IMG/VR virus record: IMGVR_UViG_3300028666_000032
Span: 1 to 64,000 of that record
Reading direction: 5' to 3' (one strand)
Source of the DNA: a virus
Length of the DNA stretch: 64,000 bases
The position numbers were made by a program, and so were the translations under genes. Of the stretch, positions 1 through 64,000 are shown piece after piece. Within the stretch, counting starts at the first letter, position 1. Each line of letters opens with the position of its first letter. Under the pieces are notes generated by a model that was not told the DNA's origin, searched no databases, and saw nothing but the letters and a program-made list of their open reading frames with translations.

Positions 1-815
1 GAATGAAGGCCTGTTTTACCAGCTGATGTCGCCTGCGTGGTGCCGAGGTAGTAGGCCTGAGCCGAAGGCGTCGAGGTATAAGATGGTGTCGCGGACCCGC
101 TTGTACCGTTATTGAGGATAGACCACGCCCCGGCGTTGGCCCGTGTAAAGCTTCCAGACGTGGTGATTGTTCCGCTGAGGATAGTTCCGTCAGCAGACAC
201 GCTTGTGACACTCCCGCCGCCGCCCGCACTCGCGATCTGACTGATGATTTCGCAGTTGGTTCCATCATAGATGCAGACGACTTCGACGCCGGAGCCAAGA
301 TCGGCAGAGGCTAGATTGGTGCCACCGATCTTTTTGAGGGTAAGAGCGCCCAGAGAGTTGACATTGACCGTGGCGCTGCCGGTGTTCGAGAAGTTGGTGA
401 AAAAACAATAGGGCTGACCGCTGACATAAGCCGTTGGCGCTGGCGAATAGGTAAGGACATAGGCGTTCGCTGAGCCTGTTGTGGTGGGGCAAGTGCCAAG
501 TGGAACGCCATTGCTGAGAGGAACGAACTGGCTCCCGGTATAAGAACCCCATTTGACCCATGCGGAGCCGCTGTATAACTCCATCAAGTTGTTGGTGGAG
601 TCATCGTAGCATGTGCCTTCCACCTGATAGCTGGGAGGGCTTGCACCGGAATTGCACGAGTTAATCGCTTGCATGGCAGAATTGATGTTCTGCACCAGCG
701 TCAGGCCGGGATAGGGGGAGATTGTCGGGAAGGTGCCGGATGCCAAAGCGTTCTGGGAAGCATTAGCCGGGATAGCCAGCAGGCACAGCAAGGCAGCAAG
801 TAGTAGTTTCTTCAT
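1..815 (-). CDS. fibre-like adhesin with signal peptide (partial)
   Basis: The frame starts at ATG 815 and runs off the left edge; 271 residues are visible. Residues 1-19 look like a Sec signal peptide: Lys-Lys, a Leu/Ala core and an A-N-A cleavage motif. The remainder is rich in Ser, Thr, Gly and Asn with few charges, as in phage fibre and appendage proteins. It overlaps the preceding gene by ATGA and lies downstream of the tail-tip genes, a usual position for a receptor-binding protein. The signal peptide is unexpected for a virion protein and is shared with two other adhesins in this window. The role is inferred from position and composition only. Confidence 0.75.
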   Translation of the reverse strand, partial: MKKLLLAALLCLLAIPANASQNALASGTFPTISPYPGLTLVQNINSAMQAINSCNSGASPPSYQVEGTCYDDSTNNLMELYSGSAWVKWGSYTGSQFVPLSNGVPLGTCPTTTGSANAYVLTYSPAPTAYVSGQPYCFFTNFSNTGSATVNVNSLGALTLKKIGGTNLASADLGSGVEVVCIYDGTNCEIISQIASAGGGGSVTSVSADGTILSGTITTSGSFTRANAGAWSILNNGTSGSATPSYTSTPSAQAYYLGTTQATSAGKTGLH

Positions 816-1018
816 TGGCGGCGTTCCCCCGGATTTGAAATATCGATTTCGCCGTTGATGTCTTGTATGCAGACCGCGCCCGATACTTCGCCTTTGGCAC
901 AGGCGGCCTGAATTTCGTTAAGTGTCGGATTTGAATGAATTTTGAGAAAGGCAATACCACCCGCACTGGCGAGAATTGCTGATATGAGAGCCGCCTTTAA
1001 TGCGGTACGATTAACCAT
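812..1018 (-). CDS. small membrane-anchored protein
   Basis: A 68-residue protein with an N-terminal hydrophobic segment (about residues 8-26) and a polar C-terminal half with two Cys. Most likely a single-pass membrane or secreted protein. Its stop overlaps the start of the adhesin gene (ATGA), and it follows the tail-tip gene by 18 bases, so it belongs to the tail operon. No family recognised. Confidence 0.6.
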   Translation of the reverse strand: MVNRTALKAALISAILASAGGIAFLKIHSNPTLNEIQAACAKGEVSGAVCIQDINGEIDISNPGERRQ

Positions 1019-1036
1019 GTAAAGCCTAAGTCTGGA

Positions 1037-4036
1037 TCACCACGCCGTCGCGGTCCATGCGACCACTCTTACCACATTACTACCGCCATTCACAACGCCG
1101 ATAGTAAACCCGGTCTCGGTCGGCGTCCCCATTACAACAAGATCGCCGGCCACAGCGTTGACAATCTGGGCATTTACGATGGGAACTGCATTGAATTTAT
1201 TGGTGAATGTGACGGTCGAACTGCCCCCGCCAGCGGTCGAAAGGCTCCCCGTCTGGGTGAGCTGCGGAACGTCGACCGTATAGCTCAATTGGGAAAGGAC
1301 TGCCGTGACTTGAGAAGAGAGGCTAATGAGAATTATGCGAAACTGTATGGCGTTGAAGGTATAGAAGCCCGGCACCCAATTCTGCCAGCCCTGATAGGTC
1401 GAGCCGCCATTGGTTGAAAGGTTAATCTGCGGTTGTGCGCGTACCAGAGCCTGGGAAACGCCATCCAAAATATCCTGCACGGTGATCACATCGCCTGTGG
1501 TGATGATATCGCCCGTGTTCACATTTTCGCCTGCGAGAGAGTAGTCAATCATAACCTTGCAGTTGGCGACGTAATTTGAGGTAAAGGTCTGGGTTGATGT
1601 GTAAGTTCCAGGGGAGACAACGCCCTTTGACGCCAGCACATCGCTATCGACGATCACATCGGTATCTGTAAGAATATCCGACGTAGCCAGTTCAACAACG
1701 TTGCTCAGGGATAGATAAGTGGCACCCCCAGAGCATGTTCCCGGAAAATTATGGGCTGCTTCATCGTATGTTTCGATCAGGTTCAGCGGCACTGACGGCG
1801 TGGTGACGACAATCGATGGCGGACTGCTTGAATAGACGGGCACGCCGGTCGGAGTGTAATAAAGCGCCGTCACCCAGTAGGTATCTGAGCCGTAAACATC
1901 GAAGCTGGTCTCTGATGTAACGCCGACGACCGATGCCGAGATGAAATCCGACCCCTTGCGGACTTCGTAGTAGATGGGAGTCCGGATATCGGCGACGGCC
2001 GTCCAGTTCAGTTGGCCAAGAAACTGGTTATAGCTCACGCTCAGCATGTCTGGGTTGGCAAGAGGCGTCAGAAGCGCCAGTCCCAGGATCTTATAGGTAT
2101 AGGGCGCTACTTCATCGAGCGTCTGCAATCCGCCACCCCACACATTGAAGCTGCAGAATTTGAAATACATCGTCGTGTTGATATAGGCCTGGTTTGCATC
2201 GTAGCGGAAAATACCGGCATCAAGTCGAGCGAAGGCCGAGCCGATCGCGTGCGCGCCAATCGTGGACCCATAGCATCCGCGGTTAAGATAGGACAGCGTA
2301 TATTGGTTCGTCCCGGTCAGAACATCGTTGCCGAATGCAATCAACTCACCGTCGACATAGCAGACGGTGTTCAACGCTGTAGCATCAGTTTCTGTTGCCG
2401 CATTGTTCAGCTCTCCATCGCTTTCCGCCATATCGATCTCAAGCAGGCTGGCGGTATCGATGTTGTTACTGTTGGGCAGCGGCGTGAAGCTTGACAGGTC
2501 CGCCGTGAGGACGCCCATGCGAGACTTGCTGAGGAACTGCGCAAGATATTGATAAGTCACTCCATCCGTGGACACCCAAACATTGCAGCCGCCCCATAAC
2601 GGATTGAGACCACTGATCGCGATATCGACTTCGACGGCTGCGGCCTGAAGCAGGGCAAGCGGCGTTTCGAAAAAGACTGGCGGATTTACGATGCCGGGAT
2701 CGAGGTTATAATTCGGGACATAACGGGTTGGACCGAAGTTCGGGTTGACAATGGCGGTGCCAACAGCACCGGGAATTTCCTCTGCCTTGAACGTCAGCAT
2801 GCCGTCTTTTTCGTCTTCCTCAATAGAGACGATACGGACCGGCGTGTTGCTAAGCCCGAGATTTGCATCGGTCAGGCCAATGATATCCATGGGGTCCAGC
2901 AGGATGTAATTCCACGGCAGCTTGAACTCGTAGGTACAGCGCACAAAAATCTGCCGGTTCATCCAAAGCTGCGCCAAGGTCTGTGCCAGGATCTGATCGG
3001 TCACATGGTGCGCACGCAGCGTTGGCGCCGTCCGGACACCGTAAAGATCGATCAGCGAGTCATCGAAGGCCTGATAGGTATCTACGTTGTATTGGTCCCC
3101 CCGATTAACAAACTCTATCGGCACCTGATTATAGACATCCGCCGCATCGGTACGCGTGCAGGTTATGGGATCGCTGTCACCGTCATGAATGAGATCATCG
3201 TCCCCGATCTGGTATTGCGGGGTGAGGTTCGGGATGTAGGTGACCCCGTTTCCGGAAACCGCCGTATCGCCATATGGCACGGCTGACAGAACGCCCTGTG
3301 AGGGCAGCCAGACAAACTCGCTATTGAGCGTGCCCATCCACTCTTTGAGCCACTCGGAAGCCTGCCGTTGCTGATCAATCAGCGGCGAGATGAAAAAACC
3401 GTTTGCCGTGCAATAGGTGGCTAGATCTGAGAACGTATCGACGTAGGACGCCGGAACGCCGCAACGTTCAAGGAAATCGATAATGATTTGATCCGGCGAG
3501 GCATCCTGATTGCCACTGCCGATGACCTTCAGGCCCGAGGTTTCGAAGCTGAATTGCGGGGTTTCGGAGGAGGTGCCGAGCGAGAAGTTTGGAAACCCTA
3601 CGTAAGCCAGCTCGGTATAGCCAAGGGCTTGATCCGGAAAACTGGTGGTGAGATATCCCCATGGGGCCTGCCCTTGGGTGCCCTCGAATAGAACCCCGTT
3701 CAGCAGGCCCAGGCTGGATATCTGCTTGGTGACGTAGACTGCCCCGATAGCCGCCACAGGGCCTTCGCAGAGGCCGATGGCGAAGCTGGCCGAGTAGTTA
3801 TACTCGCTACTGCCACCGCCCTTGCCACCGCCTCCTACAACGCCGCCCTTACCCCCTCCGCCGCCGACGCTGACCAGGGTCGAAGTGAAGGCCCCATACC
3901 AGATCAGGTTACCGTAGATGCGATTGGTGCCGTAGAGCAGATAAACCGGCGTGCCGTAGCTGCTTTGCTGGATTGTGATTGCTGCAGCGGCTTGGGGCTG
4001 ATTTGCTTTGGGTCGACCGCCGAAGAGGAAAGACAA
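1037..4036 (-). CDS. tail-tip / host-specificity protein
   Basis: A 999-residue protein with the layout of GTA-type and siphophage tail-tip (phage-tail_3 type) proteins: a short N-terminal part, a Gly-rich loop at about residues 57-75, then beta-rich baseplate-hub domains up to about residue 450, and a C-terminal half of beta-sandwich type. It follows the NlpC/P60, DUF2163 and DUF2460 genes in the order known from gene-transfer-agent tails. It should form the distal tail tip and contact the host surface. The Gly-rich loop (G-G-G-G-K-G-G runs) is unusually long. No start ambiguity: the ATG at 4036 lies one base from the upstream stop. Confidence 0.85.
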   Translation of the reverse strand: MSFLFGGRPKANQPQAAAAITIQQSSYGTPVYLLYGTNRIYGNLIWYGAFTSTLVSVGGGGGKGGVVGGGGKGGGSSEYNYSASFAIGLCEGPVAAIGAVYVTKQISSLGLLNGVLFEGTQGQAPWGYLTTSFPDQALGYTELAYVGFPNFSLGTSSETPQFSFETSGLKVIGSGNQDASPDQIIIDFLERCGVPASYVDTFSDLATYCTANGFFISPLIDQQRQASEWLKEWMGTLNSEFVWLPSQGVLSAVPYGDTAVSGNGVTYIPNLTPQYQIGDDDLIHDGDSDPITCTRTDAADVYNQVPIEFVNRGDQYNVDTYQAFDDSLIDLYGVRTAPTLRAHHVTDQILAQTLAQLWMNRQIFVRCTYEFKLPWNYILLDPMDIIGLTDANLGLSNTPVRIVSIEEDEKDGMLTFKAEEIPGAVGTAIVNPNFGPTRYVPNYNLDPGIVNPPVFFETPLALLQAAAVEVDIAISGLNPLWGGCNVWVSTDGVTYQYLAQFLSKSRMGVLTADLSSFTPLPNSNNIDTASLLEIDMAESDGELNNAATETDATALNTVCYVDGELIAFGNDVLTGTNQYTLSYLNRGCYGSTIGAHAIGSAFARLDAGIFRYDANQAYINTTMYFKFCSFNVWGGGLQTLDEVAPYTYKILGLALLTPLANPDMLSVSYNQFLGQLNWTAVADIRTPIYYEVRKGSDFISASVVGVTSETSFDVYGSDTYWVTALYYTPTGVPVYSSSPPSIVVTTPSVPLNLIETYDEAAHNFPGTCSGGATYLSLSNVVELATSDILTDTDVIVDSDVLASKGVVSPGTYTSTQTFTSNYVANCKVMIDYSLAGENVNTGDIITTGDVITVQDILDGVSQALVRAQPQINLSTNGGSTYQGWQNWVPGFYTFNAIQFRIILISLSSQVTAVLSQLSYTVDVPQLTQTGSLSTAGGGSSTVTFTNKFNAVPIVNAQIVNAVAGDLVVMGTPTETGFTIGVVNGGSNVVRVVAWTATAW

Positions 4037-4037
4037 G

Positions 4038-4472
4038 CTATTCCTCCCGCGGCCAAAGAGTGAAGAATTTCACCGGTCGCGGCGAGCCGTCCCGGTTCTG
4101 CGCCATCCATCCCTTGTTACCCAGATCGAGCGATACGCCAACCCCGACATAGGAATGGATTACGTGGGGCCAGTCGATGATGATCGCGCCATGCGAGAAG
4201 ACACGACCGACTTTATAAATCGCAAAATCGCCATTCTGTGGCTTTTCACCGTCGCCCAGCTCGCGCCCCAGAGACTGGCAATAGCTCAGATACCATTCCT
4301 CTCCCCGATTTAGATGAAATTGTGGGGAATAACGCGACGTAGCCGTAGGCGGAATAAGACCCACAGCCTCATAGACCGCCAGCGGAAACTGGCCACAGTC
4401 AACGCCTACATTTTTCAAGCGAGCGCCGTTGTGATGTGGCGTGCGCAGCCATGTCATGGCTTCCGTAATCAC
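4038..4472 (-). CDS. NlpC/P60-type tail peptidase
   Basis: A 144-residue cell-wall peptidase of the GTA/phage tail type. The motif V-D-C-G-Q-F near residue 25 holds the catalytic Cys, and S-H-G-A-I-I near residue 100 the catalytic His. The segment W-L-R-T-P-H-H-N-G-A matches the family's N-terminus, which supports the GTG start at 4472. Such enzymes locally cut peptidoglycan during DNA entry. The GTG overlaps the stop of the upstream GIY-YIG endonuclease gene (GTGA), so translation is probably coupled. Confidence 0.85.
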   Translation of the reverse strand: MITEAMTWLRTPHHNGARLKNVGVDCGQFPLAVYEAVGLIPPTATSRYSPQFHLNRGEEWYLSYCQSLGRELGDGEKPQNGDFAIYKVGRVFSHGAIIIDWPHVIHSYVGVGVSLDLGNKGWMAQNRDGSPRPVKFFTLWPREE

Positions 4473-5158
4473 GGATTGGCGTTGAGCCTCTTCGCTTGTT
4501 TGGCCGCTATGATTTTTGCTGTCCGACGCCGTAGATATGACGCACGCTCCCTTGGACTAAGACTTTTCCACCAATTCTTCATTCTAGCACGGGCCTCTTG
4601 CCCTATGTTAGGCCTTCTTTTTATCAGTTGTGCGGCGTTCCGTTTAGCGATTGCACTTAGTTCTTCAGGTGTGTGATTTCTTACCCTCGTTGCGGCTATT
4701 TTCTGACCGATGCGACTGCGCTCTTCTGGTGTCCGGTTGGCCCATGCCTTGAGGTTCACATTTCTTAGTATTCTAGACTTTGTCTCGGCAGAGAGACGCG
4801 CCCAGTGAGCTTTCTTTGACTTGATCCACTTGGCTCGATTTACGATCTTTGCCCCCCGTCTAAATTGCGTCTTACGTGCCCCGCTATTCCTTATGAGTTT
4901 CTTTGTCGCCTCAGAATGACAAGCTATGCCTTCTCGAAAGGTCTGATGGTTAACGAGTCGACACCCCTGTTTTCTAAGCTTTTCCATCCACTTCTGTTCG
5001 ACCAAAAAACGACCTTCAGTTCCTTCTTCCAATATCTTAAACGAATGCTTCCGGCGAAATCGTCTCTTATGATCGCGCGCGCGACGATGCGGATTATTGG
5101 TTGAGCCAACGTAAAAAGCCTTTCCATCGGCTATAAGCGCATAAATCGCGAAATACAT
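4469..5158 (-). CDS. GIY-YIG homing endonuclease
   Basis: The 229-residue protein begins with a GIY-YIG nuclease module: I-Y-A-L-I-A-D-G-K-A-F-Y-V-G-S-T-N at residues 5-21, then R-A-R-D-H motifs. The C-terminal part is basic with repeated helices (T-P-E-E-R-S-R, S-P-R-E-R-A-S), as in NUMOD-type DNA-binding tails. It has a strong Shine-Dalgarno (GAAGGAG). It is a free-standing mobile gene inserted in the tail operon between DUF2163 and the NlpC/P60 gene, and its TGA overlaps the GTG start of the latter. Confidence 0.85.
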   Translation of the reverse strand: MYFAIYALIADGKAFYVGSTNNPHRRARDHKRRFRRKHSFKILEEGTEGRFLVEQKWMEKLRKQGCRLVNHQTFREGIACHSEATKKLIRNSGARKTQFRRGAKIVNRAKWIKSKKAHWARLSAETKSRILRNVNLKAWANRTPEERSRIGQKIAATRVRNHTPEELSAIAKRNAAQLIKRRPNIGQEARARMKNWWKSLSPRERASYLRRRTAKIIAAKQAKRLNANP

Positions 5159-5222
5159 TTCTCCTTCATAACATTATTATACTGTTTGGTACAGCACGTA
5201 TTTGTCATTATATATCAATAAC
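5159..5222 (-). promoter_or_regulatory. AT-rich gap, possible promoter for the endonuclease gene
   Basis: This AT-rich gap stands out in an otherwise tightly packed operon. On the minus strand it contains a perfect TATAAT at 5181-5176, 18 bases before the endonuclease start, but no good -35 box at the right distance. It may give the mobile gene its own transcript. Confidence 0.3.
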
Positions 5223-6563
5223 TTAGTACGCGGTCTCTGGCAGAGGAATGTAAGGAGCGCCCGCAAAGTTGATCGTGTTATCATAACCCGTGCAGGTCGC
5301 GGTGGTGTCGGTTCCGGCTGTGGTCAGCGTGCATTCGTCGCCCACGCCGATCGCATAGGCGAACCCAGTCGCCATCGTGGCTATACCGTTTGCCCAACTG
5401 CTTACAGTCTGGACTTGCCCCACGTTTGTCCCACTGGTGAATTGCAGGGTCGCATTGTTGAAAAACCCGTCTGAGTTCGAAAGGCCAAGTGGAATTACGG
5501 TGGGGCTGAGCGGGCTTGTGACCTGTCCGCCCACTGAGCCTGTAGGCCCCGAGATCGTGAAACTATCTCCGACTGCTGGTTTGGACGTGAACGGTGTTGC
5601 CATGATGGCAAGATTAGGCTGCCATTGATTGATAGTAGCCGTCTGGCCATTAAGAACGCCGCTGTCGAAGGTGAGGACGGCTCCGTTAAAATCCCCGGCG
5701 CTGTTGCCGACATTGTTCTGAATGATCATGGCACTATTGCCATCCGATGCGCTTGCGTTGAATTGCTGCGTAGGAGCATTCAGGTTCTTACTGCAGCCCG
5801 GCGTGATGTCGAACGTGTCTCCTACCGATAATGCCAGCGGAAACGGTCCGGTCAGATATACAATGCCAGGAGAGTAGCTTTTGACGGCGCGGCTGATGCC
5901 GGTGTTTATGCCACTTGTCATCGCCACATTGCCGAAATTAAAATAGCCAGCCGCTTGCGCGAGATCGCAAAGAATGCTTGTGGATGAACTTCCAGCGCCA
6001 ACAGATGATGAGACAGTGAGACTGGCTTTATTGAAGGTGCAATTGCTGTCGCCGAATGTCCAGGCACACTTCGGCATGTATTGACGGCGCGGCATGTAGA
6101 TGTTGAGTAGGTATTTTGGGTCTTTGCATTTTAGTGAAGCTGTGTTGCGCGTAACATCGACTTCCGTCACTAGGCCTAGGAATACACGCACGGTGCCAAG
6201 GCTTGTATCACCGGAACTCGGCATAAAGAGACGTTCCCGTTGAACGGTTGCATTGTCCATTAGTCCTGCCCGCAGCGCCTGCAGGAAAGGTATGCTGCCG
6301 ATCATGCTCGGCTTTGCACCGAGGTTTGGATAGCAAGTCAGATCAGTTTCATCGGCATCAAGCCCACGGGTTTGCTTGAGCTTCCCGCCAACGAGAATGA
6401 CATCGTGCGAAAGAAAAGTATTGCCGCTGATGGTCAGATGCCTATCCCAACCCGTGTAACGAAGCACGGTTCCGTTCACGAGCGAAAACGTCCACAAATC
6501 CGCAAAATCCACGACCCGGTTTGAGCCGAGATAAGCGATCAAGGCTGGGCTGGCATTTTTCAT
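5223..6563 (-). CDS. DUF2163 / BR0599-family tail protein
   Basis: A 446-residue protein of the GTA and phage tail family with DUF2163 at the N-terminus (about residues 1-170, including the C-A-W-T-F-G-D-S-N-C motif) and a BR0599-type C-terminus ending N-F-A-G-A-P-Y-I-P. Between them are three similar units of about 70 residues, each with a F-x-S-G-x-N-x-G motif and an x-x-V-G-D-x-F/C-x-x-T motif; one such unit is usual. It sits between DUF2460 and NlpC/P60 as in gene-transfer-agent clusters and is expected at the tail tip. Confidence 0.85.
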   Translation of the reverse strand: MKNASPALIAYLGSNRVVDFADLWTFSLVNGTVLRYTGWDRHLTISGNTFLSHDVILVGGKLKQTRGLDADETDLTCYPNLGAKPSMIGSIPFLQALRAGLMDNATVQRERLFMPSSGDTSLGTVRVFLGLVTEVDVTRNTASLKCKDPKYLLNIYMPRRQYMPKCAWTFGDSNCTFNKASLTVSSSVGAGSSSTSILCDLAQAAGYFNFGNVAMTSGINTGISRAVKSYSPGIVYLTGPFPLALSVGDTFDITPGCSKNLNAPTQQFNASASDGNSAMIIQNNVGNSAGDFNGAVLTFDSGVLNGQTATINQWQPNLAIMATPFTSKPAVGDSFTISGPTGSVGGQVTSPLSPTVIPLGLSNSDGFFNNATLQFTSGTNVGQVQTVSSWANGIATMATGFAYAIGVGDECTLTTAGTDTTATCTGYDNTINFAGAPYIPLPETAY

Positions 6564-6573
6564 TGATACCAGC

Positions 6574-7182
6574 TCATTTGCAACTTTCGAATTCTATAGC
6601 CTTCATGCTCCATCGATTCCGGATGAAGTTCTGGAACTCTGGTTCATCCGAAAGAAATCGGCATACGAAATAAAAGGTGAAAGTTGCGGCAACCGCCGCA
6701 TTCAGCAGAGGGGCTGTAGTGAAATTGATCGTGTCGTTGGCATAGCCGAAGGAGCTACTTAGCGTGTAAGCCGAGGTCGGCGTGCCATTCACGGTCACTT
6801 GGCTAATCGCATTCACTGCCAGGATTGGTTCTGTGAAACCACCCAGCGTTCTTACCAAAGGAAATGCCGTCTGCGATCCGGTTCCGACACCCAGCGGCTG
6901 GCTTGTTACGGTATTGTCCGGGGATGATGCGTCGTTATAAAGAAAATTACCCTGCTGCCCGTTCATCTGATTGCAAAAGCCGACGAGGGTTGAGTATTCC
7001 GAATAGGGGCTGAACTGGCGCAAAAACTCGACTGGAAGAGAAAACTTCCAGCGCGGATATGACCAGTTTGACGAGCGGTATTCTACCCCACTTTGTGCGG
7101 TCATGACTTGCGTCGACCACATCGGCGTCTTGCTTATACCCCATCCGATACCGAGCAATGTTGGGAACACAGGAAGCGTCAT
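6574..7182 (-). CDS. DUF2460 tail protein
   Basis: A 202-residue protein of the DUF2460 family (GTA distal-tail type), recognised by L-P-V-F-P-T-L at the start, W-S-Y-P-R-W-K-F at about residue 40 and a closing F-L-S-D-E-P-E-F-Q-N-F. The frame is open upstream to 7269, but the ATG at 7182 gives the family's normal N-terminus and starts 7 bases after the tape-measure stop, so it is chosen. Confidence 0.85.
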   Translation of the reverse strand: MTLPVFPTLLGIGWGISKTPMWSTQVMTAQSGVEYRSSNWSYPRWKFSLPVEFLRQFSPYSEYSTLVGFCNQMNGQQGNFLYNDASSPDNTVTSQPLGVGTGSQTAFPLVRTLGGFTEPILAVNAISQVTVNGTPTSAYTLSSSFGYANDTINFTTAPLLNAAVAATFTFYFVCRFLSDEPEFQNFIRNRWSMKAIEFESCK

Positions 7183-7189
7183 ACCAGCC

Positions 7190-9358
7190 TCACATCTTTG
7201 CGAAAGCAGTGCGAAGGGTGGAATTTCCCCCGCGCGCGGCTTGAGACACTGCCGCCGCAATGGCCGCATGATTTCTCATGAGCGACTTTTTAACGCCGTC
7301 TGAGTCCATCGCGTTGATGTGAAAATGCACATTCCCCCCGCCGCCACTTCCCAGCGTGGCGTCGCCCGCGCGAATAGCATCCGATTGAGCGCGCGGAACG
7401 ATAATTTCGCCCTGGTGGATATTGGCAAGCTGATCGTGCGGCACATAGTCGGTGCCAGTATCAAAACTATCAAATGCAGCAACCGCCGCGAAAGCCGCCG
7501 CTGCGGCAGGTGGGGCTAGAATCCATCCCACATAGGGGATGGAGGAAACGGACGCGTAAACATTCGCTGCAGCTTCTTTGGCATCTTTCATAATCTGCGA
7601 TGATGATGCGGCATCACTGGAAGCCTTTTGTGCGCCTGTCGCCGCCGTATCCGAAGCTGTGCGCGCAGCATTTCCGGCTATAGTTGCTGCGGTCTGCATA
7701 AGCTCTTTTTTAATCCACTCCATACCCATCTTTGCGACAGCCTCGACAAAACTAATCACGAGATTCTGCGCCATGTTTCGGAATGCCTGCTGGAATGTCT
7801 GCGTGCCCTGCATCAGGCCTTTTATCATGCTGTCGAAGTTTTTCTCTATGGTATTGAAAATCTCGGTCCAGACTTTCATGTCGTCCTTTACCTGGGCCTG
7901 CGTCAACTTCATGTGCTCGATATTGAACTTCTGGTCGGCTAGTACTTTTTGGTCCTGAAGCTTTTGATATTCGATTGAGTCCTTGTTGTATTGTGCCATT
8001 TCGTTATCGAAAAGCTCCGCGGTCATGGCAGCAACAACTTCGTTATAAGCCATCAGGTCGGCAAGTTCCTGCTTATGCGACATCTCCCCGCTTTCGACCT
8101 TAAGGTCGTCATATTCTTTCTTGACGTTGTAGTTCTCTTCCAACAGTTGGCGCTGCTGGGAAAAATCATCCTTGGGCTTCTCTTCCTTCGGAGCCGGCGG
8201 AGCAAATGGTGTGGCCCCCTGCTTACCGCCTGCCTTTGGTAATCCAACATGGCTGCCAGTAGCAGCGTCCATGATTTTCATAAAATTGTTGCCGAACTTA
8301 TCGCCAAGCGTGCCCATTTCCGTCATGCTCTGGTCGAAAACGTCCTTCATCTCTTGAATGTCTTTGGTGAAGTCGCCCTTGATTTGGCCGAATTTCAGGG
8401 TGAATACATCGCCAAGCATATCGCCAACAAGAGCGACGGATTCGGCAAGTTCGGTAAACAGTGTCCTGGCGAGGTTAAGGAAACCCTCGAATGCTGTCTT
8501 GACGCCCTGCACGCCAATGACGAGCGCTGCCATGCCGTCGCCTAACCACTGCAAGATTTGGCCGAAGGCACCCCCGTCTTTTATGTCCTGCGAGAACGCT
8601 TCCGAGAGTTGTGTAAGGCCAACGAGCAGCGCGTTTATACCCGGCTCAAGCTGGCTGAATATAGCATCAGCAACCCCCCGCTGTGCTGCGTCGAATATCG
8701 TGATCTGCTGATGCGTCTCCGCGAATTTCTCGGCCAGTTCCGGCGATAGCCTTGATCCGGTTGCAGTCAGTGCCGATGACAGCGAAGCCAGGCCAGCACG
8801 GCCCTGATCCAGGATCGGGATAAGGTTGGCACCGCCGCGGCCAGCAATCTGCATGGCAGCCTCGGTCTTGTTGGCACCATCAGCCGTGTTGTGGAACTGA
8901 TCTGCCATTTCCTTGAGGGCTTCATCAACATTGCCGCTGGCCAGCGTTCGTGCGCTCACCCCGGCGCGAGTGAAGGCATCCGCAAGCTGCCCCCCTTGCG
9001 ATGCCGCCAGCGCCATATTACGCTCCATGCGCAGGATGGACATCTGCGCTGTCTCGGCGTCGCCACCAGTTGCCTGCACAGCAAATTGAAAATTCTGGAT
9101 CGCGTCGACAGAAAGGCCCGTCATATGGGCTGTGCGCTCCAGCTGTTCGCCGAGATCGCTTACGCTTCGCGTGAACTCGTCCATCTTGTCGACGGCCCAC
9201 ATAGCGCCAATCGCTTGGGCAAAACTTTTAATCTGATCGATGGAGCCTTGGACGGAATCGGCAAAACCTTGGACGGCATCGCTGCTTTCTTTGGCCGCTT
9301 GTTGCACGCCGGACGCATCGCCGCCGAATTTTACGGTAGGATTTGTTTCGCTAGCCAT
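7190..9358 (-). CDS. tail tape measure protein
   Basis: A 722-residue tape measure protein: N-terminal helical region with D-A-V-Q-G-F-A-D-S-V-Q-G and L-G-E-Q-L-E-R-T-A-H-M-T-G-L-S motifs, hydrophobic central helices, a Lys/Glu-rich coiled coil at about residues 385-500, and a C-terminus with D-Y-V-P-H-D and G-E-I-I-V-P-R as in GTA-like tape measures. Its length sets tail length; 722 residues is short for a siphophage. It follows the frameshifted tail assembly chaperone and overlaps its extended product by 3 bases. Confidence 0.9.
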   Translation of the reverse strand: MASETNPTVKFGGDASGVQQAAKESSDAVQGFADSVQGSIDQIKSFAQAIGAMWAVDKMDEFTRSVSDLGEQLERTAHMTGLSVDAIQNFQFAVQATGGDAETAQMSILRMERNMALAASQGGQLADAFTRAGVSARTLASGNVDEALKEMADQFHNTADGANKTEAAMQIAGRGGANLIPILDQGRAGLASLSSALTATGSRLSPELAEKFAETHQQITIFDAAQRGVADAIFSQLEPGINALLVGLTQLSEAFSQDIKDGGAFGQILQWLGDGMAALVIGVQGVKTAFEGFLNLARTLFTELAESVALVGDMLGDVFTLKFGQIKGDFTKDIQEMKDVFDQSMTEMGTLGDKFGNNFMKIMDAATGSHVGLPKAGGKQGATPFAPPAPKEEKPKDDFSQQRQLLEENYNVKKEYDDLKVESGEMSHKQELADLMAYNEVVAAMTAELFDNEMAQYNKDSIEYQKLQDQKVLADQKFNIEHMKLTQAQVKDDMKVWTEIFNTIEKNFDSMIKGLMQGTQTFQQAFRNMAQNLVISFVEAVAKMGMEWIKKELMQTAATIAGNAARTASDTAATGAQKASSDAASSSQIMKDAKEAAANVYASVSSIPYVGWILAPPAAAAAFAAVAAFDSFDTGTDYVPHDQLANIHQGEIIVPRAQSDAIRAGDATLGSGGGGNVHFHINAMDSDGVKKSLMRNHAAIAAAVSQAARGGNSTLRTAFAKM

Positions 9359-9985
9359 TGGGCACCTGCAGCCCTAATGCCCCAGCGAATTGTTCGAAGC
9401 TCGCCTGTTTTGGAGTCTCATAGCCCATGAAGGCAGCGGCCAGGACGTGTGTTGGGGGGTATTTTTTCCAGTAGCGGCGATAAGATATCATGCGTTCCAC
9501 CGTGAGCGTCTGCTCGATTTCTTCCCATGGCCTGCCGAGGCAATAGGAGAACTCGGCGATAATTTCGTCCCAGTCGAGCGCCGCTAGCTGCTCGGCTGCG
9601 CTTCCCCCGTGATGCCGCCCTCCGATGACGGCGCGGCCACAAACAGGCCCGTTTGTTTCTGCACGACACGCGCGATTGCCATCATGTCGCCGAAGGAAAT
9701 GTTCATGTTTTCGAGATCGGCAAACTTGATTGCCGTGCCTTTAGGTGAGTTGCGCTCCGGATCATTTGGCCAGATCACGCCCCAATAGACCACCTTGAGA
9801 AGCTGCTCGAAATGCTCGGTCTTGAGGGGGGAAGGTTCGCCTGTCTTGAGCGCTTCCGCTGTCTTCAGCATTACAGGCATGACCTGCATCAGATCAGGCA
9901 TGACGTATTTCAGTTGCTTGGGAACCAATGCGGGAACCGCATATTCCTTACCGTCGATTGTTACTTTTGGTGTGTCTTCACTCAT
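9351..9985 (-). CDS. tail assembly chaperone, frameshifted long form (GT-like)
   Basis: If the ribosome slips back one base at G-GGG-GAA (9608-9602), translation continues for 84 codons and stops at TAG 9353-9351, giving a 211-residue product. The extension is convincing protein: D-W-D-E-I-I-A-E-F-S-Y-C-L-G-R-P-W-E-E-I and later Y-R-R-Y-W-K-K-Y, typical of T domains that recruit the tape measure. It has no start codon and no Shine-Dalgarno of its own, which supports expression only through frameshifting. Confidence 0.8.
9584..9985 (-). CDS. tail assembly chaperone, short form (G-like)
   Basis: The 133-residue zero-frame product begins with a tail-chaperone-like fold (residues 10-20 T-I-D-G-K-E-Y-A-V-P). 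It lies directly upstream of the tape measure gene, where siphophages encode the G/GT chaperone pair. The stop at 9584 is bypassed by a -1 frameshift at codons 127-128 (see the extended product). Confidence 0.85.
   Translation of the reverse strand: MSEDTPKVTIDGKEYAVPALVPKQLKYVMPDLMQVMPVMLKTAEALKTGEPSPLKTEHFEQLLKVVYWGVIWPNDPERNSPKGTAIKFADLENMNISFGDMMAIARVVQKQTGLFVAAPSSEGGITGEAQPSS
9602..9608 (-). other. -1 ribosomal slippery site
   Basis: The heptamer GGGGGAA, read as G GGG GAA, lies six codons before the zero-frame stop. P-site GGG re-pairs perfectly after slipping back one base. The reading frame entered is the only one open to the tape measure start. Confidence 0.75.
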
Positions 9986-10196
9986 AACCCATTGCCTTTC
10001 TAACTCTCAGTAAAAACGTGCGGCACTCCTGCAGGATGTCCTCGCTGATCTCGCCGCGGTCGATGCGAACAATCAGGTCATGCGCCTGATCCGCAATAAA
10101 CTTTGGCGCTGGCACCGCGGCACGACCTGCCCTGTACTCATAATGGCCCTTGCCATTCATAAGGTTGTGGACTTCGGCGGTTCTCGGCTTATCCAT
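9978..10196 (-). CDS. small tail-region protein
   Basis: A 72-residue charged protein between the tail tube gene and the chaperone. It overlaps the chaperone start by 8 bases and its own start overlaps the tube-gene stop (TAATG). The order suggests a tail assembly role. No family recognised. Confidence 0.75.
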   Translation of the reverse strand: MDKPRTAEVHNLMNGKGHYEYRAGRAAVPAPKFIADQAHDLIVRIDRGEISEDILQECRTFLLRVRKAMGYE

Positions 10197-10945
10197 TATT
10201 GTGACAGTGTAATCTTGCCCAGATTGTTGGAGGCGTCGGTATAGGCCTCAAAATCGAAATCAAAGATCGAGTATTCTTGATTGCTGACCGGCATCGTGAG
10301 GTTTTGAGACACGCATTGATTGAGATGCATGTTGAACACGTTGCCCTTGTATGTGGTCGCCAGAACCATCAGGAAGGTGGGCGTTGTTCCCATCAACTGA
10401 TTGGTGAGGACAAGCTCGTTCGCCGATGTAGCAGTATATTCATAGCTGATTTGAACGGCTACCGATGCATCGCCGGAGAAGAAGGTATAGACGCCAGCAG
10501 AGACCGTATATTGCCCAACGGCAGTAAGAGAAGCCACGCGCACAAAGGGGATACCGGAGGAGGCATAGATCACGCCAAGGTCTTGGGTAAAGGTGGCGGA
10601 ATGCGTGACGGTAACGGTATAAGTGCTGCTTCCGGGAATAGTTCCTGCTTCGCCAACGGCCACGAGGAGAGCTGTGGCAGAGGTGACACCTTCACCGAAA
10701 AAGAGATCGAAATAGCTTGAGAAAATCTGGGCTGAAGTGGCTTTGCCTGTGACCTTAACCGGGCCGCGCGCCACATCTTGCGGGAACTGATACTGGCCGT
10801 GCAATTCCTTATTCTGGCCTGCGAATTTGATTTCTGCTTTTTGCAGAACACCGAATTTAACGGCTGTTGGGGTAGCACCTGCGGCGGCATCGGTGCGGAC
10901 GGCATACATGCTGCCGGAGGCGAAGTTATAGGCCAATGAACTCAT
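10196..10945 (-). CDS. major tail (tube) protein
   Basis: A 249-residue beta-rich protein (M-S-S-L-A-Y-N-F-A-S-G-S-M-Y start; K-V-T-G-K-A-T-S motif near residue 65) located between the tail completion protein and the chaperone pair, the position of the tail tube gene. The frame is open to 10972, but ATG 10945 has GGGAG seven bases before it and is preferred. It has its own upstream promoter and hairpin, consistent with the high output a tube protein needs. Confidence 0.8.
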   Translation of the reverse strand: MSSLAYNFASGSMYAVRTDAAAGATPTAVKFGVLQKAEIKFAGQNKELHGQYQFPQDVARGPVKVTGKATSAQIFSSYFDLFFGEGVTSATALLVAVGEAGTIPGSSTYTVTVTHSATFTQDLGVIYASSGIPFVRVASLTAVGQYTVSAGVYTFFSGDASVAVQISYEYTATSANELVLTNQLMGTTPTFLMVLATTYKGNVFNMHLNQCVSQNLTMPVSNQEYSIFDFDFEAYTDASNNLGKITLSQ

Positions 10946-10980
10946 CGAAGTCTCCCGAACTCCGCTGCGCAATCAGCTTA

Positions 10981-11001
10981 CAGGGGCCTAGTAAGCCCCT
11001 G
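10981..11001 (-). promoter_or_regulatory. hairpin at the start of the tail transcript
   Basis: CAGGGGC and GCCCCTG form a perfect 7-bp stem around a 7-base loop. It begins just where transcription from the promoter at 11034-11006 should start, so the mRNA would carry a 5'-terminal hairpin, which often stabilises transcripts. It could also slow read-through from upstream. Confidence 0.5.
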
Positions 11002-11005
11002 TTGC

Positions 11006-11034
11006 AAATTACCAGAATGCCGCGTCCTGTACAA
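11006..11034 (-). promoter_or_regulatory. promoter before the tail tube gene
   Basis: On the minus strand TTGTAC (11034-11029), a 17-base spacer and TAATTT (11011-11006), preceded by GC to give GCTTGTAC. The same arrangement occurs at 19263 and 34662. It lies in the 94-base gap before the tail tube gene. Confidence 0.6.
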
Positions 11035-11039
11035 GCACG

Positions 11040-11489
11040 TTAAGGGCCTCCCCACGGCACTAAAGCTCGGAGGGTAAAGAGCGCCATGCCCTGCCCGTTC
11101 AGGTATCCCGGCGCACGGTGGATAGGGCCATCTATCCAAACGTGGTTCACAACGCCGCCCAGCGTTTGGACGAAGGCGTTCGCCCCCGGCCCGGCTACGG
11201 CTAGCTCGATAGCATCCAGAAGCGTATTCATTTGGGTGTCCGGCGTCACATTCGGGTCTTGGCCTGCGTTGATGTAGAGGAAAATATCGAAATCCAGCGT
11301 GATCATGGGCGGCGTAGCCGTGCCGTTCGGATAAACGTAGTTTTCCTCGGGATTGCCCATATAGAGCGCAGGCATGGCAACCGAGTTGTCCCAAAGAGCA
11401 GGACGGCGGCTGGAATAGTTTATGCCGGGTACGACTTTAAGCAGGGCGAACAGAGCGACCGCTACCTCTTCGCGAGTTGGCGAGTTCAA
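11040..11489 (-). CDS. tail completion / terminator protein
   Basis: A 149-residue protein (R-E-E-V-A-V-A-L-F-A-L-L; L-D-F-D-I-F-L-Y; D-A-I-E-L-A-V) of the size, fold pattern and position of the tail terminator between the gp10-like protein and the tube protein. It starts at TTG 11489, which overlaps the stop of the inserted HNH endonuclease gene (TTGA). The non-ATG start may be a result of that insertion. Confidence 0.75.
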   Translation of the reverse strand: MNSPTREEVAVALFALLKVVPGINYSSRRPALWDNSVAMPALYMGNPEENYVYPNGTATPPMITLDFDIFLYINAGQDPNVTPDTQMNTLLDAIELAVAGPGANAFVQTLGGVVNHVWIDGPIHRAPGYLNGQGMALFTLRALVPWGGP

Positions 11490-12007
11490 GCAATCCTCGC
11501 AAATTTGCCGTGGTATTTATGTGCAGCTTCGCTGTAAACGAGGGATGCTAGAATGATATCATCGTAATATCCGAGATGACGCCTTTTGCCGTTATAGTTA
11601 ATTTGGACCATATATTTCCCAGCTCTCTTATTGAAACTAACCCCCTTAAAACCACTGGTATTATTAGAACCGATCTTCCTATTCAGAGAATTTTGGTAAT
11701 CGGTTGCTGTTCGCAGCTCGGCGATATTGGTCCGTGCGCGGAACCCATTTTTGTGATCCAAGTCACCTTCGGGCCATGCCCCATGAAAATGACACCAGCC
11801 TATGCGGTGCGCCTTATAGGCCCTTCCGTTAATTTTTATCACCCAATATCCCTTTGCATCCATACTCCCGGCCTTTTTACCGGCATATTTATTATTCCAC
11901 GACTTCATCTGCCAATTGGTAACAGGCCTTTCCTTCCAGAACAAATCCCCGGTTTCGCAAAAGTAGTCGAATGTGGCTCTAATAAATTCAGGAGTTGGCA
12001 GCATCAT
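11486..12007 (-). CDS. HNH endonuclease with AP2-like domain
   Basis: A 173-residue free-standing homing endonuclease. Residues about 65-110 carry the HNH core (A-H-R-I-G-W, D-L-D-H-K-N-G, R-T-A-T-D-Y-Q-N); residues about 115-165 form an AP2-type DNA-binding domain (G-F-K-G-V-S-F, W-less Y-M-V-Q-I, L-G-Y-Y-D). It separates the gp10-like gene from the tail completion gene and overlaps both. Confidence 0.85.
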   Translation of the reverse strand: MMLPTPEFIRATFDYFCETGDLFWKERPVTNWQMKSWNNKYAGKKAGSMDAKGYWVIKINGRAYKAHRIGWCHFHGAWPEGDLDHKNGFRARTNIAELRTATDYQNSLNRKIGSNNTSGFKGVSFNKRAGKYMVQINYNGKRRHLGYYDDIILASLVYSEAAHKYHGKFARIA

Positions 12008-12483
12008 TTATCCATTATAGCGTTATTAACCGCTGTTGCCATGCCATCGATGATAATATCCCTGTAATCAGTAAGCGACGAGCGGAGGTATGATCTCTCG
12101 GGAAGCGTAAATCCGCGGGCAAACTTGGCGAAAACGTCCTGTCCACCAGATTTCCAGTGCATTGCTTTTCCTGAAACCGGATACCTGTCTGGGATGATCG
12201 CACCGAACTCCTGCGCCCCTGCATATGGTGCAGTAGATGTGTTTGCATAAACCCGGCCAATAACGGAAGTTCCGCTGTCCTGCACGTCATGCTGGATCGA
12301 GGATTGCAGCCTGCCGGTGATCTTGTTGAGCACCTGCCCGCTTAGCTTATCAACCACCACATGACGCTGCAGATCAAGGGCGAGTTTTGTCACCTCTAGC
12401 ACCAACGCCCGGTGGATTTTCTCCGGCATGGCGTTGAACTTGGCGATGACTTCCGTGTCGCCCGTAATGGTAACATTCAACAT
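12004..12483 (-). CDS. HK97 gp10-like head-tail protein
   Basis: A 159-residue protein of the HK97 gp10 family: I-T-G-D-T-E-V-I-A-K-F near the start, G-R-L-Q-S-S-I at about residue 58, P-Y-A-G-A-Q-E-F-G at about residue 86 and a C-terminal helix. It is expected at the neck, joining head and tail. It follows the connector gene by one base. Confidence 0.85.
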   Translation of the reverse strand: MLNVTITGDTEVIAKFNAMPEKIHRALVLEVTKLALDLQRHVVVDKLSGQVLNKITGRLQSSIQHDVQDSGTSVIGRVYANTSTAPYAGAQEFGAIIPDRYPVSGKAMHWKSGGQDVFAKFARGFTLPERSYLRSSLTDYRDIIIDGMATAVNNAIMDK

Positions 12484-12484
12484 C

Positions 12485-13753
12485 TCAACCCGTCCATTCC
12501 AGGCGGTAGGGGGCGAGGCGTTCCTTGATCGGGTCCGTCATGGCCACAATGGTGTAGGACGATGTTTCCTGACCTCCCAGGCTCTGGCTTACCTGCCCGA
12601 TGCGTGATTTATAGCGATAGCGCTCAGCAACCAGTTCAATGCAGGCCTGCTCAACATCGTAAGGAACGTAGTTATAATTGATGAATACCGGAATTCCGGC
12701 GTCTGCTTGTGAGAATTCATAGTAAAGCCTCGGCGTATCGCCGGTCACGCAAGGCGGAACATATTGCCCTTTCTGCGGATTGGCTTTGACGGCTACCAGC
12801 GCTCCTCCACCGATATTAATACCCTGATCGAGCAGCACATCTCCGTCCTGATCTTGCAATGCATCTCCGCTTTGATCCTCGATATCCTCAGGCACGTTGC
12901 TGTTCTGATAGTAGACTCCGACATCGCCACTCCATGATCCGAAGGCAGAGAGCGGCGTAACAGTTGGAGTAATGTCGATAATTCCTTGATCCATAAGAGG
13001 CTCGCCGCCGATATAGACAATGCCGCTTTGATCCATCAATGGATTACCGCTTTGATCAAGGATCGGATTGCCGCTCTGATCGAGCAGCGGCTGGCCCATT
13101 TGCTGCGCCCCGCTCTGATCCAGAATTGGGTTGCCGTTCTGGTCGAGAATAGGTTGCGGCGGAGCCAGTACCACCGCACTCTGGTCAACCAAGGGGTAGC
13201 CATTCTGGTCAAGGATAACCTTGCCTGCCTGATCGAGCAGAAAGAAGGATGGGATCACCTGAGGCTCGTTTAGCGCAGCATATCCATAAGTGTAGTTGAC
13301 CGAGATATTGCCATAGCCTCGCACGAACGGCCCCTGGCTTCCGCCATATCCTGCGTAAGGCGAGAAGCCGACCAGTCCGGCACCGTATGATGCAACGCCA
13401 CCACCAAGGCCAATCCCCCCAATGATGGCGAGGTTCTGGGGTCTTCCGGCGAGCCCACCATAGACCTGCTCAAGGTAGTAGCCGTAGCTCGTTGAAACGC
13501 TGCTGGCGGGTATGGTCACGCCATTGATGGATAAGGCATTCACTTCCAGAACCGGCCAGTTGCGCATCTGCAGCCTGCGTTCACCGCGCCCACTCACCGT
13601 TTCGATGACTGTGGTATGACCGAGTTCGGCGCGCTGTAGGTAATTCATGATCATGCGGCTGGCGTCATTGATCATGCGCAACAGCATCTTATCGTCTGTC
13701 GTGGTTGTCAGACCGAGCCAGCTTTTGACGTTTGGGAGAGAGGTTAAAATCAT
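12485..13753 (-). CDS. head-tail connector with LDQxG repeat insertion
   Basis: The first 100 and last 70 residues match a gp6-like head-tail adaptor (S-L-P-N-V-K-S-W-L-G at the start; P-Y-D-V-E-Q-A-C-I-E-L-V-A-E-R-Y near the end). Between them lie about 180 extra residues with at least ten copies of L-D-Q-S/N-G-N-P-type units, an unusual insertion for a protein that is normally about 100-200 residues. ATG 13753 is preferred over TTG 13768 because it gives the family's N-terminus. Confidence 0.75.
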   Translation of the reverse strand: MILTSLPNVKSWLGLTTTTDDKMLLRMINDASRMIMNYLQRAELGHTTVIETVSGRGERRLQMRNWPVLEVNALSINGVTIPASSVSTSYGYYLEQVYGGLAGRPQNLAIIGGIGLGGGVASYGAGLVGFSPYAGYGGSQGPFVRGYGNISVNYTYGYAALNEPQVIPSFFLLDQAGKVILDQNGYPLVDQSAVVLAPPQPILDQNGNPILDQSGAQQMGQPLLDQSGNPILDQSGNPLMDQSGIVYIGGEPLMDQGIIDITPTVTPLSAFGSWSGDVGVYYQNSNVPEDIEDQSGDALQDQDGDVLLDQGINIGGGALVAVKANPQKGQYVPPCVTGDTPRLYYEFSQADAGIPVFINYNYVPYDVEQACIELVAERYRYKSRIGQVSQSLGGQETSSYTIVAMTDPIKERLAPYRLEWTG

Positions 13754-13772
13754 GACCTTAATTGACAAGATC

Positions 13773-16316
13773 TCATGGGATCATCCCGTAAAGTACATTC
13801 GAGATTTGCTGGGCAAAGAGCGGAGCTACTTTTCCATAACCCTGAATGGATGGATGCAGATTATCCGCGCTATCATTGGGTACATTCCAGCATGGGTTAA
13901 ATGTTGGCTCCAGATTAACATCGACAGCAAAGTCGAGAGTTTTCCCTGATCCGCTATTTTGCAAAATCCACGTATTTAAAAGTCTGGCCTGTGTGTCCAT
14001 GCCGGATGTGTAACCTCCCGTCACACAGCGGTTATATAACGTCACCATACCAGCAATAAAACCCGCTGTATGCACAGTCGAGGCCCATGAGGTGATGCTG
14101 GCCTCCAGAGTGGCGGCACTTGCTCCGCCAAATTCAATATCGTTAATCCCACCCGCCATAATGATAATATTTGGGATACCCGTTTTGAATGTTGGCGTTT
14201 CATAAGTGGTCGTTTCACTCACCATGCCTTGAAGCGTTTGGCCGCTTGCGCCAAACGTAAGAACCGAAATCTGATCGCCTATATACTCGTTTAGATTTTT
14301 CGTATAATTCCACCAATATGAGGTAGGACCGCCAGCACCAACTGTAATGCTGTCACCCTGAATAATGACGCTGGCTTTTGGCGCAATCGGGATAGAATAA
14401 CTCTGTGAAAGACCGTATTCCATCATTGCTGCATCGGAGGCACTAAGACCGGCGTTAAACGCAACCATTGCATAAGTATCACTTTGATTTGTTCCGCCAA
14501 AACTCGATCCCCCATAATTCCACTGGCCCCCGGTTGTTGTGGCAGATGTTGCCGCACCGAGGCTGACAGAATAATTATTTCTATAATATGTCACTGCACT
14601 CGTTGTGGAATTAAGGCCGACAGCAACACCATTTTCATTTGGAAGGGATTGTGCCGTTCCGAAGCCAGTCTGTGTCCCGTTTATTATCGATGATGATGAA
14701 ACAGTGCCAAAGGGACCAAGCTGAAGCCCAAATCCACCCGTTCCCAACATGAAGGGAATATTAGTTAATCTTAGAGACATATTGCCGACAACTGACCAGG
14801 CCGAGGCATTTTTCGTACTTGTTATTACTACGCCGACAGGAAGATCATATACGCCACCGGCAAGTGAGGGAGCGCCATTTTTGAGAGTGTTCAGATCAAG
14901 CAAACCGCGATTGCTGTCCGTTGCCTGCGTGGCATCGCTGCCGTTACCAGACTGATCATACCACGTAACCAATTTGAGCGTTGATGAACCCGCAAAGATT
15001 TTCATCAAATTCGTGTCCACAATTCCATCAGCTAAAAACGGGATGTCTAACTGAGCGCTATCGCTTGCGCGAATAACTTTGCAGCAATTCCCCGCATATC
15101 CGGATAACATCTTAGTGAATCCACCAGCAAAAACCGGCGTATTATTCGTCATCGAGCTAATGAATGGGGATGCACCTTTTCGTGACTGATCCCATGTTGC
15201 GCGACCGACAATTCCGGCAAGTTTGGAATTGGGATTAATGGCACCTGTCGCAGGGCCAACAAACCAACCATTGCCGCCGTTGGTCACGGGTAGATTAAAT
15301 GTTCCGCCAACATTCCCCGCAAAATAGCCGGCATAGCCACTCGGCGATGAATTCGCTGCATATAGCGCATAATTAACGGCTCCCGTATCTGTATTAGAGA
15401 AATATCCGGCATAGCCGGTATTGGCCAACCCGCTCATCACGCTATAAACGCCATAACCAGACCCCGTAGTGGCATCTGAAAGGCTAAGCACTTTCCCGGT
15501 TGATGTTGCCGATGCTGCCGAGTTCTGCAGGCTCAGGATATTGCCGTTGGTGATCGAGCTTGAACTCAGCGTAAAGGCTGTCTGTGTCGTCAGACTATTC
15601 CATGTCCATGTCTGAGCATTGCCAGCATTATCAATGGAATTGACTCCTGTCGCGCTCGTCAATGAGGAAACGGCAGAACCACCGCCCCCTCCCGGCGGAA
15701 CTGCCCATGTCCCATCGCCGCGCCAGAACGTAGACGAGGATGCGCCCGTGCCACTATTCATCTGACTTATCGATATGTTGCTCGTCAAATTAGAGAAGCT
15801 GATTGACGGCAATTGCCCAAGCGTGGCAACACCGCTGATATCAGCGAATGAGGGCTGTGACAGCGAGGGAACGCCAAGAGTTGATATGGATCTGATCCAG
15901 TTATGAGAAATGGGGGATATGCTTTCAACGCCGCCGATAGAAACTGCACTGGGGAACGGTAAGTCGTTACCTACCAATGCGCGCGCAGCAGGAACAGCAG
16001 GCGAGCCATTTAATGGCCCGGCGACGACAGTATTTGCAGCAGCGGGAGGAAGAACGCCTGTGGTCGTGACGTTTAAAACGCCATTCGTGCAATCGACTGT
16101 GTTACCGCATTGCAGGATGCCTGCCGTGATAGTGCTGCCGAGAGTGATGGTTCCCTGAAGGCTGTCACCATCAACACCGCCGCGGACGATATAGGTTATA
16201 TCACCGTCCTGGACTGGGCCACCGTCAGGATAGTCTGTGACTTTCGCTGCGAAGCAGGGCGTGACTTGGCAAAGGCCTATGAATAAGACGAATGTTAGCC
16301 TCAGTAGCCATTGCAT
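13773..16316 (-). CDS. adhesin / spike with SGNH hydrolase domain and signal peptide
   Basis: An 847-residue protein. Residues 1-24 look like a signal peptide (cleavage near C-F-A). Residues about 25-50 hold a module D-Y-P-D-G-G..Q-D-G-D-I-T-Y-I-V-R shared with the next gene. The middle has fibre-like repeats and, at about 400-500, an arabinofuranosidase-B-like segment with W-Y-D-Q-S-G-N-G. The C-terminal 200 residues are an SGNH hydrolase: G-D-S-I-T-V (catalytic Ser), G-G-I-N-D (block III) and D-N-L-H-P (catalytic Asp/His). It probably removes acyl groups from surface polysaccharide. Confidence 0.8.
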   Translation of the reverse strand: MQWLLRLTFVLFIGLCQVTPCFAAKVTDYPDGGPVQDGDITYIVRGGVDGDSLQGTITLGSTITAGILQCGNTVDCTNGVLNVTTTGVLPPAAANTVVAGPLNGSPAVPAARALVGNDLPFPSAVSIGGVESISPISHNWIRSISTLGVPSLSQPSFADISGVATLGQLPSISFSNLTSNISISQMNSGTGASSSTFWRGDGTWAVPPGGGGGSAVSSLTSATGVNSIDNAGNAQTWTWNSLTTQTAFTLSSSSITNGNILSLQNSAASATSTGKVLSLSDATTGSGYGVYSVMSGLANTGYAGYFSNTDTGAVNYALYAANSSPSGYAGYFAGNVGGTFNLPVTNGGNGWFVGPATGAINPNSKLAGIVGRATWDQSRKGASPFISSMTNNTPVFAGGFTKMLSGYAGNCCKVIRASDSAQLDIPFLADGIVDTNLMKIFAGSSTLKLVTWYDQSGNGSDATQATDSNRGLLDLNTLKNGAPSLAGGVYDLPVGVVITSTKNASAWSVVGNMSLRLTNIPFMLGTGGFGLQLGPFGTVSSSSIINGTQTGFGTAQSLPNENGVAVGLNSTTSAVTYYRNNYSVSLGAATSATTTGGQWNYGGSSFGGTNQSDTYAMVAFNAGLSASDAAMMEYGLSQSYSIPIAPKASVIIQGDSITVGAGGPTSYWWNYTKNLNEYIGDQISVLTFGASGQTLQGMVSETTTYETPTFKTGIPNIIIMAGGINDIEFGGASAATLEASITSWASTVHTAGFIAGMVTLYNRCVTGGYTSGMDTQARLLNTWILQNSGSGKTLDFAVDVNLEPTFNPCWNVPNDSADNLHPSIQGYGKVAPLFAQQISNVLYGMIP

Positions 16317-18400
16317 TGCGCCACCAGGAGATCAGAAGCATTCCATGCTGTTGATGTGCCAGTGGTGCGGCTATAGCTTGTCCACGTCACGGTTGATGCC
16401 GATGTAGGAACTGAGGCCGTCACAAGTGTTCCCACACTGGTCGAGTCAACCACGTTGCAGGCATAACCGTGAGGAGCAGCCACACCGAATGCAACAACGC
16501 CTGATGTTGCAGAGCCGCCAGTTCCCACGTTGACCGTAAATGTCGTGCTGCTTGACCCGCTGGCAACCGATGGAGAAGTCCCAAAGCCGCTGCTGATCGT
16601 GGGGGCACTCAAAGAAGCGATCACAGCATTGCCAATATTAAGGTAATTGGATGTACCCGAGGCAGGCGTATCAACTCCAGTCGTGGTGCCGAGCAGAATA
16701 TTATTTGATCCAGTCAGAAGCGTTACGTTAGCTACATTTTGGCCAAGGATGAGATTTGAGCTACCGGTCGTTATATGGTTGCCAGCAAAAGCGCCAACAA
16801 TCGTATTACTTGCCCCCGAAGTGATGGAGGCGGCGGAGTTATTGCCAACTCCCACATTGAAGCTTCCAGTAAGAGCGCCAACACTAAATGCGGATTCGCC
16901 TATAGCCACATTGTGGGAACCCGTCGTAATGGTTTGTCCGGCATGAAAACCGAGGGCCGTATTATTAGTTGCCCCTCCGGTTAAAGCCTGAAGGGCAAGA
17001 TTGCCTATACCAGCATTCCCGCCACCGCTACTATTATGAGAAGAACTTTGAACGCCCTGACCTATCGATACGTCTCCGCTGCAGCCATAAGCGCCCTGCC
17101 CTATTGCTACGGTTAAAAAACAGTTGTTGGCTGTAAGATTGGCGCCGCCCCCAATAAGCACATTCTGAAAGCCGGAAACAGCGGTGTTTCCAGCCTGATA
17201 GCCGATAAAGGTATCAAGATATCCTACCGTTAAAGCGGAGCCAGCCTGGTAGCCAATGGCAGTATTATTAGTGGATGTGGAAAGTGTAAGAGCCTGATAA
17301 CCAATCGCAGTGTTTTGTGCAGCCGTCGTAAGCGTAGCCAGTGCGCTTGCGCCAATGGCTGTATTGAACAAACCAGTTGTGGTTTGATTTAAAAGAGCAG
17401 ATGCACCGATGGAAACGCCCGTAGTATCAACTCCGTTATCCGGCAACGACAGGCCATTGCCGCCGTTTAAGTTAAGGCCTTTGGTGGTGGCGTTATATTG
17501 CAGGCCCGTAGCATCGCTGACCGCTGACGTGCTGGATGCATAATAGGATAGATCGGGTGTCGTGCCGCTGTTGACCGTGCCGCTTCCGCCACCACCGGTA
17601 TATTGCGGAATGTTCAATGAATTTCCGGACAGCACCGCAGCGCCTGACGTTCCCGTGGTCGTGAGCGTTAGCTGCCCTTGATATTGAGGAATGTTCAGAG
17701 CATTTCCGCCAGTGAGAACGGCTGCGCCGGTCGTGCCCGTCGTCGTCAGAGAGATGCTGCCGCCAGCCGCGCCGTTCGATGCGGCCGTGATACGGCCATT
17801 CGAGTCGACCGTGAGATTCGTGTTCGTATAACTGGCGGGGGTAACAGCCGTGGTCGGCAGTCGTGCTGCGCTCAGTGTACCGCTTGCGATATTGGTAGCG
17901 TTCGTGGTGTCGGTTGTTGCCGAAGGAGCAAAATTTGCTCCATTTGACTTCGTGCAGGTTAGCGATCCACTTGAAGCGAGAGTGCAATCGCCGCTGACCG
18001 CATGGGTTCCCCATGATGTGCCAGATCCGATAAGAATATTCCCGGCGGTCGCGGTCGTTGTGCCAAGGGAGGCGCCGTTGATTGCAGCTACCGTCGCCGC
18101 GACAGACCCGGTGCCGCTGGCCGTGACATCGCCGGTAAGTGCCGTAATACCGCTACCACCACCGCCAGTGACAGTAATAATGCCTCCAGAGCAGGACGTG
18201 CCGGAGCCGCATTCGAGAAGACCTGGAACCGTCGAGCTTCCAACCGCAACGGTGCCATACATGCTGGTATTGCTGCGGACGATGTAGGTAACGTCGCCAG
18301 CCTGCAAATTGCCGCCGCTTGGATAGTTAGGAACCTGTCCAGCAAATGCTTGGCCACTTAAAATGATGCCCAATGCAAGGGCGGCGTATCCGAGCTTCAT
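16301..18400 (-). CDS. YadA-like adhesin with signal peptide
   Basis: A 699-residue protein. Residues 1-20 form a signal peptide (cleavage near A-F-A), followed by the same N-terminal module as the SGNH spike (N-Y-P-S-G-G..A-G-D-V-T-Y-I-V-R). Residues about 300-560 are YadA-head-like repeats (N-T-A-I-G-Y-Q-A motifs), a left-handed beta-roll of trimeric adhesins. ATG 18400 is chosen over TTG 18406 because it starts the signal peptide. Its end overlaps the SGNH gene by 16 bases. It lies between capsid and connector genes, where head decoration or neck fibres may be encoded. Confidence 0.75.
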   Translation of the reverse strand: MKLGYAALALGIILSGQAFAGQVPNYPSGGNLQAGDVTYIVRSNTSMYGTVAVGSSTVPGLLECGSGTSCSGGIITVTGGGGSGITALTGDVTASGTGSVAATVAAINGASLGTTTATAGNILIGSGTSWGTHAVSGDCTLASSGSLTCTKSNGANFAPSATTDTTNATNIASGTLSAARLPTTAVTPASYTNTNLTVDSNGRITAASNGAAGGSISLTTTGTTGAAVLTGGNALNIPQYQGQLTLTTTGTSGAAVLSGNSLNIPQYTGGGGSGTVNSGTTPDLSYYASSTSAVSDATGLQYNATTKGLNLNGGNGLSLPDNGVDTTGVSIGASALLNQTTTGLFNTAIGASALATLTTAAQNTAIGYQALTLSTSTNNTAIGYQAGSALTVGYLDTFIGYQAGNTAVSGFQNVLIGGGANLTANNCFLTVAIGQGAYGCSGDVSIGQGVQSSSHNSSGGGNAGIGNLALQALTGGATNNTALGFHAGQTITTGSHNVAIGESAFSVGALTGSFNVGVGNNSAASITSGASNTIVGAFAGNHITTGSSNLILGQNVANVTLLTGSNNILLGTTTGVDTPASGTSNYLNIGNAVIASLSAPTISSGFGTSPSVASGSSSTTFTVNVGTGGSATSGVVAFGVAAPHGYACNVVDSTSVGTLVTASVPTSASTVTWTSYSRTTGTSTAWNASDLLVAQCNGY

Positions 18401-18431
18401 AGTCAAGCCAATTCTGCGCCAATGGCGCGTT

Positions 18432-18650
18432 TTAGGTTTCCTTTGACTTTAATTTCTTGTTGTCGTCTTCCACAACGGCCGGTTTCTCGGCCACGACAGG
18501 AGCGATTACTTCCTCTGGCACGGGACGGGGCTTCGGATCGTGTATAAGAACAGCCAAGACGCCGCATTTAGGGCAGCAGCGGGTTTTGGCTTCGGAGAGA
18601 TGATCGATCTTGATCTCTCGATCACATTTCGGACAGCGCATTCTGAACAT
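18432..18650 (-). CDS. small zinc-ribbon protein
   Basis: A 72-residue protein with two C-x-x-C pairs (C-P-K-C at about residue 6 and C-C-P-K-C at about residue 27) and a Pro/Val/Lys-rich tail. ATG 18650 has GGAG five bases upstream, so the open extension to 18692 is not used. It is the first gene after a terminator-like hairpin. Function unknown. Confidence 0.65.
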   Translation of the reverse strand: MFRMRCPKCDREIKIDHLSEAKTRCCPKCGVLAVLIHDPKPRPVPEEVIAPVVAEKPAVVEDDNKKLKSKET

Positions 18651-18666
18651 TTTGTCTCCAATTCTT

Positions 18667-18708
18667 AAGATAAAGCCCGACCCGACTTTCACCGGATCGG
18701 GCTATCTT
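18667..18708 (-). terminator. terminator-like hairpin
   Basis: AGCCCGACCCG (18674-18684) pairs with CGGATCGGGCT (18693-18703) with one G-U pair around an 8-base loop, and AAGAT/ATCTT extends the stem outwards. On the minus strand it follows the HNH gene and is followed by CTTTATCTTAAG, only moderately U-rich. It may terminate in either direction. Confidence 0.5.
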
Positions 18709-18732
18709 CCCCACTAAGAAGTTCTCACCAAT

Positions 18733-19206
18733 TCACTCAACGTGCTTCCAGCTTTCTCGATGGATAATGCGGGCAATCTGCGACTGACCAACTCCATACA
18801 AGTCTGCAAGGTCGTTCTGAGACATACATCCAGATGCGTAAAGTTCACGGATTTTGCGAACATCGCCCGACTTGATTTTAGCGCGCCCATGATCTTCCCC
18901 CTGTAATAGGGGAAAAACATACCCACGGCATTTCCGCCGCATGTCGGCAATATTATCTTGTTGGGTGCCCAGGAAGAGATGGTCAGGGTTGACGCATCTC
19001 CCATTATCGCACTTGTGAAGAACGCACATTCCATCCGGAATTACTCCATTTTTCAGAAACCATGCGACCCGATGCGCCTGCGTTCTCCAGCCTTTGTAAA
19101 TCGTATGACCGTGCATTTTACCGCACAGTTCATTCAACCAAAGCCAACAACCATTAGGCCCGTTCTTGTCTACACGCTTCCAAAATAACTCTTCTCTTCT
19201 ATCCAT
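18733..19206 (-). CDS. HNH homing endonuclease
   Basis: A 157-residue HNH_3-type endonuclease: C-W-L-W near residue 17, A-H-R-V-A-W-F, L-H-K-C-D-N-G-R-C-V-N-P-D-H-L-F-L-G (the catalytic core) and a C-terminal helix-turn-helix ending S-W-K-H-V-E. ATG 19206 is chosen because it begins the family's N-terminus and lies downstream of a promoter. It resembles the endonuclease at 61238-61768. It is a mobile gene between the capsid gene and the adhesins. Confidence 0.85.
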   Translation of the reverse strand: MDRREELFWKRVDKNGPNGCWLWLNELCGKMHGHTIYKGWRTQAHRVAWFLKNGVIPDGMCVLHKCDNGRCVNPDHLFLGTQQDNIADMRRKCRGYVFPLLQGEDHGRAKIKSGDVRKIRELYASGCMSQNDLADLYGVGQSQIARIIHRESWKHVE

Positions 19207-19214
19207 CGCGCCTC

Positions 19215-19258
19215 CTATCCGTTGTGAGGCGTGTAAATTACGACAACACAACGGATAG
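19215..19258. repeat. 12-bp perfect inverted repeat flanking the -10 box
   Basis: CTATCCGTTGTG (19215-19226) and its exact complement CACAACGGATAG (19247-19258) enclose 20 bases. The right arm lies in the spacer of the minus-strand promoter and the left arm just past the expected transcription start, so it could be an operator or a transcript hairpin. Confidence 0.6.
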
Positions 19259-19263
19259 TACAA
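19235..19263 (-). promoter_or_regulatory. promoter after the capsid gene
   Basis: Minus-strand TTGTAC (19263-19258), 17 bases, TAATTT (19240-19235), with GC before it. This matches the boxes at 11034 and 34662. It lies in the gap after the capsid gene and would drive the HNH gene. Confidence 0.55.
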
Positions 19264-19291
19264 GCGAGATGGAGTAACCTATTGTTTAACT

Positions 19292-21088
19292 TCAGCCATT
19301 TCCTATTCCAGTTATTATCCCAACGGCAAATGGCGCATACAGCGCCAGCAGCTCTTCCGTGTACACTCCATACTGGTATTCGCGTGTGACGATAGGCCAG
19401 TCTTGTGCGTAGTAATCACGGCGCGTGAGCACTTCGGCAACGTTAGGCGTCGAATTGCTCTTGTAGTAGTTCGGCAGCGACTTCGCGAAGGCCAGCAACG
19501 TGCCGGGCGGGATCGTCGGATGGATGATGATAGGAATCTTCCGTCCGCCGGGGATATACGGGTTGTGATAGAACGAGATCACACCGTAACCCGTAATATC
19601 GAAACCGTCTCCATCCGTCATCGCCCGCAGCAACGGAGCGCTTGATCCGTTGAGCACGCGGCTTGTGATGTTTGCCAGTTCCTGCGCGTTGCACCAGATC
19701 ACATCAACTGTGACCTTGTACAGGTTCCACATCTGGACAAGCATGGCGTCGATCTGATCGACGTTGCCCTTGCCGGAGGTGGTGAGCAAACCACCCGCCA
19801 TGTTGTTCACATAAGCGTTTTGCGGTGACAGGTTGGTGTTGTTCCACGCTTGCGTGAGCAAACCGTCGAACGCCTTGACCTGATTGGTTCCACCGCCAGC
19901 CGTGCCGTTATTCTGCGAGAAATCCGTGGCCGTAAGAGCAGAATACGCTTCGTTGGTCGTGTGGCCCGTTGTCGGATCGGACGTGAAGGCAAATTGCGGA
20001 ACCGTGGTAAGAGCCACAAGATACATCGCCGCGGCGCTGTTGCTTGTGCCTACATACCAGAGATACGCCACTTCGCCGTTCTTCGGTGTCACCGAAGAAG
20101 TTACGGTGAGGCTGCTGGACGGAGAAACAACAGACGAGATTGCCGACTTCTGGGCGCAACCGCCGTTCGTCGTCATCGTCTTGCTGTCGGGCGTCACAAC
20201 CGAAACCTGCTGCTGAGGCGCCAGGCCTGACGTAACCAAAGGTACGCCAGAGCTTGAGAACCCATTGCGCAGGATGAAGTTGCGATAACCTTCGTAGGTC
20301 AACGCTACGCAGCCGATATAGAAGCTGCCGGTGAAGCTGCCGCTTCCGGATGCTACGTTCGTCGGCGTATTCGTGGTGCCGAGAGCCAGCGAACTGTTGC
20401 CGCCAAGGAGCGAGTCCTCTTCCATTGCCATCACGCTTTCCAGCGTGAAGAAATGCTCAAGCGCCATCGCGTCATCGAAGCCCACCGAGGATGATTCGGC
20501 TTCGAACGACACGCTGCCTTCGCGGCCGAGCGTCACATAGTTGGCGCTCGCATCGAGAGCGGTGAGGCTGATCTGCGGAGCACGCTGACCTTCGTTCACC
20601 CATGGCATCGCCGGGAGTGTGCCGCGACTATAGCTGCCGGCGGCGGTTGTGAACGATTTCCAGTGTGCCGTTGCACCAGGGGAAGTACGCGCAACGCGGG
20701 GGAGTGCCTCGCGGAGCGGATAGAGCCATGGCACGAGCTGCTTGGCCGGAGCCTGCAAATCATACGGGGTGATGTTCGAGGCAACTCCGATGAAGCCCTT
20801 GCGGACCGCGTCGGCATTCATGCCCTTGTTGGAAACCCATGCGCCGAAGCGTTCGCGAAGCACGGCCTTCATCATGTTGTGACGAAGGGCCTTGTTCTCC
20901 GGCGTTTCTTCAAGGCGGAAAACACCGGGGATATGCTTGTCGACTTCCATCATACGGAACGAGCCGTTGGCGATGGATTTGTTGAAGGGAGCAATCGCGC
21001 CTTCCAACTCTTTCTTGAGGCCTGCCGATGCGCTGCGCGGGATAAAGCCGCGTGCTTCCAGCTGGTCTGCGGTCAATTGTTCGGACAT
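19292..21088 (-). CDS. major capsid protein
   Basis: A 598-residue HK97-fold capsid candidate. The N-terminal 110 residues resemble a delta/scaffold arm; the core includes L-V-P-W-L-Y-P-L-R-E-A-L-P-R-V and the C-terminus Q-Y-G-V-Y-T-E-E-L-L-A-L-Y-A-P-F typical of domain P/A ends. A Thr/Ser/Gly-rich stretch at about residues 270-380 looks like an inserted surface domain. It directly follows the protease/scaffold gene, as in most tailed phages, and has a GGAGAAG ribosome site. Confidence 0.85.
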   Translation of the reverse strand: MSEQLTADQLEARGFIPRSASAGLKKELEGAIAPFNKSIANGSFRMMEVDKHIPGVFRLEETPENKALRHNMMKAVLRERFGAWVSNKGMNADAVRKGFIGVASNITPYDLQAPAKQLVPWLYPLREALPRVARTSPGATAHWKSFTTAAGSYSRGTLPAMPWVNEGQRAPQISLTALDASANYVTLGREGSVSFEAESSSVGFDDAMALEHFFTLESVMAMEEDSLLGGNSSLALGTTNTPTNVASGSGSFTGSFYIGCVALTYEGYRNFILRNGFSSSGVPLVTSGLAPQQQVSVVTPDSKTMTTNGGCAQKSAISSVVSPSSSLTVTSSVTPKNGEVAYLWYVGTSNSAAAMYLVALTTVPQFAFTSDPTTGHTTNEAYSALTATDFSQNNGTAGGGTNQVKAFDGLLTQAWNNTNLSPQNAYVNNMAGGLLTTSGKGNVDQIDAMLVQMWNLYKVTVDVIWCNAQELANITSRVLNGSSAPLLRAMTDGDGFDITGYGVISFYHNPYIPGGRKIPIIIHPTIPPGTLLAFAKSLPNYYKSNSTPNVAEVLTRRDYYAQDWPIVTREYQYGVYTEELLALYAPFAVGIITGIGNG

Positions 21089-21099
21089 CGAGACTTCTC

Positions 21100-22929
21100 C
21101 TATCTAGCGTTATGTGCAAGGCGGCGTTCGTGCTCCGGCGACAAACGCAATGCCTCGTATGGGTTGGAGTTAGTCTCGACGGGCGCGGTACCGGATTGCG
21201 CCTCGTGACCGGTTACATCAAACGGCATGCCTTTCAGCACTGCCGGTTTTCTTTCCAGATGATCGACCCGCTTCAGGACTTCCTGAAGCTTGCCGGTCAA
21301 TCCTGTGATTGTCTTGGTAAGCGCTGTATTCATGGCTTGCGATTTCGCGAGCTCTTCTGAATGCATTGCCTTTTCCGCGTCGGCTTCGTCTGGCTCGATC
21401 TTCGATCCCATCTTCATGCAGTGCTGCATGATCTCGTTGCCAGCGGCATGGGCCTTTTTGACGTGATCCGATGCTTCGGGAACGGCTTTCGTCACCTCGC
21501 CATCATCGTGCATTTCATGCATGGCCTTCATGCAATGCTGCATCACGCGGCCAGCGGCCTTGTGGATGGCTTTCACGCGATCCGCGTGCGGCTTTTCGCC
21601 ATCTGCACTTCCATCGCCAGGCTCGCTAACCTTCTTCACGGCATCCAAAAGCTTACCGGCTTTCAGATGCTTCCCGATTGCGCGGGCATGGTGGACTGGC
21701 ATTCCGGCGGCAGCCTCGAGAGCCGCTTCGATGCCAGTGCCGCCGTGATCTTCGACAATCTCGCTACATTCCTCTTCAGTGTATGTCACGAGGAACGCCA
21801 GCACTTCCTTGATGATCGAAGTGAGATGATCAGGGGCATCCGAATCCTTGTCCTCTTCCCAAGCCTCTTCGGCGGCAACGCACTGTTGCAGCCATTCGAG
21901 TTCTTGGGCGAGGCAAGCAGCGCGAGCGACAGTATGCAGGTCTTTTGTGATCTTAAGACCGCTGCGCTTTGCCATCTTCCAGTCATCTGGTACTAGGCTT
22001 TCGAGGCCGAGGGCCTTGGCGCGGGTTTTGATGTGATCCTTTGCCTTCGCCGGGTCTTTGGCACGGCCAACGGCACGGATAGCGTTCTTCAAATCCTGTT
22101 CGGATTTTATTGGGAAGCTGCCATCTTCCATTGCTTCTCCCGACTCAGCCATCTTCGAGCGTTCGTCGTCCGAGAAATCGCGTTTCCAGTAAATATCGCT
22201 TTCGATTTTCGAATCGATCTTTTCATTGATATCGCCGAGCAGCTTATCGACCTCGGCTGTTGCCGCTTTCACCAAAGCCTGAGCCTCCACCGCTTGATTG
22301 TGCTTGAGCGCGTCTGCTTTCGACTTGTGGAAAGAGCCGTCTTTGGCTTGCCAGCCCTGCGTTACCTCAGGATCGGTTTTGTTCGATGGAACCTTTGGCT
22401 CATCCTTGTTAACTTCCGGCTTTGCATCTTCCTTGGTGTGGAATTTGCGCATTTCGACAGCGCCATCGGCTTTGACGATTTCAAAAGTCGCTTCAGTCAC
22501 ACAGGGATTATCGACGATGGAAACTTCGGCGGGATTGGCAGTGTAATGGGTTACGTCGCCCTCTTGCCACTTGTCGACATACTCTCCGCCTTGTGAAAAC
22601 CCCGAATAACACCCGTCGAGAACCATCTTCCAGCAATTGTCATCAACGATTTTGGCGGTGATCTCGATGCTCTTTTCTGCATCGTTAAACTGAATGTCCG
22701 TAAGCTTACCGGCGACTTCAGGCTGGTGCATGATGCGCACGTTGCCAAGGGACTTGCCGTTGGTGGCTTTCTTGAAGCCGTCAGACCATTTCTGATAATA
22801 AGGTTTTGTTGATTCGTAATCGCAGACTTCGCCGCTCTTATCCAAAACTTCTGCGGTAGCAATGCCGGAGACAAGACGCTTTTCTTCGTCAACTTTGCGC
22901 AGGGCAAAGAAGATGGGCAACGCGGTCAT
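21100..22929 (-). CDS. prohead protease fused to scaffold-like region
   Basis: A 609-residue protein. Residues 1-150 form an XkdF-type prohead protease with H in R-I-M-H-Q-P-E and Ser in G-F-S-Q-G-G as probable catalytic residues. Residues about 250-330 contain a R-A-K-A-L-G-type helical motif (A-K-D-H-I-K-T-R-A-K-A-L-G). The rest is Lys/Glu/His-rich helix with repeats M-Q-H-C-M-K, ending in a coiled coil, as expected of an internal scaffold. It lies between portal and capsid genes. Confidence 0.85.
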   Translation of the reverse strand: MTALPIFFALRKVDEEKRLVSGIATAEVLDKSGEVCDYESTKPYYQKWSDGFKKATNGKSLGNVRIMHQPEVAGKLTDIQFNDAEKSIEITAKIVDDNCWKMVLDGCYSGFSQGGEYVDKWQEGDVTHYTANPAEVSIVDNPCVTEATFEIVKADGAVEMRKFHTKEDAKPEVNKDEPKVPSNKTDPEVTQGWQAKDGSFHKSKADALKHNQAVEAQALVKAATAEVDKLLGDINEKIDSKIESDIYWKRDFSDDERSKMAESGEAMEDGSFPIKSEQDLKNAIRAVGRAKDPAKAKDHIKTRAKALGLESLVPDDWKMAKRSGLKITKDLHTVARAACLAQELEWLQQCVAAEEAWEEDKDSDAPDHLTSIIKEVLAFLVTYTEEECSEIVEDHGGTGIEAALEAAAGMPVHHARAIGKHLKAGKLLDAVKKVSEPGDGSADGEKPHADRVKAIHKAAGRVMQHCMKAMHEMHDDGEVTKAVPEASDHVKKAHAAGNEIMQHCMKMGSKIEPDEADAEKAMHSEELAKSQAMNTALTKTITGLTGKLQEVLKRVDHLERKPAVLKGMPFDVTGHEAQSGTAPVETNSNPYEALRLSPEHERRLAHNAR

Positions 22930-23116
22930 GCTGACCTCACGAAAAGGTTAAGCTGGGAATTTTTGGGGAAGGTGATCTTGCCGGAGGACTTGAACATTCG
23001 AGTGCGCACCTGATACAAAGACCATCGGCTGCGCAATCAGCCCGCACGAGGAAGCTAGTAACTTCGCTCCGTGATTAGCGCTGCATTATAAACATGCGGC
23101 GCTTTTCATTCAAGCA
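22930..23116. other. intergenic region between portal and protease
   Basis: This 187-base gap carries the promoter at 23113-23085 and a leader of about 150 bases. I see no gene in it. It splits the head genes into a terminase-portal unit and a protease-capsid unit. Confidence 0.6.
23085..23113 (-). promoter_or_regulatory. promoter for protease and capsid genes
   Basis: Minus-strand TTGAAT (23113-23108), a 17-base spacer and a perfect TATAAT (23090-23085). The GCTTGAAT context resembles GCTTGTAC of the other minus-strand promoters. Confidence 0.6.
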
Positions 23117-25492
23117 CTATTCTTCGGCGTCACTTTCTTCGTCGCCGTCACTACTATCCGTCACAGAAATTATTGAACACCCGCACGCGGGATGCGCGGG
23201 GGGAGCATCGTCTCCACTACTGAAATCAGAATCCAAATCAATATCACCGTCATCTGCATTTTCGAGACAAATTTCACAAGCTGTTTCATCGGGATACCAA
23301 CTTTTCAAGACCTTAATACCCGTATCCCGAGCAGCCTTGAACCCAGCAAGAGTCCCTTGTGCATTTGCATTCTGCAATTCTGTTCTGGCAATCAGCTTGG
23401 CCCTGTCTTCGCTGAATGCTCCGGCATTTTGGATGGTATCCTGCAAATCGGATGGATTGAGATCGCCTGAATAAATATCGCCGATTATATCACGCAGCTC
23501 ATCGCGGGTAGCGTCAGAGATCACCCAGTCCGCATTAGGGTTGTCGACCAACTCTCCGTCCACCCACTTCTTTCCCACCATCTCAGCCGCGCGTTGGCGG
23601 GCGAAGGAAAGGCTGAATTGATTGACCTGATTCACCAAATCGCTTTGATCGAAGACGCCGAGCGTGGCCAGAGCTTGCTTGCCACTGTCCGCCGCGATGC
23701 GATCAAGGTATTCGGGCGTGGCATCGATCAGCGCATCAAGGCCAGAGAGGTCGAGAGACCCTGCAACGGCGGCAGCTTCAGCAGCGTCATCCACATCGCC
23801 GCTATCATCCTTCGCCAGTTTCCAGTGATGGCCTTTCAGTTGCCTCACCACTTGGGCAGCAGTTTTTTCCAGAATGTGGTGTATTTTCGCCACTAGCTGC
23901 GGTTCGGTCTGCTCGACGATAGGACGGTGAAAAGGGAGCGGCTTATGCCTCACCGCCTTTCCCAACAACTTGTTTGCTGGTTTATCGTCGTCATTGGGCT
24001 TGGAGGCTCCCTGAGCGCCTTTTCCCCCAGCGGTCGGTTCATTTGTTTGCCCCGGCTTCTGCTGGGCCAGCGCCGCTGTCTGCGCCGCCCTGGCTTCCGC
24101 CTGGGCCTGCATGTTCTGCTGCTGCATCTGCTGCTGCTGCTCGAAGCTGTCCAGCGGAACGTAGCCTGTCGGGGTGAGCGCCATGGGATCGTCGCCGCCA
24201 GTGATCGGATCGAGGCCGAGATCGTTGCGGCCTTCGTTGATGGTCTTCACGCCGGCCTTCACGTATTCGGTGATGACATCCGCCTGAACCTTGGGATCGG
24301 CATGTGCGCCCTCGCGCCATGAGAACTCGAAATTATCGGCATACTCGTCGCCGAAGTCCCCGATCAGCTCATCCACGATCAGTTTCACATACTGCATCTT
24401 GGGAAACTGACCATCTTCCTTGCCACGGTCGGCATCTGACTCGCTGGTCGACCTGTTCATCTGCTTGATGAAAGCGGTAGGCGGAACGCCAAAGCAAGAA
24501 CAGACGATCCGGGCGAACCATTCATCGGCATCGCTTTTCAGCTCGGTTTGCTTGAGGGGAACGATCTCGGCTCCCGAAGGCAGGAACGGCGTGCCGCGGC
24601 GCATGGCCGTGTTGCCACGAAGCAGATCGTTGAACCTTTCCTCGAACGCCTTGATCGCGTCCGTTGTCATGCCTTCGGGCATCTTGGCGTAGCTGTCGGG
24701 CAGTGTTCCTTCAGTGAAAAACTGAAGCTGGCCCTTTTGCCGTTCGATAATAGTTTGCCCGGTGACGATCACGTTCTCGACTGCCGAAATCCCGCGTATC
24801 GGATAGTCCGTCGTGATGTTGCGCGACATGTAAAGCATTTCATCGGTCGTATAATCTGCTCGCGGAGAACCTTTGATTATCTGTTGGTAAGCAGGATCGG
24901 GGTCTTGCGGCCTTCTGCCGTTGGCGTCGATCAGGACCTTGATACGCGCCGAGTCGAACAACTCAAATGCATACGGCCTGCCGAGTTGGTCCTTTGGCCT
25001 GTAGATCGAGACCGCATCCAGAACCAGGAAATCATCCAGCAGCATGCGCAGCCAGGTATCCCATGGGTTGATCTTGTCGGGCTTGCGGAAGAACCTGGTT
25101 ATCTCCTCAACGCGTGGGTCTTCGGGATCGGCTTCGCTGTCTTCCTTGGGAACAATTTGCCAGTCAAACGCGCATATCTGATCTTTGACCATCTGAATGA
25201 CGATGCGCATGATCTCGCACTGGCGGGCCACGCCACGCAGCTCATGGAAGCGGATGCGTCCGAATGAGTCCGGCTGGAACTGCAGGTTGATGGCTGTGGG
25301 ATAGTCCCAAGTACGGCCAACGATGCCGGGCAGGTATGGAACAAGCGGCTGGTTGGGGGAGAATACGGTTTCTGATGTGATATTACGGATCGTCGTGCGG
25401 TCGCCTTTGAAGAAGGCGGAGGCAAGCCTGAGCGACTCGCGCGCACGCTCGAAAAAGCCTAGTGGCGGCTTCGGAACTTCAAAACTAACCAT
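23117..25492 (-). CDS. portal protein fused to MuF-type minor head protein
   Basis: A 791-residue fusion. Residues about 1-450 are a portal protein (phage portal, SPP1/HK97-like; C-F-G-V-P-P-T-A-F near residue 340). A Gln-rich linker (Q-Q-Q-Q-M-Q-Q-Q-N-M-Q) spans about 455-520. Residues about 560-791 form a MuF/SPP1 gp7 domain with A-R-T-E-L-Q-N-A-N-A-Q-G and the closing D-E-T-A-C-E-I-C..A-H-P-A-C-G-C. In most phages these are separate genes. The product would form the DNA entry ring and carry the minor head function. Confidence 0.85.
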   Translation of the reverse strand: MVSFEVPKPPLGFFERARESLRLASAFFKGDRTTIRNITSETVFSPNQPLVPYLPGIVGRTWDYPTAINLQFQPDSFGRIRFHELRGVARQCEIMRIVIQMVKDQICAFDWQIVPKEDSEADPEDPRVEEITRFFRKPDKINPWDTWLRMLLDDFLVLDAVSIYRPKDQLGRPYAFELFDSARIKVLIDANGRRPQDPDPAYQQIIKGSPRADYTTDEMLYMSRNITTDYPIRGISAVENVIVTGQTIIERQKGQLQFFTEGTLPDSYAKMPEGMTTDAIKAFEERFNDLLRGNTAMRRGTPFLPSGAEIVPLKQTELKSDADEWFARIVCSCFGVPPTAFIKQMNRSTSESDADRGKEDGQFPKMQYVKLIVDELIGDFGDEYADNFEFSWREGAHADPKVQADVITEYVKAGVKTINEGRNDLGLDPITGGDDPMALTPTGYVPLDSFEQQQQMQQQNMQAQAEARAAQTAALAQQKPGQTNEPTAGGKGAQGASKPNDDDKPANKLLGKAVRHKPLPFHRPIVEQTEPQLVAKIHHILEKTAAQVVRQLKGHHWKLAKDDSGDVDDAAEAAAVAGSLDLSGLDALIDATPEYLDRIAADSGKQALATLGVFDQSDLVNQVNQFSLSFARQRAAEMVGKKWVDGELVDNPNADWVISDATRDELRDIIGDIYSGDLNPSDLQDTIQNAGAFSEDRAKLIARTELQNANAQGTLAGFKAARDTGIKVLKSWYPDETACEICLENADDGDIDLDSDFSSGDDAPPAHPACGCSIISVTDSSDGDEESDAEE

Positions 25493-25513
25493 TGACCCTC
25501 ACGGGGCACCCGG

Positions 25514-26242
25514 TTAGGTGCCGATCACCACCAGCGGAACCGTGGCACCCAAGCCCAAGGCATAGCTTGCCGTGGGGAAGGTTGCCGGGAGCGCAGCGTA
25601 GGTAAATGCAGCCGATACACCGCCAAGGAACTGAGCCGATGTGGCAAACGCATGTGCGGCAGTGTCAAAGCCAAGATCGCGGCTGAGTTCGAGCGCGGCG
25701 TTCGCCGTGGTCGACTCAACTGTCGGCATGGTGGAGGATGCCGAAGCAGTTGACGCCACCCAATACCAGCCTTCCGGAATGCTCAGAGCGATAGCGCTTG
25801 AGCCGACGACGGCAGTGCCGGTGCCAGCGAGGTCGCCAGTGTCAGATCCTGCCACTAAGGCTGTTGGCGTTCCTGCAACGTCGGTGTAGAGACCGGCGCG
25901 AACCTTGCCGCCTGTCTGGCCGGTCGTGACATCGATGCTGAGTGACTGAAGTGCCACGTTGCCGGGAATGTAAATCGGATAGGCGTAAATGGTGGATGCA
26001 ACGGTCAGAAGGGTTGCCGGGGTAAGGCCTGAAAGACCGGTGTAGAAGCGGCTTGCTATCCACGAAAGACGTGAACCAGTTGATGGACCGGCAACGGGGC
26101 GAAGGCCCATTTCAAGGATATCGAGCACGTCCTGCATGGCGACGGCGCTGACGATGCCATTCACGGGAGCGTAGACGTTTCCTGATTTGCAAGCGAATTC
26201 GGTTGAGTTATTGCCTGCGGGGACTTTGAAATAGTTCGTCAT
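25514..26242 (-). CDS. beta-rich structural protein
   Basis: A 242-residue Ala/Thr/Ser-rich protein. The middle (about 95-165) looks like a jelly-roll: S-L-S-I-D-V-T-T-G-Q-T-G-G-K-V-R-A-G-L-Y and P-E-G-W-Y-W-V-A-S. It lies between the terminase and portal genes and may be a head decoration or appendage protein. The family was not identified. Confidence 0.65.
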   Translation of the reverse strand: MTNYFKVPAGNNSTEFACKSGNVYAPVNGIVSAVAMQDVLDILEMGLRPVAGPSTGSRLSWIASRFYTGLSGLTPATLLTVASTIYAYPIYIPGNVALQSLSIDVTTGQTGGKVRAGLYTDVAGTPTALVAGSDTGDLAGTGTAVVGSSAIALSIPEGWYWVASTASASSTMPTVESTTANAALELSRDLGFDTAAHAFATSAQFLGGVSAAFTYAALPATFPTASYALGLGATVPLVVIGT

Positions 26243-26281
26243 GATGCTGGCATCCTTTGGGAGCTGGTGCGCGTTGCCATG

Positions 26282-26310
26282 TTTTTATCATAACGCAAGA
26301 AACAGTACCA
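26282..26310 (-). promoter_or_regulatory. possible promoter before the beta-rich protein
   Basis: Minus-strand TGGTAC (26310-26305), 17 bases and TAAAAA (26287-26282), within GCTGGTAC. It is a weaker version of the GCTTGTAC-N17-TAATTT boxes, placed in the 76-base gap after the terminase gene. Confidence 0.35.
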
Positions 26311-26318
26311 GCGGGATT

Positions 26319-27557
26319 TTAGACCTTCGCCTGCTTGGCTTTTTCTTCCGCATCGCGCTGCGCCCAATACTGCAGGATATTATCGCCAACGGATGGAAGC
26401 GCCCTTCGACGCTGAGCAAGAGCAAGAGCGCAAACACAATCGTCATGAAGGCCTTCAGGAGCAGAATATCTGCAGCCAGTGCGCGTATATTCGTATTCGA
26501 ATTGCTCCAGTTCGACCACGATAGGCCCATCCGGATATCCGACAGCTTCTTGCTGAATGGCGACCGCCAGCCCTTCCATCAATTGCTGCTTGCTTGGCGC
26601 TGTAAAATGATAGCCTTCGATGTTCGGATGCGTTCGTTGAATGGCTTCCACAATAGGATCGCCAACACCGGTTGAATCGGCGTAAGCTGGACAACCCGTA
26701 CCGGTAATCGACTTGATAAGCTCGATGGTTTCCATCCACGGCTTTTGCCAGCGATGAAATGCTGCAACATCGCCGTTGATGTCGAGACCAATGCCAACGC
26801 ACCAATCGTTCTTTTTTGCTAGATCCCAGCCCCACCATTTTGGTGCCAGCTTGGACAGCGGCTTGATGCAATGTTTGATTGCCGAGAGACCAAACGGATT
26901 TCCACCGTCATCCGAAGGGATTGCCTCATACAGCTCGCGAAACACCTGTTCCGGCAGGATGCGCCTTGCATCATCAACCTCTTGCGCAGAAATCACACCA
27001 GCCGCGACTGCATCAGCAGCAATGATTTTGCTGTAATGCATGTCCGGATCACCAGCCTCGGCGAGCCGGGCCATTTTGAAGAACCAGTTTTGCCGCCCGC
27101 GGACGTTGCCGATCATGCGGATATGTCCGCGCGTGGCAGTCAAGGTTGAACGAACCGCGTGCCATGCTTCTTCGCGAAGACGGCTGGCTTCATCGATTAT
27201 CGCATCGTAAACGTCTTCGCCGTAGAGATTGTCCGGCTTTTCACCAGACCGAAACTCAAGCCGCGTCTCGTTTGGCAGCTCGATCCAGAGGTCAGTATCA
27301 TGCGTTCTGATCAGCTCGCCCGGCAACCCGCGCTTGATGCGGTTGTAGACCATTTTCGCTTGAGAATAGACGGGAGCAACCCACCACCGCTTTTGCCCTG
27401 GCATTCCGCGAAGCGATCGCTCAACGATCCACGCCATGCCGCCAGCGGTCTTGCCTGCCTTCGTGGTCGCCTCGCACAAGCTGTAACGCTTATCGTTGAA
27501 AAATGCGTCACTCTGTTTGAGGTAAAGTATCGGCCTTTGGTACGTCAGTTCTGGCAT
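26319..27557 (-). CDS. terL: terminase large subunit
   Basis: A 412-residue packaging motor. The Walker A region is A-T-T-K-A-G-K-T-A-G near residue 34, Walker B D-A-I-I-D-E-A-S near residue 115, followed by the coupling motif around I-G-N-V-R-G. The C-terminal RNase H-like nuclease has W-D-L-A, A-Y-A-D-S-T-G-V-G and H-D-D-C-V as its acidic residues. It overlaps the preceding gene, its likely small subunit, by 50 bases. Confidence 0.9.
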   Translation of the reverse strand: MPELTYQRPILYLKQSDAFFNDKRYSLCEATTKAGKTAGGMAWIVERSLRGMPGQKRWWVAPVYSQAKMVYNRIKRGLPGELIRTHDTDLWIELPNETRLEFRSGEKPDNLYGEDVYDAIIDEASRLREEAWHAVRSTLTATRGHIRMIGNVRGRQNWFFKMARLAEAGDPDMHYSKIIAADAVAAGVISAQEVDDARRILPEQVFRELYEAIPSDDGGNPFGLSAIKHCIKPLSKLAPKWWGWDLAKKNDWCVGIGLDINGDVAAFHRWQKPWMETIELIKSITGTGCPAYADSTGVGDPIVEAIQRTHPNIEGYHFTAPSKQQLMEGLAVAIQQEAVGYPDGPIVVELEQFEYEYTRTGCRYSAPEGLHDDCVCALALAQRRRALPSVGDNILQYWAQRDAEEKAKQAKV

Positions 27558-27942
27558 CAGAGCCGAATTTGAGAGTGAAGCTTAAAGGATTGTCTTTGTC
27601 GCCTGCAAAAACTTGAGTAGGCGCGCCTTCGATACGGCTCAGCATGGCCTCACGTTCTTTGCCAACATGATCAGCCCCGGAGTCCGTAACTGTCAGCCGC
27701 CTTTCCATCGAGCGCGCCATGTGCAAAATGCAAACAGCATCCCAATACGATAGCTCGGTAGTTCTTTTCACGTCATCTACGGCATACTCAAGTATCTGGG
27801 CTGTCGTGTATTTCTCGGACAGCCTGATAATCCTGTCGCCATACTTCTGCCATCCCTGCGCATGGCCATTTTTGCCTTCGGGATTACTGATATTGCCGAG
27901 TGCATAAGTGCCATCAGGATTGCGAATTTCGGTGCCAGCCAT
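27508..27942 (-). CDS. candidate terminase small subunit
   Basis: A 144-residue protein just upstream of terL and overlapping it. N-terminal N-P-D-G-T-Y-A-L-G-N-I-S-N-P-E-G-K-N-G is a pattern common in small terminase-like and DNA-binding phage proteins, and the middle is helical. ATG 27942 is preferred to TTG 27948. The role is inferred from position. Confidence 0.6.
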   Translation of the reverse strand: MAGTEIRNPDGTYALGNISNPEGKNGHAQGWQKYGDRIIRLSEKYTTAQILEYAVDDVKRTTELSYWDAVCILHMARSMERRLTVTDSGADHVGKEREAMLSRIEGAPTQVFAGDKDNPLSFTLKFGSDARTDVPKADTLPQTE

Positions 27943-27953
27943 GCTCAACTATA

Positions 27954-28352
27954 TCATTGATCTTCCAGTTGCGGAAACGCCTTCTTCAGCCAAAGCTCCT
28001 TGGCGTTGTCGTCTCGACCTTCGTAGTCACACGTCATCCAGACCACATCTACAAACTGAAATACGCCATGAGGATCGAAATCTCCCTTGTGGACAATGGC
28101 TTCGAAGCACCGTGCGAAGTTCGTCGGACAGGTGTGTTCGTTGTAGTAATACTCAGCGTGCGTTTTGACCTCAGCAAGACTATCGTCTACGTCACCGAGG
28201 CCTTCGACAACAAAATAGGCATCGGCAAACTTCAGAAGAACGAGCGTTTTGCGCAACTTAGCATGGAATGGGTGGGTAGATCCATTGTGAACCATTGCTT
28301 CGGTCGGCGGATTGCGCGGGTCGTATGGCATGGCGAAGGCGGAGATGATCAT
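27954..28352 (-). CDS. hypothetical protein
   Basis: A 132-residue protein. ATG 28352 overlaps the upstream stop by ATGA and is chosen although the frame is open further. It is rich in aromatic residues, His and Cys (H-A-E-Y-Y-Y-N-E-H-T-C; D-V-V-W-M-T-C-D-Y-E-G). No family recognised; it is the gene before the terminase pair. Confidence 0.65.
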   Translation of the reverse strand: MIISAFAMPYDPRNPPTEAMVHNGSTHPFHAKLRKTLVLLKFADAYFVVEGLGDVDDSLAEVKTHAEYYYNEHTCPTNFARCFEAIVHKGDFDPHGVFQFVDVVWMTCDYEGRDDNAKELWLKKAFPQLEDQ

Positions 28353-28561
28353 TGCTGTTGCTTCGAGCTGCGCAAATTCAACGGCGCACATTCCGGCAAC
28401 ACGCGAGCTTGCTCGACGGTAAAATTGTGGTTGCCATAGGTAGTTAAGATCGCGGTTACACACGCCTGCTTTTCAGCGGCGACAAGATGGTTAGGCCACG
28501 CACCGTAGCCAATGAGGCAAGCGCAGAGGCCAACAACTATAATGATAATGCGCTTCGTCAT
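28349..28561 (-). CDS. small exported or membrane protein
   Basis: A 70-residue protein with an N-terminal hydrophobic segment (I-I-I-I-V-V-G-L-C-A-C-L-I-G) and a polar remainder containing two Cys. It overlaps both neighbours by ATGA. Likely periplasmic or membrane-anchored. Confidence 0.65.
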   Translation of the reverse strand: MTKRIIIIVVGLCACLIGYGAWPNHLVAAEKQACVTAILTTYGNHNFTVEQARVLPECAPLNLRSSKQQQ

Positions 28562-28887
28562 TCCCTTGCCATCCGAAGTATGTACCCAACAATATCCGCA
28601 ATCACGCTGTCCGGCGGCAAGACCAGGGGTGGGACTTGATGAGCTTCAAACCGGTGTTTCAGGTATAGCATGCAGTCCCTACTTATGTCGTCGTCCATAA
28701 CAAAAGTCTTCGGCTCGCACCAATAGCGTATGATGCCGGTTTCACGGTCGGCTTGTTGGCATAGAGTAGTGTCCTCAATGCGCGCACCAGTTGCAGCAAG
28801 ATATCGCGCTACAAAATGCTCGAGGTTTGACACCTGCTCCTGAATGGCTTTTTCGATCAACGCATGATGTCCGGGCGTGTCGGTCAT
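28558..28887 (-). CDS. hypothetical protein
   Basis: A 109-residue acidic protein with four Cys (C-Q-Q-A-D-R-E-T-G, W-C-E-P-K, R-D-C-M-L-Y). It overlaps its neighbours by ATGA at both ends, so it is part of the same small-gene operon. No family recognised. Confidence 0.7.
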   Translation of the reverse strand: MTDTPGHHALIEKAIQEQVSNLEHFVARYLAATGARIEDTTLCQQADRETGIIRYWCEPKTFVMDDDISRDCMLYLKHRFEAHQVPPLVLPPDSVIADIVGYILRMARE

Positions 28888-29018
28888 TTGTCCTTGCTCG
28901 ATAGCGGGCAGTTTCCGCGCTCTATCAGCGCGGGCCTTACGGAAAGACCGTCTCTCTGGATTACCATCCTTTCATCGCATGCGGCCTCGATGCTCAAGCG
29001 GCAGTTCAACAATGTCAT
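28884..29018 (-). CDS. small Cys-containing ORF
   Basis: A 44-residue ORF whose TGA overlaps the next start (ATGA). Three Cys (N-C-R-L, A-A-C-D-E, G-N-C-P-L) suggest an exported disulphide protein, yet it has no signal peptide; the overlapping ORF upstream has one in another frame. A single-base shift would join the two. Confidence 0.45.
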   Translation of the reverse strand: MTLLNCRLSIEAACDERMVIQRDGLSVRPALIERGNCPLSSKDK

Positions 29019-29094
29019 GCGACGTGGCCGAGGCCGACATGGGAAGCAGGATGCAGAGGAGCAGCGCCAATTTAGTTGATATGGTTCGCATCAT
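28972..29094 (-). CDS. small ORF with signal peptide
   Basis: A 40-residue ORF starting ATG-ATG at 29094 with a signal-peptide-like N-terminus (L-A-L-L-L-C-I-L-L-P-M-S-A-S-A). Only 17 residues follow the predicted cleavage site. It overlaps the upstream stop by ATGA and the downstream ORF by 47 bases. It may be the lost N-terminus of that downstream ORF. Confidence 0.45.
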   Translation of the reverse strand: MMRTISTKLALLLCILLPMSASATSHDIVELPLEHRGRMR

Positions 29095-29333
29095 CCCTTC
29101 CTCAGCGGCTTGCGCTCGGTGATATGGCGCTCGGTGGGGAGGCGGGTTTCGGTATCAATCTCACCACGGACTAGGCTCAGGCCATTACTGGTCAGCCCGA
29201 CATACGATTTTTGTTCGGCAAAGCCATGATCGATCAGTGATTTTTGGTCTTGCGGATGAATCTCGATGCCGAACCAAATTGCCAATGCTGCTTCACGCAA
29301 GGAAGCTGCCATTTTGGGTAGTCTATCGCTCAT
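29091..29333 (-). CDS. hypothetical protein
   Basis: An 80-residue protein with a probable winged-helix-like pattern (L-T-S-N-G-L-S-L-V-R-G near residue 50, a common phage regulator motif). It overlaps its neighbours by four bases at each end. Confidence 0.6.
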   Translation of the reverse strand: MSDRLPKMAASLREAALAIWFGIEIHPQDQKSLIDHGFAEQKSYVGLTSNGLSLVRGEIDTETRLPTERHITERKPLRKG

Positions 29334-29587
29334 GCGGATTGCTCCGCCATAAAATCGAGGTATTTACTTCTGATATGCTCGATAACAGGAGCGTAAACCT
29401 CCTCCAAGTCCCGCACATTATACAACGTTGACTCCGCCGAGATGCAGGCGCGCATGCCGACTGTTGTTTCACTGCGAATCGCCTTCTCAATGGCCTCTGA
29501 ACGCGTAAGCTTGCGCCCGCGCAGTTGCCGCTGGAACTCGTGCTGGAGCCGTTCAATCTCCGAAGTATGATCCAAAGGCAAACTCAT
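29330..29587 (-). CDS. hypothetical helical protein
   Basis: An 85-residue mostly helical, charged protein (E-I-E-R-L-Q-H-E-F-Q-R-Q-L-R). ATG 29587 overlaps the upstream stop (ATGA) and is chosen over the open extension to 29686. No family recognised. Confidence 0.65.
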   Translation of the reverse strand: MSLPLDHTSEIERLQHEFQRQLRGRKLTRSEAIEKAIRSETTVGMRACISAESTLYNVRDLEEVYAPVIEHIRSKYLDFMAEQSA

Positions 29588-30156
29588 TCCGTATCCCTCG
29601 TATCCTTCCTCGCCTGCGCAACGCCTTCCATGTTGGCGCCGGAACCCATGTTCATCGAGGCGTAACGAGTGCCGTCGAGTACGCAATTCGAGGTGAAGCG
29701 AAATGCCGCCGCTGTGGCTTCTGTGTCATACCCGCCAGCAAATACTCCGACAACAGGGATGAAATTCTCAGGATGCGCCTGCGCCGCGCCGTAGCTGTAA
29801 ATCCAGACGGTCTTGCTGTCATCCCCGGAGTTGCTGGGACGAATTACGTTCGGCGGCCCAAGCCTAGCCTGCACATCGGCACAGGTGGACTTGCCAGCGG
29901 TAAACTCCGTCATAGCTGACTGATCAACCTTCACACCGCTGCTAGCGCACGAGCAAAGTAGGCCTGCGCATAAAAGCAATGCCGCCAGCTTGTTTGTGCT
30001 CATGCGCTCCATCAGTAGTTCAACCGGAGTGATTTTTTTGGGTTGCCCCTTGCTATCCGCCACGATCAGCGGCGTGTTGTTGAGAATAGCCTTCGTTTTT
30101 ACCGCTTCGATATGCGCGGGCCAAGCTTCTTTGATTTTGTCGATCCAGTCGCTCAT
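29584..30156 (-). CDS. BamE/SmpA-like lipoprotein with cytosolic N-terminal extension
   Basis: The 190-residue ORF has two parts. Residues 1-51 are a soluble segment (W-I-D-K-I-K-E-A-W-P). From residue 52 an internal ATG (30003), with GGAG four bases upstream, starts a lipoprotein signal peptide with lipobox L-C-S-C, followed by a BamE-like domain (A-D-V-Q-A-R-L-G-P-P near residue 95). The lipoprotein 29584-30003 is probably the functional product; the longer frame may be a separate small gene that has lost its stop. Confidence 0.65.
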   Translation of the reverse strand: MSDWIDKIKEAWPAHIEAVKTKAILNNTPLIVADSKGQPKKITPVELLMERMSTNKLAALLLCAGLLCSCASSGVKVDQSAMTEFTAGKSTCADVQARLGPPNVIRPSNSGDDSKTVWIYSYGAAQAHPENFIPVVGVFAGGYDTEATAAAFRFTSNCVLDGTRYASMNMGSGANMEGVAQARKDTRDTE

Positions 30157-30530
30157 GTTTGTAACCCTGGAGGCGGCTGCACACGTTGGGCGTTCTGCAT
30201 AATCTCTTGCGCACGTTTCCTGTTTTGCTTGGCCGTTGCCATCGTCTTGATAACCGGGTCTTTTTCAACCCGGTCGTTGAACCGTTGCTCGGCTAGCATG
30301 TTGGCAATCTGCACCTCGCCGTTGGCGCGAGCCTGCTCGGCAACGTCAACGATAATGTCGGCAGCAACCATCTCCGATTTGTATTCAATGACTTGTTTGA
30401 AATCGTCTGTCTGGCGCAACAAGTCACTACCTAAAACCTCTGGCGCTTGTTCTGCACTCGACCTTGATTCGTAATAAAGATTGATAGTCTGCGCTGGTGT
30501 GGTGGAAAGGGTTATCTGTCTGACAATCAT
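30153..30530 (-). CDS. hypothetical helical protein
   Basis: A 125-residue protein with a beta-like N-terminus and a helical rest (A-A-D-I-I-V-D-V-A-E-Q-A-R). It overlaps its neighbours by ATGA. The stretch D-P-V-I-K-T-M-A-T-A-K resembles structural-associated phage proteins, but no family is assigned. Confidence 0.65.
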   Translation of the reverse strand: MIVRQITLSTTPAQTINLYYESRSSAEQAPEVLGSDLLRQTDDFKQVIEYKSEMVAADIIVDVAEQARANGEVQIANMLAEQRFNDRVEKDPVIKTMATAKQNRKRAQEIMQNAQRVQPPPGLQT

Positions 30531-30835
30531 TGGTTCTCCTGTGGGGCTGAAGTCGTCGTGAGGCTGAAGTGGGGATGGCGGATGAAATGCCGGAAGGTTT
30601 GGCTGGAGAGTTGGTCATAGCCGGTCACTTCGGGGAGCATAGTCTCTCCCTGAGTTGCTACCGCGGGCGTGGGGGCATTCTGCGGGCTGGGGATGGCTTG
30701 CAATCCATTGACGAATAGCCCCGCAATCCCTGCCATCAAGAGCATGACGGCGATAATTCCAGTGCAGAATATGGCAATGGGGGATAAGGCGCGCACGGGG
30801 CAGGTGGATTGGGGTTTGGGGGTGGGTTTGGTCAT
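30527..30835 (-). CDS. single-pass membrane protein
   Basis: A 102-residue protein with a hydrophobic segment at about residues 20-46 (I-A-I-F-C-T-G-I-I-A-V-M-L-L-M-A-G) and a Pro-rich, probably periplasmic C-terminal half. It overlaps its neighbours. A lysis-related role is possible but not shown. Confidence 0.65.
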   Translation of the reverse strand: MTKPTPKPQSTCPVRALSPIAIFCTGIIAVMLLMAGIAGLFVNGLQAIPSPQNAPTPAVATQGETMLPEVTGYDQLSSQTFRHFIRHPHFSLTTTSAPQENQ

Positions 30836-30918
30836 TATTCAATACTCCAGTAGATAACTTTGCCGAGGCGGTAGAGAAGCCAGCCGAAGAGCGCGAGGAG
30901 GATGCCAGCGGTGATCAT
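30835..30918 (-). CDS. 27-residue membrane protein
   Basis: A very short ORF with one hydrophobic helix (A-G-I-L-L-A-L-F-G-W-L-L-Y). Its TAA overlaps the next start (TAATG), and its ATG overlaps the stop of the DUF1153 gene (ATGA). The tight coupling on both sides supports it as real. Confidence 0.65.
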   Translation of the reverse strand: MITAGILLALFGWLLYRLGKVIYWSIE

Positions 30919-31214
30919 GTGGCCTCCACCGCCGAGATCAGGGTGGCGATAGCCTTGGCAACGCCGTAGGGCCTGCGGGTCGTTTTCCGGGCCGTGGGGC
31001 GGATTGCCTTCTGGCGTAGTGCCGCATAGCCCCCCTGCCCGAATTTCGTCACCAGCGCCGAGAATTCGTCCGGGGAGAAGCCATGCAGGCGGAGGGCGTC
31101 CTCTAGCTTGATTTCGCCGTCGAGGACTTTCTCGACCAGCTCAGCCTTTTTGCTGGCACTCCAGCGGGTAGAGCCGGGGGATAGATATTTGGTGGGGGAA
31201 GGGAAGTCGTTCAT
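30915..31214 (-). CDS. DUF1153 (SciP-family) DNA-binding protein
   Basis: A 99-residue protein whose first 65 residues match the DUF1153 family: Y-L-S-P-G-S-T-R-W-S-A-S-K-K-A-E-L-V, then L-E-D-A-L-R-L-H-G-F-S-P-D-E-F and A-A-L-R. The Caulobacter member SciP binds DNA and restrains the cell-cycle regulator CtrA. A basic C-terminal tail (K-T-T-R-R-P) follows. The phage copy may reprogram host transcription or autoregulate phage genes; this is inference. Confidence 0.7.
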   Translation of the reverse strand: MNDFPSPTKYLSPGSTRWSASKKAELVEKVLDGEIKLEDALRLHGFSPDEFSALVTKFGQGGYAALRQKAIRPTARKTTRRPYGVAKAIATLISAVEAT

Positions 31215-31375
31215 TCCGCGTCCTCCCGAACCATGACGTGGATAAGACGCAATCTGCTCTTGCAGGCTTGGCCACCGGGAACGTCGAATACCTTTTCGCA
31301 GTCAGGGCAGTGCCATGTGTGCTTGAGGATCAGCGTTGGCTTGGGCTCTACGGTTGTGTCTGGCTGGACGCGCAT
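31211..31375 (-). CDS. small Cys-pair protein with start-proximal D-T-T
   Basis: A 54-residue protein with C-P-D-C at about residue 23. Its start, M-R-V-Q-P-D-T-T, has the same P-x-T-T form as the plus-strand start tags at 42-54 kb, but with different codons (GAC ACA ACC). ATGA overlap with the DUF1153 gene downstream. Confidence 0.6.
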   Translation of the reverse strand: MRVQPDTTVEPKPTLILKHTWHCPDCEKVFDVPGGQACKSRLRLIHVMVREDAE

Positions 31376-31665
31376 GCGGTCTCCGTTAGCTGCTTGACGA
31401 AAGCTCTGCCTTCTGGCGTCGGACTGATGAAAACCCTGCGCCCGTCAAACCGGCTGCGCTCTCTCTTGGCCAATCCCTTGATGCTCAAGCTGTCCATCAG
31501 GCGCGACATGCAGGAGGCATTCAAGCCAAGCTCGCGGCGAATGAGGCCGAAGTCGGAGGGATGGTCGAACATGCTGATCATGAGAAGAATGCCGAGGGAG
31601 CGGGTAGCAAAGAAATCGTAGGGAAACGTAGGTTTTATAGCGTTCAGGAGTTCCAGAGTATTCAT
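31348..31665 (-). CDS. MarR-like winged-helix regulator
   Basis: A 105-residue MarR-type protein: helix-turn-helix around L-G-L-N-A-S-C-M-S-R-L-M-D-S-L-S, wing D-G-R-R-V-F-I-S-P-T-P-E-G. It is shorter than usual MarR dimers (about 140) and lacks part of the C-terminal dimer helix. A palindrome at 31715-31729, 50 bases upstream, may be its or another repressor's operator. Confidence 0.75.
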   Translation of the reverse strand: MNTLELLNAIKPTFPYDFFATRSLGILLMISMFDHPSDFGLIRRELGLNASCMSRLMDSLSIKGLAKRERSRFDGRRVFISPTPEGRAFVKQLTETACASSQTQP

Positions 31666-31714
31666 TGCGAAAGCGATAGTGCATTACGAGATTGTTAATT
31701 GCAACGGAAACGCA

Positions 31715-31729
31715 AGCAATATTATTGCT
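31715..31729. promoter_or_regulatory. palindromic operator AGCAATA-T-TATTGCT
   Basis: A perfect inverted repeat with 7-bp arms upstream of the MarR-like gene. The same palindrome occurs at 55648-55662 and, with 6-bp arms, at 58456-58468. Confidence 0.6.
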
Positions 31730-31847
31730 TTTTCACGAGCACCAAAACCTTGTCGGTCTTTTCGACAGAGCGAGTGTATTCGTGATCGAGCTTGCGGGTG
31801 GTGGCTTGGTCTTTCCATTGGCCGCGGTAACGGGAGGGTTTGGTCAT
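31722..31847 (-). CDS. 41-residue basic protein
   Basis: A small ORF starting within the stop of the DUF1376 gene (ATGA); it is Lys/Arg-rich (R-Y-R-G-Q-W-K-D) and ends inside the palindromic operator. Function unknown. Confidence 0.55.
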   Translation of the reverse strand: MTKPSRYRGQWKDQATTRKLDHEYTRSVEKTDKVLVLVKKQ

Positions 31848-32638
31848 GCGGCCTCTATGATTTCACGAGGGCATAGGCAATGGGGTGAGTCGGGCGTATC
31901 GCCCCAACGTGAAAGCCAGAATTTTCTCTCCCGCCATCCCTGTATTCGCATTTTCCATGGTTCAATATGGCCGTCTTGGTTTGACACCGCTTGGTCTAAC
32001 CAGCAATCTCCATCGAGCCAATCAGCAGGCTTAGGTGCAAACCGCATCTCCGGCGGAAACTTATGCTGCCGCAGTCCCGTCATCAGGTCGATATGGGAAA
32101 TCCTAGCCATCGCCCGGTCATAGGCTTTGCGAGCAAAACCCTTTTGAGTTTTCTTCGGATAGGCAAGCCAAAATTCTTCAAAAAAGACTAGGTTTCCTAA
32201 GCCGTCACCCTCTTTTGTTGCTATTGGGGTTGCTATCGCTGTCGAGCTAGATAGTGAAATGGCGTCACCACTAGAAGCTAGTGTATTGTTATTATTAGAT
32301 TCGCGCTCATATTCGGCCTTGTTTCGTCCACCTTTCGCGCTACTTTCGAGGTGAGTTCGCTTCATGTTCAGCTCACGTTCACATCTTTTTTGGGTGATTT
32401 TCGACCCCTTAATCTGAAGCGAGCCTGCGGCCAATAGTTGAGCAATTAACGCCCTTGCCAGCCTTGACGAGCATCCGGCCGCACGACCAATCCATGCCGG
32501 GTCGTTCTCGATAGGGCCACGGTTCGCATAGATCATGGCGACAATCTGGATGAAAATTCCCCGCTGTTCGACTGTCATTTTTCCAGTTTGAACCAGCCAT
32601 TCAGAGGGGTAAAAATCAATACGAAACAGTCTGTCCAT
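31844..32638 (-). CDS. DUF1376-like replication protein
   Basis: A 264-residue protein. Residues 1-90 follow the DUF1376/YdaU pattern (R-L-F-R-I-D-F-Y-P-S-E-W; G-I-F-I-Q-I-V-A-M-I-Y). The middle is Asn/Ser-rich linker; the C-terminal part (F-F-E-E-F-W-L-A-Y-P-K-K) resembles the end of phage replication initiator proteins. It starts at ATG 32638, overlapping the upstream stop (TAATG). Next to DnaB, it is probably a helicase loader or initiator. Confidence 0.7.
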   Translation of the reverse strand: MDRLFRIDFYPSEWLVQTGKMTVEQRGIFIQIVAMIYANRGPIENDPAWIGRAAGCSSRLARALIAQLLAAGSLQIKGSKITQKRCERELNMKRTHLESSAKGGRNKAEYERESNNNNTLASSGDAISLSSSTAIATPIATKEGDGLGNLVFFEEFWLAYPKKTQKGFARKAYDRAMARISHIDLMTGLRQHKFPPEMRFAPKPADWLDGDCWLDQAVSNQDGHIEPWKMRIQGWRERKFWLSRWGDTPDSPHCLCPREIIEAA

Positions 32639-33162
32639 TATATTCCCTCGATCAATGACATCCATGCTTCCAGCGGCATATCGCCTTTAGCCCTATTACA
32701 CCTGAAACAGGATGTGATGAGATTAGTATCTTCATCACCGCCGCCCAAAGAAACTGGGTCTTTATGGTCACATTCGAGTTCTCCGCCTCTCTCTCCGCAG
32801 TATCCGCAGGTATAATCATCGCGTGCGAACACTCGTGATCTAATATCGTTCCAGACGCTACTAGGTGCTCTGCCAAGCTTAGGTTCGAGGCGAACGCCAC
32901 ATTCATTGAAATCTACTATCCAACCCGAAGATCCATTCTTCAGACACGATAATATTTTATCGCAAAAATTATCTTTCCACTCTTTCAGAGAGATACGACA
33001 GATTCCAGCAAGTTCGACTTCATCGAATGGGAGGGGACTGCGAGAAGTCATATATTTGTCGATCAGACGCCGATAACAGCCGTCCTGAAATAGAGTTAGG
33101 TGGAAAGCATGATCCAGGTAGCGCTGTGGAAAAAACCGATAAGAGTATTCGTCAGGGATCAT
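32638..33162 (-). CDS. DUF1376-like domain fused to HNH nuclease
   Basis: A 174-residue protein. Residues about 18-75 resemble DUF1376 (G-C-Y-R-R-L-I-D-K-Y-M, L-P-F-D-E-V-E-L-A-G-I). Residues about 100-170 are an HNH nuclease: R-V-F-A-R-D-D-Y-T-C-G-Y-C-G, E-C-D-H-K-D-P-V-S-L-G-G-G, C-F-R-C-N. Its start overlaps the DnaB stop and its stop overlaps the next DUF1376 start. It may be a replication gene captured by, or carrying, a mobile nuclease. Confidence 0.75.
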   Translation of the reverse strand: MIPDEYSYRFFPQRYLDHAFHLTLFQDGCYRRLIDKYMTSRSPLPFDEVELAGICRISLKEWKDNFCDKILSCLKNGSSGWIVDFNECGVRLEPKLGRAPSSVWNDIRSRVFARDDYTCGYCGERGGELECDHKDPVSLGGGDEDTNLITSCFRCNRAKGDMPLEAWMSLIEGI

Positions 33163-34607
33163 TTTATTAATCCCTCGAATGCCTGGCGTTTTGCGTCGAA
33201 ATGCAGCTTAACGGTTCCAGCTTCACCCTGTCTGTTTTTAACGATGATTAGATCGGCCACACCACGGGCTGCGTCCATTTTGCGCTGCCACGTCTGAGAT
33301 TCTGCAATCGTCGCCGATTCTGGAGGTTCCCGGTTTTCCAGATAATATTCTTCACGATATAGCATCATGACCACATCGGCGTCCTGCTCGATGCTGCCAC
33401 TGTCGCGTAAATCTGAGAGACCGGGGCGCTTGTCATCACGGCCTTCGACGCCGCGGTTGAGTTGGTGGAGCAGCAGGATGGGAACCTTCAACTCTTTTGC
33501 CAGCACTTTTAGGGCCATCGTCATTTCTGCGACTTGGTAGACACGCGGAACCCGTTGATCCCGTGCCGCGACAATTCCCAAATGATCAATCACAATTAGC
33601 GACTGCGGAACCTTGGATGCGATATCGCTGGCCTTGTGACATATCTGTTCTGCGGTGAGGCCGGAACGATCAAACACAGTGAGCGGAACATCGCTAAGTG
33701 AGTTTCTAGCATCCGTAAGATCAATGAAATTAGGATTTTCTGCGGTTCTCTGGTCCCACATATTGACGCTGGAAAACCTAGCGTTCACACGGTAAGCAAG
33801 TTGTTCCCAGCTCATCTCAAGGCTGAAAAACAACACAGGGAGCTTGCGCCGCGCAATGTTCATCGCAAGCGTGAGAGCAAGCGCCGTTTTGCCCATGGCG
33901 GGACGCGCGGCGAGCACGTAAAGAGACCCGGGTTCAAAACCGCATAGCTTGCGGTCTAACTGGGAAACGCCAGTCTGAATGCCCGTAAGTCCGCCGCCAG
34001 CGCGGTATCTGTTCTCAATATTCTCAAGCGTCAAATCGAGCATGGTGCCGAGCGAATAAGTATCGGCCGCGATGCTAGGATTTCCAATTTCTCGCCATAG
34101 GTATGCGATCTTTTCGGCCTTCTCCATTTCCGAAAGTGATGCATCGCTTTGAATAAAGCGTAACCTGCGTTCGTTATAGAACTCGACAATGCTTCGCGCG
34201 TAATCTCGGACTTGCATTGGCGATACAACGCAGCAAATCAATCCCGCGAGATAATCACGTTTCTCTTTGGTGTGGGAGAAAAGGCCATCATTTATGCGTG
34301 GTTCTATTGTACTGATCGTATGTGTTCGACCCTTTGAAGCGTCACCTGCTATCGCCTCGTAAATTATCTGGTGGCACTGATAGAAAAACATCTCGGGTCG
34401 AAGCAAATCCGCCACATCGCGGAGCCGATCAGGATGCGCGAGAAGAATGCCAAGCAAACCGCGTTCGATATCGTCAACGGCTGATTCTGGATTGCGGACA
34501 AATGGATGGATGGACAAGCGGGAAACCGTTGCAAGACAATGTCCAAGGGCAGCGGGCGGCTTACCTGCAACGGTAAAGGGCCAAGGCGGCTCATGACTTC
34601 CGCCCAA
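33159..34607 (-). CDS. replicative DnaB-type helicase
   Basis: A 482-residue DnaB helicase. N-terminal domain about 40-150 (D-I-E-R-G-L-L-G-I-L-L). RecA-like domain with Walker A A-R-P-A-M-G-K-T-A near residue 236, Walker B L-I-V-I-D-H-L-G near residue 345, and D-L-R-D-S-G-S-I-E-Q-D-A-D (H3/H4). The start is taken as TTG 34607 because AGGAG lies seven bases upstream; the first 35 residues are not typical and a later start is possible. Confidence 0.85.
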   Translation of the reverse strand: MGGSHEPPWPFTVAGKPPAALGHCLATVSRLSIHPFVRNPESAVDDIERGLLGILLAHPDRLRDVADLLRPEMFFYQCHQIIYEAIAGDASKGRTHTISTIEPRINDGLFSHTKEKRDYLAGLICCVVSPMQVRDYARSIVEFYNERRLRFIQSDASLSEMEKAEKIAYLWREIGNPSIAADTYSLGTMLDLTLENIENRYRAGGGLTGIQTGVSQLDRKLCGFEPGSLYVLAARPAMGKTALALTLAMNIARRKLPVLFFSLEMSWEQLAYRVNARFSSVNMWDQRTAENPNFIDLTDARNSLSDVPLTVFDRSGLTAEQICHKASDIASKVPQSLIVIDHLGIVAARDQRVPRVYQVAEMTMALKVLAKELKVPILLLHQLNRGVEGRDDKRPGLSDLRDSGSIEQDADVVMMLYREEYYLENREPPESATIAESQTWQRKMDAARGVADLIIVKNRQGEAGTVKLHFDAKRQAFEGLIK

Positions 34608-34613
34608 ACCCGC

Positions 34614-34629
34614 GCTCCTAGACTGGAGC
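34614..34629 (-). promoter_or_regulatory. hairpin covering the helicase ribosome site
   Basis: GCTCC and GGAGC form a perfect 5-bp stem around six bases; on the mRNA the 3' arm contains the AGGAG Shine-Dalgarno of the helicase gene. It starts at the expected transcript 5' end, so folding could limit translation. Confidence 0.45.
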
Positions 34630-34633
34630 TAAT

Positions 34634-34662
34634 ATATTACCAAAACCACGAGGACGGTACAA
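34634..34662 (-). promoter_or_regulatory. promoter for the replication genes
   Basis: Minus-strand TTGTAC (34662-34657), 17-base spacer, TAATAT (34639-34634), preceded by GC. Same form as at 11034 and 19263. It lies directly before the helicase start. Confidence 0.65.
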
Positions 34663-34902
34663 GCGAATTGTCACAGCGCCTCGTTACGTGATACAATTCT
34701 CGAGGCATGCAGCCCATAACCTGCGTGATCCGTATCGCGAGTAAGCGGCGCAGGAACCTCCAGTGAGAGCGCCGCTGAAAGCGCTTCACGTGAAGCCATC
34801 AAAAATTTATAAGCCAGATCAATATATTATCAATTCGCATAGATTCCTTACGTGCCCAGCGCGACGTTCCAGTCTTCCCCCCGCTACATCTGGAGACCGA
34901 CC
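34663..34902. other. regulatory gap with 14-bp palindrome
   Basis: No gene is seen in this stretch between the helicase and the small plus-strand gene. It holds a perfect palindrome GCTTCACGTGAAGC at 34783-34796, a possible operator, and AT-rich sequence at 34800-34850 that may be the plus-strand promoter region. Confidence 0.45.
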
Positions 34903-35046
34903 ATGAAGCTGAGCCATAATCAGATCGAAGAAACAATGGAAGAAACAGCCCTAGATCAGTATTTCCACCACAAACAGGAACGCATGGAGGCAGAAAAGCA
35001 GCAGCAGTTGAGAGATTTGAAAAACAGCTTCCGCCATACGGACTAG
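34903..35046 (+). CDS. 47-residue charged protein
   Basis: A small acidic/basic helical protein (Q-E-R-M-E-A-E-K-Q-Q-Q-L-R) alone on the plus strand among minus-strand genes. ATG 34903 has GGAGA eight bases upstream and is chosen over 34852. It ends four bases from the convergent nuclease gene, with GGACTAGTCC palindrome in the gap. Confidence 0.6.
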   Translation: MKLSHNQIEETMEETALDQYFHHKQERMEAEKQQQLRDLKNSFRHTD

Positions 35047-35050
35047 TCCT

Positions 35051-35617
35051 TCATAATCTAAGTTGCTTTTTGACTAGCTCCAGAACGTCCTGTCTGCGCC
35101 GGAATACGTCGGCAGCGGGTATCCTGTGAACGGTATAGCCTTTTGATTTCAACCATCCGTCCCGCTCAGCATCGTATGGCTTTTGCCCGTCATGAGCGCC
35201 CTTGCCGTCGATCTCGTAAATGACCTTATCGATCACAAAGTCGGGTACGCAATAATTGGCGATGCGCCCGTCCCATGTCATGCGATACATAATTACCTGA
35301 TAGTGAAAGTCTATTGCCAACTGGCGCAATATTCTTGCGAACTGTAGCTCGACAGGATTTTGAGCCGCTATCTGGATTGCCCGGCATTCGTGAGCCTTGC
35401 GGATGATTTCTGACTCAGGTTCGAGCTTGTAATGCTTTCCGTATTGATCATACCGTTTGAACCGGCTCTTGCGGGGTATCGGACGGCGAGCCGTCTTGGA
35501 CTTTACGGATTTCGGGAAGCGGAGGCCGTTCTCGACCGTTTTGTAAATCGTGGCCATGAGAGTGAGCAAGGCAAAGGCTGTTATGGAAACTGCAATAACT
35601 GCGGCCAGGAACAACAT
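35051..35617 (-). CDS. membrane-anchored DUF559/Vsr-like nuclease
   Basis: A 188-residue protein. Residues 1-25 form a hydrophobic helix (L-F-L-A-A-V-I-A-V-S-I-T-A-F-A-L-L). A basic linker follows, then a DUF559-type PD-(D/E)XK core: P-V-E-L-Q-F-A-R, V-P-D-F-V-I, I-Y-E-I-D-G-K-G-A-H and K-S-K-G-Y-T-V-H-R-I. The catalytic acids D and E-x-D-x-K seem intact. A membrane anchor is uncommon in this family. Confidence 0.7.
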   Translation of the reverse strand: MLFLAAVIAVSITAFALLTLMATIYKTVENGLRFPKSVKSKTARRPIPRKSRFKRYDQYGKHYKLEPESEIIRKAHECRAIQIAAQNPVELQFARILRQLAIDFHYQVIMYRMTWDGRIANYCVPDFVIDKVIYEIDGKGAHDGQKPYDAERDGWLKSKGYTVHRIPAADVFRRRQDVLELVKKQLRL

Positions 35618-35661
35618 CGTCCCCGCATATTATCATCGAAAGGCCGCTGCCTGCAATAAAT

Positions 35662-35829
35662 CTACAAGCGTTTGGCCCTGCGTCGGCTAGGCTTATCGGC
35701 ATCAAGACCCTTCAGAGCGAGGGTGCAGAGGTAAGAAACCGCGATGATAGCGCCGTCATGGCCAGCCTGGATTTTCCAGTTGGTTTTTGCGGCGAAGGCG
35801 CGCATGCGGATCAGGTCACGCTTTTGCAT
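35662..35829 (-). CDS. 55-residue basic protein
   Basis: A small protein with a basic end (P-S-R-R-R-A-K-R-L) and one hydrophobic stretch (A-I-I-A-V-S-Y-L-C-T-L-A-L). Its ATG directly follows the stop of the previous gene. Function unknown. Confidence 0.55.
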   Translation of the reverse strand: MQKRDLIRMRAFAAKTNWKIQAGHDGAIIAVSYLCTLALKGLDADKPSRRRAKRL

Positions 35830-35925
35830 TTAACCGATCCAGACAGCAATCGCGATCAAGAGGAACAAGAAGCAGACGCGGGTGACTTCGGCCTGCCACG
35901 ATATGGTGCGGAGGAGGTGGGTCAT
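35830..35925 (-). CDS. 31-residue membrane protein
   Basis: A micro-protein with a C-terminal transmembrane helix (F-L-F-L-L-I-A-I-A-V-W-I). Its ATG overlaps the stop of the preceding gene (ATGA) and has AAGCGGAA upstream. Confidence 0.55.
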   Translation of the reverse strand: MTHLLRTISWQAEVTRVCFLFLLIAIAVWIG

Positions 35926-36095
35926 TTCCGCTTCCCCTTCTGCTTGTCGGACTTGGCGCGTGCCCTATCGCAAATCAGATGAATTTGTGTAGAGATGGTT
36001 TCGCATTCTTCCTTGCCTGAGGCGCGTAGAAAGTTAAGAACCAAGTCGGAAGTCTTAAAACTAACCACATGGCGGCGGAGATATTCAGGTTTCAT
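35922..36095 (-). CDS. small basic protein, first gene of the leftward operon
   Basis: A 57-residue basic protein (K-S-D-K-Q-K-G-K-R-K at the end). ATG 36095 is preferred over TTG 36110. It is the first minus-strand gene at the divergent control region and may be a DNA-binding regulator, though no motif proves it. Confidence 0.55.
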   Translation of the reverse strand: MKPEYLRRHVVSFKTSDLVLNFLRASGKEECETISTQIHLICDRARAKSDKQKGKRK

Positions 36096-36106
36096 TAAGC
36101 ACTCGC

Positions 36107-36119
36107 GCAACTTTGTTGC
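36107..36119. promoter_or_regulatory. inverted repeat in the divergent control region
   Basis: GCAAC-TTT-GTTGC is a perfect 5-bp inverted repeat. It has the same spacing as GCAATA-N-TATTGC operators elsewhere in the window and may be a relative. Confidence 0.4.
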
Positions 36120-36147
36120 TAATTACGTTTGGTCTACCTTTTTAGAC

Positions 36148-36176
36148 TTGACCTATTCATAGCACGAGACTACCTT
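36148..36176 (+). promoter_or_regulatory. early rightward promoter
   Basis: TTGACC (36148-36153), a 17-base spacer and TACCTT (36171-36176) in the gap between diverging operons, 56 bases before the first rightward gene. The -10 is imperfect. Confidence 0.45.
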
Positions 36177-36231
36177 TCGTTGCAAGAACAAACTCAGATT
36201 CCAGAACGCGCCTCTAATCTCAGCTATTCAA

Positions 36232-36558
36232 ATGACTGACACATTCACCCCCGGCCCATGGTCTTACGACGGCGAGGACATTGATAGCGAGGTTGCTCAC
36301 CTTGTTGCAGAAGAAATGGGCCTATCACACGATGGCTATGAAATCTTCTCTGTAGACGCTGATGGCGAAGTTGATATGCCGATTGGCACTGCACTTGACG
36401 AGGAAAATGCTCGGCTGATTGCAGCGGCCCCGGATATGGCTATAGCTCTGAAAAAAATGCTGGCATGGCACAACGGCACGAACGAGAAAAAGTATCAACC
36501 CATGCAGAGTATAATGGAAGAAGCGTGCGCGGCATTGGCGAAAGCAGGTGTAGAATGA
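36232..36558 (+). CDS. phage protein with A-A-A-P-D-M motif
   Basis: A 108-residue acidic protein of a common phage early type: G-P-W-S-Y-D-G at the start, E-E-N-A-R-L-I-A-A-A-P-D-M near residue 62. It is the first gene of the rightward operon. Biochemical role unknown. Confidence 0.75.
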   Translation: MTDTFTPGPWSYDGEDIDSEVAHLVAEEMGLSHDGYEIFSVDADGEVDMPIGTALDEENARLIAAAPDMAIALKKMLAWHNGTNEKKYQPMQSIMEEACAALAKAGVE

Positions 36559-36758
36559 TGCAACTTTCAGAAATCACCTTCGGCAGTAAGGCCAAGTTCT
36601 ACGGTGCGATTGTCATCGTTGACAGCTACACCCGAGACAACCACGGCCCTCACACCATTCATGTGAGGTTCGCTTGCGATGACCGCCGCACAACCTTTCC
36701 ATGCACACTTGACCAACTTGAGCCGATTTCAACCCCAGAGAGCCGGAGCATCCAATGA
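36555..36758 (+). CDS. small hypothetical protein
   Basis: A 67-residue beta-rich protein starting at ATG 36555, inside the preceding stop (ATGA). No family recognised. Confidence 0.65.
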   Translation: MMQLSEITFGSKAKFYGAIVIVDSYTRDNHGPHTIHVRFACDDRRTTFPCTLDQLEPISTPESRSIQ

Positions 36759-36925
36759 GCGAACTTCCACTGTCCGAAGAAGTGAAATCTCTCATCCACG
36801 AGCTTGATGAGAAGGCGCATCATGCCGACCAGCTCGGCCAAACAGAATATGCCGGGATCATGTGGCACGCAGCACAGGTTCTCAGAGATTTTCAAAACGC
36901 ACGACAACCAAAGGAGAAACTATGA
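36755..36925 (+). CDS. small helical protein
   Basis: A 56-residue helical acidic protein (K-S-L-I-H-E-L-D-E-K-A-H-H-A-D). It overlaps both neighbours by ATGA. Its last codons (AAG GAG AAA) supply the ribosome site for the next gene. Confidence 0.65.
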   Translation: MSELPLSEEVKSLIHELDEKAHHADQLGQTEYAGIMWHAAQVLRDFQNARQPKEKL

Positions 36926-37257
36926 CCGACCACCTCACCCACGCTCTTACCTCAACCAAGTCTTCCCTCTTCCGCGCATGGCGCATCTTCCGCATTGGCC
37001 TGAGTGTGGCAGCCTATGCGAGCCTCGCCCTGGTTATCGTCGGAGGCTGGCAGCTTTCGCACGGCAAGATCGTCAAGTTCGACGGCATCGCCCATGCGGA
37101 GCTGCCCTTCGGCGACCCGCAGCAGGCCTTGATAACTCAACTGCCTGCAGATCAGACTTTGCCCCCACAGGCTTTGCAGGCGCTACCAGAGGCTCACGTC
37201 ACCCACGCCAGCTACCGGCTGGGAGACGTGCCGGCGGCGAAACCGAAGGTTCAGTGA
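36922..37257 (+). CDS. single-pass membrane protein
   Basis: A 111-residue protein with a transmembrane helix at about residues 26-46 (G-L-S-V-A-A-Y-A-S-L-A-L-V-I-V-G-G-W) and a long Pro/Ala/Gln-rich periplasmic part. ATG 36922 has AAGGAG upstream. Confidence 0.7.
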   Translation: MTDHLTHALTSTKSSLFRAWRIFRIGLSVAAYASLALVIVGGWQLSHGKIVKFDGIAHAELPFGDPQQALITQLPADQTLPPQALQALPEAHVTHASYRLGDVPAAKPKVQ

Positions 37258-37421
37258 TGGTGGAAAAGAACATCACCAAGCCGAGGTTAGTGCAAATCAA
37301 CCCAGACTTTTACGAAGCCTACCGCGACGTGCTCACCGATTTGAGAATAGCGATTGTGAATGCAGAGCTGAGATATGAGCAGCAACAGATGGATCAACTA
37401 CGCAAAAGGAGACGATCATGA
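37257..37421 (+). CDS. small hypothetical protein
   Basis: A 54-residue charged helical protein ending R-K-R-R-R-S. It starts within the previous stop (TGATG) and overlaps the ATPase gene by four bases. Confidence 0.65.
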   Translation: MVEKNITKPRLVQINPDFYEAYRDVLTDLRIAIVNAELRYEQQQMDQLRKRRRS

Positions 37422-38350
37422 CGATTTTGAAGAACCCGAATGAGATTAACGAGACTGTCACACTGGCAGGCATCGTCTATGGCCAGCCCGGAGTAGGAAA
37501 ATCCACGCTAGCTCTTTCAGCCCCGAACCCCGTCTTGATCGACGCGGACAAAGGAATGCGCCGCGTTGAAAAGCGCTTTCAAGTGCCATCCCTTCCGCTA
37601 AACGATTACAAAGATATTCTGGAACTCTTCCAATCAACCGAACTCCACCCGTTTGATACCATCGTATTCGACACGCTCGGCAAGCTGGTAGACCGCATGG
37701 GTGAGTATGTGGTTGCCGAGAACCCAAAGAACGGCAACGGCAAAGGCTCACTTTCAATGCAGGGCTGGGGTGCACTAAAGGTTGAGTTTCAGAGGCTTCT
37801 CAAGCTGGCGCAATCCAAGAACAAGCATCTGATTTTCGTGGCGCACGAGCGTGAGGAAAAAGACGGCGACATGACCAAGGTGCGTCCAGATGTTTCCGGA
37901 TCATCCGGCAAAGACCTTGTCAAAGACCTCGATTTCATGGGTTACATGGAAATGCGCGGCACCAAACGCACCATTTCATTCACGCCTACGGAAAAATACT
38001 ACGCCAAGAATGCGCTGAAACTTGATCCTGTGATCGAGGTTCCCGATACCGAGAAAGGCAACAATTTCATCCAGAAGGTTATCATCGAGCGCACGCTTGA
38101 GCGCCTGAAAGAGGACGACGAAGAAAACGCACGCTATGCGAACCTCATGGCCGATCATGACCGCACACTTGCCAAGGTTGTCGATGCAGCGACAGCGAAC
38201 GAAGCCCTTGCGGTTATCGATTGCGCGCCGGTTATCTGGGACTCAACTCGCGTTGCCAAACACAGGCTTGCCGACAAGATCAAAGCATGTGGACTGAAGT
38301 ATGACCTGACTGCGAAGGTGTTCAAGGAAGCGGAAAAGAAGGCTGCCTGA
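37418..38350 (+). CDS. Sak4-like recombination ATPase
   Basis: A 310-residue RecA-fold ATPase of the phage nucleotide-binding (AAA_24, Sak4) type: Walker A Y-G-Q-P-G-V-G-K-S-T near residue 21, Walker B D-T-I-V-F-D-T-L near residue 78, and sensor F-V-A-H-E-R-E near residue 139. Such proteins promote single-strand annealing and recombination. It is followed, after an inserted HNH gene, by a PD-(D/E)XK nuclease, giving a recombination pair. Confidence 0.8.
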   Translation: MTILKNPNEINETVTLAGIVYGQPGVGKSTLALSAPNPVLIDADKGMRRVEKRFQVPSLPLNDYKDILELFQSTELHPFDTIVFDTLGKLVDRMGEYVVAENPKNGNGKGSLSMQGWGALKVEFQRLLKLAQSKNKHLIFVAHEREEKDGDMTKVRPDVSGSSGKDLVKDLDFMGYMEMRGTKRTISFTPTEKYYAKNALKLDPVIEVPDTEKGNNFIQKVIIERTLERLKEDDEENARYANLMADHDRTLAKVVDAATANEALAVIDCAPVIWDSTRVAKHRLADKIKACGLKYDLTAKVFKEAEKKAA

Positions 38351-38796
38351 TGTTTATCCTGCCTATTCGAATGCAGGAAAAGATTATGCCAGAACCTATG
38401 TCCGGTTGCTGGTTGTGGATAGGCGCTTGGAATAAAGACGGATATGGTCAAACGACCTTGATGGGCAAATCAAACAATGCTCACCTGATAATCTATCGCA
38501 TTCTGGTCGGCGCAATACCAAAAGGTCTAAAGTTAGATCATCTTTGCAGGAACCGTGCATGCGTCAATCCAGTACATTTGGAGCCCGTCTCTAACCAAGA
38601 GAATATAAGGAGGGGAAAAGAGGCCAGCAAAAGGTTTTGCAAAAATGGCCATGAGTTCACCCCTGAAAACACGAGGATTATATCGAACCCTAATAGGGCC
38701 GCTTCTCCTCTCCTTAGCGGAAGGCAATGCCTGACCTGCTTGCAAGTTAACGCGCGCCGGTATTACGAGAGGAAGAAACAATGCCGAGGTATTTAG
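38350..38796 (+). CDS. HNH homing endonuclease
   Basis: A 148-residue HNH_3 endonuclease: G-C-W-L-W-I-G-A, L-D-H-L-C-R-N-R-A-C-V-N-P-V-H-L-E-P-V and a C-terminal Cys cluster (F-C-K-N-G-H, Q-C-L-T-C). It separates the recombination ATPase from its partner nuclease and overlaps the latter's start by 16 bases. Confidence 0.85.
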   Translation: MFILPIRMQEKIMPEPMSGCWLWIGAWNKDGYGQTTLMGKSNNAHLIIYRILVGAIPKGLKLDHLCRNRACVNPVHLEPVSNQENIRRGKEASKRFCKNGHEFTPENTRIISNPNRAASPLLSGRQCLTCLQVNARRYYERKKQCRGI

Positions 38797-39398
38797 TCAC
38801 CCCATCATTACATAGTTCATGGAAATGGTTCATGAACTCAGACCAGACCAAGCTGGAGTTTTTGAACACGCTGAATAAGGTTCCGATTGAACCTACAGAA
38901 GCGATGTTGCTTGGCAGGCAATTCGAGGATGACATCTACTCAGCTTGCGACGGCACTTACAAGCAATCCGGCGATGAACGCTATGACAGGTGTGTTGATG
39001 AAGCGGCAGAGCTTGCGAGAGATGGCTTGAGGCAAGAGAAAGTCTACCGTGATGTCAGGATAGCAGGCTATGACGTTCTGCTTTATGGCAAAGCCGACCT
39101 GATCCGCAGAGACTGGATATACGATTTCAAGCGCACCAAGAATTACGATATCGGCAAATATGCAGGCAGCATACAGCATTCCCTCTACATGGCATGCTCA
39201 GGTATCCACAACTTTCGCTATATCGCAAGCGATGGTCGGAGCGTGTGGCTGGAGGACTACCACTACGACGATGCCATGCGTGATAGGATGATTGGCGAGG
39301 TTGCCGCGATGCTCGATTGCATCTTTTCAGATGGCGAGCTTGCACCGGCATACAATACACACTGGCTTTCTAGACCGAGGTTAGAGACTGCGGCATGA
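38781..39398 (+). CDS. PD-(D/E)XK exonuclease-like protein
   Basis: A 205-residue nuclease of the RecB/Cas4-like superfamily: E-A-M-L-L-G-R-Q-F-E near residue 40 (G-x-x-x-E), Y-G-K-A-D-L-I near residue 97 and Y-D-F-K-R-T-K near residue 112 (D-x-K). A helix with I-Q-H-S-L-Y follows. It is likely the exonuclease partner of the Sak4-like ATPase. Context supports a role in DNA recombination or replication. Confidence 0.75.
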   Translation: MPRYLVTPSLHSSWKWFMNSDQTKLEFLNTLNKVPIEPTEAMLLGRQFEDDIYSACDGTYKQSGDERYDRCVDEAAELARDGLRQEKVYRDVRIAGYDVLLYGKADLIRRDWIYDFKRTKNYDIGKYAGSIQHSLYMACSGIHNFRYIASDGRSVWLEDYHYDDAMRDRMIGEVAAMLDCIFSDGELAPAYNTHWLSRPRLETAA

Positions 39399-39727
39399 TT
39401 GAGTTTGATCCCCAAGCCCTAGCAAGTCAGTTCGAACAGGCCGGACACAACTGGGCCGACCTCAACGCGGCAGCGGAAGTTTTGGAGGACACGGCGAAAA
39501 CACTTCTTGCCGAGATTGCGCTCGAATATATGCCGAAGGTTGGAGCAGTATCCAAGGCAGAGATGGAAGCAAAAGCATCCAACCGCTACCAATCACACCT
39601 CTCGCAAGCCACAGAAGCTCGACGGCTCTCCAACCGAGCGCGGGTTTCATACGACGCGATGCGCGTGCAGATCGATCTTATCCGCTCGAAGGAAAGCACA
39701 GAACGAGCGCTAATTTCAGTCCGTTGA
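39395..39727 (+). CDS. helical hypothetical protein
   Basis: A 110-residue helical protein (A-A-A-E-V-L-E-D-T-A-K-T-L-L-A-E-I) overlapping the nuclease gene by ATGA. Probably an accessory in the same recombination operon; no family assigned. Confidence 0.65.
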   Translation: MIEFDPQALASQFEQAGHNWADLNAAAEVLEDTAKTLLAEIALEYMPKVGAVSKAEMEAKASNRYQSHLSQATEARRLSNRARVSYDAMRVQIDLIRSKESTERALISVR

Positions 39728-39759
39728 CTATACGCACTGAATGCACGAAGAGAGATGAT

Positions 39760-39951
39760 ATGCCTACCGGGACTAATGCGAAGCTACTGGGAAGAACATT
39801 CGGCAAGGTTAACGGCCAAGATTATGAGTTTGCCCAGTTCGGCGGTCGGCATGAGCTTCTTGACAGTGATAGCGAAAGGCTTGTCGCCCCCACTTCGCCT
39901 GCCAGCTCTGTTAAAGTTCCTGACGTCGCTCATGTAATTCTTAGGGGTTAG
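39760..39951 (+). CDS. small hypothetical protein
   Basis: A 63-residue protein. ATG 39760 has GAGAGATG upstream and is chosen over TTG 39724. It is the last gene of the rightward early operon and ends six bases from the convergent RyR gene. Confidence 0.6.
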   Translation: MPTGTNAKLLGRTFGKVNGQDYEFAQFGGRHELLDSDSERLVAPTSPASSVKVPDVAHVILRG

Positions 39952-39957
39952 AGATAC

Positions 39958-40296
39958 CTAGGATAATGCGGCAACGATTGCCTTGAACAGAGCGTCCTTC
40001 TTCTGCTGCTCTAGCGGCAAGCCTTCATAGGGAACGAAGCAAGGGTGCTCCTTCTTCTCGACATCCTTGACCGGCCCATATTTCCAGCCATCCACCCGTT
40101 TTGCCTCTAACCAACTTTCATGGTTGGCGCTGGGCGGTGCGTCGGGATTGTCGAGGCAGAAATTTACTCCTTTGATCGCGCTATCGCGCTGCCATTCAGG
40201 GGCTTCGTCCCAAGGAAGCTGAGAGTTATCGCCTATGGTTTTGCAGTAGGCGCGGTTTGCTTCGTGGCAGACCTGGGCGATGGAAGTGTTATTCAT
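39958..40296 (-). CDS. RyR-domain protein
   Basis: A 112-residue protein matching the RyR domain (named after ryanodine receptors, also found in phages): A-Q-V-C-H-E-A-N-R-A-Y-C near the start, W-D-E-A-P-E-W-Q-R-D-S-A, H-E-S-W-L-E-A-K-R-V-D-G-W and L-P-L-E-Q-Q-K-K-D-A-L-F. The phage function is not known; ligand binding is possible. Confidence 0.8.
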   Translation of the reverse strand: MNNTSIAQVCHEANRAYCKTIGDNSQLPWDEAPEWQRDSAIKGVNFCLDNPDAPPSANHESWLEAKRVDGWKYGPVKDVEKKEHPCFVPYEGLPLEQQKKDALFKAIVAALS

Positions 40297-40338
40297 AGGC
40301 TAGTCGATTTCTCCGGCACTATTGGCCGGTGTTGGTTG

Positions 40339-40521
40339 TTAGCTCGGATTGGTTCTTGGCACATCAGACATGATGTTATCCAGCGTGCCGGACACCTTTA
40401 GCGCAATGCTGAGTGCAGCAGGTCTAAGGTGATCCTCTTTCTTGCCCGGAAATGCATTGACCAATGACGACAGTGCCAAATCGTAAGCGATCTTGTGCAT
40501 CTCGTCTCTGGTTGGGATCAT
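40339..40521 (-). CDS. small helical protein
   Basis: A 60-residue helical protein in the short leftward unit between the RyR gene and the nuclease-like gene. No family recognised. Confidence 0.55.
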   Translation of the reverse strand: MIPTRDEMHKIAYDLALSSLVNAFPGKKEDHLRPAALSIALKVSGTLDNIMSDVPRTNPS

Positions 40522-40544
40522 GGCAAATTCGGGGGTTTGAGATA

Positions 40545-41315
40545 TCAGCGTTTCTTAGGGTATTTCGGTAGGGCGAGAGACGCATGACAACCACGAATCC
40601 GCTTCGCCGACTCTTCGAGCTTTTCCGCCGTGCTGGCCAATCCGCCCCAAGCATCCGACACACCGGATTTACAGACTGCCACAATCGCATCGATGATTGT
40701 TTGATCGCCGAAATACAGCTTGTTCTCTTCGATGTGCTTCAGCACACCGTCTAAAATCTTCGTTGCCCTTGCGTCTTCGGCGCGAGCCTTATCAACCGCC
40801 ATTTTTATGCGCTGCTCATCGGTTAGGCGCAGCTCCTTAAGGCGTTGCTGGCATATGCTTTCGACCAATGCACTATCGACCTTTCCAGCGCTGCGAAACA
40901 GCGCAGCGACAAACATGCGGTCATATTCCTTCGGTTGCGGGTTTCGCACCGCTTGCTTTTTGATCGACAATCCTTCAGGTGCAGCCAGCATCCATCCCCA
41001 ATTAGCGGGTATCTCGGCTTCATCCTCAATCACTTCATCGCTTGTGACGATCCACCATCTATCGCAGAAGGAAGCGAAGCGTTCGGCCTTTTGAGGATTC
41101 GCAAGTTCTCTCTTCCAATCATACTTGCTGACTTTGATTTCGTAACCGTGCATTTCCAGACCATGCGACGGCCACAGGGCCATACTAATTGCATCGGCAA
41201 AGCCGCTATGACGCGCCCCAGTAGCATCAGGCACTTCAAAGAAGATGGCATGCGTCGGCGCACAGAACTTTGTGCGGAGATGGGTGCATATGTCTTCGGA
41301 ACGCATGTAAGTCAT
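40545..41315 (-). CDS. MmcB-like PD-(D/E)XK protein
   Basis: A 256-residue protein. The first 110 residues look like a PD-(D/E)XK nuclease fold: A-I-F-F-E-V-P near residue 25, S-G-F-A-D-A-I near residue 38, G-Y-E-I-K-V-S-K-Y-D-W near residue 58, W-W-I-V-T near residue 87. A helical C-terminal half follows. It is related in pattern to phage proteins of the MmcB type. It diverges from the serine recombinase gene. Confidence 0.65.
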   Translation of the reverse strand: MTYMRSEDICTHLRTKFCAPTHAIFFEVPDATGARHSGFADAISMALWPSHGLEMHGYEIKVSKYDWKRELANPQKAERFASFCDRWWIVTSDEVIEDEAEIPANWGWMLAAPEGLSIKKQAVRNPQPKEYDRMFVAALFRSAGKVDSALVESICQQRLKELRLTDEQRIKMAVDKARAEDARATKILDGVLKHIEENKLYFGDQTIIDAIVAVCKSGVSDAWGGLASTAEKLEESAKRIRGCHASLALPKYPKKR

Positions 41316-41353
41316 GGGATAGAAAGTCGGCGTTAGTGTAATTCAAATGCCGA

Positions 41354-41382
41354 TTGACATCTGATGGTAGTTACAGTAACGT
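41354..41382 (+). promoter_or_regulatory. promoter for the serine recombinase
   Basis: Perfect TTGACA (41354-41359), 17 bases and TAACGT (41377-41382). GTTAC-A-GTAAC (41370-41380) is an inverted repeat in the spacer and may be an operator. The recombinase ATG lies 41 bases downstream. Confidence 0.65.
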
Positions 41383-41422
41383 ATCACTAACGGTCGTGTC
41401 AACTATTGTTTTCGAGTGTCAA

Positions 41423-42085
41423 ATGCAGGGTAAACGAGGCCCCAAAAAGAAGCCATACATCCACAAAATCGCCGAAACAACGGTTAAGTGGAAAAAGCGC
41501 AAAGACGGCGAGCCGATGATGATCGGGTATGCTCGCGTCTCAATGAACGATCAAAGCAACCAGCGTCAAATAGATTCACTGGTCGAATATGGCGTAGCGC
41601 CAGAAGATATTTTCCAGGACAAACAGAGCGGTAAAACAATGGATAGGCCAGCGTGGCAAGCTTGTTTCCGCGATCTGCAAAAAGACGATTGGCTGGTGAT
41701 CTATTCTCTTGACCGGCTCGGTCGCAACCTTCGCGACCTCCTCGATATTGAGCAACAGCTTTACGAAAAAGGCATCAAACTGAAAGTTATCTGTCAGCCC
41801 ATTGATACCAGTAACGCGGGTGGACGGCATTTCTTTCACATGCTTGCGTCACAGGCTCAATGGGAACGTGAATGGAATTGGGAACGCACGATGCACGGCT
41901 TATCCAAAGCGCGTGATCGCGGAAGCATCGGCGGTCAGCCTTCGCCGTTCTCCGACAAGGAAATCCGCGCAGCATTGCGGAAAGCAAAAACCGTTAGTGG
42001 TGCGGCTAAGATTTTGAAATGCGCAAAGGTGACAATTCATCGGCGCATGAAGGAATGGGAAGCAGCGAAGGAGGCAGCAGCATGA
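41423..42085 (+). CDS. serine recombinase (resolvase/invertase type)
   Basis: A 220-residue recombinase. After a basic 31-residue extension comes the catalytic domain: I-G-Y-A-R-V-S with the nucleophilic Ser at about residue 38, L-D-R-L-G-R-N near residue 100, and the E-helix Q-W-E-R-E-W-N-W-E-R. The C-terminus has a helix-turn-helix (S-G-A-A-K-I-L-K-C-A-K-V-T-I-H-R-R). ATG 41423 is chosen because the open frame before it holds the promoter. It opens the run of tagged genes and could invert, resolve or integrate DNA. Confidence 0.85.
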   Translation: MQGKRGPKKKPYIHKIAETTVKWKKRKDGEPMMIGYARVSMNDQSNQRQIDSLVEYGVAPEDIFQDKQSGKTMDRPAWQACFRDLQKDDWLVIYSLDRLGRNLRDLLDIEQQLYEKGIKLKVICQPIDTSNAGGRHFFHMLASQAQWEREWNWERTMHGLSKARDRGSIGGQPSPFSDKEIRAALRKAKTVSGAAKILKCAKVTIHRRMKEWEAAKEAAA

Positions 42086-42264
42086 GCGACAAACCAGTTA
42101 CGACGAAAGCTCCGTGCGAAGGCGATTGGATAACTTCGCCACCCCACCAATTTGAGATCATAGACAAGATCGAGGAAGCGGGCTGGTTTGGATCGAAGAA
42201 AGTCCGCGTTATTTACAAATGCAAGGCTTGTGGTCGAGTGACCGAGAATGGCGTGAGACTATGA
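42082..42264 (+). CDS. tagged small protein with Cys pair
   Basis: Sixty residues starting M-S-D-K-P-V-T-T; it has C-K-A-C near the end, a possible metal site. Its ATG overlaps the recombinase stop (ATGA), so the array begins in the recombinase transcript. Confidence 0.65.
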   Translation: MSDKPVTTKAPCEGDWITSPPHQFEIIDKIEEAGWFGSKKVRVIYKCKACGRVTENGVRL

Positions 42265-42512
42265 AATCAGATCAGCCGCCCGTCTTAAAAAACAAGCATG
42301 GATCTTTCAGCATCGGCGACAAGGTTTCTTTTGATGTCGAAAACCAGATCAGTGGTGGCTATAGCTGGGACAGCCACGGAGAACTGCGCATGCGCAACGG
42401 CGAGTTGATTATAAAAACGAGACAGGGCGTCGTGACGATTGGCAAAGGTTACGATGCTTATATCGGCTCAATACGTCCGCAGGTAGCCAGTCCATACGAG
42501 AGGCCGCTGTGA
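42261..42512 (+). CDS. untagged small beta-rich protein
   Basis: An 83-residue protein with S-I-G-D-K-V-S-F and several short strands. No tag and no tag-only ORF upstream, so it is an exception. ATGA overlap with the previous gene. Confidence 0.65.
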   Translation: MKSDQPPVLKNKHGSFSIGDKVSFDVENQISGGYSWDSHGELRMRNGELIIKTRQGVVTIGKGYDAYIGSIRPQVASPYERPL

Positions 42513-42688
42513 GGGCGACATCGGACCTTCTTAAGAAAGCAGCCATCCAACTCGAATGGCATATCGAACGGTGCGAGAACGGCACCGAGGAGGAAGGATT
42601 TATTAGCCCGCAGGATGTTTATCCGATGGAGCGATTGGAAATGTCCAAAAGCGTTCTGGCGCAACTCAAGGAAGCTATAAATGGCTGA
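42509..42688 (+). CDS. untagged small helical protein
   Basis: A 59-residue protein with GTG start inside the previous stop (GTGA). Pattern L-L-K-K-A-A-I-Q-L-E-W-H-I-E-R. It overlaps the next, tagged gene by 8 bases. Confidence 0.6.
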   Translation: MRATSDLLKKAAIQLEWHIERCENGTEEEGFISPQDVYPMERLEMSKSVLAQLKEAING

Positions 42689-42881
42689 GCCACAAACGAC
42701 CGACTACGAGACGATCATGGCCGCGCTTTATTATCCCATGAGAGACGATGCAACGTGGGAGAAGATGCAGAAGAAGTGTCATCAGGCGATAGCGGCTTTT
42801 CAGCGTCTAGTCCCACCGCCAGTCAGTAATAAATACGTTGCCCTTGGATGTGAGCCTTTCGGTGTTTCGAATGACCGATAA
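42681..42881 (+). CDS. tagged small protein
   Basis: Sixty-six residues starting M-A-E-P-Q-T-T-D-Y-E-T (CCA CAA ACG ACC). Helical, ends V-S-N-D-R. No family recognised. Confidence 0.65.
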   Translation: MAEPQTTDYETIMAALYYPMRDDATWEKMQKKCHQAIAAFQRLVPPPVSNKYVALGCEPFGVSNDR

Positions 42882-42933
42882 ACCACGAAAGCAGACTAAC
42901 ACCGGCTCAGCCGGAGAAACTAGCTATGGGTGA
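42871..42933 (+). CDS. 20-codon leader ORF with degraded tag
   Basis: M-T-D-K-P-R-K-Q-T-N, then a Ser/Gly stretch. The K-P-x-x-Q-T pattern looks like an eroded tag. Its stop overlaps the GTG of the next gene, and its coding sequence contains the hairpin at 42902-42914. It may couple translation to the untagged gene that follows. Confidence 0.4.
   Translation: MTDKPRKQTNTGSAGETSYG
42902..42914 (+). promoter_or_regulatory. CCGGC-TCA-GCCGG hairpin before GGAGAAACTAG
   Basis: A 5-bp stem with a 3-base loop directly before GGAGAAACTAG and the next start. An equivalent CCGGC/GCCGG stem before the same GGAGAAACTAG occurs at 60992-61007. Confidence 0.5.
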
Positions 42934-43505
42934 GGATCTTGATTGCTTGTGAATGCAGCGGAATTGTAAGGGACGCTTTTATCCAGCGCGGCCATGACGC
43001 TACTTCGTGCGACCTGAAACCGACGCGCCGACTTGGCCCGCACTATCAGGGCGACGTTCGCGACATTCTGCACATGTCTTGGGACATGATGATCGCGCAC
43101 CCGGTCTGCAAGATCATGGCGAACAGCGGAGTTAGATGGTTGCATGAAAGACCAGAACGCTGGAAGCTTTTAGAAGAAGGTTGCGCGTTCTTTAAACTGT
43201 TTATCGACGCGGCTCATATCCCGAAGCGTTGCGTTGAAAACTCCATTATGCACGGCCACGCTAGAAAGTTGATCGGCAGAAAATGGGATCAGATCATTCA
43301 GCCCTGGTGGTTCGGAGCGCCATTTACTAAAGCAGCCGAGTTACATCTAATCGGCCTGCCGAAATTGCCGCAGGAAAGAACGAAGGATAGCTACGATCAT
43401 ATCGAACCGAAATGCTGGAAGATGGCACCGAGTGCCGACCGCGAAGAACTGCGCAGCAATACCGAACCCGAAGTTGCACGAGCCATGGCGGAGTATTGGG
43501 GATGA
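42930..43505 (+). CDS. methyltransferase-like phage protein
   Basis: A 191-residue protein of a common phage family with a Rossmann-like start: R-I-L-I-A-C-E-C-S-G-I-V-R-D-A-F, then S-C-D-L-K-P and M-I-A-H-P-V-C-K-I-M-A-N-S-G-V-R-W-L. Relatives have H-P-P-C at the active-site-like position; here it is H-P-V-C-K. It is distantly similar to cytosine methyltransferases, but activity is unproven. GTG start at 42930 within the previous stop. Confidence 0.7.
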   Translation: MRILIACECSGIVRDAFIQRGHDATSCDLKPTRRLGPHYQGDVRDILHMSWDMMIAHPVCKIMANSGVRWLHERPERWKLLEEGCAFFKLFIDAAHIPKRCVENSIMHGHARKLIGRKWDQIIQPWWFGAPFTKAAELHLIGLPKLPQERTKDSYDHIEPKCWKMAPSADREELRSNTEPEVARAMAEYWG

Positions 43506-43630
43506 AAAACGAACAGACACAAACGACGCCACCATGGGGGAAATGCCCACACTGCAAAACAAACATCCGCGTCAGGAACCGGAGGTTTTATTGCCTTAAG
43601 TGTGACAAAGATCTGGGAGAAGCCAAATGA
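43502..43630 (+). CDS. tagged zinc-ribbon protein
   Basis: Forty-two residues starting M-K-N-E-Q-T-Q-T-T-P; C-P-H-C and C-L-K-C form a compact zinc ribbon. ATGA overlap with both neighbours. Confidence 0.7.
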   Translation: MKNEQTQTTPPWGKCPHCKTNIRVRNRRFYCLKCDKDLGEAK

Positions 43631-43746
43631 ATAGAACGACGCCGGTTAGGGAATTTATGCAGTGGCTACTCCGCGAGCCATTTTGGATTTTCTACATTGC
43701 CGGTGTTGGCCTGCTTTTCCTAAACTTCGTGGGAGCATTCCGATGA
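43627..43746 (+). CDS. tagged 39-residue membrane protein
   Basis: Starts M-N-R-T-T-P; one hydrophobic helix (F-W-I-F-Y-I-A-G-V-G-L-L-F-L). The residue before T-T is Arg, a rare variant. Confidence 0.65.
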   Translation: MNRTTPVREFMQWLLREPFWIFYIAGVGLLFLNFVGAFR

Positions 43747-43907
43747 CATCACAAACGACACTTTCGCCGTCCGAAGAGGAAGCGTTACGCCTTTGGCAAA
43801 AACTGGCATCGGATAATTTGTTCGTGGCTGAGACGCACGACAAGCAACCCGTGAAATATTTCATCAAAGTCGTGTCCAAATGGCTGGAAGCGAGAGGATC
43901 GATATGA
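43743..43907 (+). CDS. tagged small helical protein
   Basis: Fifty-four residues starting M-T-S-Q-T-T-L. Acidic N-terminal helix, basic middle. ATGA overlaps on both sides. Confidence 0.65.
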   Translation: MTSQTTLSPSEEEALRLWQKLASDNLFVAETHDKQPVKYFIKVVSKWLEARGSI

Positions 43908-44170
43908 GCAACCCACAAACGACTGAACATGACAAAGAAGTCGGCGATGTTTTGGCTGATGCGCTCGCCGCGTTGACGAACGAAGCCATGCGCCATATCG
44001 CGAAAATCTCGAATGATAGAGTGGGCGTTATGCTCGCCGTGGCTACCCTATGCACTCACCGTTTCGAAATGGTTTATCGGACCGACTTTGCCGATGCGAT
44101 GCGTGACGCAAAAAAGAAGGACGAAGCGAAGCCCCCAACCGAATACTCCGAGGCTTTGGTGGAGCAATGA
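43904..44170 (+). CDS. tagged helical protein
   Basis: Eighty-eight residues starting M-S-N-P-Q-T-T-E (AAC CCA CAA ACG ACT). Ala-rich helices (D-V-L-A-D-A-L-A-A-L-T-N-E-A). GAGAGGA lies upstream of its ATG. Function unknown. Confidence 0.65.
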   Translation: MSNPQTTEHDKEVGDVLADALAALTNEAMRHIAKISNDRVGVMLAVATLCTHRFEMVYRTDFADAMRDAKKKDEAKPPTEYSEALVEQ

Positions 44171-44202
44171 GCAAAACAGATACCACGAGTGACGCAACGT
44201 GA
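44167..44202 (+). CDS. 11-codon tag-only leader ORF
   Basis: M-S-K-T-D-T-T-S-D-A-T then stop. The whole ORF is little more than the tag. Its TGA overlaps the GTG start of the next, untagged gene, so a ribosome ending here can restart there. Confidence 0.6.
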   Translation: MSKTDTTSDAT

Positions 44203-44789
44203 TTGCCGCGCTGTTTGTCATGCCTAACGGCGCATATTTTAATCTTCCCGATGTCGATCCGTGGGACGAAAAAAGGGATGCGCGGAAATATGACGGGCCG
44301 TATCCGGTTGTTGCTCACCCCCCATGTGCGCGGTGGTCGAGACTGGCAAAATTCTGTGAGGCGCGGCATGGACTAAAGGTTGGGGAGGATGGCGGTTGCT
44401 TCGCAGCTGCTCTAGCGGCGGTTCGTAAGTTCGGTGGCGTGATAGAGCATCCTGCGTTCTCTAAAGCGTGGGCATCGCATGGATTGCCTAGACCGCCGAC
44501 AAAGCATCACGGATGGACTGTCGGGTTAGATGGCGGGGCGTCCTGTTATATCGAGCAGGGAAGATATGGTCATGTAATGAAGAAGGCAACTTGGCTTTAC
44601 GCTTTTAGAGCTGAACTCCCTGAGCTCAAGTGGGGGTACACCCCGGACAGCGAAGGAAAGTTGGCTACCAAACGGGATTGGCGCGGCGGTATGGACAAAT
44701 GGAGAAACGCAACTGGATATAAAGTTGCTAATGCAACGCCACAAGAATTTAAGGAAGTTTTGATCGCAATGGCTAGGAGTGTAAAATGA
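44199..44789 (+). CDS. phage protein with H-P-P-C motif
   Basis: A 196-residue protein with V-V-A-H-P-P-C-A-R-W near residue 38, G-G-C-F-A-A-A-L-A-A-V-R-K-F-G-G-V-I-E-H-P near residue 70, a family seen in many phages and distantly like DNA methyltransferases. Second member of this class in the array after 42930. It is untagged, begins with GTG, and is preceded by a tag-only ORF. Confidence 0.7.
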   Translation: MIAALFVMPNGAYFNLPDVDPWDEKRDARKYDGPYPVVAHPPCARWSRLAKFCEARHGLKVGEDGGCFAAALAAVRKFGGVIEHPAFSKAWASHGLPRPPTKHHGWTVGLDGGASCYIEQGRYGHVMKKATWLYAFRAELPELKWGYTPDSEGKLATKRDWRGGMDKWRNATGYKVANATPQEFKEVLIAMARSVK

Positions 44790-44824
44790 AAGACACAACA
44801 CAAACGACCCGGATAAACACATGA
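44786..44824 (+). CDS. 12-codon tag-only leader ORF
   Basis: M-K-D-T-T-Q-T-T-R-I-N-T then stop; it even has two T-T pairs. ATGA overlaps both the previous gene and the next, untagged gene. Confidence 0.6.
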   Translation: MKDTTQTTRINT

Positions 44825-45126
44825 GGCGCGGATCATCGCAAGCAACCATCGATAGATCGCCCATCAGGACATTTTATACGGTCGGAGGGTTCTATAAACT
44901 ATACGACAATAACTTTGCATCGCAAGGTAAGACCAAATGTGACGTTTGCTGCCAGGAAGAATGGTCGGGAACTTTTTACCACAAAGAGAAATTCAATTGC
45001 TGCAACTCGCACGCTATCTCTGCCGAAAATATCCTCGCATCCGGAGCCACATGGCAAGACGCCCTACAACTATCACTTTGCAACGGAATTTTGATGGAGA
45101 TTAGCAAATGCATGAAGGCGGAATAG
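44821..45126 (+). CDS. untagged Cys-rich protein
   Basis: A 101-residue protein with a Cys cluster (K-C-D-V-C-C-Q-E-E and N-C-C-N-S-H), probably metal binding. It lacks the tag but its start overlaps the tag-only ORF's stop. Confidence 0.65.
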   Translation: MRRGSSQATIDRSPIRTFYTVGGFYKLYDNNFASQGKTKCDVCCQEEWSGTFYHKEKFNCCNSHAISAENILASGATWQDALQLSLCNGILMEISKCMKAE

Positions 45127-45371
45127 CTCCAATCACAGACCGTTTCAATCTTATGGATTTTACGGACTCACTAATCAATGACCTTAAGCTTCTGCGCGAA
45201 GGTGAAATATCAATCCACGAAGCGCACGCTCGCGCCAACCTAGCAAAGCAAGTCCTCAAGTCCGTTCACTACACGATTGTGGCTCAAAAGTTTATGATCG
45301 AGCAGGCGCAGTTGGCAGAGAAGCCGGTTCAAATTGCGAAGGGAAAAAAGAAATGTCCAAAGAAACAGTAA
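45108..45371 (+). CDS. untagged helical protein
   Basis: An 87-residue helical protein (D-S-L-I-N-D-L-K-L-L-R-E-G-E-I) with a Lys-rich end (A-K-G-K-K-K-C-P-K-K-Q). It overlaps the previous gene by 19 bases. Untagged; a start at ATG 45153 is possible. Confidence 0.6.
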   Translation: MHEGGIAPITDRFNLMDFTDSLINDLKLLREGEISIHEAHARANLAKQVLKSVHYTIVAQKFMIEQAQLAEKPVQIAKGKKKCPKKQ

Positions 45372-45481
45372 CGACCGACCTGCTCGACCGGTTCACAGCC
45401 TTTGTGATGGGGGTCCACTTATTGCTCGTTGCCCTAATCATCGGGGTGGCCATCTGGGAGGCAGCACATGGACGATTCTAA
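45353..45481 (+). CDS. tagged membrane protein
   Basis: Forty-two residues starting M-S-K-E-T-V-T-T-D; one transmembrane helix (H-L-L-L-V-A-L-I-I-G-V-A-I-W). Overlaps neighbours by 19 and 14 bases. Confidence 0.65.
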   Translation: MSKETVTTDLLDRFTAFVMGVHLLLVALIIGVAIWEAAHGRF

Positions 45482-45668
45482 AACCACGGTAGACAAAATC
45501 GACAAACTGCTTCGAGAAAGGGCACGCGAACTTCTGGATAGCACGCGCCTCGCAATCGAAATCGCCTTTCGCGATCCGAAGTATCAGCAGCTAGTTTGGA
45601 TGGCGATAGCCGAGACAGCAGAGAAATATGCCAGAGCAGCGGAAAGGGAAGCCAATGCCAAAATCTAA
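45468..45668 (+). CDS. tagged helical protein
   Basis: Sixty-six residues starting M-D-D-S-K-T-T-V (TCT AAA ACC ACG). Long amphipathic helix (L-L-R-E-R-A-R-E-L-L). No family recognised. Confidence 0.65.
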   Translation: MDDSKTTVDKIDKLLRERARELLDSTRLAIEIAFRDPKYQQLVWMAIAETAEKYARAAEREANAKI

Positions 45669-45708
45669 TTCACATCCGACGAGGATGCCATGTTCTTTGG
45701 ACTTTTAA
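45655..45708 (+). CDS. possible leader ORF with degraded tag
   Basis: Seventeen residues, M-P-K-S-N-S-H-P-T-R. The DNA CACATCCGACGAGG differs from the tag form CACAAACGACGAGG by two bases, so it may be a decayed tag-only ORF. It overlaps the next micro-ORF. Confidence 0.35.
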   Translation: MPKSNSHPTRMPCSLDF

Positions 45709-45746
45709 TTTTAGCTTTCTGGATAAAGGAGAGGTTCGATGTCTAA
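45690..45746 (+). CDS. 18-residue hydrophobic ORF
   Basis: M-F-F-G-L-L-I-L-A-F-W-I-K then a charged end. It could be a membrane micro-protein; its stop overlaps the next tagged start. Confidence 0.4.
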   Translation: MFFGLLILAFWIKERFDV

Positions 45747-45921
45747 ACCACAAACGACTGGACGTTCACCAACAACGAAGAAGATTGATCCGACTGTTGG
45801 CCGCGATAGCGTCATCGTTCGCCTTACGCTTCTAACTGGAGCATGTCGCCAGCCGCGTATCTCGAAGAAGCAGATCGAGGATAGTTTGCAACGCTACATC
45901 AAGGAGCTGTCCGATGGCTGA
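45739..45921 (+). CDS. tagged basic protein
   Basis: Sixty residues starting M-S-K-P-Q-T-T-G; AAGGAGAGG upstream is a strong ribosome site. Basic, with a possible helix-turn-helix end. Confidence 0.65.
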   Translation: MSKPQTTGRSPTTKKIDPTVGRDSVIVRLTLLTGACRQPRISKKQIEDSLQRYIKELSDG

Positions 45922-46135
45922 TCCACATACCACGAGCCGTGACATCGACGAAGCTTGCTACGGCGGCATTATGGACGACAAACCTAACACCACGCGACAC
46001 AGCCCCGACTTGTGGGACGAAGCCTACGAAACTGTCGTGACGCTTCGCGGTAGCAGTGATGTGCCAGGGTTCTATATCTGTGTGGAAACGGAATATCAGA
46101 AATTGTTGGAGGCGAGAGATGCCCAATCAAACTGA
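45914..46135 (+). CDS. doubly tagged protein
   Basis: Seventy-three residues with a tag at each of two in-frame starts: M-A-D-P-H-T-T at residue 1 and M-D-D-K-P-N-T-T at residue 20 (ATG 45971). The main body follows the second tag. It looks like a tag-only leader ORF whose stop was lost, fusing it to a gene that had its own tag. Confidence 0.65.
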   Translation: MADPHTTSRDIDEACYGGIMDDKPNTTRHSPDLWDEAYETVVTLRGSSDVPGFYICVETEYQKLLEARDAQSN

Positions 46136-46301
46136 AACGACTGCCAAGGCGCACGAGCTTGCAATGAGGATAAGCCACTTTTGCTGTTCGTCGATACGGC
46201 ACGATGAGACGATTTTGAAATCCGTCACTGAATTTATCCAAGAAGAATTGGATGCCGCTTATACGGATGGATGGAAGGCCGCTAATGGAGAAACGCGATG
46301 A
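46119..46301 (+). CDS. tagged helical protein
   Basis: Sixty residues starting M-P-N-Q-T-E-T-T-A. Contains H-F-C-C and a Trp-containing end (D-G-W-K-A-A). Function unknown. Confidence 0.65.
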   Translation: MPNQTETTAKAHELAMRISHFCCSSIRHDETILKSVTEFIQEELDAAYTDGWKAANGETR

Positions 46302-46330
46302 GTTCACAAACGACGAGGAGAAACCAATGA
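46298..46330 (+). CDS. 10-codon tag-only leader ORF
   Basis: M-S-S-Q-T-T-R-R-N-Q then stop. ATGA overlaps both the previous gene and the following untagged micro-ORF. Confidence 0.55.
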   Translation: MSSQTTRRNQ

Positions 46331-46407
46331 TCGGACATTTCTGTAAGGCGCTTCATAAGTTCATCTTCACCCGCTGGTCTAGCTGCGAGCATTGCCATGG
46401 TAAGTAA
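46327..46407 (+). CDS. untagged 26-residue ORF
   Basis: M-I-G-H-F-C-K-A-L, then S-C-E-H-C-H. Short, Cys/His-containing; starts in the stop of the tag-only ORF and overlaps the lipoprotein start. Confidence 0.45.
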   Translation: MIGHFCKALHKFIFTRWSSCEHCHGK

Positions 46408-46552
46408 GCCAGAAACCACAAGACCTCCAATATGGCTATGGTTGCCGATCACGCTGTTCCTTCTGCTGGGTGCGTCGGTGATTTTATCTGGCTGCTTTAT
46501 GTGTCCATCGATGGACGACAACTGCCCACTCTTGCGAGGCAACGGTGACTGA
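46397..46552 (+). CDS. tagged lipoprotein
   Basis: Fifty-one residues starting M-V-S-K-P-E-T-T-R-P. A hydrophobic segment (L-P-I-T-L-F-L-L-L-G-A-S-V-I) ends in a lipobox I-L-S-G-C. The mature part would be 19 residues with two more Cys. The tag lies ahead of the signal peptide, so it would be removed from the mature protein; this speaks against a role for the tag peptide in the final product. Confidence 0.6.
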   Translation: MVSKPETTRPPIWLWLPITLFLLLGASVILSGCFMCPSMDDNCPLLRGNGD

Positions 46553-46760
46553 TAATCCACAAACCACAAATTCTGATGACTGGCTCGCTGGCTATCATCA
46601 GGCGCTTGAAGATTCAGCAACGCTAGTCGAGACCCATCTAGTCTATCCGTATTGTGCCACGAAATTGCAGCCGATCACTAAGGGACGAGCAACTAAAGGC
46701 AACCAGCCACGCCACGTTTACGCAGAGGCAATAAGGGCAATGAAGGAGACGGGACTATGA
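46545..46760 (+). CDS. tagged protein
   Basis: Seventy-one residues, GTG start, V-T-D-N-P-Q-T-T-N. Pattern W-L-A-G-Y-H-Q-A-L-E-D-S-A-T-L-V is shared in style with the genes at 52336 and 53284. Confidence 0.65.
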   Translation: MTDNPQTTNSDDWLAGYHQALEDSATLVETHLVYPYCATKLQPITKGRATKGNQPRHVYAEAIRAMKETGL

Positions 46761-46792
46761 TCGATAAACCAGAAACCACGAGCTTCACATGA
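46757..46792 (+). CDS. 11-codon tag-only leader ORF
   Basis: M-I-D-K-P-E-T-T-S-F-T then stop. Both ends overlap neighbours by ATGA; the gene that follows has no tag. Confidence 0.6.
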   Translation: MIDKPETTSFT

Positions 46793-46998
46793 CGGACGAC
46801 AACATCATCAAGCTTCAAAATGTGAAAGAGGTTGTTGATCCTGCGTCTTGTGCGAGGAGCGGCAAAATTATGCTCCACTACAACATTGAGGATCACGACA
46901 CGGTTGAACTTGAGGGAAGCATCACGCTGGCGGAGTGCTGCTTTCTTTACATGAAGCTTGGTCAGTATTTGAACTCAGAACTTGGAGATGAGGAATGA
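46789..46998 (+). CDS. untagged protein behind a tag-only ORF
   Basis: Sixty-nine residues, beta and helical segments (K-I-M-L-H-Y-N-I-E; C-C-F-L-Y-M-K-L-G-Q-Y-L). Untagged, with its start inside the stop of the leader ORF. Confidence 0.65.
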   Translation: MTDDNIIKLQNVKEVVDPASCARSGKIMLHYNIEDHDTVELEGSITLAECCFLYMKLGQYLNSELGDEE

Positions 46999-47210
46999 CA
47001 CATACGACCGAGACATTTGAAATCCCCGGCCTACCCGGATTATGGCGGGAGATCGAGGCTCGGTATGATTATGAGAAAGACAAAAGCCGTTGCCCGAATT
47101 GCCACGGTATCGGAATCCCTTGGGCTGGATGGTTTAGTTGCGACACCGCCTGTCACTGCAAGGCCCTGGTGGAAGATGGGCGCGCCTTTGTTCCGGTGGT
47201 GGGGCCATGA
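46995..47210 (+). CDS. tagged Cys-rich protein
   Basis: Seventy-one residues starting M-T-H-T-T-E. C-P-N-C near residue 33 and C-D-T-A-C-H-C near residue 50 suggest zinc binding. Confidence 0.65.
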   Translation: MTHTTETFEIPGLPGLWREIEARYDYEKDKSRCPNCHGIGIPWAGWFSCDTACHCKALVEDGRAFVPVVGP

Positions 47211-47353
47211 CAACTAAAACGACTCGTAAGAAGAAATCGATCCCTTACGATCAAATGTCCGAAGACGAACAGGAAGATTTTCGAAGGGAGACTTGCCGAA
47301 TAGTAAAATGCGCAACCCGATTCAAATGTGATGAGGAAGACGATGAAGACTGA
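47207..47353 (+). CDS. tagged small charged protein
   Basis: Forty-eight residues starting M-T-T-K-T-T-R-K-K-K. Basic start and very acidic end (D-E-E-D-D-E-D). Confidence 0.6.
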   Translation: MTTKTTRKKKSIPYDQMSEDEQEDFRRETCRIVKCATRFKCDEEDDED

Positions 47354-47606
47354 TCCACATACCACGCCTGCCGTTGTCCGATCTCTCGACGACCTTTTCG
47401 CGGAGGCGAGGCGCTATGGACTGATCGACATTTTCGGTTCAGCCGATGGCACCTATTCAGCGAACATCACCTTCTCGACCGTCACCAATACCAAGCTGGA
47501 GGCCAGAAGCGGACACGGCCATCCAACACCAAACATGGCCTTGCAATTCGCGATAGATGCGGCGCGTTCGATTGTCACATCGGTAAAGGAGCTGGCCAAT
47601 GTCTGA
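47343..47606 (+). CDS. tagged protein
   Basis: Eighty-seven residues starting M-K-T-D-P-H-T-T-P. Mixed alpha-beta pattern ending in a helix (Q-F-A-I-D-A-A-R-S-I-V). Starts at 47343 rather than 47328 by analogy with other tags. Confidence 0.65.
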   Translation: MKTDPHTTPAVVRSLDDLFAEARRYGLIDIFGSADGTYSANITFSTVTNTKLEARSGHGHPTPNMALQFAIDAARSIVTSVKELANV

Positions 47607-47796
47607 TTCACAAACGACAATTCCTTGGAAGTCAATCAGCCAATATCATGGCGGCGAAGCTCTGTTCTATTACCCAGAGGTCAAGGGAAGCCAGCACGCT
47701 TCGAACGATAGATCGGCGACATGCGACTTCGGCCTGCCGTGGAAAAACAGGAAGCCAACTTACTTCACCTACGTTTTCCCGCCGGAGGAAGCATGA
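47599..47796 (+). CDS. tagged protein
   Basis: Sixty-five residues starting M-S-D-S-Q-T-T-I. Aromatic-rich end (Y-F-T-Y-V-F-P-P). No family recognised. Confidence 0.65.
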   Translation: MSDSQTTIPWKSISQYHGGEALFYYPEVKGSQHASNDRSATCDFGLPWKNRKPTYFTYVFPPEEA

Positions 47797-47993
47797 CAAC
47801 TGAAACCACGAAACCGCTAGAAGAATATTCCGATGAGGCCAAAGCACTCGCTCTCGATGTCTGGAGAGCGGGGAACAGACACGGCCCGGACGCAGAACGA
47901 CAGATGGATATTTTGAAAGTGTGCGCGGAGTATTTGGAGAAGGCCAGGCGTGATGCTCACAAGGCCGGGTTCATAGAGGGATTTGCAAAATGA
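47793..47993 (+). CDS. tagged helical protein
   Basis: Sixty-six residues starting M-T-T-E-T-T-K-P-L. Single long helical region with Cys. ATGA overlaps on both sides. Confidence 0.65.
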   Translation: MTTETTKPLEEYSDEAKALALDVWRAGNRHGPDAERQMDILKVCAEYLEKARRDAHKAGFIEGFAK

Positions 47994-48172
47994 GTAAACC
48001 CCAAACCACACCGCGCTGCCCACACTGTGGCTACACGAAGCAGGATGCAATAATTCACGGAGATCACTGGCTTTGCAAAGGCAGGCAAGACGCTCCTTGG
48101 GAAGTCGAAGCGGCATACCAGAACTTGCAACGCGCAGCCGTGAAAAGGAACCCATTCAATGGAGCAATCTGA
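47990..48172 (+). CDS. tagged zinc-finger-like protein
   Basis: Sixty residues starting M-S-K-P-Q-T-T-P-R-C-P-H-C-G-Y; with H-W-L-C-K later it can form a small zinc site. Confidence 0.65.
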   Translation: MSKPQTTPRCPHCGYTKQDAIIHGDHWLCKGRQDAPWEVEAAYQNLQRAAVKRNPFNGAI

Positions 48173-48377
48173 AACCACAGCCTGCGGCTACTGCGGCTGC
48201 ATCCACCAGACCAAATGTCCGATGGTGAAGGCTATCGAATATCATCAGGATGGCACAGTGAAGCGCGTCGAGTTTTATTCGGCGTCGGACTACATGCAAA
48301 AGGCCGTAGTCGTTCCGGCGCATCAACCGGCGATCACCGAGACAACTTGGGGCGAGCATTGGGGGAAAAATGGCTAA
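48159..48377 (+). CDS. tagged zinc-finger-like protein
   Basis: Seventy-two residues starting M-E-Q-S-E-T-T-A-C-G-Y-C-G-C, then T-K-C-P. A second T-E-T-T near residue 62 is probably chance. Confidence 0.65.
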   Translation: MEQSETTACGYCGCIHQTKCPMVKAIEYHQDGTVKRVEFYSASDYMQKAVVVPAHQPAITETTWGEHWGKNG

Positions 48378-48543
48378 TCCACAAACGACCTTTTTCAAAA
48401 TAAGAGATAAGGTGCGCGATGTTACTTTCTGGATTTTGCTGCCAGTAATTCTTCCGCTAGTTCTGGTTGGGTATACCTTTGGGTATCTTTATGGATATTT
48501 TCGAGGAGCTTTTATTTTGGGGAGTGACCCGCATGCCCAATAA
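48370..48543 (+). CDS. tagged membrane protein
   Basis: Fifty-seven residues starting M-A-N-P-Q-T-T-F; one or two hydrophobic stretches (F-W-I-L-L-P-V-I-L-P-L-V-L-V-G-Y). Overlaps neighbours by 8 and 11 bases. Confidence 0.65.
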   Translation: MANPQTTFFKIRDKVRDVTFWILLPVILPLVLVGYTFGYLYGYFRGAFILGSDPHAQ

Positions 48544-48865
48544 TCCACAAACGACTGACCTGATCAACAGGCTTCGCGGTCACTATCGCACGCCGATCAC
48601 CGACGGCCTTGGGCCAGCAGGCGGTGAGGAGCCGGACAACCCGCATGAGCACGTTCGGACATTTCCCGTGCCACCAATCCATAAAGAGGCTGCCGCCGAG
48701 ATCGAGCGACTGCGCAATGGCATCAAAAAGGTGCTGAATGAGGGAGTGCAGAAAACGGAAGGACCATACTCACCGAAGAACAATAAATGCAAACACGGCA
48801 GATACGGCTACGAAGGCTGCGACAATTGCACCGACGAATTTTTGGAGGAGTTGCTCAATGGATAA
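48533..48865 (+). CDS. tagged Cys-containing protein
   Basis: One hundred ten residues starting M-P-N-N-P-Q-T-T-D. Contains a helix A-A-A-E-I-E-R-L-R and a late Cys group (K-C-K-H-G, E-G-C-D-N-C). No family recognised. Confidence 0.65.
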   Translation: MPNNPQTTDLINRLRGHYRTPITDGLGPAGGEEPDNPHEHVRTFPVPPIHKEAAAEIERLRNGIKKVLNEGVQKTEGPYSPKNNKCKHGRYGYEGCDNCTDEFLEELLNG

Positions 48866-49040
48866 ATCAGAAACCACGGCCTCCCGCATCGAAGAAGCGG
48901 CGGAAAACCTTCTTAACGCTATTGAGGGCAAGACCAAGAGTGAAGCCGTGACCATCATCATTGGGTATTCTCGTAAGATTTATAGGGATGCTCGCGCGCA
49001 TGAACGGGAGGACTTGCATGGCATCGCCAACCAAAACTGA
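48858..49040 (+). CDS. tagged helical protein
   Basis: Sixty residues starting M-D-K-S-E-T-T-A-S. Acidic helix then basic middle. Overlaps neighbours by 8 and 23 bases. Confidence 0.65.
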   Translation: MDKSETTASRIEEAAENLLNAIEGKTKSEAVTIIIGYSRKIYRDARAHEREDLHGIANQN

Positions 49041-49236
49041 AACGACCAGAGAGGATCGTCATTACGCAACCATCGGTCACACATGGGCATACGTGCCACT
49101 GGATAACCAGCTCTATAACCCGTGGGCCAAAGAAGGGATTGAACCGCTCTATATAAGGATGGTCGGAGGCCCGAACGATGGGCGCTGGCTCGTATTTAAG
49201 GATCAGAGAGCTTATGACAATTGGGTGCTGGCATGA
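49018..49236 (+). CDS. tagged protein
   Basis: Seventy-two residues starting M-A-S-P-T-K-T-E-T-T-R, the longest distance between start and T-T seen (8 codons). Aromatic-rich, with G-G-P-N-D-G-R-W-L-V-F, a motif common in small phage proteins. Confidence 0.65.
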   Translation: MASPTKTETTREDRHYATIGHTWAYVPLDNQLYNPWAKEGIEPLYIRMVGGPNDGRWLVFKDQRAYDNWVLA

Positions 49237-49436
49237 GTGGGAAAACAGATACGACCTGGCAGACGATGGAAACCGCGCCGAAGGACGGAACGATGGTTCT
49301 GCTTTTCAAGCAATCGTCCGGCACAAAGGGTTCGGGATATTGGGATGAGCGCGAACAATTCTGGCGCATCGGCGGCATGTGTTATTTTAACGGTGCCTCT
49401 CATTGGGCTCCATACCCGGAGGTGCCAAATGCCTAA
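49233..49436 (+). CDS. tagged DUF551-like protein
   Basis: Sixty-seven residues starting M-S-G-K-T-D-T-T. The body follows the DUF551 pattern: W-Q-T-M-E-T-A-P-K-D-G-T-M-V-L-L-F and W-A-P-Y-P-E near the end. In relatives W-x-x-M is near the protein start, so the tag is an added prefix. Confidence 0.7.
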   Translation: MSGKTDTTWQTMETAPKDGTMVLLFKQSSGTKGSGYWDEREQFWRIGGMCYFNGASHWAPYPEVPNA

Positions 49437-49737
49437 ACCAGATACGACGCTTAACAACCAACCAAAGGAGAACACCATGAAGAAGATTGTTACCGAAGTT
49501 GAAGGCGAAGGATTGGTTAAGCTTCTCGGAGAAACCGTTACGCTGTTCTGCGCCTCATATATCTACACTGGCAAGCTTGTCGGCGTGAATGATAGCTGCG
49601 TCCTTCTCGATGACGCAAAAGTCGTTTACGAAACCGGCGCGTTTAACGAGAAGGAATGGAAAGACGCTCAAAAACTCCCCGGCTCCTGGTATATACAATT
49701 GGGAATGGTCGAGAGCTTCGGCATCTTGAAGGTGTAG
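49429..49737 (+). CDS. tagged protein with internal start
   Basis: The 102-residue ORF starts M-P-K-P-D-T-T-L, and 16 codons later an internal ATG (49477) with its own AAGGAG starts M-K-K-I-V-T-E-V-E-G, the likely core protein of 86 residues. The tag segment thus appears as an add-on fused in frame to a gene that can start on its own. Confidence 0.65.
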   Translation: MPKPDTTLNNQPKENTMKKIVTEVEGEGLVKLLGETVTLFCASYIYTGKLVGVNDSCVLLDDAKVVYETGAFNEKEWKDAQKLPGSWYIQLGMVESFGILKV

Positions 49738-49739
49738 AA

Positions 49740-49898
49740 ATGTACGCCATCAAAAAGAAAAAATATTGGTCGCGGTCGCGGTCGGGGTCGGGGTCGGGGT
49801 CGTGGTCGTGGTCGGGGTCGCGGTCGTGGTCGGGGTCGCGGTCGTGGTCGGGGTCGCGGTCGTGGTCGGGGTCGCGGTCGTGGTCGGGGTCGTTATGA
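49740..49898 (+). CDS. ORF in hexamer repeat
   Basis: Fifty-two codons: M-Y-A-I-K-K-K-K-Y-W, then Ser alternating with Arg, Gly and Trp, encoded by the hexamer repeat. It may be untranslated or a by-product of the repeat; untagged. Confidence 0.3.
   Translation: MYAIKKKKYWSRSRSGSGSGSWSWSGSRSWSGSRSWSGSRSWSGSRSWSGSL
49768..49893 (+). repeat. GGTCGN hexamer tandem repeat
   Basis: About 21 tandem copies of GGTCGN (N = C, G or T), partly ordered into an 18-bp unit of three hexamers repeated about four times. It ends two bases before a tagged start. Such tracts change copy number by slippage; hexamer changes keep frame. Confidence 0.85.
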
Positions 49899-50299
49899 AA
49901 AATCCACAAACCACACTTGACGACATCACGCTGACAAGTTTTATCGACGCGATCAAACTGGCTGTCGATGGTGGTCATAACAATATTGCCCCTTTGGGAA
50001 TGTCGGGCGCGAATATATACCTGCACCGGAAAGAGAGCCGTGCGCAGGAAGTGTCGATCCGGCTTTACTGTGGGGATGCAGAACTGTTGATTACGAACGA
50101 GAGCAAGGATTTTCTCTTTTATGGGCGCTATGACATTTCTCTTGGCGTCGATTTTGTGGCGAACGAATATTATAGAATCTTTTACCTGCTCAAAGGCAAA
50201 ATACCGAAAACGAAAGAAGACAGGGAGCCATTAAAGATTCAGGAAAATCCGGAATACTCAATCGGCTTTAAGATGTTGGATAAATATTATGGCCGATAA
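49895..50299 (+). CDS. tagged protein next to the hexamer repeat
   Basis: A 134-residue protein starting M-K-N-P-Q-T-T-L-D. Alpha-beta pattern (S-I-R-L-Y-C-G-D-A-E-L-L-I). The region upstream of its ATG is the repeat tract, so it has no normal ribosome site; GGTCG repeats could act in its place or its expression may be coupled. Confidence 0.65.
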   Translation: MKNPQTTLDDITLTSFIDAIKLAVDGGHNNIAPLGMSGANIYLHRKESRAQEVSIRLYCGDAELLITNESKDFLFYGRYDISLGVDFVANEYYRIFYLLKGKIPKTKEDREPLKIQENPEYSIGFKMLDKYYGR

Positions 50300-50477
50300 T
50301 CCACAAACGACCGCTTGCCGCGCCTGCATGATTATCTTTTGCGTGTTCGTCGCGCCTCTGGTCATGCCATTCATCGCGCTCAACCACCTGCGCCGCAATC
50401 TCGGTAGCGCTTTGGGCTACTGGTGGCTCGACATGCGGCAAGAGGTCAATTCGTGGAGGGACGCATGGCCGAAGTGA
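50289..50477 (+). CDS. tagged membrane protein
   Basis: Sixty-two residues starting M-A-D-N-P-Q-T-T-A-C-R-A-C; a hydrophobic helix follows (M-I-I-F-C-V-F-V-A-P-L-V-M-P-F-I-A-L). Confidence 0.65.
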   Translation: MADNPQTTACRACMIIFCVFVAPLVMPFIALNHLRRNLGSALGYWWLDMRQEVNSWRDAWPK

Positions 50478-50671
50478 AACCGCAAGTTAGGAAGCGCCCG
50501 ACAGGGGAGAAAGAAGTCACTCTTCGTTTTACCATTCATGGCAACATGCTTAGGTGCGACGACGCAGGAGAGATTAGCTGCAACAACTTGGCGGACGATG
50601 ACATGGCCCTTACTTTTGGGGAGACGCTTGCTGGGTATCTACAGGGGTATTTCTATGACTACAAAAACTGA
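50465..50671 (+). CDS. untagged small protein
   Basis: Sixty-eight residues, M-A-E-V-K-P-Q-V-R-K; K-P-Q-V could be a lost tag. Overlaps neighbours by 13 and 17 bases. Confidence 0.6.
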   Translation: MAEVKPQVRKRPTGEKEVTLRFTIHGNMLRCDDAGEISCNNLADDDMALTFGETLAGYLQGYFYDYKN

Positions 50672-50867
50672 AACCACGACCGTGAAGCCATTCACCGCCT
50701 TTGTAGTGGGAGTGTATTTTGCTTTGCTAACTGGAGCAGTTCTACAGACTGTTGGCCAAACGACTACGTGTAAACCGGAACCCATTACGATGTGGAATGC
50801 CGTTGAATATCTGACATGGGTATATGGCGGTGGATTTGCCGGATTTTGCATCGGGAGAAAACTATGA
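50655..50867 (+). CDS. tagged membrane protein
   Basis: Seventy residues starting M-T-T-K-T-E-T-T-T; two hydrophobic segments (F-V-V-G-V-Y-F-A-L-L-T-G-A-V-L and a C-terminal one). Confidence 0.65.
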   Translation: MTTKTETTTVKPFTAFVVGVYFALLTGAVLQTVGQTTTCKPEPITMWNAVEYLTWVYGGGFAGFCIGRKL

Positions 50868-51034
50868 CAACAGAAAAGACGACCGATTACGAACGCATCC
50901 TCCAAAGTGTGTTGGGGAAATATAACAATACTATCACAGCGGAAGATGGCAGCAAGAGGTTGGAACTCGGCGATTCCGTTTATCTTGAATTTGATTCCGA
51001 TGAAAACTATACGGGAGCTTATAGCTATGAATGA
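50864..51034 (+). CDS. tagged acidic protein
   Basis: Fifty-six residues starting M-T-T-E-K-T-T-D-Y. Acidic end (F-D-S-D-E-N-Y). ATGA overlap with the previous gene. Confidence 0.65.
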   Translation: MTTEKTTDYERILQSVLGKYNNTITAEDGSKRLELGDSVYLEFDSDENYTGAYSYE

Positions 51035-51194
51035 TCCGCATACCACTCTCCCTGCCGTTAATCCAGAATTATTGAAACTCATGCATCTGGCAAATGCGGT
51101 TTCATACACGAGGGCAGCCTATGAGTTCTCTCCTTACTCTAAAGAAGAGGCGCTGCGGCTGGCAAAGGAGGAAATGGATGCCTATAAACGATAA
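51027..51194 (+). CDS. tagged helical protein
   Basis: Fifty-five residues starting M-N-D-P-H-T-T-L-P. Helical (E-E-A-L-R-L-A-K-E-E-M). Overlaps neighbours by 8 and 17 bases. Confidence 0.65.
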   Translation: MNDPHTTLPAVNPELLKLMHLANAVSYTRAAYEFSPYSKEEALRLAKEEMDAYKR

Positions 51195-51414
51195 AACACA
51201 AACGACTGCCAAGCTTGATCTTCAGGCGAAGAAGCACGGTGCACGCTTCCGCACGCAAGATGGCAGGATCGCTACCCTGATCGCCTTCGACCGAAGATTG
51301 AAGCGTCCTTATATTTTTCGAGTTGGAGACGAGGTGTGGACACGACGCAGAGATGGAACGCACTGCGCCACATGCGACGGCACCGTTTACCCGGCGATTG
51401 TGAGGCAGCTATGA
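51178..51414 (+). CDS. tagged beta-rich protein
   Basis: Seventy-eight residues starting M-P-I-N-D-K-T-Q-T-T-A. Short strands and a C-A-T-C motif near residue 68. Confidence 0.65.
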   Translation: MPINDKTQTTAKLDLQAKKHGARFRTQDGRIATLIAFDRRLKRPYIFRVGDEVWTRRRDGTHCATCDGTVYPAIVRQL

Positions 51415-51536
51415 AACCAGAGACCACGAAACGTCTGCCCTCTTGGCGCTTTGGTATTTGCATGAAGCCCGGAAAGATCAACTGCATGCACAAGACTGGA
51501 AAGCCTTACTACTATCCGGTGAGCCATGACGACTGA
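51411..51536 (+). CDS. tagged 41-residue protein
   Basis: Starts M-K-P-E-T-T-K. Basic and aromatic (P-Y-Y-Y-P-V). It has two Cys. ATGA overlap with the previous gene. Confidence 0.6.
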   Translation: MKPETTKRLPSWRFGICMKPGKINCMHKTGKPYYYPVSHDD

Positions 51537-52083
51537 AGCAATCAGCAAAAAACCTAAACTCCTAGAGGCTGGGCACGCAGACAACTTCCAAACGCCGCCT
51601 TCAGCACTCGATTGCTTACTTCCCTATCTCAGGCGTGAGTGGCGGATATGGGAGCCAGCATGCGGAAAAGGAAACTTGGTTCGCGCATTTCACGACAACG
51701 GATTCCGAGTTACGGGCACCGATATAGATAGCGGAAGCGACTACGACTTCCTAAACATCCCACTCGGCAGCGACTTTTCGCTGATGTGCGATGCCATAAT
51801 CACGAACCCGCCATTTTCGGTCAAAGAGAAGTTTCTTTCGCGCTGCTATGACTGGCAAATGCCGTTCGCCCTGCTCATGCCAATCACAACCTTCGACAGC
51901 CGGGAACGCAGGAAGCTTTTCAGCCGCCATGGTGTTCAGATCATCCTACCAAATGGCCGCATCAACTTTGAAACGCCGAACGGCAAGGGATCGTCAAGCT
52001 GGTTTTATACAGCTTGGTTCACGCACGGGCTTAACCTTCCGAAACAGCTAAACTTTCACGGTCTTGAGATGGAGCTTGTATGA
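51526..52083 (+). CDS. N6-adenine methyltransferase-like protein
   Basis: A 185-residue methyltransferase: W-E-P-A-C-G-K-G-N-L-V near residue 41 (SAM-binding motif I) and I-I-T-N-P-P-F-S near residue 88 (motif IV, N-P-P-F of N6-adenine enzymes). It begins M-T-T-E-A, with T-T directly after Met. It might methylate phage or host DNA; small size suggests a minimal catalytic core without a target domain. Confidence 0.75.
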   Translation: MTTEAISKKPKLLEAGHADNFQTPPSALDCLLPYLRREWRIWEPACGKGNLVRAFHDNGFRVTGTDIDSGSDYDFLNIPLGSDFSLMCDAIITNPPFSVKEKFLSRCYDWQMPFALLMPITTFDSRERRKLFSRHGVQIILPNGRINFETPNGKGSSSWFYTAWFTHGLNLPKQLNFHGLEMELV

Positions 52084-52343
52084 AGGAAACACAAACTACG
52101 ATTGAAAAGCTGAAAGAGATGCGCGAAGAAATGGTGCTAAAGGCCATTTCTTTGAAGCAGATTATCTCTCAACTTGAGATCGCGAATGAAATGGCCGAAT
52201 CATTAGAAAAGTGCCGGGCGCAATTTGCCTTCTATACGGCCAACCATTTGTCGGCAGGAAAGGCGGATAGGGAAAAGACAAACTCTGAATTTGCCGAATT
52301 GTGCCTGTCGGTTTTAATAAAGTGGGAGAAAATAAATGACTGA
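52080..52343 (+). CDS. tagged coiled-coil protein
   Basis: Eighty-seven residues starting M-K-E-T-Q-T-T-I. Mostly one long coiled coil (K-L-K-E-M-R-E-E-M). The first Thr codon is ACT, a rare form. Confidence 0.65.
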   Translation: MKETQTTIEKLKEMREEMVLKAISLKQIISQLEIANEMAESLEKCRAQFAFYTANHLSAGKADREKTNSEFAELCLSVLIKWEKIND

Positions 52344-52506
52344 AACTACTCTCGACGACGATCCGGTTCGCACGATGGCATACAAACGTGGCTTCAATAA
52401 CGGGCTTGAGGAAGCGGCAAAGATAGTTGATGCCGTAGGCTACTCGGGTGGTCTGAAGAACTGGCAAGCGGCCCAGATGATCCGAGACATGAAGGTCGCG
52501 CCATGA
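52336..52506 (+). CDS. tagged protein
   Basis: Fifty-six residues starting M-T-E-T-T-L-D-D-D (GAA ACT ACT). The pattern Y-K-R-G-F-N-N-G-L-E-E-A-A-K-I-V is a common small-phage-protein motif, also seen in broken form at 53284-53402. Confidence 0.65.
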   Translation: MTETTLDDDPVRTMAYKRGFNNGLEEAAKIVDAVGYSGGLKNWQAAQMIRDMKVAP

Positions 52507-52808
52507 AACCAGATACCACAAAGGTTCAAGTTGAGGGGCCGGAATTGAATGAATATGCCGAGCAAACCCTCATGCAGTTCATCGAGGAGTTGACGGAACT
52601 GTTGGACAAGATTCCAGCGGCCCATAGAGATCAGGCGACAATCAGAGGTTCTGGGGAATACACCACTTACACCTACGTTGAATACGACCGCCCCGAGACT
52701 GACGAAGAAAAAGACAATCGGTTGGAGAGAGAAGCCAGGATGCGAACCGAGAATGAAAAACGGGATAGGGAGCAGCTTGCGAAGCTGAAGGCAAGATATG
52801 AAGCCTGA
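52503..52808 (+). CDS. tagged acidic coiled-coil protein
   Basis: One hundred one residues starting M-K-P-D-T-T-K. Highly charged helical end (E-R-E-A-R-M-R-T-E-N-E-K-R-D-R-E-Q). ATGA overlap upstream. Confidence 0.65.
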   Translation: MKPDTTKVQVEGPELNEYAEQTLMQFIEELTELLDKIPAAHRDQATIRGSGEYTTYTYVEYDRPETDEEKDNRLEREARMRTENEKRDREQLAKLKARYEA

Positions 52809-52920
52809 ATCTAAAACGACGAAATGGTGGCAAGCAGCCATCGGCTATACTTCGGCAATCCTTCTATTTTGGAAACCGGAGATTTGGCGAGCGTTCATGA
52901 AGGGATTTCGCAATGGGTGA
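52798..52920 (+). CDS. tagged small membrane-associated protein
   Basis: Forty residues starting M-K-P-E-S-K-T-T-K-W-W. Hydrophobic middle (A-I-L-L-F-W). Confidence 0.6.
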   Translation: MKPESKTTKWWQAAIGYTSAILLFWKPEIWRAFMKGFRNG

Positions 52921-53023
52921 TACTGGCGCACTGGTGGCAGCGTTCCTAGCCGTATTCGTGTTTGGTGCTTTTTGCGGGATCGCAATTTTTGCCGCTGGAT
53001 CAAAGTGGGGAAAGCATGACTGA
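52913..53023 (+). CDS. untagged membrane protein
   Basis: Thirty-six residues with one transmembrane helix (A-A-F-L-A-V-F-V-F-G-A-F-C-G-I-A-I-F). Untagged and not preceded by a tag-only ORF. Confidence 0.6.
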   Translation: MGDTGALVAAFLAVFVFGAFCGIAIFAAGSKWGKHD

Positions 53024-53294
53024 CGAATTACAAACGACAATCTCAGAAAGGTTTTGGCGTTGGCTCTACAAGTTTTGTGACCGGCAGATCGCAAATATTT
53101 ATCTCTATCGTCAGCATGTGAATTTGAAATGCCCGAACTGCAATCAATGGTCACACAATTACGAATATCGCTTCATGTCATCGGACGGAGATTTCGACAC
53201 CCTGAGATGTGGATGTTGCGGGCAAGAAACTGAATGGCGATGCGAAGGCGGATTTTGGTTCACGAAGAAGGAGTTTCTAAAACATGCAGTCTAA
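53016..53294 (+). CDS. tagged zinc-binding protein
   Basis: Ninety-two residues starting M-T-D-E-L-Q-T-T-I. C-P-N-C and C-G-C-C pairs, 35 residues apart, and W-R-C-E suggest a zinc ribbon. Confidence 0.65.
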   Translation: MTDELQTTISERFWRWLYKFCDRQIANIYLYRQHVNLKCPNCNQWSHNYEYRFMSSDGDFDTLRCGCCGQETEWRCEGGFWFTKKEFLKHAV

Positions 53295-53402
53295 GGATTT
53301 ACAAACGACGACCAGAACAGCTTCGGATCGGGATACGATCAAGGATACCTTGCTGGGCTGAAAGCCGTTCGGGATTTCATGAGCGGAGATGTCGATGCCT
53401 AA
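53284..53402 (+). pseudogene. frameshifted tagged gene
   Basis: ATG 53284 reads M-Q-S-K-D-L-Q-T-T-T, then a poor frame to a stop at 53361. Another frame from about 53305 reads Y-D-Q-G-Y-L-A-G-L-K-A-V-R-D-F-M, closely like the gene at 52336, to stop 53402. An indel in or next to the tag explains both. Confidence 0.6.
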
Positions 53403-53427
53403 TTCAGATACCACGGCTAGGGCGTAA
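53395..53427 (+). CDS. 10-codon tag-only leader ORF
   Basis: M-P-N-S-D-T-T-A-R-A then stop (GAT ACC ACG). Its TAA overlaps the next, untagged start (TAATG). Confidence 0.55.
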   Translation: MPNSDTTARA

Positions 53428-53600
53428 TGGCAATTCTCAGAAAGCTTACTGAGGTTGAGAGGGAAGCTAAGATCGCAAGCTTGAAGCGTGAGCGTCATTA
53501 TTTCTTGCAACGCTATGAGTTATCAAAAGAGAGGTGGCAGTTGATGGCTGCGCTTTCGGTTGCAATCGAGATTTTTCATTGGAGGTTCCATGCCCGATAA
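53427..53600 (+). CDS. untagged protein behind a tag-only ORF
   Basis: Fifty-seven residues, charged helix (E-V-E-R-E-A-K-I-A-S-L-K-R-E-R) with aromatic end. Untagged; start overlaps the leader's stop. Confidence 0.6.
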   Translation: MAILRKLTEVEREAKIASLKRERHYFLQRYELSKERWQLMAALSVAIEIFHWRFHAR

Positions 53601-53823
53601 AACGATAACCACGAACGTAGTCGGCTTTAAGCCAAAAGAAAAAACACATTACGTTAAAATCGCTCGTAATGGAGAAAGGTTCTGGCTGCGAGCGTTGCCC
53701 GATGGAATGAGCGGCACGAAATATGGGAAGGTTGATAACCATCTCATTGAGGCGCACCCATATAAATACGGGGACGTAATAGAATACAAACAGGATGAGG
53801 TATTAGATGAACAGCGAACCTAA
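53590..53823 (+). CDS. tagged beta-rich protein
   Basis: Seventy-seven residues starting M-P-D-K-T-I-T-T-N. Beta pattern (H-Y-V-K-I-A-R-N-G-E-R-F-W). GGAGG upstream. Confidence 0.65.
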   Translation: MPDKTITTNVVGFKPKEKTHYVKIARNGERFWLRALPDGMSGTKYGKVDNHLIEAHPYKYGDVIEYKQDEVLDEQRT

Positions 53824-53884
53824 AACCACCACCATTAGCATCGAGAACGCACATCCCTCGGCCCGTCCACTTTCGTGTGCATAA
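53807..53884 (+). pseudogene. truncated tagged gene at the cassette edge
   Basis: M-N-S-E-P-K-T-T-T-I-S-I-E-N-A then 10 more codons. It overlaps the previous gene by 17 bases as the array genes do, but stops where a different kind of sequence begins. Probably the N-terminal stump of a tagged gene cut by insertion of the downstream cassette. Confidence 0.5.
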
Positions 53885-53991
53885 TGCTTGCCGGCATGAT
53901 GGGTTTGGTCTTTCGCCGGGTCAGTCTTGCCTTGCCGTCCGTACTGGCGGATAATGCAATGAAGGCCACTGGGGCCTAGGGGGGGTGCGTT
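53885..53991 (+). other. cassette leader
   Basis: A 107-base gap, unusual in this dense strand. It holds the promoter at 53927-53955 and a run of seven G just before the cassette's first ATG. Confidence 0.5.
53927..53955 (+). promoter_or_regulatory. promoter of the two-gene cassette
   Basis: TTGCCT (53927-53932), 17-base spacer, GATAAT (53950-53955). AGGGGGGG before ATG 53992 is the ribosome site. The cassette can thus be expressed on its own, as a moron would be. Confidence 0.5.
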
Positions 53992-54441
53992 ATGCCTGAG
54001 CCAATAACGATCGGCGTCTTCGTAGTCGGTGTACTTGTCAAGATCGCCGAAGGCGGCGTAGCCGAGCTCGCCAAAAGCACTGCAAAGCAGGCGTACGCAG
54101 CACTCAAGGGCAAGGTTGCGGAATGGGCGGGGGCCAAAGTGGAGGTGCTCGAGGCCGCGCCCGACTCTGAAAAAATTCGGCGAGAGATTGCGGAGGCAAT
54201 CGATAACCGCGACGGCGCGGAGCAATCGCTGATCAGATCCCTGGCACAAGCTGTGATCGACAAGGAGTCCAGCGGCAGCGGACGCGCCATCGCCCTCGAT
54301 TTTGGCGACTTGAAGAATGTTGCGGTCACCCTCAAAAAAGTAAGTGCTCAAGGCAACGCCACAGGTGCTCAATTCAGACGGGTTGAAGGCGGCACCATCA
54401 ATGTCGATGAGGCTTCTGCCGCGAGCAGCGCAAAAAAATAG
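53992..54441 (+). CDS. cassette protein A, unknown
   Basis: A 149-residue protein with a hydrophobic or amphipathic start (I-T-I-G-V-F-V-V-G-V-L-V-K-I-A), Ala-rich helices to about residue 45, another helical part, and a beta-like end (A-I-A-L-D-F-G-D-L-K-N-V-A-V) closing with G-G-T-I-N-V-D-E-A-S. The I-N-V-D-x-x-S motif recurs near the start of protein B. It has longer and more regular coding sequence than the tagged genes around it. No family recognised. Confidence 0.7.
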   Translation: MPEPITIGVFVVGVLVKIAEGGVAELAKSTAKQAYAALKGKVAEWAGAKVEVLEAAPDSEKIRREIAEAIDNRDGAEQSLIRSLAQAVIDKESSGSGRAIALDFGDLKNVAVTLKKVSAQGNATGAQFRRVEGGTINVDEASAASSAKK

Positions 54442-54470
54442 AGACAGCAGCGATAACTGCCCGCACCGCT

Positions 54471-55319
54471 GTGCCGAATAACGGGCCCTATTCTGATGCA
54501 GGCCGCGACAATGGCGGCCCAAGTGTGGCCGCAACTGGTGTGCTCATAAACGTAGATCAGTCAAGTTCTGCTAATAACACTTCCCAAGACCTAGTAATGA
54601 AGCTAATGGGGCCTTTGGCAGAGCGTGCAGGAAAGCACTTGGCAGAAGTTCTGGACCACGGCCTTGCCTCAACTGGGGCTAAGAACGTCGACTCCCATAT
54701 CGAAAAGGTGAAGGAAGTCTCTGGAATCTCAGAGCCAACATTTACTCCGAAAAAAACTGAGAAACTTGCCGAGTGGGTGACCGAGGCATCTGAGGTAAAT
54801 GAGCGAGAAAGCCCGGAACTGGCGGCTGCATGGCGGGCAGCACTGGCGGATATATTTAGCGGCAATGACTACGAGTTGCTAGCGATCGCAAAGAAGCTTA
54901 CCAAAAGAGATATTCAGACCATGATGCGATTACATCACGGTGACGAATTGGATTTTCACGATGCTGGCGACAGGCTTGTGATGCTAGGAATTGCAAAAAG
55001 GGTGCCGTTCGGCGGACGCCCATTTAGGCTCTGGGTATTGCTTACACTTACTGTAAGTTTAGTCGCAGTCGCACCTTTTCTCGCTGAGTCAGTAGAGGCT
55101 GCGCGTCATGTGAGCGTGAGTCTCGACTCGGACACACCGATTGGCTCAATGATTCGGGCGGCCAAGAGCCTCGGCTTGGCCAGTGGAATCTGCTATGTAC
55201 TCGGTTCCGTATACTATCTGTTTGCCAATGCGAGCAGGCTTTCTGGCTATCGTCTTAATTATATAGGCGATGAGGTATATTCCAAAATACGACCTTATCT
55301 TCCAGATGAACTGAAATGA
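54471..55319 (+). CDS. cassette protein B, probable membrane effector
   Basis: A 282-residue protein. N-terminal Gly/Asn-rich stretch with L-I-N-V-D-Q-S-S, helical middle with S-P-E-L-A-A-A-W-R-A-A-L-A-D-I-F-S-G (about 128-146), similar in pattern to DUF2806 and Abi-alpha (DUF4393) proteins, then two membrane helices (about 185-205 and 238-258). Start GTG 54471 is uncertain; ATG 54598 is possible. A role in exclusion or abortive defence is a guess from the layout. Confidence 0.65.
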   Translation: MPNNGPYSDAGRDNGGPSVAATGVLINVDQSSSANNTSQDLVMKLMGPLAERAGKHLAEVLDHGLASTGAKNVDSHIEKVKEVSGISEPTFTPKKTEKLAEWVTEASEVNERESPELAAAWRAALADIFSGNDYELLAIAKKLTKRDIQTMMRLHHGDELDFHDAGDRLVMLGIAKRVPFGGRPFRLWVLLTLTVSLVAVAPFLAESVEAARHVSVSLDSDTPIGSMIRAAKSLGLASGICYVLGSVYYLFANASRLSGYRLNYIGDEVYSKIRPYLPDELK

Positions 55320-55332
55320 TTCCGGCCGTGAG

Positions 55333-55634
55333 CAAACCTAAATCCCAGCACCGCAGCAGGTCGGTTGATCTTCCACATCCTCGTAACCGTGGCGCAGTTC
55401 GAGCGGGAATGGAGCAATGAGCGCAGCTTGCATGGGCTTATTAAGGCCCGGGAGCGCGGCGTGCGCGGCGGTAGGCTCAAGACCTACACCGATATCGAGA
55501 TCGCCGCAGCGATGAAGAAGACGAAAGGCAATTACGAAAAGGCCGGGGAGATCATCGGTGCGAAAAAGATCACGATGATTCGGCGTTGGAAGAAGATGCC
55601 AGGAAAGTTAAAGCTAGGCGTGAAGACGAAATAA
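55333..55634 (+). pseudogene. serine recombinase C-terminal remnant
   Basis: The frame N-P-S-T-A-A-G-R-L-I-F-H-I-L-V-T-V-A-Q-F, then E-R-E-W-S-N-E-R and a helix-turn-helix end, corresponds to the second half of the recombinase at 41423. The catalytic Ser and the whole N-terminal domain are missing. It marks the right end of the cassette, which it may once have mobilised. Confidence 0.75.
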
Positions 55635-55647
55635 AGTTGCCGAAAAT

Positions 55648-55662
55648 AGCAATAGTATTGCT
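55648..55662. promoter_or_regulatory. palindromic operator AGCAATA-G-TATTGCT
   Basis: Perfect 7-bp arms, identical to those at 31715-31729. It lies in the control region before the 411-residue protein. Confidence 0.6.
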
Positions 55663-55683
55663 CCGATTGTAACTATTTATTGT

Positions 55684-55725
55684 AGTCCAAAGGACTATAC
55701 TCCTAGCTATACAGTCCTTATGGAC
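55684..55725. promoter_or_regulatory. two GTCC/GGAC inverted repeats
   Basis: AGTCC-AAA-GGACT (55684-55696) and AGTCC-TTAT-GGAC (55713-55724) lie 16 bases apart just before the gene start, a typical pair of operator half-sites or processing hairpins. Confidence 0.45.
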
Positions 55726-55746
55726 ACCTCGGCTACGGAGATGACT

Positions 55747-56982
55747 ATGGCTACCCAAGAAAACAATACGGTCAAAAGGACCTTCCAGATACCAGCGGAA
55801 AATCTCACCATCTTTCTCGGCAAGATCGACGAACTGAATCGCCGCGCCAAGCGCATGAAGCAGCAACCCATCACTATCACGCGCGGACCTGTCGCCAACG
55901 CGGTTCGCATGATCTCCACCAAAGTCTATGGCGCGTTCGGCCAGACCGAATGGCGCGACAAGCCAGTCACCGTCGAGTTGCATGAGATCACCGTTGAAGG
56001 TCAATCGCCCCAGATCACCGGCTGGACGCTCGTCTCGCGCCTCCAATACATCGATGGCTCCATTCTTGCCCATAGCGTCCCCGGCGAGACGTGTCCGGCA
56101 AAATACCGCGATGATTGGTCCAAGCGTTGCGACCATTGCAACACCAATCGCACCCGCAAGGATATGTTCATCGTCCGTGATGAGGCCGGAAAGCACATCT
56201 GTGTCGGGCGCAACTGCGTCAAGGATTTTACCGGCCATGTCTCACCGAACGAGCTGGCTTTCGCTGCTGAATGGCTGCACTCTGTTTCCGAACTCGGCAA
56301 CGAGGACAACGATATTTACAGTGGCGGCGAAGATGCCCGCCTCCAACTCACCGACCTTCTGGCCTGTGCTGCTTGCGCCATCCGTAACATCGGCTGGGTA
56401 AGCAAGAAAGCAGCCGACCAGAACGGAACGAAGCCCACTGTCACGATTGCCATGACGCTTTTGTGCGGTAAGCAGCCCGAGGGGGTGAGTGTCGAATTGA
56501 TCGTTGACGACAAGGACCAGGCCATGGCGGAAGCCGCCATCGAATGGGCCAAGCAGATCAACCCTCTTGGCGATAACGACTACCTGCTTAACCTCCGCTC
56601 AATCGCGCAGAAGATCATCATCTCCGGAAGGATTTCCGGTCTCGCGGTTTCGCTCGTGTCTGCCTACCAACGCGAGATTGGCATCGTTGCTGCCCGCAAG
56701 AAGATGGCGGAAGAAAGCCGCCACGTTGGGGAAGTCGGCAGCCGGGATCGATTCAACCTGACGGTCGAGAAGATCATCGACATCATTGGTCACTACGGCA
56801 TGTCTCACATCCACCTTTTCCGCGATGACCATGGCAACGTCATGAAGTGGAAGTCGTCGCGGGAGCGCCTCGATACTGGCAAAACCTATCAGGTCAAAGG
56901 CACGATCAAGTCCCACGACCTATACGCAGACATCAAGCAAACCTGCCTGAGCCGGTGTGTGTGCGTGGAGGCCGCGAGATGA
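55747..56982 (+). CDS. conserved phage-type protein with zinc motif
   Basis: A 411-residue protein. Residues about 110-150 hold a probable zinc site: K-R-C-D-H-C-N, then H-I-C-V-G-R-N-C-V-K-D-F. The remaining sequence is mixed alpha-beta without a motif I can name. ATG 55747 has GGAG six bases upstream; the ATG at 55720 lies in an operator repeat and is not chosen. It is the largest gene in this part and untagged. Confidence 0.7.
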   Translation: MATQENNTVKRTFQIPAENLTIFLGKIDELNRRAKRMKQQPITITRGPVANAVRMISTKVYGAFGQTEWRDKPVTVELHEITVEGQSPQITGWTLVSRLQYIDGSILAHSVPGETCPAKYRDDWSKRCDHCNTNRTRKDMFIVRDEAGKHICVGRNCVKDFTGHVSPNELAFAAEWLHSVSELGNEDNDIYSGGEDARLQLTDLLACAACAIRNIGWVSKKAADQNGTKPTVTIAMTLLCGKQPEGVSVELIVDDKDQAMAEAAIEWAKQINPLGDNDYLLNLRSIAQKIIISGRISGLAVSLVSAYQREIGIVAARKKMAEESRHVGEVGSRDRFNLTVEKIIDIIGHYGMSHIHLFRDDHGNVMKWKSSRERLDTGKTYQVKGTIKSHDLYADIKQTCLSRCVCVEAAR

Positions 56983-57191
56983 GGCCACGCGAGATACGTG
57001 CCCTGCGGCTTTCCCTGGACCTGTCACAGCCAGAATTTCTGGAGAGGCTTGGCATAAAATCGGCTCGTTCGGCAGCAGCACGGCAGATGGTCAGTCGATG
57101 GGAGCGCGGAGAGCGAAACCCGTCAGCAGCAGCTACCGCCCTTATCGAGCAGCTTCGCGACAAGACGGCACGGAGGAGAGCAACGGCATGA
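56979..57191 (+). CDS. XRE-type helix-turn-helix protein
   Basis: A 70-residue regulator: L-R-L-S-L-D-L-S-Q-P-E-F-L-E-R-L-G, then M-V-S-R-W-E-R-G-E-R-N-P-S, the typical Cro/C1 helix-turn-helix. ATGA overlap with the previous gene. It may control the nearby operators. Confidence 0.8.
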   Translation: MRPREIRALRLSLDLSQPEFLERLGIKSARSAAARQMVSRWERGERNPSAAATALIEQLRDKTARRRATA

Positions 57192-57406
57192 TCGAATTTG
57201 ACCCAAAGCGGACTCTACCCAACCTGAGCCGATGTCCGTTCTGTGGTGGTGATGCTCATTGGAATTACAGCTCAGGCGTGGCGTCCGGCGTCTCCTGCAT
57301 CGAAATGGGTTGCCGGGCCAATGTTTCGTTCCACACGATGCGCAGCGAGACGCCGGAGGAAATTGCCAACCACTGGAATACGAGGTTTGTCCGTGTCCAA
57401 GCCTGA
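57188..57406 (+). CDS. Lar-like restriction alleviation protein
   Basis: A 72-residue protein with the Lar pattern: R-C-P-F-C-G-G-D-A near residue 16, V-S-C-I-E-M-G-C near residue 35, and E-E-I-A-N-H-W-N-T-R at the end. Lar-family proteins reduce host type I restriction; this member is assigned by pattern only. Confidence 0.75.
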   Translation: MIEFDPKRTLPNLSRCPFCGGDAHWNYSSGVASGVSCIEMGCRANVSFHTMRSETPEEIANHWNTRFVRVQA

Positions 57407-57647
57407 TTCACAAACCACAATAGATCGAGTTGATGCCATGCTCGATGATATGTTCAAGGTCGATGGGCCAGAACTTATGCAGCTTTCCCTCGGTGACTTC
57501 CGAAAACTTTGCTGGAAAGAGGATGCTTGCGGAGAATTTATCGCGGCGACAGCGACGATGGATGATATGACGGTGATCCAGGTCTCCAAAGAAAATGGGC
57601 CGAGCGTTTTAATTGATCCTGACGGTCATCCGCTGAGGTTCGCATGA
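57393..57647 (+). CDS. tagged protein outside the main array
   Basis: Eighty-four residues, GTG start, V-S-K-P-D-S-Q-T-T-I (TCA CAA ACC ACA). Acidic, mixed alpha-beta. It overlaps the Lar-like gene by 14 bases. Confidence 0.65.
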   Translation: MSKPDSQTTIDRVDAMLDDMFKVDGPELMQLSLGDFRKLCWKEDACGEFIAATATMDDMTVIQVSKENGPSVLIDPDGHPLRFA

Positions 57648-58015
57648 ACAATCCACAAACCACGAAGGTCACTCACATAGCCTTGGTCGATTCTCCGCCT
57701 GACCCGAACTGTGTTTGGGAAATGCCAAAGTCGGGAGACGGCATAACTTGGTCTCGCTGCACCAAGTGTGGTGAAATTAACATGGATGCGAACAAGTCGG
57801 TTGAATGTAAATGCCAACAGTTAGAAGTAGCGAAGTCGCTTAAGCGGTGCCCGTTCTGCAATGGAACGCCTGCGCTTTCAACTGAAACGAAGAAATTCCG
57901 GTCAGGTGGAAACGGAAAGGTCCATCAGATATTTTGCATGAACTGCTTTGCGGTGATTGATTCTCTTCACAGCTTCGGTGATGCCGCTGAGGCATGGAAC
58001 AAGAGGGTAACATGA
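57644..58015 (+). CDS. tagged Lar-like protein
   Basis: A 123-residue protein starting M-N-N-P-Q-T-T-K. The first half has C-T-K-C; the second half is Lar-like (R-C-P-F-C-N-G-T-P-A, I-F-C-M-N-C, A-A-E-A-W-N-K-R). The tag sits far from the Lar domain. Confidence 0.7.
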   Translation: MNNPQTTKVTHIALVDSPPDPNCVWEMPKSGDGITWSRCTKCGEINMDANKSVECKCQQLEVAKSLKRCPFCNGTPALSTETKKFRSGGNGKVHQIFCMNCFAVIDSLHSFGDAAEAWNKRVT

Positions 58016-58122
58016 CACAACTTGCGTTAAAGCAGTGCCCATTCTGCGGCGGACATGCGGTCATAAGACCCAGTCGGGAGCGCCTATCTCGGCCCGTTCA
58101 AGTGTTTTGCTCCAGCCCTTGA
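58012..58122 (+). pseudogene. truncated Lar-like gene
   Basis: It starts as a Lar protein (L-K-Q-C-P-F-C-G-G-H-A-V-I), then continues into sequence that is the reverse of the integrase fragment on the other strand and stops after 36 codons. The second Cys pair and W-N-x-R end are missing, so it was cut by recombination at about 58065-58075. Confidence 0.7.
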
Positions 58123-58246
58123 GCCGGAGCGTGGCCTCTTTCTTATCAGCCGTTCGAAGAGAACGTCGATGCTCGCGCCCGGCAAGTCGGACACGGCCCC
58201 AGTATACGTCGCCGCGCTTGTAAAGGTGCCCACTGGCCTTCGACAT
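58061..58246 (-). pseudogene. integrase N-terminal remnant
   Basis: The 61-residue frame H-L-Y-K-R-G-D-V-Y-W-G-R-V-R-L, then R-S-L-R-T-A-D-K-K-E-A, is the arm-binding N-terminus of a tyrosine integrase. The catalytic domain is absent; the frame ends where the truncated Lar gene begins. The phage therefore seems unable to make this integrase. Confidence 0.75.
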
Positions 58247-58428
58247 GCCTCGCGTTCCGCTTTGCGAACCCATGCACTAATCTGGAGAGGGTCGAATGTC
58301 CACACGCCTCCGATTTTTCCAGCACCCGGTATTTTCCCAGATGTGGCCATGTTCTGAATTTGGCGGGTCGATAAGCTGGTAATGCGGGCGACCTCGGAGG
58401 ATCGAATGCGGGCAGGCAAGATATCCAT
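58084..58428 (-). CDS. excisionase-like DNA-binding protein
   Basis: A frame starting M-D-I-L-P-A-R-I-R-S-S-E-V-A, with a MerR/excisionase-type helix (L-S-T-R-Q-I-Q-N-M-A-T-S-G-K-I-P-G-A) and W-V-R-K-A-E. About the first 60 residues are credible. The rest overlaps the integrase fragment by 163 bases in another frame and is probably not original, so the gene has likely lost its stop. Confidence 0.6.
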   Translation of the reverse strand: MDILPARIRSSEVARITSLSTRQIQNMATSGKIPGAGKIGGVWTFDPLQISAWVRKAEREACRRPVGTFTSAATYTGAVSDLPGASIDVLFERLIRKRPRSGSRAGAKHLNGPR

Positions 58429-58455
58429 GTAAGCCAAGGCTTTCTGCCGTATTCG

Positions 58456-58468
58456 GCAATAATATTGC
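58456..58468. promoter_or_regulatory. palindromic operator GCAATA-A-TATTGC
   Basis: Perfect 6-bp arms; same core as 31715 and 55648. It lies between the divergent excisionase-like and XRE-type genes, a usual operator position of a lysis-lysogeny switch. Confidence 0.6.
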
Positions 58469-58496
58469 TTTTTGTTTGGATACTACATCATCTTCA

Positions 58497-58524
58497 TTGA
58501 CTGTTCATAATTATAGCATAATAT
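58497..58524 (+). promoter_or_regulatory. promoter giving a leaderless transcript
   Basis: TTGACT (58497-58502), 16-base spacer, TAATAT (58519-58524). The next ATG is at 58532, only 8 bases after the -10, so the transcript should start at or next to the start codon. Confidence 0.6.
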
Positions 58525-58531
58525 ATGCCCT

Positions 58532-58714
58532 ATGCAACACAAATATGCACAAATATTGAAGGCACATCGGTTCATATCCGGGCAGGAACAAAAGGAACTT
58601 GCTCGTGATATCGGTCTTACTCAGCCAGAAATTTCTAAGATCGAGCGCGGCCTAATGCCATCCGCAGCCGCACGAGATAAGATCATTGATTGGATGGACG
58701 GGAAACGACCATGA
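58532..58714 (+). CDS. XRE-type regulator, probably leaderless
   Basis: A 60-residue helix-turn-helix protein (Q-E-Q-K-E-L-A-R-D-I-G-L-T-Q-P-E-I-S-K-I-E-R-G) of the Cro/C1 type. No ribosome site precedes its ATG, which lies 8 bases after the -10 box, as for leaderless phage repressor mRNAs. It faces the excisionase-like gene across a palindromic operator and may be the immunity or Cro-like regulator. Confidence 0.75.
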   Translation: MQHKYAQILKAHRFISGQEQKELARDIGLTQPEISKIERGLMPSAAARDKIIDWMDGKRP

Positions 58715-58812
58715 ATAAGAAAACCATCGAAGGCATAATTGGCTTCATCGCCATATTCGCAATCCCGATCGCTCTGTGGTGTTGGATCGTCATGCATGCG
58801 AGGCCGGTATGA
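58711..58812 (+). CDS. 33-residue membrane protein
   Basis: One hydrophobic helix (I-I-G-F-I-A-I-F-A-I-P-I-A-L-W-C-W). Starts inside the regulator's stop (ATGA) and its own stop overlaps the next start. Confidence 0.6.
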   Translation: MNKKTIEGIIGFIAIFAIPIALWCWIVMHARPV

Positions 58813-59111
58813 TCGTCTCTCTCATTCCGCGCCGCCTTCACCAACTTAATATTGACCTTACTTCATTATATGAAGCAGAGAAATTCCTAACCGATTTAGC
58901 AGTGCAGAAGTATTTCGAACGGCAGCTTTTCAAAGGGAGGATAAAATGCAACCTACGGCAGACGGATATATCCATCAAAGCAGACTGGATGACGCTTTCG
59001 AAGAATACGAAGCCTTCGTCCAGTCAGCTTTCCTCGCGCTTGTTCTCACAACACTCAAGCGCGACCTCACGAATGAGGAAACCCATTTGTTGCAACGATC
59101 AGCAGAATTGA
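58809..59111 (+). CDS. ORF, first part probably real
   Basis: The first 45 residues (L-N-I-D-L-T-S-L-Y-E-A-E-K-F-L-T-D-L-A-V) look like normal protein. From 58946 on, the frame overlaps the next gene and becomes Ser/Arg-rich shadow sequence, so the original stop has probably been lost. Confidence 0.4.
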   Translation: MIVSLIPRRLHQLNIDLTSLYEAEKFLTDLAVQKYFERQLFKGRIKCNLRQTDISIKADWMTLSKNTKPSSSQLSSRLFSQHSSATSRMRKPICCNDQQN

Positions 59112-59158
59112 CGGCTGGCTATGACGGAAACTACCGAGGAGCGGACATTCAAGGTTAA
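58946..59158 (+). CDS. helical protein
   Basis: Seventy residues, acidic helix (L-D-D-A-F-E-E-Y-E-A-F-V-Q-S-A) with GGGAGG upstream of its ATG. Function unknown. Confidence 0.65.
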   Translation: MQPTADGYIHQSRLDDAFEEYEAFVQSAFLALVLTTLKRDLTNEETHLLQRSAELTAGYDGNYRGADIQG

Positions 59159-59543
59159 GGCTGGGAAAGTCACCCGGCATTTTCAGCAACTCGACATCGA
59201 GGATGCCTTGCGGCGAAATCCCGCTTTCAAAGAAATTCCTGAGGAGCAGCCAACCGTCAGTCCTGATCGCACGCCCCACTGGAAAACCCAGCTCCGCGAC
59301 AACGGACGGTTCTCCAGCAAGGAAAGCCAGAAGCGGACGAAGGCCAAAATCAAGGCGACTACCAAATCCCTTCGTCAGGATGTTCAACATGAGAGGCGCA
59401 GCAGAGATTGGCGAGACGACATTGGCGAGTTGATATTCGTTTGCGGGGCATTCGTCCTATTCCTGTGGATTGTGGCCGGTGGGATCGGGGGAACAGCCGC
59501 CATCGTCTCAGCCCTGAATTTCTGGCAGAGGCTAGGGCAATGA
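59121..59543 (+). CDS. membrane protein with start M-T-E-T-T-E
   Basis: A 140-residue protein with a basic middle (K-R-T-K-A-K-I-K-A-T-T-K) and a C-terminal transmembrane helix (L-I-F-V-C-G-A-F-V-L-F-L-W-I-V). The start M-T-E-T-T-E resembles the tag of the gene at 52336. It overlaps the previous gene by 38 bases. Confidence 0.65.
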   Translation: MTETTEERTFKVKAGKVTRHFQQLDIEDALRRNPAFKEIPEEQPTVSPDRTPHWKTQLRDNGRFSSKESQKRTKAKIKATTKSLRQDVQHERRSRDWRDDIGELIFVCGAFVLFLWIVAGGIGGTAAIVSALNFWQRLGQ

Positions 59544-59716
59544 GGTTGGCATTCATCCTCCTGCTAGCTCTGATTGCCTGCTCCGGCCAGACCAGCGTTT
59601 ACGGCGATTACAACGACACCATGCGCGGCACCTGCTCGGCTCAAGGTGCGCAGCCTGTGACACATTACAGCCATGGTGGGTGGACGAGCGATTGCAGCGA
59701 GGCACTGCCCGAATGA
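59540..59716 (+). CDS. small lipoprotein
   Basis: Fifty-eight residues with a lipoprotein signal (L-A-F-I-L-L-L-A-L-I-A-C) and a short mature part with two more Cys. ATGA overlap with the membrane protein before it. The pair inner-membrane protein plus outer-membrane lipoprotein is the layout of two-component spanins, though the first protein's topology does not fit well. Confidence 0.6.
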   Translation: MRLAFILLLALIACSGQTSVYGDYNDTMRGTCSAQGAQPVTHYSHGGWTSDCSEALPE

Positions 59717-59722
59717 GTGAGA

Positions 59723-60124
59723 TCAAGTCGATTGCGTATGCGTCCTTACGTTCAATCGCATATAGCTATTACGGGCGGCTTGAACCTGTTTCTTCGTTAA
59801 GCCCAACAACAGGTTAGGTATTTTGCGGCTGTGAACTCCCGGAGAGTTTGCGTTCATGCACAGCGGGTCACTAGATGATTGCTTGATGAGAGTCGATTCC
59901 AATCGACGCGCTTGTTTCATGCCAACGACCTCTAAAAGAATATGGCGTTCCAGTCTGACTTTAACGATTGACATCAGAAGCGGCCATATACCGCTTCCCC
60001 TATAACCAACAGGAAGTGTATTTTTCGGGTAGCACCCGATATAAAATTGGCCAGTAACCGACCGACGAGCACAATAGACGACGTATGATGAATGTCTCGG
60101 CTTCGGGCCAACTCTACCACTCAT
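59723..60124 (-). CDS. GIY-YIG endonuclease
   Basis: A 133-residue protein: Y-V-V-Y-C-A-R-R-S-V-T-G-Q-F-Y-I-G-C-Y near residue 14 is a GIY-YIG core, followed by R-G-S-G and H-I-L-L-E-V motifs. It is a free-standing homing endonuclease that follows the RHH gene with ATGA overlap. Confidence 0.75.
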   Translation of the reverse strand: MSGRVGPKPRHSSYVVYCARRSVTGQFYIGCYPKNTLPVGYRGSGIWPLLMSIVKVRLERHILLEVVGMKQARRLESTLIKQSSSDPLCMNANSPGVHSRKIPNLLLGLTKKQVQAARNSYMRLNVRTHTQST

Positions 60125-60261
60125 TTTGTGGCCTGCCGTAGGAGTGCGCGGACGAATTGGGAGATGTTTTCGAAGCCCTTGGCTTTGGCCTTCTCCTCGC
60201 CCTTCTTATACAGCGCCAGAGGCACAATAACTGAGAGGGTCTTACTAGTCTCGGTATCCAT
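60121..60261 (-). CDS. ribbon-helix-helix regulator
   Basis: A 46-residue protein: beta strand K-T-L-S-V-I-V-P-L-A-L, helices Y-K-K-G-E-E-K-A-K-A-K-G and N-I-S-Q-F-V-R-A-L-L, a classic RHH (Arc/CopG) fold. Its ATG faces an AT-rich control region with a GATAT/ATATC inverted repeat, probably its operator. Confidence 0.75.
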   Translation of the reverse strand: MDTETSKTLSVIVPLALYKKGEEKAKAKGFENISQFVRALLRQATK

Positions 60262-60283
60262 GTTATACCATCATATTTAATTG

Positions 60284-60320
60284 TTGACTGTTCGAATATA
60301 TATGATATCGTAATATCAAT
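60284..60320 (+). promoter_or_regulatory. rightward promoter and inverted repeat
   Basis: TTGACTGTTC (from 60284) repeats the -35 region of the promoter at 58497. GATAT-CGTA-ATATC lies where the -10 box should be, so a bound RHH protein would block it. The following gene starts at 60365 behind GAGGAG. Confidence 0.45.
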
Positions 60321-60364
60321 CAAGTGATTCGCCGCAAGGCCAACTAAGCAAGAGGAGAAACCTC

Positions 60365-60685
60365 ATGACAGACGCCATCGACGTGATGATGAACGCCCTA
60401 GACCGCACAGAAGCAGCGCTGCACAATCCTGTGATCGACCTTGCCGCAGAAGCGCGGAAACGGCGCATCGCCAGCAAGATCAAGTTTCATCACATGGTGG
60501 AGGTTGGCGACCGGGTGTTTATCAGCCACAGCCGCCAAGCTGGCGTGATCCGCGATCTTCTCATCATCACAAAGGATGCAGACGCGCCCGACAGCACCAG
60601 CTACGGCAAGTTTCTCGTGGAGCTTGATAGCGGCCTGATGGTCAAAGAGCATCCCGAACACGTTCAGAAATCGGTGCGGTCATGA
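60365..60685 (+). CDS. hypothetical protein
   Basis: A 106-residue protein with a helical start and a beta-rich end (V-E-V-G-D-R-V-F-I-S-H; K-F-L-V-E-L-D-S-G). The second half looks like a small SH3-like barrel. No family recognised. Confidence 0.7.
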   Translation: MTDAIDVMMNALDRTEAALHNPVIDLAAEARKRRIASKIKFHHMVEVGDRVFISHSRQAGVIRDLLIITKDADAPDSTSYGKFLVELDSGLMVKEHPEHVQKSVRS

Positions 60686-60984
60686 GTTGCGTTTGCTGCA
60701 AATCCTGTGGTGTTTGGGTTGACAGCGACGACACCATAGATGGCGCATGGGACAAGGATAAACCATTCGGTTGGAAATGTGAGAATTGCCTTGCCGATGA
60801 TGGAGAGAAGGCCGACGAGCAAGGCTATCGCGTGCCAGACCCGGAAGCCACCATCGATGCTCAATGTGTGAAAGGCGCGTTCTACCTCATGGAAGCAATC
60901 AATGGTCGTGAGGGAAGCCCAGAAGGCAAAGCAGCACTGAAGGAAATTCTGCAAGCAGCGGCTGAGCGACAGAAGCAACCGTAA
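60682..60984 (+). CDS. zinc-binding protein
   Basis: One hundred residues; C-V-C-C-K-S-C at the start and W-K-C-E-N-C near residue 33 form a zinc ribbon, followed by an acidic helical tail. ATGA overlap with the previous gene. Confidence 0.7.
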   Translation: MSCVCCKSCGVWVDSDDTIDGAWDKDKPFGWKCENCLADDGEKADEQGYRVPDPEATIDAQCVKGAFYLMEAINGREGSPEGKAALKEILQAAAERQKQP

Positions 60985-60991
60985 CCCAAAA

Positions 60992-61007
60992 CCGGCACCC
61001 AAGCCGG
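60992..61007 (+). promoter_or_regulatory. CCGGC-ACCCAA-GCCGG hairpin before GGAGAAACTAG
   Basis: Stem and following GGAGAAACTAG match the element at 42902; the loop differs. It stands 11 bases before ATG 61018. Confidence 0.5.
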
Positions 61008-61017
61008 AGAAACTAGA

Positions 61018-61194
61018 ATGCCGTCGGAGGCTCGTGGTCGGCAGGTGCTATTGGACAGCAAGGATGCGGCTACGGCCCCTGCCGCTCCGGCTGGTCAAGC
61101 TTCTGCCCAAGCCCATGGCGAGGCCATTGCGGCCAGAGCGGACAGATTATATGCGATCAGGGTTGCCAAGCGGGCAGTGGGTGGGGAAGTATGA
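61018..61194 (+). CDS. Ala-rich small protein
   Basis: Fifty-eight residues, rich in Ala, Gln and Arg (A-A-P-A-G-Q-A-S-A-Q-A-H-G-E-A). It has a hairpin and GGAGAAACTAG before its start. Function unknown. Confidence 0.55.
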   Translation: MPSEARGRQVLLDSKDAATAPAAPAGQASAQAHGEAIAARADRLYAIRVAKRAVGGEV

Positions 61195-61237
61195 GAGTAT
61201 TGCCAAAGTAGTATAGAGTATTGTAATCTCATGGGGC

Positions 61238-61768
61238 ATGACGGCCAAGAAACTACGACCATGGCGAGCCCGCCCAATCCCTACACCTCTAGATCAACAT
61301 ATAATAGATCGGTTTTGGTCTTGCGTTGATAAAGGGGGTGACTGCTGGCTTTGGACCTCAGGCACTTGGCCAACTGGATATGGTCGATTTTATGTTGATA
61401 AACAACAGTATTTCTCTCAACGCATTTCTTACGCGCTCACACATGGATCATGTCCACCTGATAAAATGGTCTGCCATAAGTGCGACAATCCACCTTGCGT
61501 AAACCCGGATCATCTGTTCCTCGGCAGCGGGTTCGACAACATGAGGGATATGGTTTCGAAGGGACGAGTAGCCCGTGGAGGAAACCATGGAGAATGGGTT
61601 TCGGGCGAAAAGAACCACAGGGCCAAACTGGTAGCCTCACAAATCGTTGAAATAAGGCGGCTGCGGGCAGCGGGCGCGGAATGTAAGGACATTGCCAAAA
61701 AGTTCGGCATCCATAGGACGAATGTTTCCTTGATAGCGAATGGCCAGCGCTGGAAGCACATCGTCTAA
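61238..61768 (+). CDS. HNH homing endonuclease
   Basis: A 176-residue HNH_3 endonuclease: C-W-L-W-T-S-G near residue 36, C-H-K-C-D-N-P-P-C-V-N-P-D-H-L-F-L-G near residue 79, and a C-terminal helix-turn-helix (C-K-D-I-A-K-K-F-G-I-H-R-T-N-V). It resembles the one at 18733 throughout, so both may come from one mobile lineage. Confidence 0.85.
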   Translation: MTAKKLRPWRARPIPTPLDQHIIDRFWSCVDKGGDCWLWTSGTWPTGYGRFYVDKQQYFSQRISYALTHGSCPPDKMVCHKCDNPPCVNPDHLFLGSGFDNMRDMVSKGRVARGGNHGEWVSGEKNHRAKLVASQIVEIRRLRAAGAECKDIAKKFGIHRTNVSLIANGQRWKHIV

Positions 61769-62039
61769 CAGACGGACTTTGACACTAGCCAGCACAGAGG
61801 GGGGAATTCGGGCTATGATGACTTCGAAAACTAGTAGATGTAGACAACGAACTTACTGATCTAAGCCATTGATACGCCTGAGGTTTTGTAAACCGCCAAC
61901 GTGGGTTCGATTCCCTCACCCGGCACCAATATCTGGCTTATTTCCGCCATTCTTTCCCCGCATGCAGCGCATAGACCGCATAGACTGTGCCGGGTTCGGG
62001 CACAAGATAAGGAACATTCCCACTAACAATGGGATTAAA
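61769..62039. other. gap between converging genes
   Basis: A 271-base stretch with no convincing gene. It holds a tRNA 3'-half-like segment at about 61880-61928 and nothing else I can assign. Confidence 0.55.
61880..61928 (+). tRNA. tRNA 3'-half-like segment, candidate attachment site
   Basis: The sequence reads like the end of a tRNA: anticodon loop TTTGTAA (anticodon TGT, Thr), a T-arm with GGTTCGATTCC and the end CCGGCACCA. Two stem mismatches and the absence of a matching GCCGGGT 5' half within tRNA distance show that it is not a full gene. Integrating phages often carry such a segment as attP core. The phage's integrase is truncated. Confidence 0.45.
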
Positions 62040-62195
62040 CTAACACCGCAGAAAATCCCGATAATGCCCGCAATCCCGCATCGGCTCTGCCTTCTGGCTC
62101 CAGATGCGCTCGTGCTGAAGACAGAGGCCGTCGCGGCGGGGTTGGCGCTTGCAGGGTGTCCCCTTGGAGGTGGTGGCGACGCAGCGCTCGGTCAT
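62040..62195 (-). CDS. small Cys/His protein
   Basis: Fifty-one residues: R-C-V-A-T-T, G-T-P-C-K-R and G-L-C-L-Q-H, a spacing common in small phage zinc proteins. It starts in the stop of the P5-like gene (ATGA). Confidence 0.65.
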   Translation of the reverse strand: MTERCVATTSKGTPCKRQPRRDGLCLQHERIWSQKAEPMRDCGHYRDFLRC

Positions 62196-62623
62196 GCCGT
62201 CAATCCAATCGCCATCTCGACCCCGGCCTCTATGTCGGCCCCGCTCACGTAATCTCCCCCGTTTTCGAAGCGGAAGACACTGGCGAGAAGCTTGGCCAAG
62301 TTTCCAGAATCTTGCACATTGTATTGATTATTTGGATCGACACCGCAATCTGCAGCGACAAAATTTGCATAGGCGTTGGTGGGGTTGGCATCCGCAGGGG
62401 GTGCCCAGCGGTTGATATATTGCGCGACCGTCGATAGGCCGTGAGACAGACTATATTCGAGGAAGATGCGGGCTGCGGCCCGGACGCCATATTTGACATT
62501 TGAAAACTCCTCGAACTGGTCATCTGAAGATGGGACGATCTTGCCCAGCCACGGTGCTGCGCTGATCCTGATGTTTCCGGGGTTGGAAAGTCGGATGCCT
62601 CTTGGAAGCGTTTCGTCTTTCAT
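62192..62623 (-). CDS. P5-like lytic protein
   Basis: A 143-residue protein with the pattern of phage structural protein P5 / lytic transglycosylases: R-G-I-R-L-S-N-P-G-N-I-R near residue 8, F-E-E-F-S near residue 36, G-V-R-A-A-A-R-I-F and R-W-A-P-P-A-D. Probably a muralytic enzyme used in entry or release. Confidence 0.7.
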   Translation of the reverse strand: MKDETLPRGIRLSNPGNIRISAAPWLGKIVPSSDDQFEEFSNVKYGVRAAARIFLEYSLSHGLSTVAQYINRWAPPADANPTNAYANFVAADCGVDPNNQYNVQDSGNLAKLLASVFRFENGGDYVSGADIEAGVEMAIGLTA

Positions 62624-62754
62624 CTTTTCAACTCCCCCGCCCGTTTGCCAAACACCTTCTTGAAGAACTCCTTGGCGTTCTTGCGCTCGGTTTTGGTCTG
62701 TCCCTCGGAAAGAATGCGGAAAATCTTCTGTATGTCCTTGCTCTTTTTAGCCAT
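62620..62754 (-). CDS. 44-residue basic protein
   Basis: Very Lys/Arg-rich helix (A-K-K-S-K-D-I-Q-K-I-F; N-A-K-E-F-F-K-K-V-F-G). Overlaps both neighbours. Function unknown. Confidence 0.6.
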   Translation of the reverse strand: MAKKSKDIQKIFRILSEGQTKTERKNAKEFFKKVFGKRAGELKR

Positions 62755-62992
62755 GCGTCAAGTTCTCAGCAGCATTCACTAGGTCGCGCCGGTCTTTCCC
62801 TAATGGCGTCAAGACGTACTCTCTCGGAACGCTTCCGGGACGCCACGGCAAGGACGCAATAAGCTTTTGCTCGACCATGTTGGCAAACAGATATTCATTG
62901 CGGACGAAGGCGCGATCCATGATTTGGCGTTTGGTCAGGATTTCGCTTTCTTCCTTAAAAGAGAGCAGCATTGCGGCGCGGTCGGGGTTCAT
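62747..62992 (-). CDS. winged-helix-like protein
   Basis: An 81-residue protein; L-T-K-R-Q-I-M-D-R-A-F-V and Y-V-L-T-P-L-G-K suggest a winged helix. It overlaps its neighbours by 4 and 8 bases. Confidence 0.6.
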   Translation of the reverse strand: MNPDRAAMLLSFKEESEILTKRQIMDRAFVRNEYLFANMVEQKLIASLPWRPGSVPREYVLTPLGKDRRDLVNAAENLTHG

Positions 62993-63129
62993 GGTGTCAA
63001 CCTCATCTGCCGCGCTAGATGCCCTCGAATATCTGCCGGTAGCCTTGGCGCAACCCGGATTGGCGGCAACTCGGATTTAACAAAAAGATTGACGACTTCA
63101 CGGACAGACTTCCAGAATTTCGTTTTCAT
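62989..63129 (-). CDS. 46-residue protein
   Basis: Basic amphipathic protein (F-W-K-S-V-R-E-V-V-N-L-F-V). Its stop overlaps the next start (ATGA). No family recognised. Confidence 0.55.
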   Translation of the reverse strand: MKTKFWKSVREVVNLFVKSELPPIRVAPRLPADIRGHLARQMRLTP

Positions 63130-63134
63130 AGCGG

Positions 63135-63371
63135 TTATCCTTCTAGCGAGTTGAGTTTGGGAAGGGCGCTGCGGGCGATTGGGTGGAAAGGCTTTAGCGG
63201 TTCTTTCCCGGCACCGCGCCGCTCAAGCGTTGCGTGCTTCATGCCCTGTGAAATCTCGCCGTTTCCGATCAGCGAAGAGAGATACCTGAAACGCGCTGCC
63301 GTCATGGGCGGCGGTGTTGGCGTTTCCTTTGGGAGCGGCGCACCCATAAATTCATTGTTTGCAAGTGTCAT
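63135..63371 (-). CDS. hypothetical protein
   Basis: Seventy-eight residues, Pro-rich start (P-K-E-T-P-T-P-P-P). No family recognised; overlaps the previous gene by ATGA. Confidence 0.6.
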   Translation of the reverse strand: MTLANNEFMGAPLPKETPTPPPMTAARFRYLSSLIGNGEISQGMKHATLERRGAGKEPLKPFHPIARSALPKLNSLEG

Positions 63372-63568
63372 GGCTCTACTCCCTGCAATAGTCGAAGCGC
63401 CTGAAAAAGCTGGTGCTGCCGTGTTGGGTTAAATGGCGTGTGGTTCATAATAAGATGCGCTCGCATATTCGTAATCTCATGCTGCACTAGATCGAGAATG
63501 TCGGCGTCTACTGCTATGCGCAAATCCAGTTGTTCGCGTTCTGGCGTCATAACGTCTTTCCCATTCAT
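63368..63568 (-). CDS. helical protein
   Basis: Sixty-six residues, helical (D-A-D-I-L-D-L-V-Q-H-E-I-T-N-M). ATGA overlaps on both sides. Confidence 0.6.
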   Translation of the reverse strand: MNGKDVMTPEREQLDLRIAVDADILDLVQHEITNMRAHLIMNHTPFNPTRQHQLFQALRLLQGVEP

Positions 63569-63825
63569 GCCTCCGGTTGAATGAGTAGTGCTGCCGAGGC
63601 TCGCATGAGGCGGGCGCGTTCGTTCGGCTCAAGGGGCTTATCTGTGACCAATAGGCGGCGCATCGTCTCTTCGGCTGCGGCAAGCACACTGTCACAGAGC
63701 CACATATCTGCCGCAGTTTTGATTTTCTCTTGCGGGTTGGGGATGACGGTTTCGCTCCGGCGAACTGTTACAAGCTGATGAGCAGCACGCACATCAGCGA
63801 GGGAGATGATCTGAGCCTCAGGCAT
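63565..63825 (-). CDS. hypothetical protein
   Basis: Eighty-six residues, helical end (A-A-E-E-T-M-R-R-L-L). Overlaps the HicA-like gene by 8 bases. Confidence 0.65.
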   Translation of the reverse strand: MPEAQIISLADVRAAHQLVTVRRSETVIPNPQEKIKTAADMWLCDSVLAAAEETMRRLLVTDKPLEPNERARLMRASAALLIQPEA

Positions 63826-64000
63826 CGAGGGTTATCCCGGCTGCTTTGGCAATTTTCTTTGCGACATTAACGCTGTCTAATATTTGTGGGACTGTGATGC
63901 ATGGACGATCAGGGGCCTTGAATATGAAATGGCTCGTGCTTCGTCTTGCCAAAACATACCCGGCGCTCTCAAGGGCCTCTACAACAGGCTTGATGAAATG
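63818..64000 (-). CDS. HicA/YcfA-like protein (partial)
   Basis: The start lies beyond the right edge; 60 residues are visible. The pattern F-I-K-P-V-V-E-A-L-E-S-A-G-Y-V-L, R-R-S-T-S-H-F-I-F-K, then V-P-Q-I-L-D and I-A-K-A-A-G-I matches HicA-type double-stranded-RNA-binding toxins, with His in S-H-F as the catalytic position. A HicB antitoxin is not visible on this side, so toxin function is uncertain. Confidence 0.6.
   Translation of the reverse strand, partial: HFIKPVVEALESAGYVLARRSTSHFIFKAPDRPCITVPQILDSVNVAKKIAKAAGITLDA

Follow-up and report, generated by a model that had tools for sequence, protein, structure and literature searches.

Why should fibre-like proteins of a tailed phage begin with Sec-type signal peptides (SPs)? 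By the textbook, tailed phages are assembled in the cytoplasm, and the first-pass annotation of this DNA had taken it as a premise that virion proteins stay in that compartment, a premise put in question by the data on SP-carrying fibres presented here. The locus belongs to the viral record IMGVR_UViG_3300028666_000032 (69,878 bp), of which positions 1-64,000 form the stretch of DNA analysed (the window). The first ~133 bases of the record recur at its end, the copy being imperfect in the last bases; therefore, the record was handled as circular (69,745 bp), against its IMG/VR class of linear, and the gene interrupted at base 1 resumes at the opposite end. This gene had been described as a partial one at 1-815. 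It does run off base 1 (3-815), but it is not truly partial, as it extends to record position 69217 and closes across the junction to a fibre of 447 aa (F1). Downstream of F1, four further SP proteins are encoded on the same strand outside the window. Thus, at least seven proteins of this phage, fibre-like or small and of secreted type, have predicted export signals and paired cysteines.

The seven genes fall in two blocks of the structural region. F1 lies directly after the tail-tip gene, and an SGNH spike-like protein and a YadA-like fibre are encoded as a pair flanked by the probable capsid gene and the connector gene (Table 1); a place within the structural gene block is in agreement with phage fibres or spikes. 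No SP-less fibre gene was recognised in this genome, and promoter and terminator counts around the SP cassette were at chance level.

Table 1. Positions of the SP genes, their N-terminal segments and the neighbouring structural genes (window coordinates unless marked as record positions).
Feature	Position	Strand	Basis or remark
F1, 5' part: SP (residues 1-19), N-terminal fibre module, tail-fibre module (~113-190), Cys-rich C-terminus	3..815	-	
F1 signal peptide, residues 1-19, cleavage between ANA and SQ	759..815	-	heuristic scorer
Tail-tip protein, upstream of F1	1037..4036	-	PF13550, PF23666, phrog_1101
Head-tail connector, next after the SP pair	12485..13768	-	PF05135, phrog_442
SGNH/GDSL spike-like protein, 847 aa, SP and shared module	13773..16316	-	Pfam PF13472, E = 2e-9
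SGNH shared post-SP module, residues 24-77	16086..16247	-	alignment with YadA-like fibre
SGNH signal peptide, residues 1-23	16248..16316	-	
YadA-head-like fibre, 699 aa from ATG, SP and shared module, AIG..A repeats	16301..18400	-	
YadA-like shared post-SP module, residues 21-71 (YPxGG....GDxTYIVR ... C(5)C)	18188..18340	-	
YadA-like signal peptide, residues 1-20	18341..18400	-	
Probable major capsid protein, upstream of the SP pair	19292..21088	-	gene order and relatives; phrog_13692 (function unknown)
235-aa SP protein	record 66137-66844	same as F1	Laminin_G_3, E = 4.6e-17
420-aa SP protein	record 67137-68399	same as F1	family search: no match
126-aa SP protein	record 68409-68789	same as F1	
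90-aa SP protein	record 68900-69172	same as F1	weakest SP call

The signal peptides in the window are MKKLLLAALLCLLAIPANA for F1 (cut before S), MQWLLRLTFVLFIGLCQVTPCFA for the SGNH protein (cut before A) and MKLGYAALALGIILSGQAFA for the YadA-like fibre (cut before G). Sec-type signals had been noticed at the start of all three proteins, and scoring bore this out. With a self-written heuristic scorer, which is not SignalP and for which 3.8 was taken as the positive threshold, values of 5.07, 3.95 and 4.85 were obtained for F1, the SGNH protein and the YadA-like fibre, and in 2000 trials these were rarely reached by shuffles of the N-terminal residues (0.05%, 0.3% and 0.05%, respectively). The cut proposed by the scorer for F1 lies 6 residues after the site between ANA and SQ. 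By the same heuristic, all three N-termini display the n-h-c pattern, with a positive charge in the n-region and a hydrophobic h-region, and an AxA-like site, as is typical of Sec export and cleavage by signal peptidase I (SPI), and neither a lipobox nor a twin-arginine motif was seen in them. The circular genome has 80 genes of at least 100 aa; seven of them reached 3.8, with 0.44 expected after shuffling, and six of these seven positives belong to the SP set. The gene for the 90-aa protein is too short for this count; its score was 3.73, which was reached by 3.55% of shuffles. None of the core structural genes of this phage scores as an SP gene. In 20 stretches from cultured phages, 7 of 256 genes passed the 3.8 threshold, two of them annotated Bcep fibres. 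The initial observation is therefore confirmed and larger than had been stated, and its interpretation, as discussed below, is partly supported.

Two readings would deprive these N-termini of an export function. Firstly, start codons might be wrong, the SP-coding stretch being untranslated and synthesis beginning downstream. The YadA-like open reading frame (16301-18406, minus strand) opens at a TTG, and the ATG at 18400 that gives rise to the SP has a poor ribosome-binding site, which is compatible with a wrong start. However, the same pattern occurs in seven genes and in other phages, ribosome-binding sites are clear at some of the seven starts (e.g., that of the 90-aa gene), and the SP region lies inside the SGNH/YadA-like alignment described below; wrong starts seem very improbable. 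Secondly, the hydrophobic N-terminal helix might be an uncleaved structural part of a virion fibre that is never exported. This would accord with the usual cytoplasmic assembly of virion proteins, and the heuristic scorer cannot exclude plain hydrophobic helices, but the n-h-c pattern and AxA-like sites in all three window proteins argue against it. In summary, the SPs are probably functional, and Sec export of the fibres, with export and cleavage deduced from sequence, is well supported.

The SGNH and YadA-like proteins had also been said to share a further module. Indeed, they align with 37.8% identity over 74 aa (E = 2e-11), a segment that spans SP and module, and the module (YPxGG....GDxTYIVR) contains two cysteines 6 residues apart, C64/C70 in the YadA-like and C70/C76 in the SGNH protein. 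Searches of viral contigs for close relatives of the SGNH protein, of F1 or of the SP plus module returned no confirmed relative. The DNA pattern of the module (YPxGG..GDxxY) gave four matches, none with an SP just upstream and three of them near-copies of one unrelated protein.

Beyond the shared N-terminal part, the SGNH protein has complete GDS, GxND and DxxH blocks at residues 654, 723 and 818, as found in hydrolases of this type. Its C-terminal part and the mature part of the 126-aa protein gave mean pLDDT values of 30 and 33, respectively, in single-sequence structure prediction. The whole YadA-like protein has no Pfam match (E<=0.001); it matches phrog_6002, annotated as 'virion structural protein' (E = 3e-16), and the tail spike family phrog_4636 (E = 2e-7). 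Its middle module is present in proteins of cyanophages and other phages (12 matching records), and an SP was found in none of the six examined from these records. Acquisition from host adhesins had been proposed for such proteins, that is, capture of YadA-type autotransporters and lipases together with their own SPs. The YadA-head-like repeats, the SGNH domain and the SPs, which are a bacterial feature, would fit this origin. However, a C-terminal YadA anchor, the mark of an autotransporter, was detected neither in the whole protein nor in its last 119 residues (Pfam, E<=0.1), no other Pfam adhesin match was obtained, and the closest modules reside in fibres and structural proteins of phages or prophages. 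The homologue search in bacteria that had been recommended points the same way: a profile of SP plus module had five weak matches in 398 Pseudomonadota genomes, the four readable ones look like membrane transporters, presumably of the TRAP type, and none of these four is a true relative. Because no YadA anchor was found, the SP fibres are not bacterial adhesins, and we regard their capture from a host as hardly credible.

Cysteine content was examined next. An even number of cysteines is reported to be a mark of exported disulfide proteins (PMC7678975). Mature cysteine counts were even in all seven SP proteins of this phage (14, 2, 4, 4, 2, 6 and 8), and in 26 of 62 non-SP genes of the same genome when Cys-containing products of at least 100 aa were considered. 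For the YadA-like fibre, the pairs predicted are 64/70, 139/149, 427/440 and 648/696. An automated count for this genome and related loci, free of hand choices and made without F1, the 90-aa protein and the Bcep genes, gave 16 even and 3 odd counts for SP proteins versus 191/234 for the rest (p = 0.0008).

For comparison with ordinary fibres, a set of 20 SP proteins was hand-picked from SP-positive genes of fibre- or virion-like look, with cleavage sites also set by hand. It comprises the 7 proteins of this phage, 11 from six contigs with a related portal (L006, L028, L031, L032, L033 and L041) and 2 from Burkholderia phages. Cleavage of the L033 protein was shifted by 3 residues, which changed its count from 11 to 10, and the 90-aa protein was cut between SEAQ and V, which left its count unchanged; a 550-aa fibre of L031 that is cut by the contig end and an unclassified 253-aa SP protein of L027 were left out. 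Even counts were found for 18 members, an odd one only for the 575-aa fibre of L028, and one member, the 126-aa protein of L032, had no cysteine and was excluded from the parity count. Among 22 fibre or spike genes without an SP from cultured phages, 8 had even and 10 had odd counts, and 4 had no cysteine. Parity therefore differs between the two groups (18/1 versus 8/10, p = 0.001), where the 22 are a convenience sample and both sets ignore relatedness. Also, the curated SP proteins contain 1.56 Cys per 100 aa versus 0.49 for the SP-less fibres, a threefold enrichment. Paired mature cysteines, frequent but not obligatory in proteins exported by Sec and SPI, are thus present, and their pairing and enrichment, a sign of passage into an oxidising compartment, favour export over a merely structural helix. 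Neither the even-Cys bias (18 of 19) nor the enrichment would be expected of cytoplasmic fibres, and such a helix is missing from 12 prophage fibres that have the F1 module. The structural role once considered for the signal-like helix is accordingly disfavoured, and we think it improbable.

The modules of F1 indicate where the SP was placed. Its tail-fibre module matches phrog_28171 (E = 1.3e-10), and F1 shares 52% identity over 56 aa with the tail fibre of phiOH2. Members of phrog_28171 were found in 17 of 299 Pseudomonadota genomes, and the F1 module was well aligned in 12 of the 17 loci (blastp, E<1e-3). An SP at the 3.8 threshold was absent from all 17, the 12 aligned prophage fibres included. 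The N-terminal module of F1 corresponds to phrog_8309/24121, and the mature N-terminus matches two phage families at positions 3-56 of 312 (E = 5e-4) and 12-70 of 522 (E = 9e-4) of their profiles. As both families lack an SP and are matched right from their first residues, the signal of F1 lies ahead of an ordinary fibre N-terminus, and there is no room for an SP in the relatives. A search with phrog_22789 had no match anywhere, controls included. Homology to phage fibre modules was found for F1, the YadA-like and the SGNH protein alike. As the same fibre modules occur without an SP in ordinary phages and prophages, the SP looks as if it had been added to standard fibres, and both SPs and cysteine pairs appear to have been gained by ordinary phage fibres.

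Gene order in related phages was compared as well. The tail-tip search yielded one locus and the capsid search four. In L004, L005 and L016, the closest relatives that were found, the connector comes right after the capsid gene with no fibre between them, which marks the SGNH/YadA-like pair as an insertion. The same slot holds three SP genes in L028, in the order capsid-SP-SP-SP-connector. Two SP fibres of L031 share SP and a four-Cys module (E = 8e-11), one of them having YadA-like repeats, and this pair is a close parallel to the pair in the window. Among 38 portal-related contigs, many of them fragments, 12 carried some SP-like gene by the scorer, and in 6, those represented in the curated set, the SP genes were fibre- or virion-like. 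Within the stretch read, no SP fibre was found in any of six cultured phages with a related tail tip. Absence of SP fibres from the closer relatives makes the trait an accessory one, which would be expected also of secreted non-virion cargo.

Such cargo is the main rival explanation: fibre-like but non-virion proteins would be secreted to the periplasm or the lysate, where they would alter the host envelope. Examples would be an SGNH esterase that trims surface polysaccharide, or decoys that counter progeny binding to debris or the entry of superinfecting phage. SPs and cysteine pairing would fit any exported protein, the SGNH blocks are complete, and the SP pair is an accessory insertion missing in the three closest relatives. 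Also, receptor binding might be the task of the tail-tip protein itself, in which case the SP proteins need not be parts of the virion. However, the genes stand among virion genes and carry fibre modules instead of envelope anchors, and neither a lipobox nor a YadA anchor nor any other adhesin domain of Pfam was found in them; F1 comes after the tail tip, where a fibre is usually encoded; and, on this reading, the genome would be left without a recognised fibre. We consider secreted non-virion proteins unlikely, even if they are the most serious competitor. Export for coating the host cell, as suggested initially, retains some plausibility, but the head and tail gene order and the lack of an outer-membrane anchor are better accommodated by maturation of fibres in the periplasm.

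We therefore lean, with slightly better than even confidence, towards phage fibre and spike proteins with added functional Sec SPs, which would fold with disulfides in the periplasm and dock on virions at lysis. This proposal builds on the SPs, the module sharing, the pairing and enrichment of cysteines, the phage origin of the modules and the gene positions, all of which were established by computation; actual export and cleavage, disulfides, periplasmic folding and docking at lysis are what we infer from them, and virion membership is deduced from gene position and domain homology. Fibre precursors would be threaded through SecYEG and cut by signal peptidase I. In the periplasm, the fibres would then fold, associate into oligomers and acquire disulfides, heads and tails being built meanwhile in the cytoplasm, and the breach of the envelope at lysis would bring the two pools together and allow docking. 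N-terminal domains are usually the docking domains in fibres. F1 and its downstream neighbours might dock on the tail tip, and the SGNH/YadA-like pair on a common head or neck site by means of the shared N-terminal module with its cysteine pair. The benefit would be disulfide-stabilised fibres. More tentatively, and with somewhat less than even confidence, we propose a recurrent two-compartment mode of assembly, with capsid and tail made in the cytoplasm and the whole recognised fibre and spike set (the six larger proteins and the 90-aa protein) exported, oxidised in the periplasm and joined only at lysis. This mode would have originated by SPs being repeatedly put before ordinary fibre modules and by acquisition of cysteine pairs.

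Export and oxidation of fibres, if real, could make infectivity reliant on the Sec system, the signal peptidase and the Dsb enzymes of the host, and fibres would be added at the time of lysis. Filters that use export signals for sorting phage from host proteins would misfile real fibres. Absence of an SP has been read as a sign that a fibre-like protein is of phage origin: the lack of signal peptides in phage DGR proteins is noted with the words 'this supports their phage origin' (PMC6199706). In the available part of another study, dsbA is reported to be a host factor of modest effect for some Klebsiella phages, an effect ascribed to host surface proteins, and Tat signals were sought in phage proteins and none found; Sec-exported fibres are not addressed in that part (PMC13412088). 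In the open-access literature, no paper on signal peptides of tailed-phage fibres was found.

Among known systems, fibres with homologous modules, namely the phiOH2 fibre, prophage fibres of the phrog_28171 type, S-CBS2 gp30 and the ct2G2228 fibre, differ from those described here in that none of those examined has an SP. Such ordinary fibres also have few cysteines, and the phiOH2 fibre and S-CBS2 gp30 have none. Like the YadA-like fibre, trimeric autotransporter adhesins of the YadA type combine an SP with YadA-head-like repeats, but the fibre has no detectable anchor and stands in a phage structural gene context. Acinetobacter phage Effie gp240 likewise offers an SGNH domain in a phage protein; in contrast to the SGNH protein studied here, it has no SP and is placed in the tail module. 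The closest precedent is the GenBank note on Bcep781 gp49 and Bcep1 gp51, 'possible tail fiber; possible signal peptide domain'. Together with BcepNY3 gp50, these proteins of Burkholderia Naesvirus are annotated tail fibres or spikes with an N-terminal SP, like those of the present phage, and mature cysteine counts are again even (14 in Bcep781 gp49 and 4 in Bcep1 gp51). In the Bcep781 and Bcep1 fibres, the mature N-terminus is predicted to be QFAPGQ, after a cut behind AFA or ALG. They differ in host, in body modules and in not lying between capsid and connector. Window proteins have no match to phrog_32740, the Bcep-type fibre family, which was matched only by the C-terminus of the L006 protein, so homology of the Bcep781 type was not found; also, the Bcep phages have one SP fibre per genome in the part read, versus seven SP proteins here. 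Nevertheless, with an annotated SP fibre in cultured Bcep781-like phages, the question of fibre export is directly testable.

Although classed as linear, the record seems to represent a complete circular genome of ~69,745 bp, because an imperfect repeat of ~133 bp is common to both of its ends (base 1 of the window and the far end of the record). The serine recombinase domain encoded on the plus strand indicates that the phage may be temperate, and the lipoprotein-like ORF (LLCSC-ASS, at an internal start), together with a membrane ORF located two genes upstream of it, may represent lysis/spanin genes.

Features of the phage and of the related viral contig L006
Feature	Location	Strand	Remarks
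Homing-endonuclease-like ORF	window 4469-5158	-	GIY-YIG or HNH look, by eye
Homing-endonuclease-like ORF	window 11486-12007	-	GIY-YIG or HNH look, by eye
Head-tail connector gene	window 12485-13768	-	427 aa
13-pair stem, then T-rich tail	window 18674-18703	-	between HNH ORF and signal-peptide cassette
Homing-endonuclease-like ORF	window 18733-19263	-	GIY-YIG or HNH look, by eye
Lipoprotein-like ORF and membrane ORF	window 29584-30835	-	possible lysis/spanin genes
Serine recombinase domain	window 41354-42085	+	PF00239, E 1.2e-36
Small signal-peptide protein	L006:6782-7264		upstream of portal gene

Within the structural block, three ORFs look like homing endonucleases of the GIY-YIG or HNH type when judged by eye from their sequences. 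In the region around the signal-peptide cassette (SGNH protein and YadA-like fibre), the number of sites combining a stem with a T-rich tail is at chance level.

The C-terminus of the small L006 protein matches phrog_32740, the family of the Bcep-type fibre of Burkholderia phages. The head-tail connector contains a run of LDQSGNP-like repeats, an odd insertion for a connector, and comprises 427 aa, whereas its homologues in the related contigs L004 and L005 have ~300 aa.

Follow-up and report, generated by a model that had tools for sequence, protein, structure and literature searches.

Organization of the start-tag array

In the window, by which we mean the whole 64,000-nucleotide stretch that was analysed, a serine recombinase gene is directly followed by an array of small head-to-tail ORFs, most of which carry a similar short element, ending in Thr-Thr, just behind the start codon (the tag). 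The features are listed below, with the N-terminal residues up to Thr-Thr for the tagged ORFs.

41423-42085, +, serine recombinase (PF00239), directly upstream of array; relatives with 68-72% identity upstream of the arrays in two unrelated phages
42082-53884, +, start-tag array of small head-to-tail ORFs, most tagged
42082-42264, +, tagged ORF, MSDKPVTT
42681-42881, +, tagged ORF, MAEPQTT
42871-42933, +, leader ORF, MTDKPRKQTN..., decayed tag, GTGA overlap with gene at 42930
43502-43630, +, tagged ORF, MKNEQTQTT
43627-43746, +, tagged ORF, MNRTT, weaker match
43743-43907, +, tagged ORF, MTSQTT
43904-44170, +, tagged ORF, MSNPQTT
44167-44202, +, tagged minigene, MSKTDTTSDAT-stop, GTGA overlap with untagged 44199-44789
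44199-44789, +, untagged gene (phrog_12600), coupled to minigene 44167-44202
44786-44824, +, tagged minigene, MKDTTQTTRINT-stop, ATGA overlap with untagged 44821-45126
44821-45126, +, untagged gene, coupled to minigene 44786-44824
45353-45481, +, tagged ORF, MSKETVTT
45468-45668, +, tagged ORF, MDDSKTT
45739-45921, +, tagged ORF, MSKPQTT
45914-46135, +, tagged ORF, MADPHTT; second in-frame tagged start, MDDKPNTT, at 45971
46119-46301, +, tagged ORF, MPNQTETT
46298-46330, +, tagged minigene, MSSQTTRRNQ-stop, ATGA overlap with 26-codon CxxC ORF at 46327
46327-46407, +, untagged small ORF, coupled to minigene 46298-46330
46397-46552, +, tagged ORF, MVSKPETT
46545-46760, +, tagged ORF, MTDNPQTT, GTG start
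46757-46792, +, tagged minigene, MIDKPETTSFT-stop, ATGA overlap with untagged 46789-46998
46789-46998, +, untagged gene, coupled to minigene 46757-46792
46995-47210, +, tagged ORF, MTHTT
47207-47353, +, tagged ORF, MTTKTT
47343-47606, +, tagged ORF, MKTDPHTT
47599-47796, +, tagged ORF, MSDSQTT
47793-47993, +, tagged ORF, MTTETT
47990-48172, +, tagged ORF, MSKPQTT (zinc ribbon)
48159-48377, +, tagged ORF, MEQSETT
48370-48543, +, tagged ORF, MANPQTT (membrane)
48533-48865, +, tagged ORF, MPNNPQTT
48858-49040, +, tagged ORF, MDKSETT
49018-49236, +, tagged ORF, MASPTKTETT
49233-49436, +, tagged ORF, MSGKTDTT, homologue of tagged MAEQSVTT gene of G026
49429-49737, +, tag ORF MPKPDTTLNNQPKENT fused in frame onto MKKIVTEVE...; 88%-identical G022 homologue untagged, starting at MKKIV
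49895-50299, +, tagged ORF, MKNPQTT
50289-50477, +, tagged ORF, MADNPQTT
50655-50867, +, tagged ORF, MTTKTETT
50864-51034, +, tagged ORF, MTTEKTT
51027-51194, +, tagged ORF, MNDPHTT
51178-51414, +, tagged ORF, MPINDKTQTT
51411-51536, +, tagged ORF, MKPETT
52080-52343, +, tagged ORF, MKETQTT
52336-52506, +, tagged ORF, MTETT
52503-52808, +, tagged ORF, MKPDTT
52798-52920, +, tagged ORF, MKPESKTT
53016-53294, +, tagged ORF, MTDELQTT
53284-53361, +, tagged short ORF, MQSKDLQTT, 25 codons
53395-53427, +, tagged minigene, MPNSDTTARA-stop, TAATG overlap with untagged 53427-53600
53427-53600, +, untagged gene, coupled to minigene 53395-53427
53590-53823, +, tagged ORF, MPDKTITT, homologue of tagged MTKTT gene of G020
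53807-53884, +, tagged short ORF, MNSEPKTT, 25 codons, TAATG overlap with next ORF
57393-57647, +, tagged ORF, MSKPDSQTT, GTG start, outside the array interval first reported
57644-58015, +, tagged ORF, MNNPQTT, likewise outside (Lar-like restriction alleviation domain)

An earlier, sequence-only reading of this DNA had reported 47 tagged ORFs. The array was recovered over the same interval, with a count of 46 plus the nested in-frame tag at 45971, and two further tags were found beyond it (57393 and 57644). The tagged ORFs are not all of ordinary size: five comprise 10-12 codons and two 25 codons. Array genes that have neither a tag nor a minigene include those at 45108, 50465 and 51526. The last of these, a methyltransferase, had been counted as tagged, but its ATG ACG ACT start is off the codon pattern and the Thr-Thr is probably fortuitous; the DUF551 label given to another ORF found no Pfam support at E<0.01. 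Structural genes do not carry the tag, which is restricted to accessory genes.

Frequency of the tag

The start tag is real and occurs far above chance. A tiling of 42.0-54.4 kb that was blind to the tag yielded 52 genes, 37 of which have Thr-Thr within residues 3-11, compared to 1.98 on average and at most 8 when the residues were shuffled within each protein (2000 runs). Within residues 12-20 and 21-29 of the same genes the pair was found once each. At the nucleotide level, CNNANACSAC matched 46 times in the whole window (11.6 +/- 3.1 in shuffles), nearly always on the plus strand of the array, and CCACAAACSAC 9 times (0.04 in shuffles). Control contigs contained 0.25-0.30 tag-like starts per 10 kb, versus 35 in 12 kb of the array.

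Sequence, frame and codon constraint

The tag had been characterized as a P-x-T-T peptide motif, but it is better described as the in-frame nucleotides RAW-NCA-SAA-ACS-ACG, or in a looser form that covers the array as RAW-NCW-SAW-ACS-ACN. It is situated behind a good Shine-Dalgarno sequence, with the T1 codon (ACS) 3-9 codons past the start. Proline is only one of three residues at codon -2, which mostly encodes P, S or T (NCW), and codon -1 is more varied than had been listed (Q, V, E, K, H, P, D, I and others), being mostly A-ending. The claim that the tag is always in frame at a variable distance from the start was borne out: 67 of the 73 core matches near ribosome-binding ATGs share the frame of the start codon (p=1.7e-25).

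It is the wobble bases that are conserved, while the residue before Thr-Thr varies. Within the tag, CAA outnumbers CAG by 40:1, against 82:78 (~1:1) in the background; valine is encoded by GTA in 14 of 15 cases (background 32/280), and the T1 codon is ACS in 96 of 104 (background 140/253). The consensus is A/C-rich, and start regions with the tag codons have slightly less structure than the same regions with synonymous codons (mean +0.47 kcal/mol, p=0.004).

Orthologues retain Thr-Thr even where the flanking residues have diverged and the two wobble bases differ, as in the pair SETTNDTEK/SKTTYETER, whose bodies are nearly identical. Among orthologous genes with leaders of equal length, the tag lies at codons 6-7, at codons 8-9 or is absent, although leaders this short and divergent cannot be aligned with certainty. 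These shifts without indels imply that tags arise by substitution, and they weaken common descent alone as an explanation of the frame lock. The tag also occurs as a prefix to genes that have a start of their own (MPKPDTTLNNQPKENT-MKKIV and MTQTTKI-MKLTKKQEARF).

Tagged minigenes

Eight tagged ORFs of 8-14 codons, found in four phages, overlap the following untagged gene by an exact stop-start junction; five are in the window phage (G000) and one each in G009, G019 and G026. These minigenes stop 2-6 codons past the tag, and the downstream protein has none. This arrangement speaks for an element that acts in cis at the start of translation, and against a tag that works as a peptide of the mature protein. 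The tag at the starts of dozens of small, unrelated genes and the tiny tagged genes that often lead into untagged ones together suggest a signal for translation initiation that has not been described before. The sequence-only reading had not noted the minigenes, the constraint on nucleotides or the occurrence of the tag in unrelated phages.

Distribution among phages and hosts

The same start tag was found in one alphaproteobacterial prophage and in phages of at least seven lineages unrelated to one another. It is not a general feature of the host, as in the MAG that bears the tagged prophage the tag clusters are confined to the prophage contig and the remainder has no array; of the 385 alphaproteobacterial genomes sampled, only G027 gave an indication of an array. 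Nor is it a trait of the window phage's own lineage: the terminase relatives G001, G003 and G004 lack an array in the stretches read, and unrelated phages have one. Named phages gave no DNA match to the window phage and only distant protein relatives. Homologues without the tag, whose existence had been proposed as evidence against the motif, do occur, but outside arrays or in phages that have no array. The content of the array turns over between G009 and G022, which are related phages. A serine recombinase clade (68-75% identical) lies upstream of the array in three phages that are otherwise unrelated, the window phage among them; in our scans this clade was found only at that position, and most tag phages lack it.

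A putative frame-locked translation-start element

Three readings had been offered earlier: a translational enhancer, a regulator binding site on the mRNA and a peptide signal. A cis element acting at the level of translation, be it enhancer or operator, is favored by our data. The reading that we place first, at slightly less than even confidence, is that the tag would be a frame-locked element that enhances or licenses the entry of ribosomes and early elongation. As a translation-start element acting in cis on accessory phage genes, it would be read between codons 3 and 11, in the frame of the ORF that is entered at an internal Shine-Dalgarno site on a long polycistronic mRNA, and would raise or license de novo initiation and the passage of ribosomes through the first codons. 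It may act through A/C-rich, little-structured mRNA together with codon or nascent-chain effects of NCA-NNA-ACS-ACG, the latter of which would account for the in-frame requirement. Ribosomes would arrive at untagged genes from a tagged minigene or neighbor, through translational coupling at the overlap (ATGA, GTGA or TAATG). We infer the effect on translation, its sign and the ribosomal mechanism from sequence. The confinement of the tag to ORF starts, with almost none deeper in genes, counts in favor of a start element. Against an enhancer count that a pure initiation enhancer need not be in frame, that the structural effect is small, that strict Thr-Thr and the S-type wobble exceed what a generic CA-rich enhancer needs, that the structural genes, which need most translation, lack the tag, and that not every array gene has a tag or a minigene. 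More tentatively, the tag may represent a codon-level start licence, frame-locked and translated, that the accessory arrays of unrelated phages gained independently, with tagged minigenes as ribosome-loading leaders for untagged genes and possibly with a shared host or phage factor that reads it.

The main rival of the enhancer is an operator, in which the tag is an RNA target through which an RNA-binding protein acting in trans, or an in-frame endoribonuclease that depends on the ribosome, switches the accessory genes jointly on or off. We consider this possible but rather unlikely. The wobble-level constraint and specific 10-12 nt consensus, the position inside the ribosome footprint or at its edge and the limitation to accessory genes are in line with it; a tag on a minigene would control the coupled gene too, a nuclease reading A-site codons would explain the frame lock, and RegA and RegB provide a precedent (PMC3014915). 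However, an ordinary operator need not be in frame, codon -1 is variable at two positions, and a trans-acting protein common to all tag phages was not found. The RegA family (PF01818) was unmatched in 10 tag-bearing records, although it was unmatched in the control genomes too. CsrA/Rsm control does not fit, as CsrA had no match in the 10 records (three controls matched) and GGA is absent from the tag consensus. An anti-tag small RNA was also rejected: the opposite strand has few motif matches, and Rfam covariance models gave no match at the gathering threshold in 41-59 kb.

That tags are the joints of exchangeable cassettes, shuffled by the serine recombinase or by Sak4 short-homology annealing with the frame lock keeping fusions in frame, we regard as improbable. 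The related recombinases upstream of three arrays, the G009/G022 turnover, the genes apparently fused behind tags and the nested double tags would suit such joints, but the tag is not palindromic, two of the three codon -1 positions vary, blocks shared between tag copies are only ~14 nt, most tag phages lack the recombinase, and relocation without indels indicates an origin by substitution. Little probability is likewise left for a signal on the finished protein (for targeting, modification, degradation or packaging): the tag is always in frame, Thr-Thr is invariant as amino acids and [DNKE]-[PST]-x-T-T would be plausible as a short N-terminal motif, but the minigenes and a wobble constraint beyond any peptide need rule it out as the main reading, and the residue before Thr-Thr varies widely. 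Chance or a general composition or start-context bias, raised earlier as an objection, has a negligible probability, since, even though early bacterial codons are often A-rich, it is ruled out by the permutation and shuffle controls and the control-contig background, and the specific S wobble of T1 opposes an A/T bias.

Start selection in bacteria is usually described by the Shine-Dalgarno sequence, the start codon and local structure. The tag would be evidence, from nature, of a downstream element that is strong and specific, is read in frame, was selected repeatedly in unrelated phages and appears transplantable onto any gene or minigene. It offers a direct test case for control of initiation or early elongation by downstream sequence, can be used as a marker for real small phage genes and may prove transferable as an expression part. 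Were it read by a factor acting in trans, the accessory genes would form a post-transcriptional regulon.

Comparison with known systems

No in-frame start tag was found described in the open-access literature. The closest known case is that of the Start-Associated Sequences (SAS) of cluster K mycobacteriophages. Like the tag, SAS and Extended SAS are short asymmetric repeats at the starts of many unrelated non-structural genes, in one orientation, and for both a role in translation initiation is predicted (PMC3203893). SAS is, however, a fixed 13-mer that overlaps the ribosome-binding site 3-7 bp upstream of the start, whereas the tag lies downstream, is translated, in frame and degenerate, and marks tens of genes plus minigenes in unrelated phage lineages. 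The 13 bp consensus GGGATAGGAGCCC gave 10 matches at <=3 mismatches, against 15 expected by chance.

T4 RegA acts on ~30 mRNAs and likewise defines a phage regulon, of ~30 early genes, by sequence at the translation start; its A+U-rich sites overlap or precede the AUG, whereas the tag is downstream, A/C-rich and in frame (PMC3014915). Among the translational enhancers of enteric bacteria, CA repeats placed behind the start codon raise translation in E. coli (Martin-Farmer and Janssen 1999, cited in PMC9031893 and PMC3879156), whether or not a leader is present (PMC9031893), and ACA motifs near the Shine-Dalgarno sequence enhance initiation (PMC3879156). The tag shares the A/C-rich sequence near the start with these enhancers, which raise initiation but come without a specific in-frame consensus, repeated use in arrays or tagged minigenes. 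Finally, the early-elongation gate at codons 3-5 resembles the tag in that nucleotide and amino-acid sequence jointly set the output within a short window behind the start; it favors Lys/Asn-Tyr/Ile (PMC6920384), whereas the tag encodes Thr-Thr, reaches up to codons 9-11 and is tied to phage arrays.

The tagged array

The virus record that contains the window measures 69,878 bp. Genes were called computationally in this and the other records, all of them metagenomic and several of them fragments. The late genes (terminase, portal, capsid) occupy the minus strand in the left part of the window and are followed by a DnaB-like helicase and a Sak4-like annealing protein. Other features of the window are:

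42082-53884 (42.1-53.9 kb), plus strand: small ORFs, densely packed head-to-tail
49768-49892: tandem repeat with a GGTCGG-like unit of six bases (20.8 copies; 6.9 copies if the unit is taken as 18 bases), located in the gap ahead of the tagged start at 49895; its open frames read as long Ser-Arg/Ser-Gly or Asp-Pro-Asp-His repeats
4469-5158, 11486-12007, 18733-19263 and 61238-61768: free-standing ORFs resembling homing-type endonucleases (GIY-YIG or HNH, by eye), scattered among structural genes

Starts with a nearby Thr-Thr (TT) were listed, a frame-blind DNA pattern search was run, and each additional match was resolved. The sequence-only reading had proposed an array of unrelated small genes sharing a tag just after their start codons, and this was borne out: in a tag-blind tiling, TT fell within residues 3-11 in 37 of 52 genes, where permutation gave 1.98 on average and never more than 8. 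Further inside the same genes TT occurred once in residues 12-20 and once in residues 21-29. The sequence CCACAAACSAC was present 9 times (0.04 expected), and tag-like starts numbered 35 in the 12 kb of the array and none on the other strand; control contigs had 0.25-0.30 of them per 10 kb.

Consensus and frame

The in-frame consensus RAW-NCA-SAA-ACS-ACG was derived from 104 TT-bearing starts in nine phage records; a few of these starts probably match by chance. The conserved positions include wobbles: CAA outnumbers CAG 40:1 (background 82:78), Val is encoded by GTA in 14 of 15 cases (background 32/280), Pro by CCA in 28 of 32, and the first Thr by ACG or ACC in 96 of 104 (background 140/253). 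The residue preceding TT varies freely (Q, V, E, K, H, P, D or I), which is at odds with a constraint on the peptide alone. Nevertheless, 67 of 73 core sites close to ATGs with a Shine-Dalgarno sequence (SD) lie in the frame of the start codon; the remaining two frames account for 2 and 4 sites, close to the chance level. The motif is stop-free in these other frames, so coding is no bar to out-of-frame sites.

Minigenes

The frame-blind search revealed five tagged window minigenes of 10-12 codons (MSKTDTTSDAT, MKDTTQTTRINT, MSSQTTRRNQ, MIDKPETTSFT and MPNSDTTARA, each followed by a stop), every one with an exact GTGA, ATGA or TAATG overlap onto a next gene that lacks a tag. Therefore, the tag would serve the start site and not the protein that follows. 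Three other virus records repeat this arrangement, again with a stop after each minigene: G009 (MKTETTTGQS), G019 (MPEPKTQTTKGEQP) and G026 (MTETTSKP); in G009 the next gene does have TT, but its first codon, ACA, does not fit the tag. Overall, exact overlap was found in 9 of 13 tagged ORFs of at most 30 codons, and a leader at 42871 in the window combines a decayed tag with a GTGA overlap.

Gain and change of the tag

The orthologues MPSESETTNDTEKM (G018) and MTDSKTTYETERL (G026) have nearly identical bodies and retain TT, while both wobbles and most flanks are altered. In a second family with equal leader length, the tag occupies codons 6-7 in G018 and 8-9 in the array copy of G020, and a G020 copy outside the array has the same leader length and no tag. 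At about 7887 on the reverse strand of a G020 locus, outside the array, lies an untagged homologue 82% identical to a tagged array gene (MTDTSTMPQANAEMIEGF versus MSDPQTTPQANAEMIEGF). A tag ORF is fused in front of the MKKIVTEVE gene of the window, which keeps its own SD; the G022 homologue (88% identical) is untagged and starts at MKKIV. Likewise, a DUF6745 protein of G019 has MTQTTKI ahead of its own Met, and nested double tags occur in two ORFs (window 45914/45971; G019 1820/1892). Thus, tags are gained in frame by both substitution and prefixing.

Distribution and the neighbouring recombinase

Pattern scans of the virus collection recovered arrays in G009, G011, G018 (with the nearly identical G023), G019, G020, G021, G022 and G026. 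In G026 the two strands together carry about 24 tags. One tag led to each locus; the remaining tags there were unselected. By shared proteins the tag phages represent at least 7 lineages: the window phage has one to three of its 54 larger proteins in common with any other, and kinship is confined to G009, G022 and, distantly, G020. Stretches read in terminase relatives of the window phage contained no arrays.

A scan of bacterial genomes yielded a single array. It belongs to a prophage on contig JABDAH010000030.1 of an alphaproteobacterial MAG, where it adjoins host genes; within this MAG, tag clusters are confined to that contig. The host genes at the junction identify an alphaproteobacterial host, the host being known for this one prophage only. 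At this junction (8566-13391) they come after the tagged array and were named by eye as cystathionine gamma-synthase, cysteine synthase, thioredoxin and an FTR1-like permease. The 385 sampled alphaproteobacterial genomes indicated no other array.

Directly upstream of the array in the window phage, G009 and the prophage is a serine recombinase (PF00239), 68-75% identical among these three, which have hardly anything else in common; scans for this clade found no further occurrence. The tag does not depend on this recombinase, since most other tag phages lack it; the enzyme may take part in cassette turnover. A truncated second copy (window 55338-55586; 46% identical over residues 127-208) lies upstream of the pair of tagged genes that start at 57393 and 57644.

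Proposed role and relation to known systems

We favour a cis-acting element that would license or enhance the entry of ribosomes and their progress across the first codons. Its sites of action would be starts inside long polycistronic mRNAs; ribosomes would presumably reach untagged genes by coupling. There are precedents: translation is enhanced by CA repeats downstream of the start (Martin-Farmer and Janssen 1999, cited in PMC9031893 and PMC3879156) and by ACA motifs close to the SD (PMC3879156). In early codons, nucleotide and amino-acid effects act jointly (PMC6920384). The tag codons have a real but small structural effect (+0.47 kcal/mol, p=0.004). Because the frame lock and narrow consensus exceed what a generic enhancer explains, a specific reader of the tag (a protein, a ribosome-dependent nuclease or a nascent-chain effect) is a serious rival. 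No CsrA family member was found in the tag-bearing records; a search for RegA matched neither these records nor its own control genomes.

No account of a start tag that is both translated and in frame turned up in the open-access literature searched. Among described cases, the nearest are the Start-Associated Sequences of cluster K mycobacteriophages, which, unlike the tag, lie upstream of the start, in the ribosome-binding site (PMC3203893); a search for their consensus here found it absent. The tag would work like a start-associated translation element, yet one outside the Start-Associated Sequences family.
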